A program made the position numbers and the translations under genes. Positions 1 to 64,000 of a stretch of 64,000 nucleotides of DNA are shown here, one piece after another; within the stretch, counting starts at the first letter, position 1; every line of letters starts with the position of its first letter. The DNA lies in assembly GCA_030581615.1 (NCBI GenBank), contig JAKTTT010000008.1, positions 248,001-312,000 on the forward strand, written 5' to 3'. This DNA is from Alloascoidea africana (lineage: Eukaryota > Ascomycota > Alloascoideomycetes > Alloascoideales > Alloascoideaceae). Below the pieces are notes generated by a model that saw only the letters and a program-made list of their open reading frames with translations, was not told the DNA's origin and did no database searches.

Positions 1-2319
1 AGAGTTGAGCGAATTGACTGTGGCTTTATTGGAGCAGCTGAAGATCTCCAAGACGAAACATGGGTGATGCTGGCAACGCTCTGCCTTTGAGACGCCGCCA
101 TACCGGATGTTGTTGCAGCATCTGGAGAAGTACTGTGAACAAGACTTGCTAAGCTTGGTCTTCCGGTGAAAACTGTTGAACTTTGGCCTTTTCTTGCCAC
201 AAAAGAAGCATCCATACTCCTACGACTATGCGCAGTGCTATGAACTGAGGATACGGACTTTCTTTTGCCAGAATAGCTTTGCAACTCGATACTTTTCCCT
301 TTGATGCTCGCCATTAACGCGTTTGCTTGTGTATTTGCAGCAGTTATTGATTCTCTATCATCTCCAGGCCCAGCATTACGGTCAAGTAGGATGTCAACAT
401 CGTGTAACCAAGCGTGCCCGGCTACACTAAGCTTTCTAAACACCATCAAATTATCCGTTAAGGTTCCAGTCTTATCTGAAAACACAAAACTGACTTGTCC
501 CAACTCTTCCAAAATAGTGGCTGTGTGAGACTCGCAGCGCTTATTCGATTCAGGATGGTACATGTCAATATCCCTTTCCATGAGTACTACTTGCCCAACT
601 TTGATAATTTCCATTGACACATAAAGCGAAAGAGGAATTAATGTGTTGTACATGATGACAAAACCCATAAAGTTTTGAGCAATAGTGACCTCCAGACCCG
701 TTAAATACCACATTTTGCTCCCCTTGCTTCGATACAAAGCTTGGGCAACAACAGTGCAAATGACAGCCAAAAGCAAAACGACAAAAACCATGAATATGAC
801 AATATTGTTAATCTTGGACTGTAGTTTTGGAGCTTTTGTCCTCGGGTTCTTAATAGCATTCATTCTAATTTTTGTCTCTTCACCAGTGAAAATTACAAGA
901 CCGACAACCGATTTCGTGTTCCTGATGATGCTCCCTCGGTAGATAACATGATCTGAGTTTAAAGGATAGGTGACTTCCTGCTTCCTAGCTCTAGACAAAG
1001 AAGAGCTAGAGGAAGAGTCTGTGGAATTCTCGTTTGGGTGTAAAGTAACCATTCCTTCAAAGTTGTAGAGATCAAGATTGGGATCCTCGGTTGTAATTGT
1101 GCCGTTAATGTCCCTGAGCTTCTCATAGGTCTTGCATCTCTTGCCAAGCTCACGATGAGGTTCTTTTGCTTTCAAATTGGTTTCACCGTCGAGAGCCATT
1201 GTCTCTATGTAAGCAATGTCTCCAGAAGACTCTGCATGGAGTAGAACAATGTCTGCAGGCACTAACTCATCCTGTTTGAGTTCAATGATATCTCCAACCT
1301 TCAAATCTTTCCACATGACTTTTGTTTTTTGTAAACTTTCAGGTGTTGCGTTGTTCTCAAAATCATTCTCACCAGAAAGTTGCGAACTCGAATTCATGGC
1401 TCGAATGTCAAAGTATGAACCGTTTAATTTGTCCTCACTCGGATGTAAAACTGCAACAAGACGATTGTTTTCTTCCTTGTCATTTCGATGCCGCCGAGTA
1501 TCATCAATAGCCTCTCTTCCCATCGAGATCCCAATGAAAATACATAGAGGTATGATTGTGGTATAAGTACCTGTTGTGGACCAACTGGGAATCATCTGCA
1601 ATATTGATACAAAGAAAAAGTACAAATTCGCAAGCTTGGAGAGCTGAGCATATATCTGTCTAGGGAAAAAGGTGTAGCGTGTGTATATAGAAGAAACAAC
1701 CAAGTTTGAAATGTACTTCGTATCTCTTCTTTCATCAATAAGGTGCTCATTTCTAGTTTGATCAGCGTTGCTGTTGTGTGCTCCAAAGCACAAGGGAATA
1801 ATTCGACCATTTTTGGTTGGTGGTATTATCTTCTCGTTCAGAACGAACCTCTGTAGTTTCTGTAGCACTGAGGTCATTCTTGTTCTAATTGAACCACGAA
1901 TGCCAGCATCAGCAAATCGTGCTTTAAGGTTAGGGTGAGGGACCGTTGTGCCGTGCCCTGGCTGTGTACCAGTGATCGCTGATGGCAGTGGCGGGGAGGC
2001 TTGGCCAGGTGATGAAGGATTTGGACTATAATTGGGAGGGGCCTCATTGATGTCGTTCAGTGATACAGATGGACTATAGCGACTCCGGCTCGACGCTATA
2101 ACAGGGAGTTAGAACAGCCTCTGATAGTTGAAACACAAGGTTAACTAAAGAAGCACAGTCAAACTTACCGGTGGAGAGCCGTCGTTCTGTCGGGGCCTCA
2201 ATATTGCTTTCTGTGGCTGAGTTTTTGTGTTGTTGGAAAGAGCGATTGAACAGTTGAGATCGGAGAGAAAGCCCGCGCTTCCTGCGAGTAGGAACACGGC
2301 TGGCATCAGGTGAGGACAT
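1..2319 (-). CDS. DNF3: P4-ATPase phospholipid flippase Dnf3, 5' part (runs off left edge)
   Basis: N-terminal part of a phospholipid-translocating P4-ATPase, which moves aminophospholipids to the cytosolic leaflet of trans-Golgi and endosomal membranes. The ATG is at 2319. Exon 1 (2169-2319) gives about 50 basic and Ser-rich residues including SLRSQLFNR. A 73-base intron (2096-2168; GTAAGT...TATAG, internal TTAAC) joins it to exon 2, which stays open to base 1. Exon 2 encodes HLIDERR, then PRQIYAQLSKLANLYFFF, then STTGTYTTIIPLC, the hallmark first membrane region of Dnf3. The catalytic DKTGTLT motif, with the phosphorylated Asp, lies near base 460 (about residue 595). I recall S. cerevisiae Dnf3 having the same SLR-Q-FN and HLIDER landmarks. 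The nucleotide-binding and C-terminal membrane parts lie outside the window. It is divergent from CFT1. Confidence 0.93.
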
Positions 2320-2992
2320 TTATCATCAACTGCTGGTGCCAATTCTGCAAAAATCAATGGGGATGGCTATGATACTGTATCCAAAGCAGGTGCGTGTAGT
2401 TGAGGGAGGATGTCACTGTTAAAAGAGCCGACAACCTCCACTGATACCAAACTGAGTCAGCGCTTAGTCACAAATGCTCACGTGTACACAAAACAAAAGA
2501 AAACGGGCAAGTTTCAGGAACACTGTGAAATTACCCGGATACAACTCAGGTCCAGTGTTTAGGAGATGTTCATGTGAAGTTCATCCCAATGGCAAGTACT
2601 TTAGAACAATACAAGTCGGTCTGACCTGGTTTGAAATACCGAAACAGCGGGAGGGAGAAGTTTACTGCTAGCGACATTCGATGCGCAGCTTGTAACCTTC
2701 AATCTATGTCAGCTTAACAAGAAATGTCAAAGAACTTAAAAGAAAGACATTCGAAGGTTTATGTTAATTAGTTTAGGGCGTTGGAATCAGAAAATAGAAT
2801 AGTCTTATCTAGATTACCCGTAGTAACCATAAGACGATGCGGAATATTCCTTCCAGATATGCCCAATCTTCAGCATTCATGTTAGGGCGGGTAACACTAT
2901 TTATCCCTTGGCTCTGTTCACTCGTCTACACCAGATTTAGAGAGCTTTAGTTCATTGGTACAATCACCCAAGATAACTCTCAGCTTGTGCTA
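2320..2992. other. Divergent intergenic region DNF3 / CFT1
   Basis: This 673-base stretch separates the two divergent starts and should hold both promoters. A CACGTG E-box lies at about 2479-2484. A short plus frame at 2474-2671 has no recognisable product and I do not call it. Confidence 0.5.
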
Positions 2993-5900
2993 ATGTTCGC
3001 CTATAGGCCATTGACTGATTCCAGCTCTGTGACACATAGTGTGAAATGCAACTTTACCGGGGAAGGCAATTTGGTTGTTGCCAAGGGATCTCTTCTTCAG
3101 GTTTTCAAACTAGTCAAATTTAAGACAGAGAATATTTCAGAGAAAACAGGGATTTCTGAGTCGAGCGCTTTTGACAATATTGACTCCGTCGTCGGTGCAC
3201 GAATTGGTACCAATGATTCCTTTATAACGTCTGAAGTAGGGCTTGAAGTCACTACAGAACATCACTCAACAAAGCTAGTTCTCATCGCCCAGTTTCAGTT
3301 GTATGGAACTATTACTGGGATATTGAAGATTCAGACGATAGAAAACAAAGCTGTCGATTATTTACTGATATCCTTTAAGGTCGCTAAAGTGTCTCTGGTG
3401 AAGTGGGATTTTGAAACGAATTCTCTTTCCACCGTTAGTTTGCACTACTTTGAGAAGAAACTGGAAGAGCTGAACTTTTATGATTCTTGGGATGCTCTTG
3501 CTTGCAAACTGCGAATAGAACCCAACAATAATTGTGCTTGCATTCTACTTCCTGGAAACCAGTTGGCATTTTTACCCCTTCGCCAGGAGGAAGGTTTCAT
3601 GGAAGCTTCGTCAGTAACCACGAATACCAATACCGGCCAGCCTTACCAACCCAGCTTTATTGTTCCTGCAATCACGCTCGATGATTCTATCGGAAACATA
3701 CTGGATTGTACATTTCTGTATCAGTATCGAGAACCTACAATTGGGATCTTGTACGAGTCTGGCAGAGCTTGGACGGGAAATCTAAAGAATATGAAGGATA
3801 CTGTTCAATATATCGTGCTTTCGATAGATCTCCAGCAGCGCTCCTCAATTGCAATACTCACTGTAACAGATCTACCTTATGATATTGATACCATTTTACC
3901 GCTTCCAGATCTCAGTGGGTCTTTACTCATTGGAGCTAATGAGCTCATCCATGTTGATGCATCGGGAAAAGCAAGAGGTGTCGCTGTAAACAAGTTCGCA
4001 GGCCTAACCACAAACTTCAAAATGACTGATAACTCTGATCTTGAAATAACTCTAGAAGGGTGCCAAGCGGCGAGCATGATTGATGGATCGGGCAAAGTTT
4101 TATTAGTTCTTGAAGATGGGTCTTTCTACACCATTAATTTTGAGCTGGAAGGAAAATCTGTAAAAGGATTGAATGTCACAAAAGTCGACATGGACGTCGC
4201 TACTGACCTGAGAGTTTCCAGTCCCTCTACAATGTGCATGATGGGAAATAATACTGTATTTATAGGAAGCACCACAAGTGCTTCAAGACTTTTATCTTGG
4301 AGACATGCTGGGGAAAAAGTTGACCAAGGAGAGAAACAAGCAGTTCCTCAAGCAGAAATCGCTTATAATACTCAGACGACCGATACTGATGATGAACTGG
4401 ATGATTTGTACGGTGAAGAGTCAACATCGGTTTCTTTGATTAAAACCAAATCAAACGGGGATAAATCTAAAGCCCCATTGATATTCGAGTCTCAAGATTA
4501 CTTGCTGAATACGGGTCCAATATCTGAATTTGTTCTGGCAAAACCTCAGGATCCAATCAGTATATCGGGCTTTCCTAATCCGAATACTCGGTGTGTTGAC
4601 GTTGTCGCTGCAAGTGGCTATGAAAACAGCGGTGCGTTTTCAATTTTTAACCAGGGCATAAAGCCAGAGATATTGAGTGCTCTGGCATTGCCTAATGCAG
4701 ACCGTCTTTGGACTCTGTCCTTGAGAAATATCGAGCAGCAAGTTATTCACGAGGCAAACATACAGGATGAGAACATCATTGATGGCTTTTTAATCACAAG
4801 CTCAACAAAAAAACCAGAGACTTCAATCTATAGAATTGGAGAATCTTTTGAAAAGATTGAGAAAAGTCAGTTCATCACAGATTCCCGTACCTTGGCAATG
4901 GCAAACGTATTTAATGGAACATTGGCAATCCAAATCACAACGAAAAGCATTTTATTGTTCAACAACAGGTTTGAAAAACTTTTTGAACAGCCTTTACCGA
5001 TCAGCAATTCGGAAATAATTAGCTGTTCAGTTTGCGAATCATACATTGTGATTTTGACTTCTGCCAACGCAATTCTGATTTATGAAGCATACAATCAAGG
5101 TGGGAAGCCTATAATACGTCCATTAAAGCTGCCAAACAGGGTTCAAACGCTCAAGTTTTCAAGTGGAAGAGTCATGAATTCAGCCGTACCGCTTCAACCG
5201 AAAAAGTCTTTAAAGAGAAGCCGAGATGATAAAATGATATCGACTGCTGGAAGTAAATCGAAGCGTTCAATTTGCTTTCTAGTTACAATGGACAATAGAG
5301 CCGTACTGTTTGATTTGAAAATGCCTGGCGAGATGATAGAACTCTCTGGATTTTCACAACTTTCTGCTCTTTTAACGTTTGAATCATTCTTGGAAGGTAC
5401 AGAGAAAGCCCATGCAAGTACTGAATCATTCGTATCTGATATTCTCATTTCTGATATAGGAGACTCTATTGACAAATCAGAGTATCTAACAATATTAACG
5501 ACTGGAGGAGAAATTTACATCTATAAAATATTCGAGTTCAACGGAATTGCCAGGTTTTCAAAACTAACTGATGTCAAGATTACAGGTGCTTCCGAGAATG
5601 CTTATCCCAAAGGGTCTTCTCTCAAAAGGACACTGAAAGAAATTCCTAACCTCTCTGATTATTCTGGCATTTTTGTAAGCGGAATTACACCATACTTCAT
5701 CATGAAGGCACCTCAAGGTCCAGTGCTCATACATGAGATGGGAAAGATGCCTATAGTAGACTTGAGCCCTTTCAACACTATAGACGTTTTCAATGGATTT
5801 ATATCGGTTGACCATAAAAGAGTGGCCCGAATTGGAACCATACCCAAAAATATACATTACGAGAGCAAATGGCCAGTTAGACAAATTTCAATGGGTGAGT

Positions 5901-7138
5901 CAATACGGTCGATTGCGTATGATGAAGCAAGCGACGTGTTCATAGTTTCGACATTCAAGAGTATACCTTATAATGCTGTAAGCGAGGAAGGAGAGCCTTT
6001 ACCTGGCTCAGACAGCACTGTAAAGCCTGCGTCGAGTGTCAAAGGCTCAATAAAGCTAATATCGCCAATGAACTGGAAAGTTATTGATGAAATTTCTCTG
6101 GATGACAACCATGTCGCACTGTCGGTGAAAGTTGTCAATCTCAAAGTTTCCACCAAAAAGTCCAAGCAATTAAGGAGGTTTGTTGCAATTGGAGTTGGGC
6201 ATTACCGAGCAGAAGATCTTGCAGCTTTAGGATCCCTACTGGTATATCAGATTATCGAGGTTGTACCAGAACCTGATCGTCCGGAAACTAACCACAAATT
6301 TAAACATATCGCGAAAGAAGACGTGAAGGGTGCTGTGACAACTGTTTGTGAGGTTGGAGGTCGGTTGCTTTGCGCTCAAGGGCAAAAGATTCTTGTCAGA
6401 GATTTACAAGATGATAATACCATGTCACCAGTTGCGTTTTTGGATATGGCAGTTTACATTTCTGAAGCAAAGAGCCTTGGGAACTTGTTATTACTTGGAG
6501 ATGTAATTAACAGCGTTAATTTTGTTGGATTTGATGCAGAGCCTTATCGAATGATCCAGTTAGGAAAGGATGTCAAGAAGATCGAAGTCTCTTGTGCTGA
6601 CTTTTTAATGTCCGAAAAGAACTTGTATTTTCTGGTTGCAGACGACAGCACTCTTCACTTTTTGAAATATGACCCAGATGACGTATCCTCACTTTCTGGC
6701 CAACTTTTAGTGAACAAAAACGAGTTCCACTTGGGCAATCGAGCACAGTGTTTAAAGGTTTTTGAGCCACATAGCGAAATTTACAAGCCTGCTAGTCAAG
6801 AGCTATGCAACATTGGTGTCACAGGAGATGGATCTTTGTTTATTGTGTCCCCCGTTTCAGAATCTACGTATCGACGACTCTATTTCATTCAGCAACAAAT
6901 CATTGAGAAAGAATCTCACTTTGCAGGTCTGAACCCCTCAGATTTTCGAAATGGAAATAAAGTAATGATATCTAATATGCCAATTTCACGTCCAATTCTT
7001 GATATGGGGTTGGTATTCAGGTTTGCTTCGCTGAGCGTTGATAGACGAAAGGTATTATCTAGAAAAGTTGGCAGAGAAGCGCTTTCTGCTATTTGGCGCG
7101 ATTTGATTCATGTCGGAAGCACTTCAAAGAATTTGTAA
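2993..7138 (+). CDS. CFT1: Cleavage factor two protein 1 (CPSF160 homologue)
   Basis: Largest subunit of the cleavage and polyadenylation factor, an RNA-binding beta-propeller scaffold for pre-mRNA 3'-end formation in the nucleus. The frame is open from a GTG at 2987, but the first ATG is at 2993, giving 1381 residues, close to about 1357 in S. cerevisiae. The N-terminus resembles the Cft1/CPSF160 opening (VTHSVKCNF, then NLVVAKGSLLQVF). An acidic linker with DTDDELDDLYGEE lies near residue 460, a place where family members carry an acidic insert. The C-terminal CPSF-A region ends with RRLYFIQQQIIEKE, then GLNPSDFR and a conserved W-RDLI near the stop. It is uninterrupted by introns. GPI11 follows 264 bases downstream on the same strand, as in S. 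cerevisiae. Confidence 0.95.
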   Translation: MFAYRPLTDSSSVTHSVKCNFTGEGNLVVAKGSLLQVFKLVKFKTENISEKTGISESSAFDNIDSVVGARIGTNDSFITSEVGLEVTTEHHSTKLVLIAQFQLYGTITGILKIQTIENKAVDYLLISFKVAKVSLVKWDFETNSLSTVSLHYFEKKLEELNFYDSWDALACKLRIEPNNNCACILLPGNQLAFLPLRQEEGFMEASSVTTNTNTGQPYQPSFIVPAITLDDSIGNILDCTFLYQYREPTIGILYESGRAWTGNLKNMKDTVQYIVLSIDLQQRSSIAILTVTDLPYDIDTILPLPDLSGSLLIGANELIHVDASGKARGVAVNKFAGLTTNFKMTDNSDLEITLEGCQAASMIDGSGKVLLVLEDGSFYTINFELEGKSVKGLNVTKVDMDVATDLRVSSPSTMCMMGNNTVFIGSTTSASRLLSWRHAGEKVDQGEKQAVPQAEIAYNTQTTDTDDELDDLYGEESTSVSLIKTKSNGDKSKAPLIFESQDYLLNTGPISEFVLAKPQDPISISGFPNPNTRCVDVVAASGYENSGAFSIFNQGIKPEILSALALPNADRLWTLSLRNIEQQVIHEANIQDENIIDGFLITSSTKKPETSIYRIGESFEKIEKSQFITDSRTLAMANVFNGTLAIQITTKSILLFNNRFEKLFEQPLPISNSEIISCSVCESYIVILTSANAILIYEAYNQGGKPIIRPLKLPNRVQTLKFSSGRVMNSAVPLQPKKSLKRSRDDKMISTAGSKSKRSICFLVTMDNRAVLFDLKMPGEMIELSGFSQLSALLTFESFLEGTEKAHASTESFVSDILISDIGDSIDKSEYLTILTTGGEIYIYKIFEFNGIARFSKLTDVKITGASENAYPKGSSLKRTLKEIPNLSDYSGIFVSGITPYFIMKAPQGPVLIHEMGKMPIVDLSPFNTIDVFNGFISVDHKRVARIGTIPKNIHYESKWPVRQISMGESIRSIAYDEASDVFIVSTFKSIPYNAVSEEGEPLPGSDSTVKPASSVKGSIKLISPMNWKVIDEISLDDNHVALSVKVVNLKVSTKKSKQLRRFVAIGVGHYRAEDLAALGSLLVYQIIEVVPEPDRPETNHKFKHIAKEDVKGAVTTVCEVGGRLLCAQGQKILVRDLQDDNTMSPVAFLDMAVYISEAKSLGNLLLLGDVINSVNFVGFDAEPYRMIQLGKDVKKIEVSCADFLMSEKNLYFLVADDSTLHFLKYDPDDVSSLSGQLLVNKNEFHLGNRAQCLKVFEPHSEIYKPASQELCNIGVTGDGSLFIVSPVSESTYRRLYFIQQQIIEKESHFAGLNPSDFRNGNKVMISNMPISRPILDMGLVFRFASLSVDRRKVLSRKVGREALSAIWRDLIHVGSTSKNL

Positions 7139-7402
7139 AACATGAAATACTCGTGTACATTTAGTATTTAACGAATTTTTTATTACTCTACCATTATCAA
7201 TAATAGATAAATCATTAGTAGAGAAATTATTCGCGTAGTATTCATAATGGTTATCTTTTGAATTTACTGGTTTTCATGTGGAGGTCTTCTCTGTTAGGCG
7301 AAAAACTGCCACGTACAGGTCAACGCTCCAAATAACTCCAGACAGCTTCCAGCCAAACATCATCACTCTGATAGAACCCAGCACACATTAATCCACCGCC
7401 AG

Positions 7403-8256
7403 ATGTCACCGTCTAAAAAAGCTGTTTCTTGGACAGACAAGAATGAATCTTCTTCGTCCTTGGGGAGTACTATGGATAAAACCCTGAGTCCAATCTCTAT
7501 ACCGCGGCCTATACCAATTGCAGTACATCTGGGACAAAGCTTGGTCATATTGGCTTTATTATTCGGGCTATTTACGATTGGTGTGACAGAGACAGAAAAG
7601 CTAATACCTATACTCGCGACAGGCTTGATTCCGTTGGCTCTGGAGCTTGTGGTGTTTAGTTCACTGTTTCTCGACAATATCAATCACCATGTGGCGAAGA
7701 AAGCGACTACCAAACGAAAAAGTAAAGGAAAAGCGAAGGAAGGTTCCCCGGTAGTTGTGAGTTGTTCTACTTGTGTTCAAGTCTGGTCGAAAAATGGCTC
7801 ATGAATTAACATTGTGTAAAGTCGTCTGTTATGACATTGATTCCTGCGATACTCGCTTCAATTCCCGTTTATGTGTTACTGATACTCTACGGTTCACCAT
7901 TGGTGTCCTATGTCCAACATACACTTCTAGTATCGCTTCATATATCGCTTCTTTCTTTGCACTCCCTATTTTATGTTTACAAACTTGATACTGATGCATG
8001 GTACCAAATTGTGACTTTGCAACTAAAGGTCTCAGATCATCCACTCTATCTCAGAGCTTTGGGGACTTGGATAGGAGCATGGCTAGGAGCTATTCCTATC
8101 CCACTAGACTGGGATAGACCTTGGCAACAATGGCCTCTTACGATTCTTGCTGGAGCGTACCTAGGAAATGCTGTCGCTGGGCTGATAAATGTTATTCTAA
8201 GCGGTACAGGTACGCGGAGAACCAAAGATCAAGATACTGCTCCAAAGCAAGAATGA
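7403..8256 (+). CDS. GPI11: GPI11/PIG-F, GPI-anchor ethanolamine phosphate transferase subunit
   Basis: ER multispanning protein that partners the GPI ethanolamine-phosphate transferases (Gpi13, Gpi7). Two exons: 7403-7756 and 7822-8256, joined in phase 0 across a 65-base intron (GTGAGT...AAAG, internal ATTAAC); the product has 262 residues. Exon 1 carries a polar N-terminus, a hydrophobic pair around LGQSLVILALLFGLF, and a lysine-rich loop. Exon 2 carries further membrane segments and the PIG-F signature GTWIGAWLGAIPIPLDWDRP followed by WQQWPLTILAGAYLGN. Without splicing, exon 1 would stop at 7804 and exon 2 would start at an internal Met. The protein is slightly longer than S. cerevisiae Gpi11 (about 219). 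The upstream neighbour is CFT1, an order shared with S. cerevisiae. Confidence 0.92.
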
Positions 8257-8625
8257 CGATGACAACTTAAGGATTCTAAAATAAGAAAATATCACTTGCT
8301 ATTCCTTGAGAACAAACTTTCCCCAACTCTACTGACCATCAAAACCCTCGTTGTTATCAAACCGGTTTTGTGATGAGTTTACAGTTAAAATACTATTATA
8401 TTTTGTAGTTGTGATCCCCTGCTTATCTTTTTGAAAGATGTCTCAAACATAGTATTAGACTTTTGAGATCAAACAGAAAATTGTGCTTTGTATTTTACAA
8501 AAGTGGACCAATATTATGAATAAGCACTGTTCTTTGTACATTTCAGCCCGCACATTTCAGAACGGAAGATACTTGTCATCACGCCTCAGTTCTGCTGGCA
8601 TTCTACCACCTTGTCAGTACAAGAT
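8257..8625. other. Intergenic, GPI11 to EMC3
   Basis: 369 AT-rich bases that hold the GPI11 3' end and the EMC3 promoter. I see no RNA gene or repeat. Confidence 0.5.
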
Positions 8626-9384
8626 ATGGCTGTCCCGGACCTGTTGCTAGACCCCAGCCTAGTAGGTTGGGTTCTCATACCTATCTCAATTGTGATGGTC
8701 CTTGTTGGTGTAGTCAGGCATAACTTCACCCTGTTGCTGCGACCAAAGTTGAAGCTGAAACCAGTGAAGGAAATAAGAGAACAACAATATTTGGGACATG
8801 TGGTAAATCTACGGAATAATTATCAAAGTGTTTCGAAAAGGTTTTTCGAAAGCAAAAAGAAATACCTTCTTGAACGAATTCAAAATGGTTCATTTCTCAA
8901 GGAGCCCGAAAAGAAAGGACAGCCCCCAGCCAATCCACTGCTGGACCCTAATGGCATGGATGGCATGATGGAGATGATGAAGGGAAATATTGCAATGATC
9001 GTGCCTCAAACATTAATGATGAGTTGGATTAATTCCTTTTTTGCTGGATTTGTGCTCATGAAGTTGCCGTTCCCTTTGACGGTTCGATTCAAATCAATGC
9101 TTCAAAACGGAGTCATGACAAACGACCTTGATGTGAGATGGGTGAGCGCTATATCTTGGTACTTTTTGAATTTAATAGGTCTCAAGCCCGTTTTTGCGTT
9201 GATCCTGGGAGATGAAAATGCTGCCAGCGACAACCAGATGGGAATGCAACCCAACATGGGATTTCAACCTGGAGTGGATGTTGACAAGCTGTTCAAGGCA
9301 GAGGGGGAGAATCTAAATATTACCCAGCACGTTTCTATCCTTGATGATGTTGAGGAAAGACTGTTGGAACGCTATGGACTGTGA
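8626..9384 (+). CDS. EMC3: ER membrane protein complex subunit 3
   Basis: Oxa1/YidC-superfamily insertase subunit of the ER membrane complex, which inserts weakly hydrophobic and tail-anchored membrane proteins. The frame is open from a TTG at 8611, but the first ATG is at 8626, giving 252 residues, matching the usual length (about 253). A first membrane segment (LVGWVLIPISIVMVLVGVV) is followed by a cytosolic coiled part with REQQYLGHVVNLRNNYQ. A Met-rich segment (GMDGMMEMMKGN) leads into the second and third hydrophobic regions with VPQTLMMSWINSFFAGFV, PFPLTVRFKSMLQNG and WYFLNLIGLKPVFALILG, all diagnostic of Emc3. No intron is needed. EMC1 of the same complex lies about 29 kb away in this window. 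Confidence 0.95.
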   Translation: MAVPDLLLDPSLVGWVLIPISIVMVLVGVVRHNFTLLLRPKLKLKPVKEIREQQYLGHVVNLRNNYQSVSKRFFESKKKYLLERIQNGSFLKEPEKKGQPPANPLLDPNGMDGMMEMMKGNIAMIVPQTLMMSWINSFFAGFVLMKLPFPLTVRFKSMLQNGVMTNDLDVRWVSAISWYFLNLIGLKPVFALILGDENAASDNQMGMQPNMGFQPGVDVDKLFKAEGENLNITQHVSILDDVEERLLERYGL

Positions 9385-9729
9385 TTAGTAACAAAAATAT
9401 ATCTCACTTAGAAATTATCATGCTCAGATGTCGAGCACATTGTTCAGTATTGACATTCGTATGGGTTAGACCACTGGTATTGTTCTTAGGCTTGTGCACA
9501 AATCTGTCTAGTTACATGTGTCAACTAAAAACTGCTCTATAAAGTAATTCTTTGCATAAACTGTCCAATCCATCAACTAATGTGGCGATTGTAGTCGGTT
9601 GAATACCCGGATCCCGCCTGTTTACCATCAAAGTTCTGGTCACCACCACCACTACACCTCACCACTATAGACCTTGGTAACAAACAACAGCACGGCAGGA
9701 TAAACCAGGTACCACTAAGCACATCACAT
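9385..9729. other. Intergenic, EMC3 to STT4
   Basis: 345 bases. It holds the EMC3 3' end and STT4 promoter. An ATG at 9580 opens a four-codon frame only. A CA-rich tract (caccaccaccactacacctcaccac) lies at about 9640. Confidence 0.45.
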
Positions 9730-12700
9730 ATGGATTACTTAGGGTAGTATCTACTGACTAATATTTTAACAGAAACCTTTAAAGTAATAACCTAATGTAT
9801 TCGTCTTGTTTCTAGGATTGACCGGCTGTCTCTCAGGTCCAAGGCATTATCCAGGCTGGCCTGTATTGCAGTGGCTACACCATTAGAGGACAATTTAAAC
9901 GAATCCGAAACCTCTAATGGGTCTGTTCGCTTATCATTCAAAACTTTTAATGGGTCTACCTTTTCGAACCGAACAAAGGATGTGTCTGGGGATTTGGGAA
10001 TGATGTTTGGAGCTTTGGGAACTTCAAAAGAAGTTTCATCTACTCCTATGGTAAGTGAACAGATGATTGTCAGCTTTTGCTCTTCGTAATGGCAAATTCT
10101 GACTTTTTGTGCTATTAATCAATCAGTCGTTTAAAGAGTTTGAAATTCTGGATGCTCTTTGCCAAAGCTCAAAATTCGTCCTTTCTCAGCAACGTGCTTC
10201 GATACTTCTGGACACATTTCGTCCATATATCCTGGAAGCCCCTAAGCAGCAATTTGTCAATTCGCCTTTTATTAAAAGTAAGTAACGGTTTTCATTATTG
10301 ACCTAATTTATTAAGCGTTTACTAATTTTGCAAAACTTTAGAGATTAATCCATCTCCTTGGCACTACTTGACTGAAGCTTTGATAAACGCAGTATTCGCA
10401 TTGGAGATAAAATTTCCTGCATTGAGCGATAAAGCAACTGATATTCTCCAAAATTTTACCAATGTGTTGGAAGTTCAATGGCAGTCATTAAACCAATATG
10501 CCCCACAGGCCCACTTGTCAAGAGTGTTTCCCTTTTTATACTCAACTTTAGGGTTCTTGTCAGCACTATCCGATCCTAGATTTAAGATTCCAAATTCTCA
10601 CTACTATGGAGCCCAACCAGTTGTTATAAAACAGGTTATTCAGAGATATAACACACTAGCAAGTATGCTGAATAATAAAGCCTTGACTTTTATTGAGTCT
10701 GCAGTTTCCAGTTTGCGGGTTATTGATGGAGAAGAACACTACGAGGTCAGTAAAAAAGGATTGTTAGGCAACTCATTCCTCTCTGAAATCAACAGATGGA
10801 AATTCTATGATGATATTTATTCTGAACAAGGAATGCCTGTGGGTGCACTTTTGTTTTCAAATAAACTCTGCTCTGTTGCACTAGCCATTGTTAGCTTCTT
10901 CATTCCAAGCTTCAATGAAGAAACTAAGAGCAAGTCTATGGAATTGTCTGTTCCATCATTGATAAATGTGTTATTAGAGTCTGCCCTTGAGAAAAAAGAG
11001 AAGAACTTGGTATACCCTCTTAGTTTTGAGAATCGCCAAGTGCTTCAAGAGATGACAGAATTTGCAGCTAAGGAGATTGAAATACTGGAAGAAGGCGCAA
11101 GTTACATCGAGCTGTCTACAGCTGAAAGAATAGAAATGGCCTACTCTACAAAAGTCATTGCTCTTGAGATTCTGGCTGTTGGGTTATTTTACAATTCCGT
11201 GGATGTAGAATCAGTCAAGCGAATCGTGGAATCTAGCTTGCACCACCCTCTTGAAATGTGTGATATTGGCTTAGGGCTCAATATTATACGTTTGGGATCG
11301 CTAATCTGTTCAGTTGATGTTACAGCCGGTGCAATGCTAACCCGAGCATACCCGATTTTTATGTCAAATGCCAACATCCCCGAGTTTATCGCTATCGAAT
11401 CGGCCAAGAGTTTGGCCATGGCCCTTAAATTTTTGTCCCAAGATGCAGTCGTCACCACAATCTACTCATTGGTTAATCAGCTGGCTGTGGATGGAAATGG
11501 TATTCCTTATCAAACCCGCAGAACAACTTTATTAAGAAGCTCTTCAAGCCTTGGAAATGGCTCGACTGCTCCGTCGGTTAATCGTCTATCTCCAGAAAAT
11601 GTAAACCAGCCAGATCCAGACTCTTCCTACATCTCGCTTCTGGCCCAAGGAGCAAATTCGCAAGACGAACGTCGCCAAGTCTTTGTGAATGCTATAAAGG
11701 CTGTAACAGCTCTTGCCAAATCATATGATGATGCGATGATTACGACAATGACTGTTTCCATTCTGTCCCAAAAATTCGTCAATGGATCATCAATTCTCGA
11801 TAAATTGATAATTGATGGACTTGCCGAGTGTGCGGCTTTTGTGCCAGAGAAAGAGCTCAGTATTATACTGAAATTGTATACGTCAGTCGTGAACGCAAAC
11901 ATTCGCCAGGGGCTTTCAAGTCCAATTGTCCAAGATGTCTTGGATGCCAGAATTAAAATCGCAAAATCGTTAACTGTGGATCATCCATTGTTTGAGATCT
12001 ACCTGGCGGAACTGTTGAATAGCATAAAAAGCAAAGGAGACGTTCAAGTGTTGGAACATCATCGGTCCCACGTTGAGATTTCCGGAGTTGCAAAAGAGCT
12101 GTCTTTTTATTTGAAACCTCTAGCCTCGTTGCTTCCGTCTACTATTGAGCCTCCGTTGAAGATCAAAAACCCTGCACTTGTCTCTCTGTTTGCAGATATC
12201 TGGTACAATATGGTTGTCCACGGATTCTCTGTGTCGGCAGATATCACCAAAGAATACCAGCCAGAACTTGAGATTATTGCATGGAACACTCCACCCTTGG
12301 CATCTGAATTATCTGCCACCAGAGCTGAAACCTCTTTGGAGTTGAATACTGTGCTGAGACGAGGATCTTCAAACCACAACGTGAGAGATCAACGAGCTAT
12401 TATGGGAAATACTTTTGATGACTCCAATATATTGGAACTGAGAACGATGTCACATCCGAAGCTGATGTTTTTAGCTGCTACTATCTTGTTGGAGTCGCTG
12501 AGGTCAAATGTGGGCAATTGCTCAACGATCTTACTTTACTTTTCTGATCCTACTATAAAATCTGGTGATATTAACAAATACATTGGCAAAATCACAACGG
12601 ACATTACTCGGTTGTACATTCTAAGCGTCAAAAGAGGAGGAGAAGGAAAGTTTTCAGCGGATAATGTTGCAAAAGAGTTAAAGATGATGTTGACTCTTTG

Positions 12701-15700
12701 TTGTCATCGGGTCCCTGAACTGCAGAAAGCAGCATTCTCCTGTAGTGATATGATCATTAGGGAGTTACCATCTTGTTTATGCAGTAAGGAGAGTCTGTAT
12801 GCCCTTTTTGAATTATTATCACTGGTTTTCGAAAGTTGTGTAGATGCAGACTCTGACCAATACGAACCCCGGTCTGTGTTCAAATCAAAGAGAATAGATA
12901 TCACGCTTCGTCTCTCGGACTCTTATTCATATCGCAGGGCGACTCTTAAACGTCTCCATTCCCAGGCTAGAGAGTGGATCAAACTAGTGCTTGGAAAATG
13001 CAATGATGATTTGAAAAGCTTGATGAGCGCTTATATCAACGATGCTGGCGGCCAATTCCAACTGATCAATCATGTTGAGTTTGGCACTTCGTTTGCGCTT
13101 GAGATGGCAGGCTCTATTTCTTCCCGGGACAGAGAACTTTCAGCCATAGGGCTGATTGATGGAGAAAAGCCAGATACCCTCTCGGGATTTTTATCACAGT
13201 TTAGTTGGAGAACTCGGTTTAAAAACGAGCTCATCGATAAATTTGTTGGTGATGAACCAGAAGCCAATAAGACAATTTCAGAACACGAAGATATCATCAA
13301 GACTCGATTTGCAAGACTAGAAGAACGAATATCTGCAAAGGAGAAGATTCCAGCTGGTGAAATCTATAAGATTTTGCAAGAAAGTGCTGGATACCTAATA
13401 TTAATGAAAAAAATGAATCCATCAATCGCAAAGAAGCTTGTACATATTCCATTTAGCATCTTTTCTTCTCCTATTATAAAGTTTGCCAGCTCAATTTGGC
13501 TTTGCGTCATTAATGAGCGTCCTGAACTGGAGTCCCTTTTGCTCTCGGAGATTTCACAGCTATGGGAGTACACTATCGAATCAAGAGTTGGTCTTTACAG
13601 TACTCGGCATGATATTCCTCCTGCTGAATATGCCCTGATGGAGTATTCGCCATCCGATAAGGAGGAATTGAGCTTAAAGTCCAGCATTGCAAGCAAATCT
13701 CTTCATCCGCATCTGTACTTGATTCGGATGTTTTCATCGCATTTCCAATCGACTCTGTATCAAAGTGATCATTTGCTGAAAATGTTTACCAGAATAGTCA
13801 TGAAAGGTTTACAAGGTATTGTCAAGAATTGCACCAGTTTCCATCCTTTTGCGAGGTTAGTAAGGTTTGAGCTGATTCGATTTGGAATTGAAGTCCTTAG
13901 CATTCATATTCAGTTGTCTTCCAGAACTAAGGAGCAATTGAAAGAGCTTATTTTCTCGGCTGCCTTGAATTGGTTTACTCATAGACAACACTGGCCTTTT
14001 GGTGGAAACATGTTGAAGATCAGAACTGATTACACTATCCTCATCGATGTGAATGAGGCGGTAAAAAGGGTTGATGCCTCTAGTTCACAAAGCCTATCAA
14101 CTAAGAAAGAGCTATTGCTATGCTTTTTATCGGATGAAATTAAGACTATGGGTGCTTGGCTAAATCCTCTGGATTCATCTAAAGATACCACCAAGAAACT
14201 TAATATCCCTGTTGATAGTAGAATGATTGAGTCGGCTTATCGAATCAACCCTTCTTTGGCAGTTAATCTTGTTTTGAGGTTTGATAAATTGGATCTTGGA
14301 CCAGCCTTAGAGCGTCAGTTGGCCATTGCACCACAAGCCGCAGTTAACTATCCCGATGCTGTCCAGTTTCTTTTATCACCAGCCGTACTTTCAAACCCAA
14401 ATATTTCAAGGAACCTTTTATACTGGGAAGCTGTTTCTCCGATCGACTCAATCAATTTGTTCTTGCCCCCCTTTGTTGGTAATCCATATGTGCTACAGTA
14501 CACAATGAGATCTCTGGAAAGTCATGACGTTAACTTGACATTTTTTTATGTTCCACAAATTGTCCAAACATTGAGACATGATAATGACTTGGGTTATGTG
14601 GAAAGATATATCTTGGAAACAGCCAACATCAGTCAATTGTTTGCTCATCAAATCATTTGGAATATATTGGCAAATCAGTACAAAGATGAAGATGCAACAA
14701 TTCCTGATCCTATGAAACCAACTTTGGATAGAGTAATGGAAAGACTCATATCTTCTTTCAAAAATGAGGATAAACTTTTCTATGAAAAAGAATTTGGCTT
14801 TTTTGATGATGTTACGTCAATCTCTGGTAAACTAAAGCCGTACATCAAGAAGACAAAAGCAGAGAAGAAGGCAAAAATTGACGAAGAAATGAGTAAGATT
14901 GTTGTAAAGCCCGGTGTCTATCTTCCTTCAAACCCTGATGGTGTTGTTGTTGGAATTGATCGAACATCTGGGAAACCGTTACAAAGTCATGCCAAAGCTC
15001 CTTTCTTGGCAACATTTAAAATTCGAAAAGAGATCACAACTATAGAAGGCGATGACAGTTTAGATGAGGAAGAAGATAGTCGTTATTCCAAGCCTTTGGG
15101 AGCAAGCAATGATAAGGAGACAGTTGAGAACCCAAATAACAGGGTTTTCATTGAGAAATCGCAAAGTGCAATTTTCAAAGTCGGTGATGATTGCCGGCAA
15201 GATGTTTTGGCCTTGCAGATTATATCTGTTTTCAGAACTATTTTCAATGTCAATGGCCTTGATTTGTTTGTGTTTCCTTATCGAGTCACAGCTACCGCTC
15301 CTGGATGTGGTGTCATTGATGTGCTGCCAAACTCCATTAGTCGAGATATGCTTGGTCGCGAGGCAGTGAATGGTCTCTATGAATACTTCATATCAAAATT
15401 TGGGCCCGAGGATTCGATAGAATTTCAAAAGGCAAGAAACAATTTTGTAAAGAGTTTGGCAGCTTATTCAGTTATTTCTTTTCTCTTGCAGTTCAAAGAC
15501 CGACACAATGGAAATATTATGTATGACGACCAAGGGCACATTCTTCATATTGATTTTGGTTTTATCTTTGATATCACTCCAGGTGGTGTTAGATTTGAAT
15601 CGGCTCCGTTCAAGTTAACTCGTGAAATGATCCAAGTGATGGGCGGTAGTACAAACACACAGGCATATCGGTGGTTTGAAGAGCTCTGTGTGAAAGCATA

Positions 15701-15941
15701 TTTGGCCTGTCGACCTTACTCTGAGACAATTATAAAATGTGTTTTGCCAATGCTTGACAGTGGCCTTCCATGTTTCAAGGGGCCAACGACGATCAAGAAA
15801 TTAAGGCAACGGTTCATGTTGAACAAAACAGAGCGCGAAGCAACACAATACATGAGAAGTTTGATTAAAAAGTCTTTCGAAAGCACGTCTACAAAAGGAT
15901 ACGATGAATTCCAAAGACTCACGAATGGAATTCCCTTTTAG
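9730..15941 (+). CDS. STT4: Phosphatidylinositol 4-kinase Stt4 (PI4KIII-alpha), four exons
   Basis: Makes PI4P at the plasma membrane. Exons: 9730-9743, 9816-10050, 10127-10277, 10342-15941, giving 1999 residues (S. cerevisiae about 1900). Exon 1 codes only MDYLG and part of the next codon, and splices into IDRLSLRSKALSRLA, which matches the Stt4 N-terminal basic stretch as I recall it. Introns of 72, 76 and 64 bases start GTAGTA, GTAAGT and GTAAGT and end TAG, CAG and TAG. The C-terminal kinase domain has KVGDDCRQD, the catalytic loop FKDRHNGNIMYD (about residue 1852) and HIDFGFIFDITPG (about 1870). Upstream is a long helical solenoid and the lipid kinase unique region. The large exon is open from a TTG at 10368, which is not the true start. 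Confidence 0.95.
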
Positions 15942-16325
15942 CACTGCTAAGAATTTTGCATTTGTCTTGTTGATTTGGTTAAATGCAACTTTCATTTACC
16001 TTGAATGGGCGTGTATCATGAATATGACTGTAGATACCTGGTTAAATAATCTAGAGTTGGTGTGATTCAGTTTGTGAAATTACATGAACGGAACAGTCAA
16101 ATCAGTACCTTAGTGGTCCAACGTCTGACCTTACTTTTTATCTTTGGAACCAGAGTGTCATTATTTCACATGAAAAGCCCATTACTTTGTTTCCATAATA
16201 CACATAAACTCAATTACATCCCAACTAAAATAAATGAAGTTATTGTTAACTGTTGCTATCTAAACATTTTGTTTCGTAGAGTTTGAATCTTCGATTTCAA
16301 CATAATCCCAACATCAAACTGCTGC
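15942..16325. other. Convergent 3' region, STT4 / COX26
   Basis: 384 AT-rich bases between two converging genes. I see no other feature. Confidence 0.5.
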
Positions 16326-16514
16326 CTAAGGCTTTCGGAGAACAATAACTGCTTTCCTGAAGAAGTATGGCCATGTTAAAAATCCTGTCAAAAGAGTTCC
16401 CCATATTGTTAAATTCTTGGCCACTCGCCCTCCTTCAATAATCACCCAGCTAGTGTGTCTAGAGAGTGGTCTGACGTGCTGTATGGCAGCGGTTCTTGCA
16501 ATAGTGGGAAACAT
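16326..16514 (-). CDS. COX26: Cytochrome c oxidase peripheral subunit Cox26
   Basis: A 62-residue mitochondrial inner membrane protein associated with complex IV supercomplexes. It lies inside a longer minus frame open to 16706, but the Met at 16514 gives the family's architecture: a short basic presequence-like start (MFPTIARTAAIQHVRP), then SWVIIEGGRVAKN, then one membrane helix (IWGTLLTGFLTWPYFF) and a basic tail. I recall S. cerevisiae Cox26 (66 residues) having SWVITEGRRL followed by an equivalent helix with GWPG, so motif order and length agree. Genes this small are easily missed; the upstream 64 codons of the longer frame show no family similarity and are probably 5' leader. Confidence 0.82.
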   Translation of the reverse strand: MFPTIARTAAIQHVRPLSRHTSWVIIEGGRVAKNLTIWGTLLTGFLTWPYFFRKAVIVLRKP

Positions 16515-18007
16515 GAATAATGTTGTTTGCTCCTTTTCAAAGCACAGGCAAATACAATTGAGACTGTGGAATTTGTGAAAGTTGTGAGAACAAAGATTGT
16601 TAGATATTGAAAGTATTCCCGGCTCCTTTAGCTTAAATACCCCCGTTAGCATCATAAGACCACATTTATCCCGATCGGTGACTTGGGGGCACAAAGCTAG
16701 TCTCATGATTATTTTACTTTGACAATCATTCGGTCTTTTTTAATGAAGCATTCTCCACAAAAGAGTACCTCAAAACAATTCTGATAAAGATGTGGGGTGA
16801 TAACTGAAATCAAGAAGAGAATCATCACGATAACGAATGATCATAAAAGAAGCCTTCACTATTTTGCTTTTCTAAAGTCCTAGTACTCTCTGATTTTGCT
16901 ATCAAAATTCATACTTACTCACGATTTCAAGTTGTATTTTCAGAGTGATCTCATCACAAAGAAGGGGTGGAACAAATGGTCCTCTTCCTTGAACAGGTGC
17001 ATGCATATGCATCTATCCCTTCGTTATCACTTGCAGGAACTCAACGGCTATGGGACACCTCGGGTTAACTCACTTATGCATGTGGGTTGATAAGTAGTTA
17101 GCCTCTTGACGAAAAATCACTTGAGCCGATTCATAATGACATATGCCCGTGCTAACTAATGCATCAAGTCTTGTCAACGGGTTTGACGAAAACTGATTAT
17201 ATACATAGTTATTCCTTACTGGTGGAGCACAACAGAAAACTCAGTGCCCGAAATGAGCTTCCTGTTTCGTTCATTAATTAATCCCAAGAAAGGTCTTGTA
17301 AAGCCTGAGAGTTGCACCAGCAATATAGAGTTCCAGTCTGGGCTTAAATTTTCTATTACTGGGGGATAAAATATATCTATAAACGCCTCTGGTCGCAAGA
17401 TGATTCTACACATGTGAAAAGTCGGGTTGCTACGCACCATTAATGATCACTCCTAATGTAAGCCCCTGAGAATCATTACGGGTAACCACAGAGTTTTGGC
17501 CTCCATTTAGCGGCGTTTTGCTTGGTTTATATTTGCACTCCATCGATTCGGCTATTCGAGGACAAGCTATGAGACCGAAACGCAAGACAATTCTTTTTGC
17601 CCAAGCAACACGATAAATTAAAACATGAACTACACAGGAGAAAACAAATTCATCAAATATCGACAAACCTAAAAAGCCAAGGTAAAAGAAAGCCAAACCG
17701 TAAATCTGATATCAACATCATCTTAAAACAAGAAACAGGAAGAAAAAACTCGTAAACAAAAAGGTATCAACAGTAAAGTGCTTAAAAGGAATGGAGAAGA
17801 TAAAATCATGAATGCATATCTTTAGACATGACAAAAGGCAGGTTGAACACATAAGGAGAGTGAGAAGGCAAGTCTAAAAATCCCAAAAGATGAAAAGAGC
17901 GACAAACAACGTGAGAGATAGAAAATATGCCAATAGAACAAATAGCAATAACTTTAGACAGAAAATTTAAAGGAAAGTAAAGTCTTGAAACGTTGATAGG
18001 AGAATGC
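16515..18007. other. Long intergenic region, COX26 to paralogue A
   Basis: 1493 bases holding the COX26 promoter and the 3' flank of the next minus-strand gene. The only structured part is a possible coding relic at 17216-17700, described separately. I find no tRNA B-box. Confidence 0.4.
17216..17700 (-). pseudogene. Possible coding relic, unidentified
   Basis: Two adjoining minus-strand open stretches have protein-like composition. One carries KPSKTPLNGGQNSVV and SQGLTLGVI, the other ILRPEAFIDIFYPP and NSILLVQLSGFTRPFLG. They lie end to end in different frames, without a convincing intron between them. I do not recognise a family. It could be a decayed gene, two exons of a real gene, or chance, and I rate it weakly. 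No neighbouring gene suggests a role. Confidence 0.22.
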
Positions 18008-19180
18008 TCAAATGTGCCAGACAGCATAACCTTTTATTGCGTCCTTGTAGTCTTTAGCATCAACCTTCTCCAGAATCTTCATTGCCATTTCATCGTCCTC
18101 CTCATAACCAAAATCGTAATTATCATCAAGGTTCTGATCAGGCGATTTGTTGAGGGTATTATGATCCAGCTGAAAGCGATGGAATAACCCCTTTCGCTTG
18201 GGAGAATCCCGAGATGCACTGCAACATGCTGCCTGCAGCATCTCAAGACCCTTGATCGATTCGTAAAACGAGGACGAAGTGGATAACTGGTGGCGGTGGT
18301 TGGTGAAGGGTTGATTATCAACTCGAGAAATAGAATTCAGATTAGAGCTGCTTTTCTTACCTTTAGACAAGAAAGGGAAATCGGCATCAGTAAAGTCAAC
18401 GGAAGACGCTGGGCTGTCAAGAACATCCCATTTTGAAGACATGGTAAACTCAGACTTGGCTGAGTACGGAGTGGTTGGACTTGACAAACTAGATTTCAAA
18501 TCAGGATCGGTGCTTGATCTTATCATAGATTGTGAGCTAGTTGAACGGCTATCATCAAACGAAAACTGAGAAGCAAAAGAGTGAGAGGGTCGGACGCGTT
18601 TCTCTTCTTGATTAGCCGAACTTTCAACTTTTCCTTGCTTGCTGGCTCTCTTGGACTTGATAGAAGAATTTGAGCAAGTGCTTTGAGTTACGCTCTTCCC
18701 CAAGCTTTTGGTAGTTAAGGACACTGAAGAATTTCTGCTGTGTAGTGGTTCACATCCAGGCTCCTTGAGCGTTTCGTAAGGGCCACTGCTTATAGTGGTG
18801 ACCGATCTCTGGTTTCTCTCAAGTCCATGATACACATCACCACTGTCTTTTTCACAAATGTCTTTTTTTGTTTTTAAAAGTGTTAGCTTGCGCCTTAGTT
18901 TTGAATTAGAACCAGAAATTGTTGGAGATGTCCTCAGAGGTATCATTGGGCTAGAAGCTGGTCCCCAGTTTGACTCAAGCTTGTCAATGTCCTCTTTGTA
19001 TTCCTCTAGCATGTCATATCTATTGGACTGCAGTGTATATTCCAAGCCCGATTGTGTCTTGATTACAACGCTATCGGCGGTGGATTCCATTGAATGAGAC
19101 TTATTGGCAGATATATTTTGCTTCGCCTTATTAAGTGTCGATTTGACTTTCATTGACATTTGCCTTGTTAAAGCGACCAT
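18008..19180 (-). CDS. Disordered protein of unrecognised family, paralogue A
   Basis: A 390-residue Ser-rich, largely disordered protein; ATG at 19180. I do not recognise a named family. It is paralogous to the gene at 25109-26302. Shared blocks: the N-terminus with RQ-S-K-KS--NK spacing (residues 6-18), LQSNRYDML-EY (50-61), KLRRK (94-98), HR-Q-S-SSSFYES followed by MLQAA (about 290-320), and a C-terminal EDDEMAMKILEKV helix (about 361-373) before a short tail. The sequence between blocks is low-complexity and unalignable by eye. Blocks of this kind usually are short linear motifs for partner binding or phosphorylation, which is inference. The upstream region is 3.4 kb long and carries AGGGG at 19350 and CCCCT at 19562, stress-response-type sites. 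Cellular role unknown. Confidence 0.85.
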   Translation of the reverse strand: MVALTRQMSMKVKSTLNKAKQNISANKSHSMESTADSVVIKTQSGLEYTLQSNRYDMLEEYKEDIDKLESNWGPASSPMIPLRTSPTISGSNSKLRRKLTLLKTKKDICEKDSGDVYHGLERNQRSVTTISSGPYETLKEPGCEPLHSRNSSVSLTTKSLGKSVTQSTCSNSSIKSKRASKQGKVESSANQEEKRVRPSHSFASQFSFDDSRSTSSQSMIRSSTDPDLKSSLSSPTTPYSAKSEFTMSSKWDVLDSPASSVDFTDADFPFLSKGKKSSSNLNSISRVDNQPFTNHRHQLSTSSSFYESIKGLEMLQAACCSASRDSPKRKGLFHRFQLDHNTLNKSPDQNLDDNYDFGYEEDDEMAMKILEKVDAKDYKDAIKGYAVWHI

Positions 19181-19349
19181 TTTGCCTATGTCTGTGTACG
19201 GTAAAGATATGGATAGAAGTAAATTTTAAAGGATTGATGTTACTGGTAAAAAAGGAAAGGATCGATGTGTTTCTTGCACTCGTAGAAACAGCAGATAGAA
19301 AGAGAGTGATGGGTTTCTTGCAGGGTATTCAGGAGAGATCGAAGAAAAA

Positions 19350-19354
19350 AGGGG
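19350..19354 (+). promoter_or_regulatory. AGGGG stress-response element candidate
   Basis: AGGGG lies 170 bases upstream of the paralogue A start, and CCCCT (19562-19566) lies 382 bases upstream. Msn2/Msn4-type factors bind this core in either orientation. The pentamer is common by chance, so this is suggestive only. Confidence 0.3.
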
Positions 19355-21303
19355 GACCTTGTGAATAAATAGGAATAAAGTGATGATAGACGAAGGGTCA
19401 TATAAATAAATTACTTTTCCATTTTGGACTAGCATCGACGACCGTAAAATGATACTATGTCCCCTGAAGAAGTTCTGGACCTCCCTGAAAAAAAAAATAG
19501 AGTGCCTGTGCCTCTGCATTTCTGTGCTTCGGCTTCAAGATCCGAGCCGGAATAGTCTTTCCCCCTATTCCGAATCCAGCAACCACACACCTTTGCACCC
19601 TCTCTCCGTGGTGGTCAAAAATTTTCATCGCTGGGGATCGGTCTCAAAAACTAGTTTTAATTTTTAATTTAAACAAAAGTTAATGGCATACACAGATTCT
19701 CTTTTAGATAGAATACAATTCAGTACATAGAACTCGTGAGTTTTGTTTCAATACAATTACAACATCGTTTGAACATTAAAAATTCTACTACCCAAGGAGA
19801 TTTACGAAGGAGCGAATAGGATGGGAAGGTCAAAAAACGACAAGATATATCAGAGATGTGCATTTTACTCCCCTCTTGGTAAGCATTTACTCCAGGATAA
19901 GGCCTGTCTTCGTTCTTTTGGTTTGTTGCAGTGTAGCATTCGTAGAGTGTCCACCTTCTCTCTGCAGGTATTCTTTCCCTCTCATGCAGCTTCCGAGAGG
20001 TCTGGGGATGGATCTTTATCCACCAATCTCTCTCACTAGTAAACCAAAAATGGCAATTGAAAGCACTGAAAGTGTGAGATTGATATTTTGTTTTCAGCAT
20101 TTCTCAGTTAAAAGGTTGACGTTTTATGAACAAATACTCATGATTCACTGGAATAACTCAGGAAGGACTTGCTGCTACGTTTCGCTAGAACTAAGAACTT
20201 CCTAGCATATATTACTATTCCCTGGATGATTGTTAAGGATTTTATCCATTGTTTTATTTATGCCTGCTAGTACTTGGGTCATTAGTTGTCAGTTTACCAT
20301 TGTTGTAGTTTTTCCTGGGTGGCTACATTTGCTCCACCAAAACTTTAAGAAACACCATTTGGTAAAGCACATAGTATGCATTTGTTAGTCTTTTCCTCGT
20401 CCCTCGCTGGTCGGCTTTATGCAACTTTCTCTCGATTATTATTGTTTGTTCCTCTTAAAGATAGTGCACCATCGGTGATGTTGTCCCTTCAAACTGGGTA
20501 TCTACAAGACAATTATATCAAAATACGTTGTGCTGACGGCTGTGTTTCAACTTGAAAAACCAAGACATGCGGCACTAGAACTCAAGATAAATGTGTTTTT
20601 AACTATAAACTAGTTCAGTGGAAATGGTTCGTGGGGATGCCTTACAGAAGTTTTGAAGAGCACGGCACTCTGTTTCTGATGTTTTGATGCAGACTAACAA
20701 AAATAAAGAGGCCATCAAGGTTATTGATTTTTCCGAACTTCTTATCTATTTCTTCTAGTAGGAGCAATCTTTGAATGGAAATATTGGGCTTCATACGCTC
20801 ATCATGAAGCTAATAATGCCCAAAAATTGGTAGGGTTTAGCTAGCGGATAGATCTTCACGTTAGCTTTTTTTCTCTCTCTCCTAATAATTCTCCTTCGGT
20901 TTAACCAATTATTTGGTATTAGATAAACGCCCCTCTCACTTTTATTTGCAAACATTCAAGCACTGTTAATTGTTTTTGAATTTCCATAGGATTGGTGTTT
21001 ATCCTCCTATTGGCAACTCGTCGTTGCGAGAAACATGTAACATTACAGCTTAGATGAAGAGCCAACCTTAAACGTATCTAATTATCAATGTAGAAACTCA
21101 TTTAATAGAAGAGACAGTTGAATTGCTCTTTTCATGAGATTCTCTTTCAAACGAATCAGCTGACTATAAATTCCATTTCTGACGTGCGAATCTAAGTTGA
21201 AAATCCAGGTATGCTCCTACTATAGAGAGTTGCTAAGTGGATACTGGTGGAACTTACCTTCCCTTTGCATTAATCAACGAGTGACATGGGTTCTAGAAGA
21301 AAA

Positions 21304-22290
21304 TTAATAAAGGGGCACTCTACTACCTGGCGTTGAAAAGAGATGTGCTACAAACATCTGGAGACAAAGTTCATGTAAAGGTTTCAGACAATTATACCAG
21401 ATACGAGATTGTGACTTCCAGGGATCAATTTTTGGTACTTTTCGTTTACAAAACATTTTCTTTCTTGCAATTCCGGGAAATTCTGTGATGGAGAATGTGA
21501 TCTCCACTTTTAGAGGCCAGGACACTTTGTAGAGTTTTCGGGGATGGCAAGGATAATCTTTATTCCAGGATGATAGAAGAATGTATCGTCAATTCCATAC
21601 ATTCTCACTTGCCTAGGACGAGAAGCTTGACCGCCAGAAACGAAGTCATCTTCAAAATAGTAATTAATCAGTAGAGTCTCTGGATCTGACCCTGAAGTAA
21701 CTGCGCAATGTTATTCTGTCAAAGTGTATAGTAAAACAGCCACAAGCCGACGGAATCCAGCCCCAATTTATGCATGTGTATAAAACTTATGCTAAAGGTA
21801 ACAATAATCAGTGCCGTTGAAACTTGGCTACTTTTCCTTCTCGCGCTTCATTTTCATTATGTCTGCTGATTATCCGTCCCCATCAAGAGTCTTCACATGT
21901 TTATGTATTACCACTTGCTTTTGGCCGTGTCGTATACATCTGATGTGTCGATATTTTTTAGTGGCATTTGTGATCTTTCTACACTGGCCATGCTCGTTGG
22001 TGAAAAATAGTAGCTATTGGTACTTTGGTTTACCAAGTAGCTTGAGTTAACTGCACCAAACGTCAACGGCCAGCAAAAAGTCTCCAGTTTTCCTGCATCA
22101 TCTGTGACATGAGAATCTAGTCCATCAACCAGTAGCAAGCACAGATGTTGATGGAGTCTACATACGGCTTCTCCAGCACATAAGCATATCATGCCAATCT
22201 GTACTTGTACATCTGTAGAATAAACAATATCAGGTTTTTTTGGATCTAATTTGCCATAAAAAATCCTGTTGGATGTCCTCCAAATCTAAT
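21304..22290 (-). pseudogene. Probable coding relic or unrecognised multi-exon gene
   Basis: Minus-strand segments with good protein character: one around 21900-22290 (VDGLDSHVTDDAGKLETFCW, then NSSYLVNQSTNSYYF) and one around 21530-21710 (SDPETLLINYYFEDDF, RQVRMYGIDDTFFYHPGI, IILAIPENSTKC). A further stretch at 21304-21525 (WPLKVEITFSITEFPGI) lies in another frame. A plausible acceptor, ATTGCGCAG with upstream AATAAC, precedes the 21710 segment. N-glycosylation sequons and beta-strand-like alternation would fit a secreted or surface protein, but I recognise no family and find no clear signal peptide. It may be a spliced gene or a decayed one. Confidence 0.35.
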
Positions 22291-22543
22291 TTTATTGCTC
22301 CTGATGAGCTTCAGGCCGACTCTTTCCAACACAACCGCTTACATTGGGCATGCAAGATTTAATAGGGTGTATAAACTTAGACAAACTTTCATTTTTTTAC
22401 GCAAATTGTATGAACGTTCGAAAAAAAGTAAACGGGTCCATTTTAGTGTTCTATCTAGAAATGATTCAGTACTATGTAATCGCTTTGTCATTATTTTTAC
22501 ACCTTGTTCCTGTTTCATTTGCGCTCTACAAACATTTCTCTTA

Positions 22544-23554
22544 TCATATCTGCTTGGTCCATGGGTCACTATCTTTTTTTTCTTCATCTTCATCACTTTT
22601 CGTATTCATTTTATACATGTTTAGCATTGTGGAAACAAAGCTAAGCATGGTTTTCACCCAGCTTGGAATCCCTTTAACCTTGAAGACGTCAATTCCACAA
22701 CATAACAAATCGTTCAGTAACGACAAAATTTCTAGATTTATTACTGCTTTATCGTCCATCAAACTCATGTATTTTTTTAGTTGTTGCTTTTGCTCCTTTG
22801 AAGTTACCTTGTTCCCTTGCACAGAAGACCGCCTCGAGCTATGTCTAGAGTAGCCTTGAGGAGTCATGAGCGATGATTGTGAGGACCAGGAATTCGAATA
22901 TGATGAGAACGATTCTTGGTCCAATGTTTGGGTTCTTGATAAAAGCGAGACGTATTCTCTGGGCATTCTGCTTTGAATAAGGTCGTAACTAACATTATAC
23001 ATCTCCAAATCTCTCTGCTTTTCTTTTTCTCTTCTCTCAATTTCTTTTTTATGAGTGTTGTTAAACTTCAGTTTGTGTAGCTGGCCATTCAATTGGATCA
23101 GCTTAGAAATCTGCTGGCGAAGTTGTAATAGCACAATAACAAGCCATGCTCTGCCACCATGGTTGGAAGTAAATTTTGATAATCTATCACTTCGGACAAT
23201 TTTCAGTCTCGTTAAAAGATAGATATTATCAAATACTGTATTCAGAAACTCCAACAGCTCAATGAACTTATTCTCATAAGCAGAAGGAAGTTGAAAAAAG
23301 GGTAAAAGGCATATTGCCTTCACTAAGCTTTGAACATTCTTGATGAAGCTTGATATATGTAGGGATGGTTTCTCTGATAAGGCTGTTGCGCCTATATGAG
23401 GTATCTGGGAGTATTGGTTTGGCGTTGATGTTTGAGATGGATTACTCGAAGTTCCGCCTGCTCTGTTTCTTCTATCCACATCGTAGCCATAACAAGGTTC
23501 TGGTTGAAGTTCTGTCAGCTGCGGCGAAGGTGCCAACTGTTGTTGAGATCTCAT
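22544..23554 (-). CDS. Peroxin of the PEX11 family (PEX25/PEX27-like)
   Basis: A 336-residue protein; ATG at 23554. The arrangement resembles Pex25/Pex27: a polar Gln- and Ser-rich N-terminus, a conserved helical region (AYENKFIELLEFLNTVFDN, then a basic amphipathic stretch up to GRAWLVIVLLQLRQQISKL), a charged linker with a Ser-rich insert (SSYSNSWSSQSSL), and a C-terminal pair of hydrophobic helices (EILSLLNDLLCCGIDVF, then PSWVKTMLSFVSTMLNMYK) before an acidic tail. In PEX11-family proteins that last hydrophobic segment ends in a short LYK-type motif, which fits MYK here. These proteins elongate and divide peroxisomal membranes. I call it from pattern and architecture only; another membrane-remodelling protein is possible. 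It lies between the two paralogous disordered-protein genes. Confidence 0.5.
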   Translation of the reverse strand: MRSQQQLAPSPQLTELQPEPCYGYDVDRRNRAGGTSSNPSQTSTPNQYSQIPHIGATALSEKPSLHISSFIKNVQSLVKAICLLPFFQLPSAYENKFIELLEFLNTVFDNIYLLTRLKIVRSDRLSKFTSNHGGRAWLVIVLLQLRQQISKLIQLNGQLHKLKFNNTHKKEIERREKEKQRDLEMYNVSYDLIQSRMPREYVSLLSRTQTLDQESFSSYSNSWSSQSSLMTPQGYSRHSSRRSSVQGNKVTSKEQKQQLKKYMSLMDDKAVINLEILSLLNDLLCCGIDVFKVKGIPSWVKTMLSFVSTMLNMYKMNTKSDEDEEKKDSDPWTKQI

Positions 23555-25108
23555 TTAAACTTAAACTGAGATGCTTAATTTAAGGTTGTCTTTGTTGAAA
23601 ACTCAAGTTTAAAAATCCAAATCCAAAAGTAAACACTTTCTCCAATTTGGGTTCCGGCGAAGAGCCCGTCACCCGGACATCTGGAGCAAAACACAACGAT
23701 CTAGATCGTACGCGTTAAACCAGGAACTGTGTACATATGAGACCGCTCCGTTGACAGCCGTGTAAGGTTTGATCAACGCTGCCACAAAAGCGCAAGAGAT
23801 GCTGAAAAATAAAATAAAAAACAAAATTTCAAAGCCAGACCGTTATTCTAGATCTTTGTAATTTGTCTTTGACATATTCGCCTAATGAAAAGTTTAATGG
23901 CCTCCTTGGGGTTAGAATTTCTCAGTGAATAGTTAATGTTTTGTAGTTCTTGAAATTTAATGCTTCAACGAAGATACAGCCAAGATTCGCAACCGCTCAT
24001 TTGCCTGATGGAGAATTTTTTTAGGGTAATTCTCAATAATCTAACTGATTTGTCGCTCGGTAACCTTTTGGTCTACGTTCACCAGGTAAAGAAAAAAGAT
24101 TTATTTGGCAGGATTCATCTGGGGCACGGCAAATGCGATAGTGTGAGGTCTAATTAGGATATAGAGAAACGATTGATTTCCTTTTGAAGATCCAAAGCAT
24201 ACAGCATTTGCCTTTCACCTCCTTCTTGCCATAATCAAACTATAGCTTAGCTCAAATGCGTCTCGTGGGTATATATAAGTCTGTTTGCATTTATAGCATA
24301 AAGAAGCAATAGTTAAGTATGGTTCTTAAGATTTATTTTCAAACTTCCCAAGTATGAGCATGAGTATAATGCTTCCTAGTATAGATGGGTTTCTCAGAAT
24401 TGCTCGGTGTCTTGAATAGGCGCTTCCATCCGTCAAACTAAAGTGCCATAATCCATACACCCGCGCTTGAAAAGCTCTACATGGAACAGAAAATTTTCCA
24501 TTGCAACATTGTGGTAGCCCATAGTTTATTAACCCTTGTTTTTCTGTATCTCTTCTTGATCCTTAATTCCATGACAGAAAGCTTTTCCATCGGTAGTGTG
24601 CGGTAGTGGGAATAGAATTGACTGACCCTTTTTGCTCTAGCATCTATTTCTCAACCTCCAATTACCTCTATTGTCTGGCATGAACGCTCACAACTTTTCA
24701 ATAACGGTTTTCGGCACGAATGTGTTTTAAAACTTTACTGCACGGGCCAGCCAACGAGGGGTCTTTCTGTATTAAGCTAATTGAATCGATCTACAAAGTC
24801 GCCTTGCGTCATGAGCTGAGTTTCTTTGCATAATGCAGAACCTTAATAAAAACGGTGAAAAAACTGTGCCGGGGAATGGGGATTTATGGCATCTCAAAGA
24901 ACGAGACTAGACTATGACTGTGGGCCGTTTCTACCTCGGAAATAAATCCAGTAATCCGGCAACTCGCACCTTTATTATTAACCAAATGCCTCGTCTACTT
25001 TTTCTTTTGGTTTAACTACTCTCTTCTCTTCCCTACTACTCTGTCCCACACCCAGCAGTCAAAGCCCATTTGAAGTTCAAAGTTGGATGGCAAAAACTGT
25101 TCCCTCAA
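23555..25108. other. Divergent intergenic region, PEX11-family gene / paralogue B
   Basis: 1554 bases with both promoters. AGGGG at 24757-24761 is a stress-element candidate. Pyrimidine-rich sequence (25003-25060) precedes the paralogue B ATG and looks like its 5' leader. No gene or RNA seen; the 65-codon frame at 23960 starts from an unconvincing context. Confidence 0.45.
24757..24761 (+). promoter_or_regulatory. AGGGG stress-response element candidate
   Basis: AGGGG 348 bases upstream of the paralogue B ATG, parallel to the sites upstream of paralogue A. The core is short, so chance is possible. Confidence 0.28.
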
Positions 25109-26302
25109 ATGTTTACTCTTGGGCGGCAGGTATCAGTGAAGTTCAAGTCGAGTAGGAATAAATCCTTAACAGGCACCTCAGAAAACTCCTCCACAGAGAA
25201 CGAACCTGATGATGGTCGAACAAAAGCAGATTCGGGATCTCAGTATGCTCTTCAGTCAAACAGATACGACATGCTCAAAGAATATGTCGACGACTTTGAA
25301 ACTTTGAACTGTAACGAGATTCAACCTTCAGTTTGCCTTTCTCCAGTCCCAGGTTCCAAACGAATCCCCGTCAATATTGGTGCCAAAGGCTTTACTTGGA
25401 AGCTAAGGCGAAAAATCTCCAGATTGGGAAGTAGCAATCATAGCGATGGTAACGGTGAAATTGGTAAGGAAGGCCATGGAGGTGGCAATACAGCAATTTC
25501 CAAGGAAAATGGTGAGATGCACGAATTGGCAAACGACTACCCGTATGAACTGAGAATGTCAAAACAATTATCAATATCTAGATCTAGGAGTATCAGTCTA
25601 GGAAGGAAAAAGACGGTACTAAGTCGAGCAAGCTCAAAGTCAAGTATCAACCAATCCAATACGGCCAATCTTCAACAAATTTCAAACTATGTTTTGGGAT
25701 CTCCTACTTTATCAAGGGATTCAGAGGTTAACAGCGTTGTGGGGAACTCAGATGCGAGATATGAATTCTCGAGTACTGGAACGCTCTGCCCCAATAGGTT
25801 AACCTCTACAACAGTGTCGTCGTCTTGCTCGGGGTGGAGCAGTCCTTCGCCTTCCCTCCACTCTGACACAACCACTCCATCCACTCCACTTGAAACCTTA
25901 TCCGAAGAACGGTTGAAGCACAGCAAACTAATCAACCTAGAGACAAAAGGAAGCTTGGACTTTGGAGATGTGAGCAAAAGCCATCGCAACCAATATTCGG
26001 TTTCTTCCTCATTTTACGAATCTGTTGGAAGTATAGACATGCTGCAGGCAGCATTTGAATACAAGCCAAGTATTTCCGAAAAGAGAAGAAGCGGTGAATC
26101 TAAGAAAAATGGGGCATTTCAAGCTCCAATGATAAGCCAACTCGCCTATCCGAGTTCTGGTTCTGGTAGTCACCCCAGTGCGGAGCACGAAAGTGGAGGA
26201 GAGAACTATGAGGATGAAGATGAAATGGCCATGAAAATTTTGGAGAAAGTTAATGTGGAAGAGTATCGATATGAAATAAAGGATGTTAGCTTTCCTGTCT
26301 GA
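25109..26302 (+). CDS. Disordered protein of unrecognised family, paralogue B
   Basis: A 397-residue Ser-rich disordered protein. The frame is open from a TTG at 25070, but the ATG at 25109 is chosen because it aligns exactly with the start of paralogue A (MFTLGRQVSVKFKSSRNK here, MVALTRQMSMKVKSTLNK there). Shared blocks in order: the N-terminal basic block (1-18), LQSNRYDMLKEY (48-59), KLRRK (98-102), HRNQYSVSSSFYES followed by MLQAA (about 290-315), and EDEDEMAMKILEKV (about 367-380). A basic stretch SISRSRSISLGRKK lies near residue 155. It has no membrane segment. Family function is unknown to me. The gene is oriented opposite to paralogue A, 6 kb away, with the PEX11-family gene between. 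Confidence 0.85.
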   Translation: MFTLGRQVSVKFKSSRNKSLTGTSENSSTENEPDDGRTKADSGSQYALQSNRYDMLKEYVDDFETLNCNEIQPSVCLSPVPGSKRIPVNIGAKGFTWKLRRKISRLGSSNHSDGNGEIGKEGHGGGNTAISKENGEMHELANDYPYELRMSKQLSISRSRSISLGRKKTVLSRASSKSSINQSNTANLQQISNYVLGSPTLSRDSEVNSVVGNSDARYEFSSTGTLCPNRLTSTTVSSSCSGWSSPSPSLHSDTTTPSTPLETLSEERLKHSKLINLETKGSLDFGDVSKSHRNQYSVSSSFYESVGSIDMLQAAFEYKPSISEKRRSGESKKNGAFQAPMISQLAYPSSGSGSHPSAEHESGGENYEDEDEMAMKILEKVNVEEYRYEIKDVSFPV

Positions 26303-27287
26303 TATTGAAACTTCCGACTTTAACGTTACCACCAGTGCTCTGGTTTTCTACCTGTATTTCTGAAGATTTCTATTTCCTTTGTTGCCAAGAGCTATTTGGC
26401 TGAGGGTTAGGTGTCTTTCGTTTTTGAACATTGGCATTACTGTTTCAAAACTTTATGATTCCTTTAAGCCATGGACTAGTCATTATTGTCTTTTCTGTTT
26501 AGCATAGACTGTACTTTTATATTACATTTTCATATCCTCTTACGGCATGCCGTGTAGAGTATTTATCAAAACAATGTATCATGTGTTTCAACGCAAAAGG
26601 CACAACAGTAGACACTTTATCCATTGTACCTATTAAGAACAGCTTTAGTTTGATTTCGAACTTGACCGCTTCTCTCTACAGCGCTTAAGCTGCTTGAGAC
26701 AACAGTGAGTATAATTCACAGTATTTTAAACTCATATGAATTGTTTGTTTATAAGGTGATCATATTGGTAGGATTCGGGCAATAAGTTACTGATTAGAAG
26801 TGGTGGTTAGAATGTGTTGACAAAACAGCACAATTAATATGAAGAGTAACCGAACTGGATCAGACCTGGATATTCTTTCATAAGGTGAGACTTTGAATTG
26901 CTTCATGCTAAAACTGATTGCACTACTCTTGACCCTAGATTCGTAAAACACTTCAAGTTATTGACAACCTATAGGCTTCTTCTAAACTTTTTTGTTTGTT
27001 TTCAAAGTCCATAGAATAGGTGTAGAAGGAGAAACAGAACAAGAAAAGCGACTGCAGTCAAGTGGGAACACAAAAGCGGCAACAACTGCTGGTTTGCACT
27101 TCTAAAAGACAAAAAAAGTCATATAAATGCTTTGAACAGTTTTGAAATGAGATTACAGATCCTATTCCTTGGAATAATAATGGAGTAATGTTTGTTATTA
27201 TATAAATAAATTCCCTTCTCTCTGTCTTCCGTATTTGTTTTTCGTGGCTACCTACCAATTGCACTTGAACAACCTGATTCCAAACAA
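26303..27287. other. Intergenic, paralogue B to unknown 272-residue gene
   Basis: 985 AT-rich bases. The only clear element is a TATA box (TATAAATA, 27201-27208) placed 80 bases before the next ATG. Confidence 0.5.
27201..27208 (+). promoter_or_regulatory. TATA box of the 27288 gene
   Basis: TATAAATA within tatataaataaa, 80 bases upstream of the ATG, a usual yeast spacing for a regulated promoter. Confidence 0.5.
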
Positions 27288-28106
27288 ATGACTATTGACG
27301 CCGTACAATATGAAAAAACTCATAGAGCATATTATGATACAGAATCTGATACAGAAACATTCTATACAGCATGCAGCATTCTCCAGGATGAGATTCAATC
27401 TGACAAAATAGTTAATAGTTCTTCTCTGTATTTTAAACGCTCTGAGACAGAATCAGAGAGCAAACACAAAAGAAAGATGATGAAAAAGAACAAAGGCATA
27501 GAAGAGTCAAATGCAATGCATCATTCTACAGAATTTAGTGTAGAGTCCTTTACCACTGCGATCAGCAAGTTTTCGGATGGGCTCCAATCTTCAAGAGCTC
27601 ATCGCTCCTCGACGTTCCAGGTACACAAGACGGACAGGCAAACCCACAATTACAATAGAACTACAAAAAGTGAGAAGAAAAGCGATTGCAATGGGTCAAT
27701 TTTTTTCTTTGCTGAAAACCCTGACATACTGTTAAAGGGCAAATTTGAACCAGGAGACATGAAGCAACTCGAGGCAGCATATAATCATGTCATTTTGAAC
27801 TCAGAAAAAACAAGCATTTGTAGGAAAAAACTTCGGCGCTTCAAAAATCGGATTAAGAGGTTGAAGAAAGCAAAAGCTTGCCTCTGTATACGAGAAATAC
27901 TCAGTCTTTTGGTCAACACTCTGTTAGATCTCAGAATAGCCTGCTCGAGTAAATGGGCCCTCTTTGATTTGGGTGAAACTCTCACAGCCATTATCAACTT
28001 GAGTCTTGCCATCTTTTATCTCATTTCCACCACCATCCCAAGAAGTTTCCGCTGCTTTAGGGAAATTGTAAGGATTCTGACAAGCACACACACGCATAGA
28101 AAATGA
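27288..28106 (+). CDS. Unrecognised protein with an internal repeat and C-terminal hydrophobic segments
   Basis: A 272-residue protein; ATG at 27288 behind a TATA box. I do not recognise it. The N-terminal half is polar and holds one motif twice, 63 residues apart with identical spacing: E-x-F-x-T-A-x-S-x3-D-x2-Q-S at residues 23-38 (TETFYTACSILQDEIQS) and 86-101 (VESFTTAISKFSDGLQS). Both copies are followed six residues later by SS. A very basic helix (CRKKLRRFKNRIKRLKKAK, about 178-196) leads to two hydrophobic stretches, REILSLLVNTLLDL and ETLTAIINLSLAIFYLIS, so membrane attachment with a basic cytosolic face is likely. Predicted only from sequence; codon character and the repeat argue it is real. 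Confidence 0.65.
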   Translation: MTIDAVQYEKTHRAYYDTESDTETFYTACSILQDEIQSDKIVNSSSLYFKRSETESESKHKRKMMKKNKGIEESNAMHHSTEFSVESFTTAISKFSDGLQSSRAHRSSTFQVHKTDRQTHNYNRTTKSEKKSDCNGSIFFFAENPDILLKGKFEPGDMKQLEAAYNHVILNSEKTSICRKKLRRFKNRIKRLKKAKACLCIREILSLLVNTLLDLRIACSSKWALFDLGETLTAIINLSLAIFYLISTTIPRSFRCFREIVRILTSTHTHRK

Positions 28107-28639
28107 TGGAAGAAGCCTTCGAAACACGTTTTGTTCGCCATTTTGTCACTGGTTATCCTCTTTGTCTTCCCGTACATTTCTGAAGTTCCGCATATTAAGT
28201 CTGGCTGCTCTTTCTTTCTTCGCTGTTTTATCTTCCTGGTTTTTGCATTTTTTTCCTTATTTTTTTATTTTCAATTCTCATCTTGCGAACCTTGTCTTCC
28301 CTCTAATATTGTACGTCATTTAAAGTAAAGAGGGACGGGGAAACGTTGAGATGGTAACATTGACTTGTACTTGCTCGATCAGCTACTGTATCATAGTCAA
28401 AATTTTGAGGGATTTAAACGTAAACGCTGTATTCTGAACTATAAAAGAATGTGCTTGAGGCAACAGTGTCTTGTAACTCACCAGAAACAGCATGCTAATC
28501 AATATCATATTGTGTCACGATAATGCATTACTTCCATAGGATCAAAAAAGGGAATACGATATATTTTAAAAAAGTAACTTCTCGATGTATCAGATTTCGA
28601 ATACGTATTTCTCTAATTGTTTGATTCAGGACTATATGG

Positions 28640-29040
28640 AAGGATCAAGTTGGGGAAATTTGTGAGTCGCTTGAAACATTAGCAGCAGAGGAGTACGCTA
28701 ACGATCTCTCCTCTCGAGTTACTGACATTGTTCACCCCATTCTTGAAGCCGAAGCTGATTGGAGTCATGAAAAGCCCTCGAGTGTTTAGGGATACTGAAA
28801 AAAAAATGGGACGTCTCAATACAACTACCGCTGGCAACCTATCATAGCCACTTCTAATAATATGGCTTTTATTAATGCTGCAATTGGGAATCTCACCTTT
28901 CGTGCAAACAGAACACAGAAATACCTAACAGATCCGGTCAAAATAGGGTCATTCTTCGAAGCTACTCCATACTGTCGTAATATTGGGATTGTAAATGTTC
29001 TAGTTGGTGACTTTCCAACATGTTATCTACAATTTTAATC
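28640..29040 (+). pseudogene. Unidentified coding relic
   Basis: Short plus-strand open stretches with good protein character, including one with LAAEEYANDLSSRVTDIVHP and another with WQPIIATSNNMAFINAAIG. They are not long enough or continuous enough to be a working gene. The family is unknown to me. They may belong to the retrotransposon debris to the right, or to a lost host gene. Confidence 0.3.
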
Positions 29041-29890
29041 GTCTTAACCTTGAAGTCGATTGTTCTGGCTCCCCCAAAATTGTGTGCCCCGACAGAACAC
29101 GGTTCAATTGGTCTTCACGCAGCTGTCTTGGAGAACCAAGCACTATATGGAAAAATTCGGCAACCTCCTTCAAGGAATTAATCGCAGAGTGTCTTCTTAG
29201 AATCAGATAACTCTGACGTGAGAAGTTTAAAACATAATTCAGAGAGTCGCTCTTCAGATGACAATGCATATTGAGGCAAGGGTTCACATTTTCTCGTGGT
29301 AATCGATAAGAAAATAGAAGGGATTTCATCAATTTGCTCGATTAAATTATGGACGGTTGAAACAAAATTTCAACTGATTCTCAAGTTGGTTTGCGCCTTG
29401 GAATCAAGTAGGTAATCAGAGGGCAAGAGAAGTACAAATTCTGATCGAAAAATTGAAGCTTGGGGCGCACAGTAGTACATTCAACAGATGCAGACTCAGA
29501 ACAGATATAAAATGTGATAGTGTGCTTCTCATTTTCATGACTCTTCAAATTTGGTTTTTCAAATCGTTGAATGTGATACCGAACTGTTGTAAAACAAGTA
29601 CTTACCAGCAAACAAAATTTATATAAATAAGAACACATACGGCTTTCATTTTAAGAATATACACAAAAGAAGACAGATTATACATTCCTTTTGACAAAAT
29701 GCATAATATTACACATTCCTGTGACGATATTGGCGTGAAGCTAATATCGAAATCAAAGTATAGAAATCCTTATTGAACTACTTCTCTAAGTAAGGGGATA
29801 TGGATGTCTTTATATACTATTGCTAAGCCGAATCTACGGGAGGGCTTAGCTAAGCTGAGACGGGAATATCCCGCTACGTGTGACAATTCC

Positions 29891-30093
29891 TTCGATAACC
29901 TATATAAAAAACTGGGGGGAATACGTCTGCTCCGTACTAAGAGGTAAAGTGAAGGAAAGAATCAAATTCGAAAATGCCTAGTCGTTGTGAGGCGAGAGCA
30001 AACCGCTCCTATCTCGCCCCAGGTCTGTCAAACTTAGTTGACCAGATCACCAACGATATGGAGGACCTCGAGGTCATCAGAGTCCTCCTCTGG
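29891..30093 (+). repeat. Inverted repeat arm, plus-orientation leader/gag copy
   Basis: Runs from TTCGATAACC through a shared leader into a gag-like frame start carrying LVDQITNDMEDLEVIRVLLW. Its reverse-oriented partner is at 30524-30731; both arms lose similarity just after CTCCTCTGG. A TATA-like TATATAAAAAA lies at its left end, in keeping with an LTR-derived promoter. Confidence 0.75.
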
Positions 30094-30523
30094 CGCGCAG
30101 CGATGAACGGCTCACCGTCGTAGAATTAAATTATCAGAAACTTTCACAAGAAGTTGCTTTATAACGACCCTCTTTGTACCAATACTTGTGAAGTGATCAG
30201 TTCAACCAAAAGCGTCGCAATTCTGGTCAATGGAAGCAGTACTCGACAATTGAAGAATTGCTTTCAAGAGTGGTGGTGTTGAGTCGTAAGTTCAGGCTTG
30301 TCCATTTGGATGACCTTGGTGTTCGTATCGAGCTGGAGCTCTCCTTTAGAGCCCATGGACTTGCCCTTGAGCTCATTTGTTAGATCGATGATAGAAGGGT
30401 TCATATAGCTGAGCTATGAGTTCATGCTATTTATTGCCCCAAGCAATTGATTGGGGGCTTATGATCAGTAGTAGGCTGCGTTAAAACATTCCCGCTATTA
30501 TCATACTCGCCATCACCATGGAT

Positions 30524-30731
30524 CCAGAGGAGGACTCTGATGACCTCAAGATCCTCCAAGTCATTGGTTATCTGGTCAACGGCGTTTGACAGACTTGGGG
30601 CGAGGTTGGCACGGTATGTACTTATCTCGCGGCGATTAGACATTTTCAAATTTGATTCAGGTTACTATCCTCACTTACTTCTAGTCGGGAGCAGAAGTAT
30701 CCTCCCAGTTTTTATGTGGGTTATCGAAGTA
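30524..30731 (-). repeat. Inverted repeat arm, minus-orientation leader/gag copy
   Basis: Minus-strand partner of 29891-30093, about three-quarters identical by eye, with the corresponding frame start carrying AVDQITNDLEDLEVIRVLLW. The spacer between the arms is 430 bases. It continues about 90 bases past the shared part toward the left before losing protein character. Confidence 0.75.
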
Positions 30732-32142
30732 GTTTGTGAGATTATTCTTTTGTCAAAAAGAAAAGTATATTCTGTCTTCTGTATCTGTCTAAAAATGAAA
30801 GCCATGTGCGATTTATTTTATATAAATTTTGATTGCAGTTAAGTGTTTGCTTTACAACAAGTGGAAACACACAATTATGCTAGGATTCCGACTAAAAAAA
30901 TATGAGGATAACTTTCAAACCAGGGAAATTCCAAGCCTTCAGCTGTATATTTCACCAATTTGACCAGACCCTTATCGGCATACTCTGGAAGTTTGAGGCA
31001 GTCCTTCTTGGAATGGTTATCATCACAAAACAAGCATAAATATTTCGGTCTATTCCCTTTACGTTTCGGCTTCGCCTTAGCCGGGGCAACAATATTCGGA
31101 TTGGCTGGTTCAGGGGTAAAGGAAGACGAGGTGGTCTGACCTGCAATGAGCTTTGGGCTATATGGAATAAACTTTCTACGATGCTCATCGTTCCAACTAA
31201 TTTCCCCACCGGGTGTAAAGGTAAATTTTGCCTTCCTTTTTCCATTGATAATTTGGTCCGTATTGAGTATATGAGAAAGAGTGTTTCTCTCGCGTGATAA
31301 GAGACCAGATTCCTGAGTTAATGATCCAGAGCTTGAGAATCTCCGGAAATGCACTCTCAGCCACAAACACATTGCCAGCATCTTGGTGTTTTGGAGTCAA
31401 CAACTGAGGCATCACCCGTGTCATGGGCGTTAGAGACTGTATTTTCCAAATGATAAGGGCAAAGGTTGGGTTGTGTCATGTCAATCACCTTGAGAAAAAC
31501 ACGAGAAAGGCATTTGAGGGTTTCAATACAAACACCCTTCCAAGCCATCCTATTCGCCTCGGTTGACTTGCAATGTACTATACGTAGCAATAGTAGCCGA
31601 TTGAGCCATTCTCTGACTGACAGAGGTTTGACGCTGATTAGATTGTTGTAAATGATGGGTGATCAGATCCAGTTTGGTAGCTGTCATAAAAACCGAGAAA
31701 ACGATCAGTGAGCTTATCACCATCCTGCTCGTCGTGACCTTCAAATTCCTACCTCAGGCCATCTATCGGTTCTTCCACAGTGTTGTTCAAGCTTTGGAAG
31801 AAGTGATCTGCCAACATGTTAGAGTCCTCTGGCACAAATGTTCATCCCCTGTCGATCCTAACAGTACGTTTATTTTGAATGTCCGGGTAACTCGCCAAGG
31901 AGACCAAGACTCTCGGCCAAGGCTTAGCCATAACTATCCTCACTTTCCTTTCTGGAACAACAGTCGGCCATTCCATCTAGCGTAATCTTCTTTCCAGCCC
32001 GTCTACCACTGTGACAATAGGTACATTTTTCTTATATCCTCCAGGTTCAGACCATACATCACGAATATCCACCGACTTTTTAGTTGTTTAAATGCATTCC
32101 TGCCTTCTATAGGATGTGCTTGCCAGGAGCCAAATTACATCA

Positions 32143-33912
32143 ATGATTCATCGAAATGGTTCAAGTTTCCTAGTGGCAACATTAGATTATTGCAATGCAT
32201 ATTTGCTTCCATATGGATCTATAGTGTTTGAACAGGATAATCAAATTTATGGACCGGATGGTATAAATACAGGAAGCGCCACTGATACCATAGCCAGTCA
32301 GCGACTAAAGGAGCCTGCTATTTTTTTCCAGAACTGCACAGACATGAATACCGTGAAGCAACTAATGAAACAGGTACAGGCTCAGTTGAAGCCTGTGCGC
32401 GATAATTTCGATGGAAGTGTGGTGACAGTAGCCTTTGCCGCCTCTTGTGCTATGGCTATTGGGTGGCTGCTCTTTTTATTGCTGTTCATCTCTAAAACCA
32501 GGCGACCCGTGTTCATACAGTTCGCTACACTGTTCTCGGCCATATGTCTAACTCTCTCTTTGAATGACTTTACAAATATTATAACATCTCAGTATGATCA
32601 GGGATTCAGATCACTGATTGAGATTAAATCAGTCCTTACCGACGGTACAAAATACAACACAATGTGGATTGTTTCAACTTTTATTCTCTGGCTTGCTCAA
32701 ATACAACTTCTAGTTCGTGTCTATGAACCAAGCTCAACAGTAGGAAAATTGATAATACGATTTGGCTTCATTTTAACAATACTGAATGCCATGTTTTGGT
32801 GTTTGAGGGACTTTTACTCAAAAGTTCCGCTGGGCGAATCCACAGAGGGAAAAGAGTTGGTTATCAACATATTCACATATATTACACAAACAACGCTACA
32901 GTTTGGCTTTTTTGGCTTTCTTTTTCTATATTCGCTTCGCAAATGGCGATTTGCATACCACCGCAGAGCTATACCAATTGCAGTGATGTCGCTTATTGTC
33001 GCGCTTCTCCCCTTTACTTTTTTCATTTTATCAATTTCTCATTTGTTATTCACTGTTTGGTCCGATCTTCTACGGTGGGTAAGCGAATCAGCAGCTTGTG
33101 TGGTGGCGTGGGAATGGGTCACAATAATCGAAAAGTTGGAATCAGACTATCAAAAAGCAGGTGTCCTTGGAAAAGAAATCAATGACAATGTCCTCTCCGG
33201 TAATCTATCGGATTATAGTGGTTCTATTGATGGCGGCATGAGAAGGTCTAGAAGACAAAACAAATCGGTTTCGAGTTCCGAAAGTAGTTTATCGAGAACT
33301 GTCACCAAGTCTGCTCTTGGAGAAGAAGGACAGTTTAAGAGGTTCACCAATAATTTGACAACTGCATTTATGGAATTGCTAACCAATAGACCTCTATCTT
33401 CATTGAAGAGACGGGCAAATTTTATGTGGGCCTCAGCTGGCTTGCAAAGCATTTTTCTTAAACAATCCTTTTCTTCTGGTAACCGTGATTTGGGGTCTAT
33501 TAATGATGCTGAAAGTGAGACTAATATTCCAACGTTTCAACATCCCCAAATAACAATGAATGCAACTGGCAAGGAATCTTTATTTCAAGCTGATGTTGAG
33601 GGAAGTGGGCTTCAGAAAGACAACGGTAGCGGTAGTTATCCGTTACATAGTTTGCAAAGTTCGCAGGATCTGCACAGAGAAGCATCAAATGAAGAGCAAC
33701 CAGATCTTCCAGTATCTCGAGAAGTTCCATCTACCTCTAGGCAGTTGACATCATATCCGATAGAATATCCGATAGAATATGACACTGATAATGAGATTCA
33801 TGAGGGAACAGAAACTCTTCCTCCATTTGAACTCATACCAGGCTATAATGATGGGGATTATTGGGATGATAAACGGCCTCTTTATCATCTAAATCAACCT
33901 CCACAAACATGA
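32143..33912 (+). CDS. RIM21: pH-response sensor Rim21/PalH
   Basis: Seven-membrane-segment sensor of alkaline pH and lipid asymmetry at the plasma membrane, feeding the Rim101/PacC pathway through Rim8 and ESCRT. The frame opens from a GTG at 32116; the first ATG is 32143, giving 589 residues. A short extracellular region with DYCNAYLLPYG precedes hydrophobic segments at about residues 95-118, 125-145, 175-197, 203-225, 240-265, 275-296 and 303-325. The last ends in SESAACVVAWEWVTIIEKLE, the PalH signature W-EW-x-IE-LE. The C-terminal tail is long, hydrophilic and Ser-rich, with a tandem YPIEYPIEYD. A lost upstream exon is possible, because an acceptor-like TTCTATAG lies at 32105-32112. The 5' side abuts retrotransposon debris. 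Confidence 0.85.
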   Translation: MIHRNGSSFLVATLDYCNAYLLPYGSIVFEQDNQIYGPDGINTGSATDTIASQRLKEPAIFFQNCTDMNTVKQLMKQVQAQLKPVRDNFDGSVVTVAFAASCAMAIGWLLFLLLFISKTRRPVFIQFATLFSAICLTLSLNDFTNIITSQYDQGFRSLIEIKSVLTDGTKYNTMWIVSTFILWLAQIQLLVRVYEPSSTVGKLIIRFGFILTILNAMFWCLRDFYSKVPLGESTEGKELVINIFTYITQTTLQFGFFGFLFLYSLRKWRFAYHRRAIPIAVMSLIVALLPFTFFILSISHLLFTVWSDLLRWVSESAACVVAWEWVTIIEKLESDYQKAGVLGKEINDNVLSGNLSDYSGSIDGGMRRSRRQNKSVSSSESSLSRTVTKSALGEEGQFKRFTNNLTTAFMELLTNRPLSSLKRRANFMWASAGLQSIFLKQSFSSGNRDLGSINDAESETNIPTFQHPQITMNATGKESLFQADVEGSGLQKDNGSGSYPLHSLQSSQDLHREASNEEQPDLPVSREVPSTSRQLTSYPIEYPIEYDTDNEIHEGTETLPPFELIPGYNDGDYWDDKRPLYHLNQPPQT

Positions 33913-34573
33913 TCATCAACCCTTCGGGTGATTGTTCCTTCAGTTGAATATTGTATGTGTCAGCATGTCTTTGCTTTGAATTATTTAGGTTTTGTTGTTT
34001 GTTTTATATGACTTTAAGTTTCGGAAAGGGCTGATTTTTAGACTGCTTTACTTTATCTTTTATTTTTGTAATATATTATGGATGATTATCGATGCTTGAG
34101 AGATTTCTGACCGATTCTCGACAATCCAGCCCACAGTTTGCACAAATGTCATAAACTTCTTGAGGATTAAACACCAAGAAAAGCATACTGGCTAGTTCAT
34201 TATAACTGTTCCAGAGTAGTCTTGGTGCGAAAATGATTACAGATGATTGAGTCTTCCGTGTAGCAATAATACAGAAGTTCAACGTAACGCTTAACTCTGA
34301 ACTTCATATCACCAAGAACTTGGCCATCGCGCCCACTAGAATCAACTTTTTGTAAAGCTCACAGAAAGATGGAAGGTTGGCACTTTCCCTTTTTCTGTTG
34401 ACTTGGAGAGAATCTGTGAAGTACTGTACGCGCCGACATCGCTTGAAGAAAGCCTCAAGGGCAGCAGATTGATTAGCTTAGTCTCCATTTCTAAATCAAT
34501 ATGCATGCAACTACAGCTCATTGGCCATTTGTAGAAATATGCACACTTGCGTTGCGTTTTGGGTGTTATGTTT

Positions 34574-34579
34574 CACGTG
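34574..34579 (+). promoter_or_regulatory. CACGTG E-box in the HSP78 promoter
   Basis: CACGTG within tttCACGTGata, just 4 bases before the heat-shock element. Cbf1 or another bHLH factor would bind such a site; its use here is inference. Confidence 0.4.
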
Positions 34580-34583
34580 ATAT

Positions 34584-34601
34584 TTCTGGAAACTTCGAGA
34601 C
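34584..34601 (+). promoter_or_regulatory. Heat-shock element, four alternating units
   Basis: TTCtgGAAacTTCgaGAc: three perfect and one partial Hsf1 unit in alternating orientation with 2-base spacers, centred about 108 bases before the HSP78 ATG and 40 bases before its TATA box. This is the textbook arrangement for Hsf1-driven transcription. Confidence 0.85.
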
Positions 34602-34640
34602 TCCAGTGGTACAACCAGTTGACTTCCTGTGGCGCACTAC

Positions 34641-34647
34641 TATAAAA
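34641..34647 (+). promoter_or_regulatory. TATA box of HSP78
   Basis: TATAAAA, 54 bases before the ATG and 39 bases after the heat-shock element. Confidence 0.65.
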
Positions 34648-34700
34648 TAGACACAATATCTACATTTGATTCTTTCACAGCTTGATCAGTATCTTTCAAA

Positions 34701-37145
34701 ATGATTCGCGCTAGTCGATGTTCATTAAGGAGTGCTGAAAGATTATGTGCACAGAGATTGGGGACAGTGGTGCCCATTCGCCGACAGTCGATGATCTCAA
34801 TCTCATCCAGACCTATCACTACTTCGATATTGGATAAGGGCAAATCTAATAGTAGCATTTGGGGACAGAAGTTCAACCAACCACAAGCGCCCAGACATGT
34901 TTCAGTAATGACTTTCAAGAGATTTGCATCTCAGAGTGGTCCTAAGAACTTTAAGATGAATCTTGGGGGTGAACCTGAGAAGAAAGCATTAGAACAATAC
35001 GGAACAGATCTCACAAAGCTTGCCTCGGAGGGCAAGTTAGATCCTGTCATAGGCAGGGGTGAGGAAATTAGAAGGACAATCCAGATTTTATCCAGGAGAA
35101 CAAAAAATAATCCAGCTTTGATTGGACAGGCAGGAACAGGTAAAACTGCAATCATGGAAGGATTGGCTCAAAGAATAGTGAGCGGAGAAGTCCCTGAAAG
35201 CATGAAGGATAAAAAAGTAATTGCTCTTGATCTGGGTGGTTTAATTTCAGGCGCAAAGTTTAGAGGCGATTTCGAGGAACGTTTGAAGAATGTGCTAAAG
35301 GAGATTGAGGAATCTAATGGTGAAATCATCTTGTTTGTGGATGAGCTACACATATTATTGGGATTGGGGAAAGCTGAAGGAAGTATTGATGCTTCAAATT
35401 TATTAAAGCCTGCTTTGGCAAGAGGACAATTGCAATGCTGTGGCGCTACAACTATTGATGAATACAGAAAGTACATTGAAAAGGATGCTGCTTTAGCAAG
35501 AAGATTTCAATCTGTCCTAATTTCTGAACCATCTGTTCAGGACGCTATAAGTATACTAAGAGGATTGAAAGAACGATATGAAGTTCACCATGGTGTCAGA
35601 ATTACCGATTCCGCTTTGGTAACTGCAGCAGTTTATTCAAACAGGTATATAACGGATAGGTTTTTGCCAGATAAAGCTATCGACCTTGTAGATGAGGCAT
35701 GTTCAGCACTGCGCCTTCAGCATGAATCCAAACCCGATGCTATTCAAGAATTGGACCGGAGTATAATGACTATTCAGATTGAGTTGGAATCATTAAAAAA
35801 AGAAACCGATCCCTTATCTATAGAACGTCGGGAAAAACTTGAGAAGGACCTAAAATTGAAATCTGAAGAGGTTGGTCGACTTACAAAAGTTTGGGAAGAA
35901 GAAAAAGCCGAGTTGGAGTCCATCAAAAATGCCAAAGAGGAACTTGAAAAGGCGAAGCAGGCACTAGAAGTGGCCCGAAGGAACGGTGATTTTGGAAAGG
36001 CTTCAGAACTTCAATATTCAAAGATTCCTGAGTTAGAAAAGAAAGTTCCAAATGAGCAAAGTGATGCAACAAAGAATGATTCTTCCTTACTTCATGAAGC
36101 AGTCACATCTGCCGATATTGGTAAAGTTGTCTCGAGAATGACTGGTATTCCTGTACAATCTCTCATGAAAGGAGAGAAAGATCGCCTTCTGCACATGGAG
36201 AACTCTCTCAGGGAAAGAGTTGTGGGCCAAGATGAAGCAATTCACGCTGTTGCAGATGCAGTTAGACTTCAAAGAGCAGGTTTGACTAGCGAGAAGAGGC
36301 CGGTTGCTAGTTTTATGTTTTTGGGTCCAACAGGAACAGGCAAAACTGAGCTGACAAAGACTCTCGCTGAGTTTCTCTTTGATGATGAAAGTGCGGTGGT
36401 TAGATTTGATATGAGTGAATTTCAAGAGAGACATAGCGTGGCCAGGTTAATCGGCTCGCCTCCAGGATACGTGGGATATGAGGAAAGTGGCGAATTAACA
36501 GAAGCCGTTCGCCGCAAGCCCTATGCCGTAATTCTTTTTGATGAGTTTGAGAAAGCTCATCCTGACGTTTCAAAGCTACTCCTACAAGTTCTGGATGAAG
36601 GTAAATTAACAGATGCACAGGGTCGACATGTCGATTTTAGAAACACCATCATTGTTATGACGAGCAACATCGGGCAAGACATTTTGGTATCTGACAAAGA
36701 ATTGCAGAATGAGGCTGGAACAGTGAGCAAAAAGACCAAGAAGGAGGTTTTGGAGAGATTAACACATCACTATCCTCCCGAATTCCTGAATCGTTTGGAT
36801 GATACTATCGTTTTTAACAGGTTGTCCAAATCCAGTTTGTACAGAATTGTTGACATCAGGATAAAAGAAGTGCAAGAACGACTTGCAGATAGGAGAATTG
36901 TTATCTCGTTGGATGATGATGGCAAACAATGGCTTGTTGATCATGGCTATGATCCACTTTATGGTGCCAGACCACTGAACAGATTGATTCAGAAGCGTAT
37001 CCTCAACTCAATGGCTATGTATATGATCAAGGGCCAGATAAAATCGGGGGATACTGTACTGATTACGGCTAAAGATGGAGAGTTGGTTGTTAATCCAAAT
37101 CATCCAGAACCAGAGCCAGAGCCAGAATTAGATTCTGAAGCTTAG
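34701..37145 (+). CDS. HSP78: Mitochondrial ClpB-type disaggregase Hsp78
   Basis: AAA+ hexameric disaggregase of the mitochondrial matrix that works with the mitochondrial Hsp70. It has 814 residues (S. cerevisiae 811). An Arg/Ser-rich presequence (about 1-75, e.g. RFASQSG) leads straight into the first ATPase module, with no ClpN domain, which distinguishes Hsp78 from Hsp104. Walker A1 is GQAGTGKT (about 141), followed by the pore-loop segment [12 protein letters not shown] and DELH (Walker B). A coiled-coil middle domain follows (about 350-470, charged heptads). Walker A2 is GPTGTGKTE (about 542), with GYVGYEESG and [14 protein letters not shown] next. The tail is acidic ([13 protein letters not shown]). 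CTG codons sit at conserved Leu of GKTELTK and ALDLGG, fixing the standard genetic code. The promoter carries a strong HSE. Confidence 0.97.
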
Positions 37146-37418
37146 CTGAGACATGTTTTTTAGTTTATTGATTTGATGAATGGCGCATTTGTAAATAGAT
37201 TCTCTACTGATGTAAGTAAATAGGTAACTCGGATATATCTCTTTCTCTTACTGATGCTCAATTAGCAACAATGGCTAAGCTTATTCTAAACCTACAGAAC
37301 CCGTCAGGATTCGTGGGTTACCAACTCGCTAATTAGTCGATTGACTAGAAAGAGAATTTGCACAGGTCTGAAATAGCTCGATGAAAGAGAACATGGGTCT
37401 GTCACATTGAAAGTTATG

Positions 37419-37667
37419 CTACAACGGAATGAATTCTGAACGAGACTCTGCAACGGCAGAAGGATGGTAATAACCCGTCTCGGTGTACAAATCATTGAAG
37501 CAAAGATTCTGGGCATTTTCTCTCTTTCCGCTACTTTTATTTTTTTCAAGAACTCCCTTCATTCTGGCGGAGACCATCTTCCCCAATGCCAACGCAGTTG
37601 GCCCTTTAGGTCTTCCTCGCCTTGGAATTTCAGTGGTGTCTAAGGGCTGGCAGATTTCCTTCACCAT
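37419..37667 (-). CDS. Possible small protein with AT-hook-like motif
   Basis: An 82-residue minus-strand frame from the ATG at 37667. It carries PRRGRPKGPT, close to an AT-hook core (GRPKG), in a basic stretch ending KNKSSGKREN, then a more acidic and aromatic tail (YTETGYYHPSA). It lies in a spacer otherwise free of genes. I recognise no family. A missing upstream exon is possible. The composition looks more like protein than neighbouring frames, but the length is short enough for chance. Confidence 0.3.
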   Translation of the reverse strand: MVKEICQPLDTTEIPRRGRPKGPTALALGKMVSARMKGVLEKNKSSGKRENAQNLCFNDLYTETGYYHPSAVAESRSEFIPL

Positions 37668-37956
37668 GCAAAAACACAACTCTCTTCATGTCAACCGGAT
37701 CAGGGACCACTGATGGCGATAGATGGGCATATTGCTTTTTAAGATACCGACTGTGATGGCTTCAAGATTCATCCTCTTTCTTGTTTTCGTAGAGTATATG
37801 AAGAGTTTCTTCAAGGTTGGTAACTTCACTTCACATACATGAATCGTACATATGGCCGGGTGACATTAGCCAAAGGTCTTATTACACCCATACATACTAG
37901 CTACTTTCCGCCACTTTCTTTAAGTGCCAATGCCGTGCTTTTTGGGATGGAAAGAG

Positions 37957-37964
37957 CACGTGAC
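37957..37964 (+). promoter_or_regulatory. CACGTGAC (Cbf1-type) site upstream of EMC1
   Basis: CACGTGAC, reading GTCACGTG on the other strand, 66 bases before the EMC1 ATG. It fits the Cbf1 consensus RTCACRTG; functional use is inference. Confidence 0.4.
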
Positions 37965-38029
37965 TTTTGATTTCTGTCACTTTCTGGGCCAGAGGTTAGC
38001 GGATATTCGCTTCCAGTTCAAAGCCAAAG

Positions 38030-40894
38030 ATGAGAAACTTGTTCTGGTGGAACAGCCTTATTGGTTTTCTGCTTGTACTTGTAATCTCTGTTGAAGGAGT
38101 TTTTAAAGATGAAGCATATTCAGTGGATTGGCACAAGGCTCAGATCGGTACGATATCGCCAACGTGGAACAACATTGTCAGGTCGAGAGGTCAATTTACA
38201 GTATTCGGAGATGAAGGAATTCTTTCTAGTATTGATAAAAGCAGTGGCGAAGTAATATGGAGACATTCTGTTTCTTTTGATGTCAAGCATGGCCTATTGC
38301 GTGGAATGGAGACTTTGGAGGAGGGAGAAGAGCTTGTGGCACTGGGCTTGACACACACCTCTGGGACTTATAGCATCGAGGTTTGGAACAGAGGAAAAGG
38401 CACCTTAGTTTGGAGTACCTCTGGCCTGGGAAATATTTTAGATCTACTTGTCCTAAGTGATAACGATCTTGTGGTCACATTGGACACTGGGAAAGTGATC
38501 AAGTATGGAGGTTTTAAAGGCTTAACCAGATGGGAATTGGACTATACCCAAATCCCCGGGAAGATTGTTTCTGCTTCTGCAATTGAATTACAAAATGACT
38601 TTCTTGTCAGTAGTGTGTTACAAAACGAGGATGGAGATTCTTATCTTTTAACGGCGGATGCTTCAAATGGCAAAATCAGTGGCTTGGATGAGATTGGGCA
38701 CTTCTCTATTGTCGGGGTCTATCAATCAACAAAAGCCTTGGTTTTGCGTAACACTTCAGACACTATTGTTATTGTTCTGCTGACAGACGAGGGAAAGATT
38801 TCCAGCAGTAAGATACTTCCATTTAACAGGTTTGAATTGGTTGATGTTGTGAGCTCTGAAACGACAATCGGGTTGGTTTACAAGAGCACGACCAAGGGAA
38901 CAACCAAGGTTGACGTCTACAAAATTGTTGATGATGAATCGTTCGAATTTGCATTTGAAATTCCAGAGAGTTCAGACTTTGGTGCAATTTCATCTAATGG
39001 AGAGCATTACGTCTCTTTATCAAAAGGAGGTGATCTTCTCACTGTATTTTCAGCGGCCTTGGGAAAGTCAATTGACACAAAGCAGTTGAATGCAATAACC
39101 AGAAGCGTTCCTGATCTTCTTTTTGTAGACAAACTGGAAGAATTGGTCAAAGTGGGAGATGAAGATGATGAAAATGCAGACATTAGTGTCAAGATTTCAT
39201 TCATTGCCGGATTTAAAGATGCAGCTTTGGCATTCTACTCTGATGAGAAACTACATTGGATCAAGGAGGAGAGTTTATCTGATATTGTTGCATCGACAGT
39301 TGTCGATATCCCCGATTTGAACAGTGGTTTATCAGCTGAAGAGTTTGATTTTGAGGAGAGTGCCACTTTACTGAGTGCCTATCAGTATCGTATTGTTAAG
39401 CATTGGAATCAATTAACACAATTTCTTAAGGCTTTCCCCGGAAAACTCATTCTCTTTTTGAATGGAGAATTGAAACCCACTGGCAATAACAATATTTTAT
39501 TTGGATTCAGCAAGATTCTGATCGCTGGAACCAGTAAAAACAAAGTAATCGCGATGAGCATTGACAGACAGGGCGAGTTTTTATGGTCTGTCAATGTGGA
39601 CTTTGATATTGCTGGAATTGAGTCTATTGAGAACGATCAAGAAAGAGTCATTTATGTAATTGGTACAGATGGGTCTGTGATAAAGCTCGATGGAATTTCT
39701 GGCGTGCAAATCAACTTGTTCAGCCTGTCGCATAATCTGGATAATACTAGAATAATCGAAACATTAAACGAACCTTCAGTTGGAATTGTTGCCTGGACAG
39801 GCAATAATGAGTTGCTTGTCGTTGAACCTTTTAACGAGATTAAACCTTCAGACGCTATATATCTCTATCATAAAGATTTGGATGGCAAAGCTCTCAATGG
39901 TTATAGCTATTCATCGGCGGGATTGTCTCCAACTTGGACATTTAAAGTGGCGGACAAAGAACAAATTGTTGCGCTTTCTGCAAGAGACCCAAGAGATGTC
40001 AGCGCATCAATTGGAAAAGTTCTAGGCGACAGAACAGTTCTTTATAAATATCTATATCCGAATTTGATCACGTTTGCGGTTACAAATGCAGAGGAAAACT
40101 CATTGACTGTTTACATTTTGGATTCTGTTAGTGGAAGAGTTTTGTATCATACGAAGCACAACGAAGAGCAGGTGGACACTACTCAAAAAGTCAGCATCCT
40201 GTTTGGCGAGCATTGGGTTGTCTACACCTATTTCAGTGATCTTCCTTCAATCGGATCAAAGATTGTTGTTTTGGATCTGTATGAATCGGAAGCCTCAAAC
40301 GTCAGGTTCACAAAAGAGACAGTTTCTTCAAAAGAGGGATATCCTTTACCCCATGTTCTCAAACAGTCATATCTCTCCCCTAGCATAATAGTCTCTCTTG
40401 GTGTCACAAGGTCCAAGTTCGGAGTTACAACGCGTGGAATTCTTGCATCACTGGAAAGTGGAGAGGTGATTATGATTCCAAAACGAATTCTAGATGCCCG
40501 AAGGCCAAGTCTCAAAAACCCCCAAACTGGAGAGGCCAGAAAGCTTACACAGCAAGAAATGGAAGAAGGACTAATTGGTTATGATTCGGTATTGGGGCTT
40601 GACCCGTCAGCGGTGATATCTCATGAACGACGAATAATAAACAGCAAAAGGGGAGCAAATAAGGAATTTTCAATTCCTTCAAATTTGGAGTCTACTTCAA
40701 TCATAATCAGCATTGGCCATGACATATTTGTCACCAGAGTTTCGCCATCGCTACCGTTTGATGTGCTAGGCGAAACCTTTGGCAAGCTCAAGCTGATTTT
40801 TACGATTATCGCGCTGGTCTTCGTAGTTGTAGTAACGAAGCCATTTGTCGACACTAGGATGTTGAAATCTCGGTGGATTATTGAAGATAAATAA
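38030..40894 (+). CDS. EMC1: ER membrane protein complex subunit 1
   Basis: Large lumenal beta-propeller subunit of the ER membrane complex. It has 954 residues, longer than S. cerevisiae Emc1 (about 760). A signal peptide (residues 1-24, LIGFLLVLVISVEGVF) is followed by DEAYSVDWHKAQIG, the usual Emc1 mature start, then PQQ-like repeats (e.g. SSIDKSSGEVIWRH). The conserved C-terminal domain shows SGEVIMIPKRILDARRP and EEGLIGYDSVL, and a single anchor (LKLIFTIIALVFVVVVTKPF) stands near the stop. No intron. FPR2 starts 152 bases downstream. EMC3 elsewhere in the window belongs to the same complex. Confidence 0.95.
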   Translation: MRNLFWWNSLIGFLLVLVISVEGVFKDEAYSVDWHKAQIGTISPTWNNIVRSRGQFTVFGDEGILSSIDKSSGEVIWRHSVSFDVKHGLLRGMETLEEGEELVALGLTHTSGTYSIEVWNRGKGTLVWSTSGLGNILDLLVLSDNDLVVTLDTGKVIKYGGFKGLTRWELDYTQIPGKIVSASAIELQNDFLVSSVLQNEDGDSYLLTADASNGKISGLDEIGHFSIVGVYQSTKALVLRNTSDTIVIVLLTDEGKISSSKILPFNRFELVDVVSSETTIGLVYKSTTKGTTKVDVYKIVDDESFEFAFEIPESSDFGAISSNGEHYVSLSKGGDLLTVFSAALGKSIDTKQLNAITRSVPDLLFVDKLEELVKVGDEDDENADISVKISFIAGFKDAALAFYSDEKLHWIKEESLSDIVASTVVDIPDLNSGLSAEEFDFEESATLLSAYQYRIVKHWNQLTQFLKAFPGKLILFLNGELKPTGNNNILFGFSKILIAGTSKNKVIAMSIDRQGEFLWSVNVDFDIAGIESIENDQERVIYVIGTDGSVIKLDGISGVQINLFSLSHNLDNTRIIETLNEPSVGIVAWTGNNELLVVEPFNEIKPSDAIYLYHKDLDGKALNGYSYSSAGLSPTWTFKVADKEQIVALSARDPRDVSASIGKVLGDRTVLYKYLYPNLITFAVTNAEENSLTVYILDSVSGRVLYHTKHNEEQVDTTQKVSILFGEHWVVYTYFSDLPSIGSKIVVLDLYESEASNVRFTKETVSSKEGYPLPHVLKQSYLSPSIIVSLGVTRSKFGVTTRGILASLESGEVIMIPKRILDARRPSLKNPQTGEARKLTQQEMEEGLIGYDSVLGLDPSAVISHERRIINSKRGANKEFSIPSNLESTSIIISIGHDIFVTRVSPSLPFDVLGETFGKLKLIFTIIALVFVVVVTKPFVDTRMLKSRWIIEDK

Positions 40895-41046
40895 TCAAAT
40901 GTGAAAAAGTTTATAATAATAAAAAACTCGTTAGACTGTTAAACAATAGGCAATATAATAAAGTTCCACGTTTCGTGTTGGCCACGAAGTTTCTTCCAGC
41001 TTCACCCTTCCAACCCCATCCTTTCTCCTACCCATAAACGCAAGAA

Positions 41047-41644
41047 ATGCAAGTGTTCAAATTCTTATTCCCGTTGTTGGCACTCTTAGTGTCCTTGGCT
41101 TTAGCATCTGAAAGTAAAAAAGCTGACAAGGTGAAAATTGGTAAGTTTAATGTATTGCTTTTGCGCAGCGAGAGTTGAAGATTCTAATAGACCAAAAAAG
41201 GTGTCCTTCACAAGGTGCCAGCAGAACAGTGTACCCGCAGAGCAAAGAACGGAGACAGCATCCACGTCCATTACACAGGATCCTTGACTGACGGAACAGT
41301 GTTTGATTCCTCTGTGAAACGAGGCGTTCCTATCAACTTCCAATTGGGCACTGGTAAGGTGATCAAGGGATGGGACCAGGGCATTCTTGGGTATGTTAAA
41401 CGGCTTGGTGTCTATTTTCGTTCAAGAAAGCTTTGCTAAATGATTTACTAATTCTGGCATGTATAGCATGTGTATTGGTGAGAAGCGAAAGCTGACAATT
41501 CCTCCCAGTCTTGGTTATGGAAGTAACGGTGCTGGCAATGTGATCCCACCAGATGCTACTTTGATCTTTACTACCGAGCTCGTTAGTATCGACGGATATA
41601 CTCCTCCTAATGTGGACGCGGAGGCTGGCAAAGATGAGTTGTAG
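41047..41644 (+). CDS. FPR2: ER FKBP-type peptidyl-prolyl isomerase with KDEL
   Basis: FK506-binding prolyl isomerase of the secretory pathway. Three exons: 41047-41140, 41201-41390 and 41467-41644; 153 residues. Exon 1 is a signal peptide ([15 protein letters not shown]) and a short charged segment. The first intron (60 bases) must end in AAG at 41200 to give [15 protein letters not shown]; the TAG 10 bases earlier would shift the frame. The second intron is 76 bases (GTATGT...TATAG, TACTAAT). The FKBP core has [32 protein letters not shown] and [18 protein letters not shown], and the protein ends KDEL, an ER retrieval signal. S. cerevisiae Fpr2 aligns closely (EQCTKKAK...VHYTGSL) but, as I recall, lacks KDEL. 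Confidence 0.93.
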
Positions 41645-41697
41645 TGGTTGCCATCTATATAGTTTATAGTGTGTATGAGTACTAAAAGCTTTGAATG

Positions 41698-41716
41698 TCT
41701 ATCTATCTATCTACCA
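41698..41716 (+). repeat. TCTA microsatellite
   Basis: Four TCTA units (tctatctatctatctacc) in the 118-base spacer between the FPR2 stop and the POF1 ATG. Confidence 0.6.
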
Positions 41717-41762
41717 TCTCATACTCTCTGGCCTGACTAACACACTCACGCCCGCCATCCAA

Positions 41763-42689
41763 ATGTCCAGATATAAGCCGATCCTCTCCAACTTTCTTTC
41801 TTCTGCCTCAGATTTTGAAGTCTTTTACTCTATTGTAAACGGTAAACAGTCATCATCCATAACGAATGACTTTATTAGAGCAAAATCAAATCTCTTTATT
41901 TTGGACTCGTCATTCAACCCTCCTCATAATGCACACAAGTCTTTAGTCAAAACTGCGCTCCGGCACTATGGTAAGCCGTATCAGACTTCTGATTCCCGGG
42001 GATTCCAGGTCACATCTGAGAACTCTGCTGTCCTAATGATATTATCTGTGAAAAATGCAGATAAAACGGTCTCTGTTCCTGCCTCCTTCTCCGATCGAAT
42101 GGAGATGATGCAGCTCGCAGCAAAGAGCTTACACCAAGACATTGGAGGCCTGGATATTGTTGTTGGATTAACAGACCACGCAAAGTTTGTCGACAAGTTC
42201 AATGCCCTTGAAAACTGGCGTGGGAAACATTTAAATTCAGAATTCGGCAAGATTCAAGAATCAATAGTAGCAAACTATTTCTTTTTGACTGGTTTCGATA
42301 CTCTTGTTCGGATTCTGGATCAAAAGTACTACCCTGAACCAATATCGACCGCTCTTTCCAGTTTTATTTCAAAGGCACATCTCTTCGCATTAACCCGGAA
42401 TGAGAACGAGTCGGATTTTAAAGCAAAAGAATACATAGATTTGCAAAAAGGTTATGTTGAAGCAATCAGCAAAGGAGAAATCGATGGCATCCCTAGGGAT
42501 TGGGCCTCTAAAATACAGGTTGTTCCTAATTCCAAAGAATCTTTTAACGTTTCATCTTCGGGAGTTCGAAAGCTGTTCAAAGAGCGCCAAGGACTTTTGA
42601 ACGATGAGATTTACGATCAAGCTTTTTCCAGCAAATTGCCCAAAGACGTTTTTGAGTATATAAAAAGAAACAGTTTATATGATAATTGA
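41763..42689 (+). CDS. POF1: Nicotinamide-nucleotide adenylyltransferase-like Pof1
   Basis: NMNAT-like nucleotidyltransferase; in S. cerevisiae Pof1 is tied to ER quality control and NAD metabolism. The frame opens from a TTG at 41691, but the first ATG is at 41763, giving 308 residues (S. cerevisiae about 258). The nucleotide-binding motif is LDSSFNPPHNAH (residues 47-58), a GxFxPxHxxH variant. DIVVGLTDHAKF, YFFLTGFDTLVRILDQKYY and the C-terminal NVSSSGVRKLF (the (I/S)SSTxxR site) complete the fold. It stands 118 bases after FPR2 on the same strand. EMC1-POF1 are also near neighbours in S. cerevisiae. Its 3' end converges on the regulator gene. Confidence 0.9.
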   Translation: MSRYKPILSNFLSSASDFEVFYSIVNGKQSSSITNDFIRAKSNLFILDSSFNPPHNAHKSLVKTALRHYGKPYQTSDSRGFQVTSENSAVLMILSVKNADKTVSVPASFSDRMEMMQLAAKSLHQDIGGLDIVVGLTDHAKFVDKFNALENWRGKHLNSEFGKIQESIVANYFFLTGFDTLVRILDQKYYPEPISTALSSFISKAHLFALTRNENESDFKAKEYIDLQKGYVEAISKGEIDGIPRDWASKIQVVPNSKESFNVSSSGVRKLFKERQGLLNDEIYDQAFSSKLPKDVFEYIKRNSLYDN

Positions 42690-42835
42690 ATGCAAACAAT
42701 TCAGTTTGTTTGAATACAGGACACAATACAAAATACTACACAATTATTACCGCAAAATCTTATAATATAAGTAGTGTATAACCCTTGGTCATTACATTGT
42801 CTTTGTTACTGGTATCAACATAAAAATTCAAAAAC

Positions 42836-45505
42836 TTACTGAAACATTGATGCAAAAAAATCCTCAAACGTGTCAAATTGAGATAAATCGATAGTTGGTA
42901 AAGAATGAGAGTCAAACTCTACCTGTTCCATTGATATTGCTGTACTTTTATCTCTGTTAACCTCTACAAACTCTCCTTTTCCCGGATCTGCATTTTCTTG
43001 GTAAAGCTCTAGTGGCTCTCTGTGTATATTTGTTTCTCTTTGAGTCTGAATCGCCTCTTGTTTCTTGGGCGTCATACTTGCACTTGGCAAAGTACTGGCA
43101 GATCTTGAAATTCCATTGACATGTTCCAGTTTCGGACGATTTGTGTCTTTGCCTCTTGCGAAATTGGGATTCTGATTAGTGTTGACAGCGAATTGATGTT
43201 GATACTGATCTAGAGGAACCGGTCGCATCTGCGTCTCATTAAAACTGTTGTTATTCGGATTATAGTTGCTTCTGTTATTGTGTCCATTCGTACTGTGAAT
43301 AAAATCAGCATGCCGCAAATACAGCCTCTCTATTTGGTCATTTCTGTCATTAACGACATTATTAAACTGTTCCATCAAAGCCTTGATAATCTTGCCAACG
43401 GTATCTGTTGCATCGTTATTCTTCTCTCCAGCGTGGCTTAAAGTCCAGTAAATTCTAGAAATCAAATTCAGATATAGATGAATATTTTCCTCGTCTTCTT
43501 CTTCGTTTATTTTGTCCTTTTCATCTTCGGTTTTGGTATTGGGGTTATAAGATTTCAGCTCAACCGTGTCAACTTTGCTTTTCTTTCTTTTGAAAGATTT
43601 CATCAACTTCGTATTTACAATTTCAAATAGAGATAAAACCGCATAGACAATCTGATTGAGAGAAAACATAGGGGATCCTTGAATTAGAGAGCTAGGCAGC
43701 GCCAAAAATCCTTCCAAAATGGTGATTGCACTAGTTTTTATCTTCTCTTCCAATTTCAAGACTAGGACATCGTCTTCGCTGGAAGTCCGATCCGATATCA
43801 CGGATAGTGAACTTATGGGAGTGTGTGAGTTTTCGGGACTTGATATAGCAGCTGACTTGTGTTTTAAAAGTAAAATTGTGATTAAGCGTTTGCAAATAAC
43901 CAGATAAGACCAATTAAAGGCAAATTGCAATATATGGCCCTCGTCTTGTGCAAACAGATAGGACCACTTTGAATGCCATTCAGAAAGCGGAGCAAAAGAA
44001 ACTGATTTATCAGCTTCCTCAACCATATGTTTCCTCAGATTATGTGAGTCGGTAAGAGTAGAAACGTTGGAATACAACTCCAGTTCGCTCAATTTGATAA
44101 CATCACCAATCTTTGAACCCGGATACTTGACAGCAAGTCTATACAGCGCAAAGTAATCTGTTGTAATCATAACAGGCCGGCTGCTACCCAAAGCATATTG
44201 GAAATGGCAAGCACACATTGAATTGAAAATTCGTAAAATGTACAGGTGATCAGGGTTAAAGATTTCATTGTTGACAGATTCGTTGATCTTTACAAAGCTG
44301 AAAGAAAGCATCAACTGCTTGATTCCGATTCCAGTCAAAAGCCATGGATCAAATTGTGTCTGCTTTGGTTTTCTAGCCCCGTTGTAGAGTGAAAGATAGA
44401 GAATAGCTTCGACATCATGATCTGTAAGTCTTGTTGTTATCACGCTAACCCCTAGAATGTTTGTGATCATTCGGAATAAGTCCCTCTGTTCCACATTATA
44501 CTTATAATTCTCATCAAAATTCGTAGCTAATAATGAATAAACACAGGATATAAACGGATGAGCTCGAACATATGTTTCATCAATCTCTTTTATGCCTCCG
44601 GGTATGATCCAAAAATGAGATGTTCGTAAAAAAGCTTTTGATAGTTTGAATACCAGCTGTTTGTTCTGCTCAAACCACTGAATGAATTCTTCACATGCTA
44701 TTGTTAAGGGTTCATATGGATCCACTCTCTTGAAAAGATCATAGTCTAGTTGATTTATGATCGATAAAGGCGATATTTCTGAATAGAGATCTAGAAAGTT
44801 CCCAGGTCCTAAATCTGAAAAAATGGGCCTCCTAATAGTGCATCCCGAATTTGGAGACAAAGCTGAAGCGGTGCGTGTATTTTGAACACCAATTCCTGTT
44901 CGAAACCTGGTACCTCTTGTCATGATATTTGTAGAGTGAGCTTCTTCGGATTGGTCGCTGGGAGATACAGAATTGCTCTCTGGGGAATAAGTATTAAGCG
45001 GAGAAACGTTATCCGTATCTGCAATAGATGTATTAGGCTGGATCCCTTCCCAAGTACTTCTTTCTTTTTGCTGAGATTGAGTTCTTGGAAGTATAGCACC
45101 AACAAGTTGCTTCATTTCTTGCTTGATCTCATTTATGCTGTTTTCCATCAATTCCAACCTCCTTGCCAAAATTCCACTAGCCGTATCGCTGGCCTGGGAG
45201 TTTCCAGGAGCTGCAGTTTGCTCGACTCCGGCCGATAAATCAGGCTGACTTATCTTGACACTTAAAGGTCTTTCCGCCGATAGCGAACACTCTAAACGAA
45301 GAACGTTGCATCGGTGACATTTATGATGTAGGTCGTCCCAATCACACCGCGTCTTCAGTTTTCGACAAGTCGCACAGGACAAAGCTCGTCGCTTCTTCTT
45401 TGGCTTGGAACTGGTACTTGATGATTCTCTTTTCCTAGTTGAAGTTGACATTATTTCTGTCTTTGAATGTGGAGAAGCTGCAGTGGTATCACTCGCATTC
45501 GTCAT
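42836..45505 (-). CDS. URC2: Zn2Cys6 transcription factor, URC2 by position
   Basis: An 889-residue fungal zinc-cluster regulator; ATG at 45505. The DNA-binding domain has C44, C47, C54, C63, C66 and C73 with spacing CX2CX6CX8CX2CX6C (CATCRKLKTRC, then KCHRCNVLRLEC), preceded by a lysine/arginine nuclear localisation stretch (KPKKKRR). The middle homology region carries FIQWFEQNKQLVFKLSKAFL and AHPFISCVYSLLATNF. An acidic stretch (DEEDEENIHLYL-like, near residue 665) and an acidic C-terminus (IDLSQFDTFEDFFASMFQ), an activation-domain-like end, follow. Sequence alone does not tell me the target genes. The position between FPR2 (plus) and SPS1 (minus) matches YDR520C, the uracil-catabolism regulator URC2, in order and orientation. 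The name rests on synteny. Confidence 0.75.
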   Translation of the reverse strand: MTNASDTTAASPHSKTEIMSTSTRKRESSSTSSKPKKKRRALSCATCRKLKTRCDWDDLHHKCHRCNVLRLECSLSAERPLSVKISQPDLSAGVEQTAAPGNSQASDTASGILARRLELMENSINEIKQEMKQLVGAILPRTQSQQKERSTWEGIQPNTSIADTDNVSPLNTYSPESNSVSPSDQSEEAHSTNIMTRGTRFRTGIGVQNTRTASALSPNSGCTIRRPIFSDLGPGNFLDLYSEISPLSIINQLDYDLFKRVDPYEPLTIACEEFIQWFEQNKQLVFKLSKAFLRTSHFWIIPGGIKEIDETYVRAHPFISCVYSLLATNFDENYKYNVEQRDLFRMITNILGVSVITTRLTDHDVEAILYLSLYNGARKPKQTQFDPWLLTGIGIKQLMLSFSFVKINESVNNEIFNPDHLYILRIFNSMCACHFQYALGSSRPVMITTDYFALYRLAVKYPGSKIGDVIKLSELELYSNVSTLTDSHNLRKHMVEEADKSVSFAPLSEWHSKWSYLFAQDEGHILQFAFNWSYLVICKRLITILLLKHKSAAISSPENSHTPISSLSVISDRTSSEDDVLVLKLEEKIKTSAITILEGFLALPSSLIQGSPMFSLNQIVYAVLSLFEIVNTKLMKSFKRKKSKVDTVELKSYNPNTKTEDEKDKINEEEDEENIHLYLNLISRIYWTLSHAGEKNNDATDTVGKIIKALMEQFNNVVNDRNDQIERLYLRHADFIHSTNGHNNRSNYNPNNNSFNETQMRPVPLDQYQHQFAVNTNQNPNFARGKDTNRPKLEHVNGISRSASTLPSASMTPKKQEAIQTQRETNIHREPLELYQENADPGKGEFVEVNRDKSTAISMEQVEFDSHSLPTIDLSQFDTFEDFFASMFQ

Positions 45506-45952
45506 ATCGGTTGCTCCGCCTCTTTGACTCAGATACGCTTGCGCTACCGTTGATATCTACCAGTTTTGAAGTAACTGCACTCGGGATATACGGGGTGTTG
45601 AGCCGAGTATGCTGTTCTGTTTAAATTCTCAAGATCCTGACCCAAATGCTCAGTTATTAGTTAGCGGACAACAGGTCAGTGATAGCGCATGCATGCACTA
45701 CTGGCATCACGTGAGAAGGAGAGGAAACCCAAAAAGGAAATGGGGTGTATGGGTGGTTTGAAGATGAATGTGTGAAAGGAGACTTCAAATTAAGAGGCAA
45801 TGACTACGAAAAGCACACTTGTTTGATCACGGTTGGTTTTAAAACTGTAAAGTGTTTAATTGTAATACTTAGTCATCATGTTTATATTTTGAGATTCCAG
45901 GAAGAGTTTGTTGATGGCAAAATTCGGTCAATTAAACACAATTTATGGATGA
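45506..45952. other. Spacer between URC2 start and SPS1 stop
   Basis: 447 bases with the URC2 promoter. It includes ATCACGTGA at about 45706-45714. SPS2, present here on S. cerevisiae chr IV, is absent. Confidence 0.45.
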
Positions 45953-47616
45953 TTATTTTGCCTTTTTGACTTTGATCACTGCTGATGCCAATTCGTTTAC
46001 AATAGATTCTGATATTCCTGGATATCGTTTCTCACATTCAACAACAGCACGTATTAATTCCATAACGGATTCCCTCTCTTCAGGAGTTGAGGCATTCTTC
46101 CTAACCTTTTTTAAGCAATAGATTAGGACAAGCGCTTTGTTCATATTCTGGCGGTTAGTTCCTGTGCTCTCTTTTTGTGCTTTTTCTACTCCTTTTCTGG
46201 TGGAATTGGTTTGCCTCAAGCTTTTCTGTGTTCTGTTCGCCGGAGCTAACTTCAATTTGAAGTTTTGAGCGTTTGCAGATTCTAGAGCACCCAAAGTTGG
46301 TTTTATACAACGAGGGGATCTCTTGAAAACCATAGATATCTTATTTTGTAAATTCGATCGAGACCAATATTTACGTTTAGCCAAGGAAGCTTGGGTTTCT
46401 TTTGGTTCAGGTTGAGGAGTTGAGGGCTTCTCGACTTTTGGTGTAAGTGATTCATGAGAGACGTCTGCTTTATTGTCGATGTTATTGTATGTAAAATTCC
46501 AGACCATATCTTCCTCGTTAATAGTTGAGCTATCGTTATTGCTTGCGAGAAGATCTGGATGCTTAGGGAGAGGAGGCATCTGGCCTGTATAAATTTTCCA
46601 GTTGTCTTTTTCTTTTATCAGAGGCTCTAGGTTTACTCTTTTCTTGATACTTTTAACAAACTTTAAGCCCAGAAGCCGAGTTGCCGTAGGTCGTTTGTTC
46701 GGGTCCTTGATTAGGCAAAATCCAACAAAGCTTTGACAGTTCTTGCTGAAATTGTCTCCTTCTAGAGTAGGAGGTGGTCTTGTTGGTATTAGAACCAGAG
46801 CTCGCATCGGATCTTCATCAACGCACGGAGGAAAGCCAGTCAACAACTCAATAGCAGTGATTCCCAATGACCAGATGTCTGCTTTTTCGTTATAGCCATT
46901 CGCTCTTGTAATCACTTCAGGAGCCATCCAATACGGAGTTCCCACAAAAGTCTTCATCTCTGGTATTGTAGCAGTCATCTCCCCACTAACTCCAAAATCG
47001 CTTAGTTTCACATGTCCTTTAGGCGTCAATAATATATTGGCTGCTTTAATATCTCTGTGAACTTTTTTCTCTGAATGAAGGTACTGCAAGCCTTTAAGTG
47101 TTTCTCTCATGATATAAGCAACGTGGTCTTCTTTCAGAGTGCCATGGCATTTTAACTACAAAGCATGCGATTTAGCAGTGGATCAGCTTAGTTGTTACAC
47201 AAACAATAAGTGCGTACCAGATCAGCACAGGAGCCGCCGCCACAATACTCCATAACAACCCACATGTAGGTATCTTTCATATACGTTCCAATATAACTTT
47301 TGCAAGGCTAGTGGGTTAATCTATATTCTTGTACCCGCTCATACTAAAAACGTACCTTGTAATGTAGGTTGACCTTAGTTGTCTCAGAAAGTTGATTTCC
47401 CGAACTATTACAGAGACGTCATCGGTTGTATCTTCTAGATTGATCACCTTTATAGCCACTACTTCATTGGTTTTCTTATCATAACTGTATTCAAACTGTT
47501 AACGAGAGGTCAAGGCGCTATAAAGATTGACCTTCTTACGCTTTGTAAACATCTCCAAAGTTCCCGCTTCCAACACATTTCTCAATTGTGTATAGTGCGC
47601 TTGGATCGACCTTCAT
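45953..47616 (-). CDS. SPS1: Ste20-type (GCK-III) protein kinase Sps1, four exons
   Basis: Serine/threonine kinase; in S. cerevisiae Sps1 directs spore-wall and prospore membrane steps. Exons on the minus strand: 47616-47540, 47484-47356, 47296-47218 and 47155-45953; 495 residues (S. cerevisiae 490). Introns are 55, 59 and 62 bases with TTAAC or CTAA-type branch sequences. The kinase domain is complete: glycine loop GSGNFG (16-21), K38 in VAIKV, MEYCGGGSCADLL, HRD (128-130), DFG (148-150) and GTPYWMAPEV, with DFGVSGEMTATIPEMKTFVG typical of GCK-III. A basic C-terminal tail follows. Without splicing, only the fragment from Met 111 is seen. Intron 2 must end in AAG. Confidence 0.92.
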
Positions 47617-48194
47617 TCTTGATTATATATGTATTGTTTTTGAATCGCCTCTATTAGCGATATTGCTGCAATTGTATTTGGGAAGCGTTTGTAGATTGGA
47701 TGAGTTGGGCAAAGGAAGAGAGAATATTAATGAGAAATCAAATACAGCCAACAAGTGGCGCTAAATCTCAGGATGTTTGATCAAAGCGTCTCATAGATAT
47801 ACATCATCATCCTTTCCACTAAAATGATTGTACTAAAACATGGCCAGCTACCGAAAAAATTTGAACATTAAATCTGATCACAAATAGAAAGAAAGACAAT
47901 AGCGTCCAAAAAAAAGCCATGTAAATACTTTGCATTAAAATGGAATAAAAAAACTCATATCGTGAGAACAGAAAACTTGAAGAAAAAAAACATAATGGGT
48001 TGGGCTATTCTAACAAAAGCATAGCAAAGAAACCATAATTCAACAAATAACAAGGTGCTGTGTCAAGTCCGTTTAAAGTCTGTGGGAACAATAGATGGAT
48101 AAGGATAAAAAAATGCTGAAGTTTTAACTAAAAAGGACGTGAAAGAATGGAAACACAGGGGGATTTTAATTCACAGCAGAATTGCTCATTCAAA
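47617..48194. other. Spacer, SPS1 promoter and ArfGAP 3' region
   Basis: 578 AT-rich bases with A-tracts (47900-48000). I see nothing else. Confidence 0.5.
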
Positions 48195-51100
48195 TCAGTT
48201 CAATGCCCTGTAAGAGTGCCTCTTTTTCGATTGACTGGTTGTCCTTCCAGATGAAGATGGAGCCAAATCCTTACTACCACTATTGTGATTGTCATTGCCA
48301 CTGTTATTACCTCCAGTCGTTGAGCTTGGTTCTAGCAACATCGATCTGTAACGATAACGATCCGCATCTGCCGCCTTTTTGATTCCACCTTGACTCTCAA
48401 TAGCGTTTCGGGACTTTGAGCTATTACTCTCTGATGTGTCGATTGGTGGGGGCGGTGGCGGATGGGATGGAGGAATTGGCAGTATTTTAGTATCGATAGA
48501 TGGTGCTTGCTTGGCTTTATCAGCATCTGTCACTGGAGGGGAAGGAATCGATGGCGTTTTAGAATGAGAGGAAAGCTGTCGTTGAATAGATCTCTCAAAG
48601 TTTTCATTTCCTAGAAGACCATCAGCTCTATCATTCTTCAACTTCCAGTACAAAAGAGCCGCCTCTGGGAGGTCTATATTCGCCACCGTCCCATCTTCTC
48701 CATTGATGAGCTCTTCTTTCACATTTGCACCATTTAAAATTAGCAGTTCGACAATTGGGAAGATAAAGTCATGATGTTCAGCTTCGCATCTCTTGGATTC
48801 TTCATGAATCGCACACTGAAGTAAAGAAATAGCAAGCTTGCCAGGTCTGGAAACCTTTTGCTTTATGTCTGCTCCTGATGCCAAACTGTGTATAATTCCA
48901 TAAATGTCACCGGATGTAATACCTCGTAACAAATCCATACTTGGATCAGGTAATGGAGCAACAAACTTCTTTTGAACATATTTTTCAGAGACATAAATTG
49001 AGCGCTCCTCGGATGTGCTTCTAGGACTTAACTTGGCTCTTGTTAATTTTGCTTCATAAATGTCATTCAATTTCTTATTTGAAACATGGTCCAAAAGCAT
49101 GACAACTTCCGGATTAAAACTCTTCACATCAAGCATTAAGGATCGTATTTTTGAAATGTGTGTGCCCAATGAACGGTGAGGTCCACTGCATTCAATACAG
49201 AAAACTCCAAGAAGATTCAAAGATATCCATTCAACACCTTTAGGAGAGCCACAATCTGCACAGGCAGAGTTACTTGGATCGGCAATACGAACTCGCTGCA
49301 AGTATTGTGAAACAGAATTGACACTTGGCGATTGGAAAGTAGGAGAATGGGGTGTATAGGGAGCTCCACCACCAGAATGAGCGGCTAGTGATGTTGATAT
49401 CTTGGGAGGTTGTCTGTTATTCCCCTTATTCAAATCAACTTTAGAAGGTTGAATATATTTTCTAGGAGTTGCTTTGCGAGAGCTTGATACAACCCGCTTG
49501 AGACCGGCTGCGCTCCTAAACCCACTATCACTCTTATCGAAAATTGCCTGAATGCTGTGACCTCCAGTGTTATGTGCTTTATCAGGTCTCTGAGTTTCGA
49601 CTGGGACAGTGCTTTCTTGGACATTGACATCGCCCAAACTCGTAGAAATTGCATTTGAAATTACTTGTATCCAGTCGTTCAAATCAGGTTCGCTCATTGC
49701 CTGGAAAACGCGTTTAAAAGTAGGCGTTACCACTTCAAAACAAAACCTCCTTTCTGAGTTTCTGGCCTCTCTAACCAAAGCCATGTTCAGCTGAATTGGT
49801 TCGTTATGCAGTTCCATAGTCCCCTGTTTCCAATTGCTATACTCACAGAGTTTTCCATCTGCAACAACGACCCAATACTTATGCCATCCTATCTTGTTCA
49901 ACGTTAGAGGATCATTGATTCCACCTGGTTTTGACATGGCCCATAATAAACCTTCCTTTCTGTGTTCTCCGTTGGTAGATGAACTTGGAAGATGGTGGGC
50001 TTCATTGACGGAAGCAAATGGATGAAGAAACTCTGTACCAATGATTGTGATTCTTCGCTTATCGTCATCCGTTTTAGTATTGCTCGTTGTCAGCTGGCCA
50101 TGGCTTTGTGCATTCTCAGCACTGGACCCATCACGGTGGAAATTGGTGTCTGATTGAACGTCTTCTCCAACAATGGTATCAATTTCGGCCACTGTTGTTG
50201 ATCGTTCAAGGGCTCGTCGCTTAATTTCACGTTCTGTTCTGACCTTGTTCCAATTTTTGGTTTCGGTTCTAATAGACGTGAAAACGCCATTCAGCTTGCC
50301 CTCGTCCAATTTCAACTGGTTCCCAAGCCGCGTAAACTTGTCCAATCTACTTTTCGCATATTTTGAGCAATTATAAACAACATTGTCAACTTTCCGACCC
50401 TCTGTGATATCAGTCATGAATGCCAGGTAATCGAATCGAATAAGTTCAAATGCTTTTTTCTTCTCAAAATATTTCACGTCAAGAGACTTTTTCCGTATGT
50501 TGCTATTGTTTATGTTGGAAGCAGGATTTGATCCTGATCCAGAGGCCACTGATAAAGACTGCATCGCTAAAGAATGATTGTCAAGATCAAAGCCCTCTCC
50601 ACTCTTGGATAGATATCTGCCAACCCATCCATAGAATTCTCTTGAGGCCTCTTCAAAATCTTTCCTATGCTGTTCCATAGCCTTTATATCTGAATAATAT
50701 AATCGCTTGAAAGGCTCCACAAGGTATTCGTAAAGATCTCTAGCATCCGATTCTGTGAGTTTAACAAGGGCTGATTCATAAGTATTGAAAAATTCTTTCA
50801 CAATATTTGAAAGTATAGGTATTCCCTCAGAGGTGGCTAATTCATTAAGCGCAACAAGTAGTTCACGATGAAGTCGGGCAACCTCCATGGTTTGTTCATG
50901 TAATGCGGCACTCTTTTTCAGAACCTTCTTGATAAAAGGTTTCATGGTGTTTGCTCTTCTGTCCAAAGCGGAAACAGTTGCTCTAAACACTGGACCATCC
51001 GTTAAGCTGTCGGTCTGTTTGATTTTGGAAGTTGTTGTTTCCGTGTTTGTGGACTCGTCCGTCTCCACTGGCGTTGTAGTCATCATTGGAGAAGCAATAG

Positions 51101-51913
51101 GTAGTTTCTCGGCTGCGGGTCGAATCCCTGATTCAGGATCAGAGGAGGAAATATCCTGAACCCAGAATGAAAATTTGGAAATCATTTCGAGTCTATGCTC
51201 CCTTTTATCGTATTCTGCAAAACAACAAGTATTCAACCAACCTCCATGCTTATCTTTGACTTGAGACTTGCTTTGCCATTCCCAGAGCCAGGAAAACTCT
51301 ACTCGATTGCCGGCTTCGTTAAACAGCACATTTGATATTGAATCGTTTATCTCTTTATTACTAAATTGCAGTTCATTTGTTTTTCCATTTTTAGCATAAC
51401 TGATGTCTCCAAGCAAGGAAACACTACTTTCCTTTTGGAGATTTGGATTATGAAACAGTTCGTTGTTGACAAAGTTTGTTAGGCTTGAAGGTGAATTCTT
51501 ATCGACAAAAGTCAATCCTGTTATCAGTTGCTGTGTAGAGTCGTTTATTTCAATCGAAATTCGAAACTTGAAATATAGAGAGGAGAGCTTTGATGGGATT
51601 TTGAGTAGCACAGGTCCATTCCGTTCTGCTGGATTCTAGTAGGAAAAACGTACAGTCAGAAACTCTTTCTTGTAAGTGATAATCATCTAGAATGGATTTT
51701 GATACATACTTGAACAAACTCTACCAGTGTACTGTCATCTTTACCCTGTACCTCAATTACCTTTTCCTCATCATCAAAAGTGAGAGACAACAACTTCTTG
51801 CCAAGGAGATATTGAACGTGATCCTCGTATATATCGCAGGTAGCCACTTTGAATTTATCATCTCTCATAAATACTCCAGATACACTGGTTTGCTTACTGC
51901 TAACTGAACCCAT
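48195..51913 (-). CDS. AGE1: BAR-PH-ArfGAP protein, AGE1 by position, with N-myristoylation signal
   Basis: Arf GTPase-activating protein of 1214 residues. Exon 1 (51710-51913) codes 68 residues beginning MGSVSSKQ, a Gly2/Ser6 N-myristoylation pattern. A 74-base intron (GTATGT...CTAG) leads in phase 0 to exon 2 (51635-48195). Domains: a novel N-terminal region to about 280; a BAR-like helical region (about 285-550; MKPFIKKVLKKSAALHEQ); PH (about 625-735; KEGLLW... HKYWVVVADGKLCEY, DLNDWIQVISNAI); ArfGAP zinc finger (about 855-965; CADC, then CIECSGPHRSLGTHISKIRS, with the catalytic Arg in PHRSLG); an ankyrin-like stretch; and a proline-rich tail with PPPPPP. The zinc-finger gap is CX2CX17CX2C, one residue longer than usual. 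S. cerevisiae Age1 (about 480 residues) holds this syntenic place but is far shorter. Confidence 0.9.
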
Positions 51914-52667
51914 ATTAGATTTGTTGCAAGATTTTTTAAGAACAGTTTGTTCTTTTGCTTGGGATACAGTTGGGAGAGGGGGGTATTAATTATTACTATT
52001 AAGGAGCTGCTCCAAAACAGACAAAAAAGCAAAAATCAACAGAGTCCAAACCAACAAAAAGAAGAGAAGAGCGGGAGGAGTATTAAAAGGAAATTGAATG
52101 TACAGTTAGTGGGAGAGACTGTTGTTGTACTCAGAAGCTGATGTTGTTGTGGGAGAATCGACAGGTCAAGGGGATATCTAGATTAATGGGTGGAAGGCGG
52201 GTGGCGTCTCTCAGACTCACCATCATCCATCCATTGTTTAGGAGAAGTGATTCAGAATTTGGGATCTGGAAACAACCACCAACTTTCAGCAGGGGAGAGG
52301 CACTGACTGGGGGTCCAAGATTCCTAGTAGTAGTGAAGTGTCGCTAGAGTACGAATTTTTTTTGTATCGTGATTGATTGGAATTTCTGTCAGGACGATAC
52401 TGAAGACTGTGAAGACCATTACATTTAAGAAGCAATGGTCTGAGATGGATAGAAGTGGTTCAGGGTTCACCAAGCTTTACTACATGTCTACAAGATGATT
52501 AAATAGATGATTCGGAATCAAAGATTCTGAAGATTAAAAATTAGATTTTAAGACTCTATTGCAAACAGTATTTTTCCAAAAAATATAAACGCCCAATTTT
52601 TCTTATCCAAAAATCAACAGAAATACACCCATTTTAGCAAACTAATGATTGTTATTGATTTATAACT
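51914..52667. other. Intergenic, ArfGAP promoter and GPI-protein 3' region
   Basis: 754 bases. G-rich, A-poor sequence at 51970-52330 looks like a promoter. Two plus frames (51947-52141, 52141-52347) are unconvincing. Confidence 0.45.
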
Positions 52668-52950
52668 TTAGATAAATAGGGCAAGAGCACCAGCCATGGC
52701 AGCACCGACCATGCCGGGGGCCACGTAAGAGTTAGCAGCTCCGTTTTCTGTCTGCGTGGTAGATCCGTTTGTGTGGTTTGTGTGGTTACCTCTAAATCAT
52801 TTTATTCGTGTTAGTAATGTTACGAATGCCTGTCTATTTACCAGAAGATCAAGTCATTTTTTGTGGAACATACCCATGAGTAGTGGAGTTTCCAGCGGCA
52901 GAGACTGCGGAAATGGCAGCGAGCGCGACAATAACAGACTTGAATTGCAT
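52668..52950 (-). CDS. Small GPI-anchored cell-wall protein, two exons (YDR524C-B / YCL048W-A place)
   Basis: A 66-residue secreted protein that only appears after splicing: exon 1 52950-52874 and exon 2 52791-52668, joined over an 82-base intron (GTATGT...TTTAG). Residues 1-18 are a signal peptide (MQFKSVIVALAAISAVSA). The short mature part is AGNSTTHGGNHTNHTNGSTT-like, with four N-glycosylation sequons, followed by a small-residue omega region (NGAANS) and a hydrophobic tail (MVGAAMAGALALFI). This is a GPI-anchor layout like Ccw12-type proteins in miniature. Neither exon is visible as a long frame. Position and strand match S. cerevisiae YDR524C-B, between AGE1 and SNA2, whose paralogue is YCL048W-A. 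A TATA-like TATAAATA lies upstream at about 53042. Confidence 0.85.
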
Positions 52951-54962
52951 TGTTAAAATTGAATCAAAAGGCTCTTCTGGATTAAGTATACGAAAAGGAA
53001 AAGGAAAAGAAAAAAAGTGAAAATCAGGGGAGAATCACGGCGTATTTATATGTTTTAAGGAACTTTGCGGCAATATTGATTTTTTTTTTTTTTTTTAACC
53101 GGGCAGTGTCAGATGCGAAGCGTAACTTAAAGGAACAATATATGACTAAAACCAAAACGCTTGCCATCGCGATTTATCTTTGAAAAGTCACACGAAAAGG
53201 AAGACCAAAGCTTTAAAATTGCAGACATGTTTCTGGAATATCTGATCCATGCTTCATTTTCTGCTCATCTTGGTAGGACTGGAGCGACACAGATCATCGC
53301 GGATTATTGCGAGAGTTCCTGATCTAGTGGGAAACACGCTCACAATGTGGTTTCTGCTAACCAAAGCTACTTTTCTTACTCATCTTTTCCAGTGAGGCAT
53401 CTTAGCTCATGACCATTTAAACTCTGCTGTATAAATAGAAACACGCACGTGAATTTTCACAGCCTCTTTTCATCGTTTTTACTTTCACTCTACTGAAAAA
53501 GACAGCCGCAACGTTTGGTCTTTTCAATTGCTATCCTCCTCTTTTCTTTTGCTGTCAAAGTTTGTTTTCAGAAGCTGCAAGTCCACGCAGTTTGGGCTGA
53601 AAGAAGTTAGTACGAAAAAAGACGAATCTGTCATGCATGCCAAGCAGTCCGGATTTTCCGTCCATGTAAGGGAATATGGAGAAAGCTTGTTTTCGAACAA
53701 GTGCTGTTGATCTCCAGATCGTGGAATGTGTGTGAATCGTAGCTTATCTACAACCTAACTTTCCTCATTAATAAAAATATTCCCTACAATTTAACAATAG
53801 CTTTGTCTGGCTACAGGAAAGCCGTATCATCACCACCATTGCTAAGGCTAATTGTGCGAAAATCATTGCATTGATTACACTAGATTTTCAATTTGAGTCT
53901 TTGAATAATGACTGTAAAACAAAATTTTAAGACACGAAGAAAACCGTACAACAGGATCACGGAAAATAGAAGCTTGTTTGGACATTGGTTTGATCATTGC
54001 TAGGTGGCAAAGGATTTGCGATAACTTTACATCCATTCTCAATTTCTTAAGGAACCAATGAGATGATAAAGTCTTTGTGGCTCCTTACACAGTCGCATTC
54101 TCAAAATGTTTGTTCTTAAATAAACGCAAACCAGTGATCCAATTGACAAAATGGCATACAAGCCGTCGTTGTTATCATAATTTTACTGTGGATACGAGAA
54201 TGACGCTGTCAATTTATAACTTTCCCGAGGCATGGACTGTTTGCTCCAGCTCCGAGTTTAGCGCCATCAGAGTCTCTATCGAGATGCCAACGGCGGCGTT
54301 TCCAGATCTGAGGACCCTGAGATTCCCAGATATTGCCTAACCTCCCCATCATAAACTCATTTATGGATACTGTAGTTCTGCATTCCAAAGCTCTCATCCT
54401 TTGTTGACGCAGGTGGGAATGAAATTTCGTACTTTATGGAGTTTCTTATCGCGATATCTCTTATCAAATAGAGTTGCAGGTTTCTATCCTTGTGTCAATA
54501 GATGTGGCAAAGGGTAATGACACATTTCTTATCATTATGCCTTTTAGCTAGCAGTAATGGACCTTCAGAGGAAAACTGTTCTTGTGTCTTGGCTATTACC
54601 CTTGAATCTACCATAGAGTTTGGTTTGGTCACTGGATCAATATATGCCAATTTGCCACTCTTAGCTCCAGAACTCCTCGCACATCCAATCAGATCTGATG
54701 GCTGTTGAGCAGTGGGCAAAAGAAAGAAGTTTAATTAGTCCTTGCTTCAAACTGCGAATAGGAGAGGAGGAGTACTCATCCCTACACCCTTGCAACATTT
54801 GTGGGAGATGCTTTAGCTTAGTCTTGTATGGCAGTTGGGTTGATTGCTATTATAAATTGCAACATCTTCCCTTTTCTTCTGACATCTTAAGAGGAGATTA
54901 TTTCTTTTGAGATCTGTGGTATAATTAAAAAGGTTGAGTGAAATAGGTGGAAAACTACAAAC
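52951..54962. other. Long intergenic region, GPI-protein gene to SNA2
   Basis: 2012 bases. The left part is a promoter (TATAAATA on the minus strand at about 53042, a 17-base T run at about 53080). A second TATAAATA on the plus strand at about 53430 precedes a pyrimidine-rich leader, but no supportable gene follows. No tRNA signature. Confidence 0.4.
53079..53096 (+). repeat. Poly-T tract
   Basis: About 17 consecutive T on the plus strand (poly-A on the gene strand) in the promoter of the small GPI-anchored protein. Such tracts exclude nucleosomes in yeast promoters. Confidence 0.6.
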
Positions 54963-55275
54963 ATGCACGCTCAAGATTGGTTCTTGGCCATTGTGGCAAT
55001 CATATTCCCGCCACTAGCAGTCTTTATCAAGAGAGGATTCAGCGCTGACCGTATGTTTCTTGTTGTTCCTTACAATCTCTGGGTCTTATTTAATACGGAA
55101 ATTGCTTCTAATTTGTTGACTGTTTGTAGTCCTTATCAACATAGCTCTCAGTATTCTTGGATTTCTGCCTGGTTTGATCCATGCTTGGTGGATAATTGCT
55201 TCTTTCCCTTACAGTGATTCTAGAGGTCATTACCATCCTGTTGCGAATGGACCTACTTATGGAAGCATTAACTAA
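54963..55275 (+). CDS. SNA2: PMP3/SNA-family proteolipid Sna2
   Basis: A 77-residue membrane protein with two helices; S. cerevisiae Sna2 sits in the vacuolar membrane. Exons 54963-55050 and 55130-55275 join over a 79-base intron (GTATGT...TGTAG). The start MHAQDWFLAIVAIIFPPLAV and GFSADLLINI match Sna2 (MHARDWFLVFIAIFIPPLAV, as I recall). The second helix has ILGFLPGLIHAWWIIASFPY. The tail ends GPTYGSIN, with YGSI matching the sorting tail YGSLA of Sna2. The frame continues past the donor for 55 codons without similarity, so splicing is needed. It is divergent from the GPI-anchored gene at 52950. Confidence 0.93.
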
Positions 55276-56707
55276 ACAAGAGTGTTCCTACCCTTTCTTC
55301 ATATGCTATTACAAGATCAAGATATTTCCTTGGGTTTGAGGTCTGTAATAGCAATCGGTTTATCGCTAGTCCTATAGTTTGCACCACCATTTCGATAGCA
55401 TGTATTCTGGCAATTCCAATGTTTCTATAGAAATTGATGATCTTTTTTTTCTTTGCTACAAACAAAACATGCTAGACATGTGGATAAAAATGTAAGAGAA
55501 TGAATTAGGCTTATCAATATTAGAAAAGTATTCTTTGGAATATCTTGACATCCAACAAGCCATTTTAAAGAGCCAAGCACTAGGTTTCTATTCCATCAGA
55601 ACGATGGAAAAAGAAACCACAAACAGTGCAAAAAAAGAAAACCAAACTTTACTTAAATATCAGAACGATACCTAAGCGAAAACTTGAATTTTCAAAGAAT
55701 TGGCCTTCTTACTCTGTGTTTTTTTTTTTTGATCTTTGCATATTGACACATCGACAAGACGGTAAATTTATATGGTCTGTCAACTTAAGATTATGCAATA
55801 GTTGATTTTGTTATTTCTCATGGTCATGGTGAAAACAAAAACAAAAAACAAAAAACAAAAAAATAGATAAATGAAAGGCATTCACATGATTCATTACACT
55901 ACTGCTAATTTGGCTATTTAGCAATTCGCAATTAGCTAAAGGATTTCGGAAAGTTCTAAGATGAATAAGATGTGGTAGTGTATGAAATTTTCTAATGTTT
56001 TGGTTTTGTGTTGAATGATAGTGTTACCCGGAGTGGACAGCCAGAGAAACTCATTCAACCAGTATAGGTGTCCAACCTGAGATCTCTCAGGTTACTAACA
56101 AAGAATCACGGGCAAATCCTGCTGGAGTAACCCTGCCTTGAGAGCAGTGTTGCGATTGCACAGCAAGCTTGGACATGCCCGAGAGCGGGCGAGATTGCTC
56201 CGTAGTGCCTATCAGCCCCGCTCAGCCAATCAGCGTGCTCCGTGCGTGTCGGCGCTGCGTGACCTGGGCGGCGCCTGTTGCCACAGAAACCCGTCGCTAT
56301 AAGGCTCTGGGGGCGCTTACCTTTCCTCTCCCTCCCACGTTTCCCAGAATTTACAAAAACACCCTCCCCTCCCAATATAAGCAAAGCGTGTTGCTCGCCA
56401 CCCTCCACCACAACACCGTCTGGAATCGCCACCGCCACCACACGCTCAGCAACAGTGTTTCTACTCTGAACCTCCATATTCGGCTCGTCAGAATCCTCCT
56501 TTTCTTTTATTTTATTTAACGAAAAAGAGAACGGGGAAAAAAAAAAGAAACGTCCATATCTGTTATCTTTCGTCCACGCCCGCCGAAGTTCTAGAATATT
56601 CTTTTGGCCACCACACACCCAACGCCTCCACACTTGTGCCCGCGCCCAAATTTGCGTTTTGAGCACCCACGCCACGTGTCCATTCCCCTTTGTTTCTTGA
56701 TTAGGCG
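55276..56707. other. Intergenic, SNA2 to the 56708 gene; includes GC-rich island
   Basis: 1432 bases. Left: A-rich tracts (ACAAAAA-type at 55833-55870). Right: from about 56140 sequence turns GC-rich, with a CCAAT (cagCCAATcagcg, about 56225) and a CACGTG at about 56671 near the next ATG. An imperfect palindrome is listed at 56074. Confidence 0.5.
56074..56093. repeat. Inverted repeat, 9-base arms
   Basis: AACCTGAGA-tc-TCTCAGGTT, perfect 9-base arms around 2 bases. It stands at the edge where base composition changes from AT-rich to GC-rich. Could be a dimeric factor site; no function claimed. Confidence 0.4.
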
Positions 56708-57682
56708 ATGACTAAGGCATTCCCGATCCAAATAGGCAGGCGCGATACCGCAAACAGACCTGCTCCCGGCGAAGCTCGCGTTCCGTTTGGGCGCAAGAGG
56801 CGCTCCAGCCTGGACTACGCACCTTTCAAAAAACAAAAGCTCTGGTCCTTGAGACAGAGCAGGAAGAATTTTATATGTTTTAACAGAGATAGTAGGGCCA
56901 GCTCGTCGACGGAAGACGAAGATGGCAGCTTTGGTAAATCCTACGTCAGATGGAAGAGGCATAGAGAAAGCCTCCCAGAGTCGCTTCCATCTGCTCCTTA
57001 TGACTATGCTCTGGAAGAAGCCGTGTCAAAGTACAGCGATGATAACGACGATAACGATGAAAATTGCAATTTAAATATGTTTAATGACACGGGTCTTCGG
57101 GCACACAGCCCGGGACCCACCTTCCAGATGCTGTCTGGGGGCGCTGGTCGCGGCAAACACAGGTCTCTGGCCCCCATGAGCGACCGCTGTGCGCGGCAGC
57201 GGTGTTTTGACTACCTGGTGTCGGCGATAGATGAGGCCTGGGCCCGCTACTGCGAGTGCTCCTACGAGGACGAGACTGAAGAGTACAACAACCAGTACAG
57301 CTACGTCCCCAACACGCCCGTCAGCCTGAAGCTCTCGGACGAAGAATGCTCAGAAAACAGCGATTCGGAGCATCAGGAAGAGCAGCTGTCCCCCAGCTCG
57401 GTTTCGTCTGCGAATGCTGCTGGTGCTGACCGAAAGCTAATTCCTGAAAAGTCCTCCATCATGCATCTCCAGCAGTTGAAAGATAAGCTCCTAAAGGCAA
57501 AATACTATCTACAGGATTTTGCCGAGAGCGATAAGATTAAAGATCACATTCGTTTTTGGAAGCGCTGGGATCTGATCAAGTATTCTGCTGTGGAGCTGGT
57601 GGAAGATAACGATGATGATTCAGTCGTTGATGAAGCTCTTGAAAAGCTAGAGTTGGGAAGATACCATGGAGTTTGCTTCTAA
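56708..57682 (+). CDS. Unrecognised protein with a Cys/Trp-rich core domain
   Basis: A 324-residue protein; ATG at 56708. The N-terminal third is basic (GRKRRSSLDYAPFKKQK, a likely nuclear signal) and then Ser/Asp-rich with an acidic patch (DDNDDNDENC). The conserved-looking core is about 157-200: CARQRCFDYLVSAIDEAWAR followed by YCECSYEDETEEY. An amphipathic helix follows (LQQLKDKLLKAKYYLQDF) with FWKRWDLIKYSAVELVED near the end. I recall a fungal domain with an IDEAWARYC-type motif but cannot attach a name or function. The codons are GC-richer than neighbours, especially 57100-57420. A position-equivalent S. cerevisiae gene is not apparent to me. Confidence 0.8.
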   Translation: MTKAFPIQIGRRDTANRPAPGEARVPFGRKRRSSLDYAPFKKQKLWSLRQSRKNFICFNRDSRASSSTEDEDGSFGKSYVRWKRHRESLPESLPSAPYDYALEEAVSKYSDDNDDNDENCNLNMFNDTGLRAHSPGPTFQMLSGGAGRGKHRSLAPMSDRCARQRCFDYLVSAIDEAWARYCECSYEDETEEYNNQYSYVPNTPVSLKLSDEECSENSDSEHQEEQLSPSSVSSANAAGADRKLIPEKSSIMHLQQLKDKLLKAKYYLQDFAESDKIKDHIRFWKRWDLIKYSAVELVEDNDDDSVVDEALEKLELGRYHGVCF

Positions 57683-58319
57683 CTGCCTATTTTTTATTAT
57701 TATTACTACCATTCACTTTGGCCATTCCTTTTTGGATTAACTTATTTGAGGTTTTGATACCATATTCAGCATAAAGGTACACACGTTCTGGTTCATTTTG
57801 TTCAATTCTTTTTTATTACTTTTTTTTCATTATTATTTTGTTATTTGTTGTGGTTCATGATGTTTGTGAGATCCTTGTCTTGTGTACTATGAAAGGAATA
57901 TTCTATTCCTGGTTGGAAAGATTTGAAATTTGAAATTTGAAATTTGCAATTTATTACTTACTATATATGTATGATGACTGGGGGATATATATGCTCTTTG
58001 ATTTGTGTTATCTACATCCTACTAGCTGTAGTTTCTGTATATAGATTAATAACTATATATTTATGTTAAAACACTTTTTGCACTCAAAGTTCTGTTGATT
58101 TTTTTGGTGGTTTGACCAGAGGTCGAATTTAATCATTCATGTTGGTAAAACCACGACAGCCAGCTTGTCTCCACTTCCTTTCTTCTTCTTCTTCTTCTTC
58201 TTCAGTTTAGAGTTGCACACAAGAATTCTAACTTCAGCAAGTCGCTTCTATTTTGAACCTAATTCTCTTTCTGTCACAACCAACCCATCCATTTTTTTAA
58301 GCTTATCCTGTCGTTCTCA
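57683..58319. other. Intergenic, 56708 gene to KAR4
   Basis: 637 AT-rich bases. A GAAATTT-type tandem (about 57925-57950) and a TTC microsatellite (58180-58203) are the only structures. Confidence 0.5.
58180..58203 (+). repeat. TTC trinucleotide microsatellite
   Basis: Eight TTC units in the KAR4 5' leader region, ending TTCAG. Confidence 0.75.
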
Positions 58320-59366
58320 ATGTCGCTCTATTCTGTGCCACCGCCACCCTTGTCAACGCCATTTCAGGACCATCAACAGCATCACCATCACCATCACCAT
58401 CACCAAAACCAAAACCAACAGCAACAACAACAACAGCAGCAGCAGCAACAGCAATACACAAAACACTCCAATGACTACTCAAACAGATACGTGCATTCAA
58501 ACTTATTGCCTCAATCCCATCTCAGAAACATATCCACTCCATTACAGGGCTACCCCAAATTGCAAAAACTCATGACTTTGAAGAAACAGCAGGTCGCAAA
58601 ACATCAATCTCGGCCCTTTGGTGTCCGAGTGCAACCAGAAAATATGGTCGAGACAGTGACGGATTGGATCACGAAGGACAGACTTTGTTTCGATGTGATT
58701 ATGCTTGGGGCGCTTATTGATGACCGAACCATGTATTCGGTTTTCAGCCAACTGCCTATGGAAAAACTATGCTCAAAGCCTGGATACCTTTTCCTATGGG
58801 CATCCACCAGAAACATATCTGTGCTTAGTCAACTTTTGAAAACGGCAGATTTTGGTTGGAAGAAATTTAGAAGAAGCGAGGAGCTCGTTTTCGTTCCAGT
58901 CTCTTCCCATTCAAGCTTCTACCCTGGTGATTCTGTCTTTCAAGACGATGCAATTCTAACTTCCACGCAATGGCACTGTTGGATGTGCATTGTGGGAACG
59001 GTAAGGAGATCCACAGATGGCCATCTAATACATTGCAATGTGGACACAGATTTGCAATTGGAACAACCTCCTTCGTCTCTAGGCATGAACACCATCTCAT
59101 CAGTAAACGCCGTTCCAAATAACATGTATCGCGTCGCGGAAAATTTCTCCAGCTCCACGCGAAGACTTCACATTATTCCTGCACATTTGGGATCTTCTAT
59201 GCCGATCAAAATGCGGCCCGGATGGGTTATCATGAGTCCTGATGTAATGCTTGATAATTTCACTCCTGAGGATTACAAAAGTGAATTGGATCGCGTTGGA
59301 AGAAATTTACCTACTGATATGAGAATTGAGAGCTTGAGACCGAAAAGCCCTCCAGGCAAAGCATAG
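58320..59366 (+). CDS. KAR4: Kar4, MT-A70-family pseudo-methyltransferase
   Basis: Transcription and mRNA-methylation cofactor (METTL14-type) needed in yeast for karyogamy and meiosis. It has 348 residues; ATG at 58320. The N-terminus has a proline run, then a His run (21-28) and a Gln run (about 33-45) coded by CAC/CAT and CAA/CAG repeats. The conserved part has QKLMTLKKQQVAKHQSRPFG, then FDVIMLGALIDDRTMY at about 123, where active MT-A70 enzymes carry DPPW, so catalytic residues are absent, as in other Kar4. KPGYLFLWAST, KKFRRSEELVFVPV and WHCWMCIVGTVRRSTDGHLI complete the family signature. It converges on the methyltransferase gene 60 bases downstream. Confidence 0.95.
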   Translation: MSLYSVPPPPLSTPFQDHQQHHHHHHHHQNQNQQQQQQQQQQQQQYTKHSNDYSNRYVHSNLLPQSHLRNISTPLQGYPKLQKLMTLKKQQVAKHQSRPFGVRVQPENMVETVTDWITKDRLCFDVIMLGALIDDRTMYSVFSQLPMEKLCSKPGYLFLWASTRNISVLSQLLKTADFGWKKFRRSEELVFVPVSSHSSFYPGDSVFQDDAILTSTQWHCWMCIVGTVRRSTDGHLIHCNVDTDLQLEQPPSSLGMNTISSVNAVPNNMYRVAENFSSSTRRLHIIPAHLGSSMPIKMRPGWVIMSPDVMLDNFTPEDYKSELDRVGRNLPTDMRIESLRPKSPPGKA

Positions 59367-59426
59367 CTACTTTTAGGGAGGGTATAATAATTTCTTCTTA
59401 GTATATACTACTTAGGCTTTGGTTGT

Positions 59427-61071
59427 TTATTTTCTTCGGGATGAAGATCTGAGCCATTCCGTTCCACGCTCAAGAGGTTTCAAAAGTCCGTTCTGTTTAG
59501 GCACATATTCGATTCGGTGGGTGCTATTCAAATTCTTCCTCAGTACAATTTGGAAACAGGTTGCTGATCCCTGTCTCGAAGCAATAACGGACCAACCGAG
59601 GAAAAATTCCCAGATTCTAAACCATCGTGTGCCATATTTTTCAATCACTTTTGACCGGTTTGTTTGCCAATTGAGATACCATCTCCATAACGTAGCTGAG
59701 TAATGCACGCCTATGGTGTCAATGCTGGTCACCTCAAATCCGGCTCCTTCAAGTTTGTCAATAACCCATCCAAGAGGTGTCGAGGCATCAGCACCTGGGA
59801 AAATGTACTTGTTCATAAACAACCCCCAAATCAGATCCTCGTACTGCCATGACTTTCTCAATCCAGCATACTGTAAATAAAAAATCCCATCGTCATCCAA
59901 CATGCTATAAACTTGTCGCAAAAATCCCTGGAACTTTCGGATTCCAACGTGTTCCGCCATCTCCAAACACGTAATCTTGTCGTATTTATCTTCGGGAACT
60001 GGGGTATCTCGGTAATCCAAACAGAGCACGCGGGATTGGTCTTCTGAAATTCCCTGACTGTTTAATTGTTCATTGCCATATGCCGTTTGATTACGTCCTA
60101 GCGTTATACCCGTTGCTCTGGCCCCAAACATTTTGGAAGCGTAGGTGACAAGTGTGCCCCAACCACACCCGAGATCCAACAGTCTGTCGCCGGCTTGCAA
60201 GTCAATTTTGTCACAGACGACTCGTAGCTTATTGTCTTGAAGTTCTTCAAGAGTTTCTGCTCTGTTGGGATCCGAGATTAAACCACTGGTATAAACCATT
60301 CGGGGACCCAAAAACCAGTAGTAAAAATCATCACCACGGTCATAATGGCCCCGAACCTGTTCTTCATCTTGGGATTTTGAGTGCATAATCACCTCGGGGA
60401 TCATTTCAAGTAAGAAATACTTGAAAAGCCCCCATGTAAATCGGAAACTTGCCCAGTCGTGTCTATACTCTAACGCATCCAAAGCATCTCCTCTAAAGCT
60501 AACCTCCTCTTTGAAATACAACTCTTGGAATGTTTGCATGGGGATCTTGTTACCGCCTTTGTATTTTTTCGCCAATTTGGCGTCTTTGAATTCAAGATAG
60601 TACTCAACACCACGGTTTGGGAACTTGGCCTTGTCTGTTAAACGCGGTGAGTAGATCGACGTTGCATACCAGAACAAAATCAATATTGGGAATCCGAAAA
60701 TCAAAGTCAAAAAAACCCAGGTTTTCAATCCCAAGCCTAGAATTCTCTTCGTAATGTAATAGGGAATCCCAAGCAACAGAGAAAATAAGAGAAGGTTGGA
60801 AAAATGCCTAGATCCGGCTCCGTCGGCTGGTAGAGGAGCATTTTTAATTGCTGGGTACTAAACAGGCACTCATTAGGTTAGATAGGAAACGGAATGGATC
60901 ATCAACATTGAGGTCTAGAGTCCAGCTCAGTGGGAGGGAGGGGGGCTCATTATTACTACTTACAGCGGTTGTCCGAACTCCACAATCAAACGGAGCACCT
61001 GGAGGTAGAGGTTCATCAGACTTGATAAAGCCAGAAGACCGACGACGGGCTTCGGTTCTTGTTCTCACCAT
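59427..61071 (-). CDS. MTS1: Sphingolipid C9-methyltransferase
   Basis: SAM-dependent enzyme that methylates C9 of the sphingoid base in glucosylceramide; found in many fungi, absent from S. cerevisiae. Exon 1 (61071-60964, 36 residues, MVRTRTEARRRSSGF) joins exon 2 (60857-59427) over a 106-base intron (GTAAGT...TTTAG, CTAAC) to give YPAIKNAPLPADGAG; 512 residues. Two membrane helices near residues 55-105 (FSNLLLFSLLLGIP; WVFLTLIFGFPILILFWYA) place it in the ER. The cyclopropane-synthase-like fold follows: DLGCGWGTLVTYAS (SAM site, about 262), ATGITLGRNQ, CLEMAEHVGIRKF and YFQYAG-type GIFYLQYAGLRK. Exon 2 alone is open only from a TTG, which is not the start. Confidence 0.93.
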
Positions 61072-63317
61072 CTTTCTTGGTTTTTATACCAGTGCTTTGG
61101 AGAGGGCGTGAAGACAAAAAGGCAATCTAGCGAGATGAAGAGAGAAGAGAAAAGAAAAAGAAGAAGAAGAAGAAAGAAAAGATGAGAAGGAGAAAAAGTA
61201 GCAAAAAATAGGGAGAGTAGAATAAATTGCAAATCAGTAAAATTGAGAATTGCTCAAGCAATGAATATAATATATTTTCCAATTCGCCCAGGTGAACTTC
61301 ACAGCTTTTCACTTCAGGGAGTAGCTAAAAGGAGTTGCCGTTTTGGGAAAACGTGCAGGCGTTCCCAGGGGCCCCAGCTGTCATTGAGCTGGAAAAGGCC
61401 GGGTAAAATGGTATTTGGGCATTGAAAATTGTTAAAAGGATGGGCTACGCGGGTTAGTTTACTAGAATGGGTTTTTACTGGTGAAGAAGTTAGAGGATTG
61501 GGACTTGTTATAGAGGGAGGATCTATCCTGTTGATATATAGTGGTGAGCGCGGACGGGAACACCCGGGTGATAATAAAGTTGACAGGTCCTCAATCCTTG
61601 AGGTTGAATACCAGCAAATAGGTGGTTAAACAATCAGGGATAAGTAAAGGATTTGAGGGGAATTAACTTGAGCCAGTTCCTTGGGAATAAACTTGAAAAA
61701 AAAAAAACAGGAAAGCAATTGAAGCCTGTTTTGACATGACCGTGGGACAAAGAAAGACTAAGCCAGCCTCGTTTGTTCACGACCCGGACGACTTCTACCT
61801 AGGCTTTCTTTTTGACCCCTGGAAAACTCTCTGCAAGATTAATGTCCAATCTGGGGTAAACCGCAAAATATTAAAAAAATGACTTGTTGGTCTAGGTAAG
61901 CTAAGCTATGGAGACGCTTTGCTTCGTTCCTACTAATGCTGTCATAAAAAATGACGACACTATGTTCAACTAAAGCATGGGAGATGACCAGACAACCGGT
62001 CACTATCATATCAGTGAGTGAGAAAAGGATAAATGGTCTTGTAGAATAGATTTTGAAAAAACTGTAAACTGTGAATTCCACTACTCAAAAAAGTCCAGAT
62101 TAGGCGCGCTATTTTTTGCCGTAATCAACCAAAGAAATAAAAAATTCCATGACAATCAGGCACAAATAAGAAAAAAATGAACTATAGAAATCCTTTGCTC
62201 GGCACTTAAATAAGAAAAGCCGAGCTAGATTTCCATTAATCCAGGAAAAAGCCAAGAGATCGAACGACCTTTGGAGAAAATCCAACTACTATACGTATCT
62301 CCAAAGGACAAGAAAAGGGCCTGATTTTTATGGTTCAATCAGCTGCTGTCTTTGCAGTCACCCTACGTGAAATAGAACTAACCACTGTCAATATAAACTC
62401 AACGCCAGGGGCAAATACGCAAATACACTTGAAATGGATGTTTCAGGAATCATCATTACAGCTTTTCTTTAACCTTTCAACGTTTTTCTTTCTTTGATCT
62501 CTCATTTTAGAAAGGAAATAAAACTTTATTGGTCGATATTCCAAGTTTTGTGCTCATGTTTAGTAGAATAAATCTTGAACAAGAGCTTTCACCATTGATA
62601 TGGTTTTTGAAAGGCCAAGCATTCCTGATATTTGGAAAACAGCATGCTAATCTCTCACCTATGTGCTCTCTTCCCAGATCTTTCCCCCCAGAACAGCTAA
62701 TTTCCCACCAAAATCTAATGACCTAAATTCTTTATCCTCGCTACGCCCCTCGATGAAAAGCTTACGTCCCGTTTCAAGAACACAGTGGGATATAATCTTA
62801 TGTGCCGAGTTAGAGTTGGCTCAATTTTAAAGTTGTGTAGAATGTGCTCTCCCATCTTGCGGGTTTTTTCCCAAGACATGGAGGCAATAGTACTGCTGGC
62901 CTGTCACACTCGGGGATCAGAAAGCTAAACACGAACGATCGTAGCACCGGGCCAAGACCCACAGAACTCTGACGGCAGAAAACCAGGAAGATTTCACTCA
63001 TTGTTTGCTGGAAACAGAGGGCAGAATGGGGACTCACCCGGAGGGGTGGACGGATGTGTGCGGCTCTGCTGGCAAACCACCTTCTCGTTGCTCACTCTCT
63101 TTTTTCCTCTCCAGGCATCATCACACAACCCGGAACCTGAACACCTTTTCTAACTGTCGTCGCTCGTTACGTTCACGTTTCTCTCCCCTTTCATTTCGTC
63201 TGTTTGGTTTATAGATAGCCTAAACAAGCCATCATCTGTTGGTCTGTTCCCTTTTTTTGCTTCTTTTCGTCCTGCGTCTGTGCTCTCCCTGCAAATAGGT
63301 GTTTATGAGTATCTAGA
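61072..63317. other. Long intergenic region, MTS1 to LRE1
   Basis: 2246 bases. Near MTS1 lies a purine tract (GAA/AAG, 61135-61200). Near LRE1 the sequence becomes CT-rich, which looks like a leader (63090-63300). No supportable gene or tRNA. Confidence 0.45.
61135..61200 (+). repeat. Purine tract, AAG/GAA-rich
   Basis: About 65 bases of nearly pure A/G (agaagaagaagaagaaag core), on the 5' side of MTS1. Confidence 0.6.
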
Positions 63318-64000
63318 ATGACTGCCACAAACTTTCGGCGCCACCAACACCGACGATCCGCAGCGATTTCTGGAGATTTCGACTTGGACCCGTCCTTGCT
63401 GTGCTCGCCTTCGCCTTCGACGCCGACCACGTCCAAGAATGACGGGTCTCTCGCGATTCCACAGACTTCCGGTAACAACGTCATCCCTGATGAGGCCAGC
63501 AGCAGCAACACGACCAAGTCGCACTCGGATCTTTCCACAACGACCAATTCCAACGATGAATCCGTTCTCTCGGATATGGCCTCACTGACAAATTCATCTC
63601 CGTTGTCTTCTGTCGGTGACCAAAACTACTTACGGTCGCCTATGGTTCAGATACCGCCATCTACTCCAACGGCACCTCAAATCTTCACTTCAGTTCCCGT
63701 AATAAACGTGAATGACAAAGAGATTGCAAGGCCGAGCCAGCATAAAGTCTCTCCTTCTTGGTCCACAGGTGACCGTAAGTTCGCTTCCCCTCGAAAGAAT
63801 AATACAGCCAACACAAGGCCAGATGATAAATTTCAAGTATCCATGAAATCGACTCCGTTTCAAATCCCAGAGGCAAAAATAGATTTAGATGAAGCCTTAG
63901 GTGTTACAACCATGTCCCATCGCAGGGTTGAATCTGCTCCAGAATTGGAGGATTTTTTTAAAGATCGTTCTTTTCGTCTTGGGGCAAAGAAAAATGCTAC
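63318..64000 (+). CDS. LRE1: Lre1/Hlr1-type cell-wall regulator, 5' part (runs off right edge)
   Basis: The first 227 codons of a Ser/Thr/Pro-rich protein. Two landmarks identify it: HRRSAAISGDFDLD near residue 12 and SHRRVESAPELEDFF near residue 205. S. cerevisiae Lre1, as I recall it, has HRRSLAISGDFDF and SHRRSESAPPDLE at matching places, plus a preceding INLDDAL equal to IDLDEAL here. Lre1/Hlr1 affect cell-wall glucan and act around the Cbk1 kinase; HRRVES has His at -5 and Arg at -3, the Cbk1 phosphosite pattern. The gene also occupies the syntenic place expected (YDR528W HLR1, YCL051W LRE1). The rest lies outside the window. Confidence 0.85.
   Translation, partial: MTATNFRRHQHRRSAAISGDFDLDPSLLCSPSPSTPTTSKNDGSLAIPQTSGNNVIPDEASSSNTTKSHSDLSTTTNSNDESVLSDMASLTNSSPLSSVGDQNYLRSPMVQIPPSTPTAPQIFTSVPVINVNDKEIARPSQHKVSPSWSTGDRKFASPRKNNTANTRPDDKFQVSMKSTPFQIPEAKIDLDEALGVTTMSHRRVESAPELEDFFKDRSFRLGAKKNA

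Follow-up and report, generated by a model that had tools for sequence, protein, structure and literature searches.

Does a region in which the genes of two S. cerevisiae chromosome segments lie interleaved represent an unduplicated remnant of an ancient gene order, or is it itself one half of a duplication? The window, i.e. the whole stretch of 64,000 nucleotides of contig C8 analyzed here, had been viewed in a sequence-only reading as the unduplicated ancestor of such a block. This view is overturned by a sister region with collinear gene pairs on contig C33 of the same genome (about 55-118 kb). We are fairly confident that the window belongs to one of a pair of sister tracks that arose when the block was doubled within the lineage of this yeast, most likely through whole-genome duplication (WGD) or hybridisation, and that gene loss followed.

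Gene content and order of the window

The FPR2, Zn2Cys6, SPS1-type, ArfGAP, small GPI, SNA2 and LRE1-position genes lie on the strands first proposed for them (Table 1). The genes and strands of EMC1, POF1 and KAR4, which had been described as falling between and after this series, also held up, but EMC1 precedes FPR2. The names LRE1, URC2, SPS1, POF1 and AGE1 are putative assignments by family and position; the family matches of the POF1-like gene are weak, and the Pfam score of the PEX11-like protein (PEX11, 7e-5) is under the curated cut-off. The FPR2-type FKBP ends in KDEL at its C-terminus, with its first intron requiring an AAG acceptor that was picked on homology. Pfam searches of the small ORF at 16326..16706, the LRE1/HLR1-position protein and the small GPI-type protein gave no match, the signal peptide and hydrophobic tail of the last being judged by eye. 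The family of the LRE1-position protein is spread across Saccharomycotina; homology to Lre1/Hlr1 by sequence was unsupported, with no Saccharomycetaceae name among the 120 of 141 matches listed, in a search where proteins longer than about 567 aa were not candidates. The C9 specificity of the sphingolipid methyltransferase-type gene is presumed. By the window annotation, the conserved block ends past KAR4.

Table 1. Genes of the conserved block and paired genes in the window (window coordinates)
Feature	Position	Strand	Evidence
Small ORF	16326..16706	-	Anchor pair with C33:91585-91812 (+); 45% over 80 aa, E 1e-16
LQSNRYDMLEEY-motif protein	18008..19180	-	Weak anchor pair with C33:89683-90783 (+)
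PEX11-like	22544..23554	-	Anchor pair with C33:85459-86691 (+), 43% over 253 aa
EMC1	38030..40894	+	Pfam EMC1_C 1.2e-65; PDB 6wb9 EMC1 match
FPR2-type FKBP	41047..41643 (exons 41047-41140, 41201-41390, 41467-41643)	+	Pfam FKBP_C; FKBP2 among PDB matches
POF1-like nucleotidyltransferase	41763..42689	+	Pfam CTP_transf_like 1.5e-5; TIGR00482 3.5e-9, under its cut-off
Zn2Cys6 factor (URC2 position)	42836..45505	-	Pfam Zn_clus
STE20/SPS1-type kinase, intron-containing	45953 to about 47616	-	Pfam Pkinase; upstream exons added
BAR-PH-ArfGAP (AGE1 position)	48195..51913 (intron 51636-51709)	-	Pfam; splicing
Small GPI-type secreted protein, 66 aa spliced	52668..52950 (exons 52668-52791, 52874-52950)	-	Splicing
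SNA2 (Pmp3 family)	54963..55275 (intron 55051-55129)	+	Pfam Pmp3 5.9e-22; splicing; stop
LRE1/HLR1-position candidate	56708..57682	+	Anchor pair with C33:68976-70124 (+), 44% over 284 aa
KAR4 (METTL14-type MT-A70)	58320..59366	+	Pfam; PDB METTL14 match
Sphingolipid C9-methyltransferase-type gene	59427..61071	-	Pfam CMAS 1.1e-61; first exon added; right edge of block

The S. cerevisiae gene positions used here, as in the earlier account, are those of an assumed map, on which segments III-L and IV-R are presumably the ohnologous block of the Saccharomycetaceae WGD; SPB1 (YCL054W) is the sole S. cerevisiae locus name that was confirmed by a search, and a literature search on the locus names returned no match. 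On this map, the window does interleave genes split between III-L and IV-R, as had been claimed. Order and strand agree with the assumed IV-R segment in 7 of 7 cases for the C8 track alone and in 6 of 6 for the C33 track alone, this assumed order being the sole standard of comparison for the interleaving of the two tracks.

A sister region on contig C33

Every ORF of 60 aa or more from C8:228-372 kb was searched by tblastn against C33:30-120 kb with a cut-off of 60 bits, yielding five clear pairs in two collinear runs with one inversion between them, where about 0.2 would be expected by chance if 50-60 genes with randomly placed paralogues are assumed. A sixth, weak pair is also in place, the LQSNRYDMLEEY-motif proteins aligning below 60 bits in a directed comparison (34% over 73 aa and 33% over 91 aa, E about 1e-7). 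Members of the five clear pairs share 43-64% of their residues, so C33 is neither a second allele nor a recent hybrid haplotype. The AGE1 pair aligns at 51% over 1125 aa, and its C33 copy (C33:57552-61573, -) is the sole close paralogue.

A genome-wide search of eight C8 proteins found close paralogues for four, all of them on C33: 1) AGE1; 2) LRE1, for which the C33 copy is the sole close paralogue in the genome; 3) the PEX11-like protein, again with the C33 copy as the sole paralogue found; and 4) a mitochondrial carrier, scoring 548 bits on C33 vs. 71.5 for the runner-up. The remaining four (EMC1, SPS1, KAR4 and Zn2Cys6) had no close paralogue in this search, nor did the SPS1-type kinase have one on C33, a result that is expected under loss and is not diagnostic. 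As a control, C8 ORFs matched 40 kb of contigs C28/C36 with kinase-family members only, and C33 ORFs gave no match above 60 bits to the same 40 kb. A match between C8:353721-358142 and C33:101297-104146 (25-35%), considered as retrotransposons, has an SNF2-type helicase on the C33 side; it was not counted as a pair, since the two are distantly related within a large family. The sister copy on C33 is a sign that the block was doubled in this yeast's own lineage, separately from baker's yeast.

Scale of the duplication

One region, C8/C33, is seen to be doubled, and the event probably extended to the whole genome. If C8 and C33 stemmed from a segmental duplication of some 60 kb or more, this would agree with the single doubled region, and also with a second locus, a kinase pair of 66% identity on C28 and C36, where 20 kb of each contig contained that one pair alone and no further orthologous-looking pair. 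Against it stands circumstantial evidence: the genome of 23.18 Mb is far above the yeast mean of 13.17 Mb (5908 genes) and close to that of Alloascoideales, a plausible order for this yeast, which average 24.15 Mb and 8732 genes, more than any other order in one survey (PMC12322030), and another source (PMC12862490) describes Alloascoidales as having many paralogues, "suggesting genomic duplication events". We regard a segmental duplication as unlikely.

Complementary content of the two tracks

The C33 track carries ten genes of the assumed block, and eight of these have no match in C8:248-372 kb (best E 0.14, at chance level). Block genes found on C33 and absent from the window are SPS2-like, RBA50, SPB1, PBN1, APA1/2, KRE28/Sos7, KRR1 and MRC1; a genome search showed RBA50 to be single copy, and SPB1 to have no second match apart from a short FtsJ relative, on C13. 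Genes foreign to the block (Myb, CLC channel, ACAD) also occur on C33. A tblastn search for relics of lost genes at E up to 0.5 gave three chance-level matches, none at the expected place. It takes the two tracks together to recover the fuller ancestral gene set.

A reading of the window as a pre-WGD type of region that was never doubled, kept in a distant lineage, would account for the interleaving of the III-L and IV-R genes of the assumed map, and for EMC1, KAR4 and the Zn2Cys6 gene being single copy, but the collinear C33 sister with its complementary genes renders it improbable. The agreement in order with the assumed S. cerevisiae segments survives from that proposal; its single region gives way to two tracks, C8 and C33.

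Under the two-track reading, we surmise that an ancestral single block would have been doubled in this yeast's lineage, most likely by WGD or hybridisation, with different gene subsets then dropped from each track, by loss rather than transposition. C8 would have retained EMC1, FPR2, POF1, URC2, SPS1, the GPI gene, SNA2 and KAR4, and C33 would have retained SPS2, RBA50, SPB1, PBN1, APA1/2, KRE28, KRR1 and MRC1, with AGE1, LRE1 and the PEX11-like gene kept on both. The same underlying order was probably doubled independently in the S. cerevisiae lineage, giving III-L and IV-R.

Lineage position and age of the pairs

In the SPB1 tree, which has no row labelled Alloascoideales, the query groups with Dipodascales (support 100), away from all sampled Saccharomycetales. 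Because this places the lineage outside Saccharomycetales, the doubling of the block is not the S. cerevisiae duplication; taken with the assumed map, the tree also bears out the proposal that the order is older than the S. cerevisiae split and was kept in a distant lineage. That both tracks stem from the S. cerevisiae WGD itself, in a post-WGD Saccharomycetaceae species, is suggested by the same ancestral block being doubled in both, but is highly improbable given the grouping with Dipodascales, outside that family, and the absence of any correlation, over 13 genes of the assumed map, in how survivors are distributed between the tracks here and in S. cerevisiae (Fisher p 0.59).

The AGE1 paralogue pair arose within the lineage, as the C8 and C33 copies fall in a lineage-specific clade with P0241 only (11 rows, 100/100). 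For its timing relative to the P0241 species, AU tests gave p 0.25 with the C33 copy joined to P0241 and 0.037 with the window copy so joined. The LRE1 copies pair weakly (85/56), and a quick 57-row LRE1 tree conflicts with this pairing, its C33 copy joining P0008 (86). CTG encodes leucine, as in the standard code; a codon check did not support an alternative CUG code. The P450 genes do not lie at the coordinates given for A. hylecoeti in PMC6723986, although contig numbering may differ between the two.

Relation to known duplications

Pre-WGD yeasts such as Lachancea, Eremothecium and Kluyveromyces retain the ancestral order, with III-L and IV-R genes interleaved in one region; the interleaved order is the same here, but the genes are spread over two regions. 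The S. cerevisiae III-L/IV-R pair likewise has this set of ancestral genes, identically ordered, split over two tracks, with LRE1/HLR1 duplicate in both cases, but belongs to another lineage with other losses, the duplicates kept being AGE1 here vs. APA, SPS2 and GPI in S. cerevisiae (assumed map). KAR4 and the LRE1-position gene lie on the strand opposite to that assumed for chromosome III after flipping, as KAR4, SPB1, PBN1 and APA do relative to the assumed chromosome III. Additional, lineage-specific yeast WGDs are reportedly described by David et al. 2026 (Curr Biol), and the duplication here may be one of them.

On balance, we favor the broader view that a WGD in an early-branching lineage (perhaps Alloascoideales) independently doubled the baker's-yeast block, with LRE1 left duplicate both times and other losses independent, the S. 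cerevisiae chromosome III track rather than that of chromosome IV being inverted, and the III-L/IV-R order being far older than Saccharomycetaceae. Two independent doublings of one block in distant lineages would make duplicate retention testable as a replicate, LRE1/HLR1 having been kept twice. The combined C8 and C33 order suggests which S. cerevisiae track was rearranged, and would give the reconstruction of the pre-WGD yeast genome by Gordon et al. 2009 (PMC2675101) a deep outgroup.

Results

All ten genes that the sequence-only reading named are present in the window on the strands it gave (KAR4 on +), but EMC1 falls before FPR2 and not after it. The observation was real and well read; its interpretation, that the right third of the window is the unduplicated ancestor of the S. 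cerevisiae III-L/IV-R duplicated block, gives way to a stronger reading, given a sister region on another contig, C33. The window (on contig C8) covers a portion of one of the two tracks left by an independent duplication, observed here for one region of ~60 kb; we infer that the event was of whole-genome scale.

When eight C8 proteins (seven from the window and one just left of it) were searched against their own genome, four had a close paralogue, in every case on C33 (table). AGE1 and the LRE1-position protein each had one further faint genome match (39.9 bits on C68 and 21.8 bits on C28), and the best of 44 further matches of the mitochondrial carrier reached 71.5 bits vs. 548 bits for the C33 copy. 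EMC1, KAR4 and the Zn2Cys6 factor had no paralogue in this search; for the SPS1-type kinase the search gave six further kinases, 42-48% identical to it and all on contigs other than C33 (cut-off 1e-30, 107 of 165 candidates scored). Comparison of every ORF of at least 60 aa between C8:228-372 kb and C33:30-120 kb at a threshold of 60 bits returned the same four pairs and a small ORF pair (45%), with the NRYD-motif protein emerging from a directed comparison as a sixth, weak pair. ORFs that overlap the AGE1 and carrier genes in antisense were dropped as pairs, as was a SNF2-type match that is distant (25-35%) and out of collinear order. Two collinear stretches align, C8 240-271 kb in inverted orientation with C33 117-86 kb and C8 296-305 kb in direct orientation with C33 58-70 kb; the two tracks therefore differ by one inversion. 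Chance would yield ~0.2 pairs if 50 to 60 genes (our estimate) each had one randomly placed paralogue. In a control with 40 kb of contigs C28 and C36, C8 ORFs gave kinase-family matches only and C33 ORFs none above 60 bits.

Features of the two tracks and of contig C36 (window coordinates count from the window start)
Feature	Window	Other contig	Basis or remark
AGE1 paralogue		C33 57.7-61.3 kb	own-genome search
LRE1-position protein paralogue		C33 69.5-70.1 kb	own-genome search
PEX11-like protein paralogue		C33 86.0-86.7 kb	own-genome search
Mitochondrial carrier (Mito_carr) paralogue		C33 116.6-117.7 kb	own-genome search, 548 bits
PEX11-like proteins	22544-23554	C33:85459-86691	C33 copy adjoins KRR1/MRC1
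NRYD-motif protein	18008-19180 (-)	C33:89683-90783 (+)	weak pair
Nearby diverged copy	25109-26302 (+)		29% identity to 18008-19180
STT4-type PI4-kinase	10665-15941		
Aconitase		C33:98341-100698	
FPR2-type FKBP, third exon	41467-41643		C-terminal KDEL
SEN2-like, CDC45, ERG27-like (weak)		C33:44887-51970	consecutive
MLH1-like, carrier		C33:116535-120000	adjoining
CwfJ-type, kinase, class I tRNA synthetase		C36:153045-160859	consecutive

From left to right, the C33 block genes are an SPS2/SPS22-type gene (receptor-L domain, 4e-7), AGE1, RBA50 (RPAP1 domains), LRE1-type, SPB1, PBN1, APA1/2, Sos7 (which we take to be of the KRE28 family), PEX11-like, KRR1 and MRC1, interspersed with a Myb protein, a CLC channel and an acyl-CoA dehydrogenase, all three foreign to the S. 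cerevisiae block. RBA50 is single-copy in the genome, the sole genome relative of SPB1 is a 189-residue FtsJ relative on C13, and FPR2, POF1, SNA2, the GPI gene and the other C33 genes have no second copy within the C8/C33 stretches compared. QCR7, CAB1, PRD1 and PDI1/EUG1, also block genes, do not figure among the genes identified on either track. Eight C33 block proteins had no match in C8:248-372 kb; in the 60 kb right of the window, some of the ORFs could be named, as CDC37, two pyridine nucleotide-disulphide oxidoreductases, a WD-repeat protein, a PITH-domain protein and a Zn2Cys6 factor.

Against the S. cerevisiae map as taken here, order and strands agree with IV-R for 7/7 genes shared with C8 alone and 6/6 shared with C33 alone. 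With flipped III-L, C8 keeps the order of its five shared genes and the strand of three (LRE1 and KAR4 opposite), and C33 keeps the strand of 3/7, with LRE1, SPB1, PBN1 and APA opposite and reversed. As these five opposite-strand genes adjoin one another in our III-L list, the simplest account is an inversion on the chromosome III track of S. cerevisiae, LRE1 being misplaced for a single inversion. A merged C8 and C33 list scores 11/11 for IV-R and 6/11 for III-L strands, but since that list places genes of both tracks between anchors by our choice, it is the comparison of each track by itself that counts as the test. For 13 genes single in both genomes, there was no link between track here and S. 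cerevisiae chromosome (Fisher p 0.59).

In the AGE1 tree (11 rows, 9 of 92 matches), both copies group with the database protein P0241 at 100/100 in a long-stemmed clade, within which the C8 and C33 copies pair (84/86); on this tree the duplication is lineage-specific. Grouping P0241 with the window copy was rejected (AU p 0.037) and with the C33 copy was not (AU p 0.25), and a 24-row quick tree left the three without branching order. For LRE1, the copies pair less strongly (85/56, 22 rows), and in a 57-row quick tree the C33 copy joins database protein P0008 (86), a placement compatible with the AU test (p 0.375). The SPB1 tree (27 rows, 26 from the best 120 of 6623 matches; quick method, midpoint root, no outgroup) placed the query with NCBI protein P0121, Sugiyamaella, Nadsonia, Trichomonascus and two other rows at support 100, apart from 20 rows that include every sampled member of what we take to be Saccharomycetales. 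The search for remnants of lost genes turned up none, so the duplication is old.

Discussion

In Alloascoideales the mean genome size is 24.15 Mb and the mean gene number 8732 (PMC12322030), and Alloascoidales have been called especially paralogue-rich, 'suggesting genomic duplication events' (PMC12862490). The whole-genome duplication proposed here may already be in print; the passages found that join Alloascoidea or Alloascoideales with genome duplication do not show this block. The present genome comprises 23,180,953 bases in 138 contigs, and the window has no N and carries yeast-type genes, several with introns. CTG is read as leucine. C33 SPB1 has 14 such codons, and eight of them occupy alignment columns with the same residue in at least 12 of 15 other yeasts, the shared residue being Leu in seven and Ile in one.

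Bearing on the age of the block, locus tags of the LRE1-type gene and SPB1 are five apart in Wickerhamomyces ciferrii (BN7_5001, BN7_4996) and nine apart in W. mucosus. CFT1 and PIG-F/GPI11 lie together in the window and presumably adjoin in S. cerevisiae too. PEX34 (YCL056C), which we take to lie close to KAR4 and KRR1 in S. cerevisiae, might be a shrunken orthologue of the PEX11-like proteins. The STT4-type gene and aconitase occupy corresponding between-anchor intervals and are possibly another split pair, STT4 (YLR305C) and aconitase (YLR304C) being presumed S. cerevisiae neighbours. The SEN2-like tRNA endonuclease, CDC45 and ERG27-like short-chain dehydrogenase genes are presumably YLR105C, YLR103C and YLR100W, another old cluster, and the carrier and the MLH1-like mismatch-repair gene YMR166C and YMR167W. 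On C36, we take the CwfJ-type gene, the DBF2-like kinase and the tRNA synthetase to be YGR093W, YGR092W and YGR094W; a paralogue of this kinase (66%) lies on C28. The KDEL of the FPR2-type FKBP is an ER-retention signal. The two diverged copies in the window are of the same protein, with a LQSNRYDMLEEY motif and DEDEMAMKILEKV tail, and a third copy lies at C33:89683.
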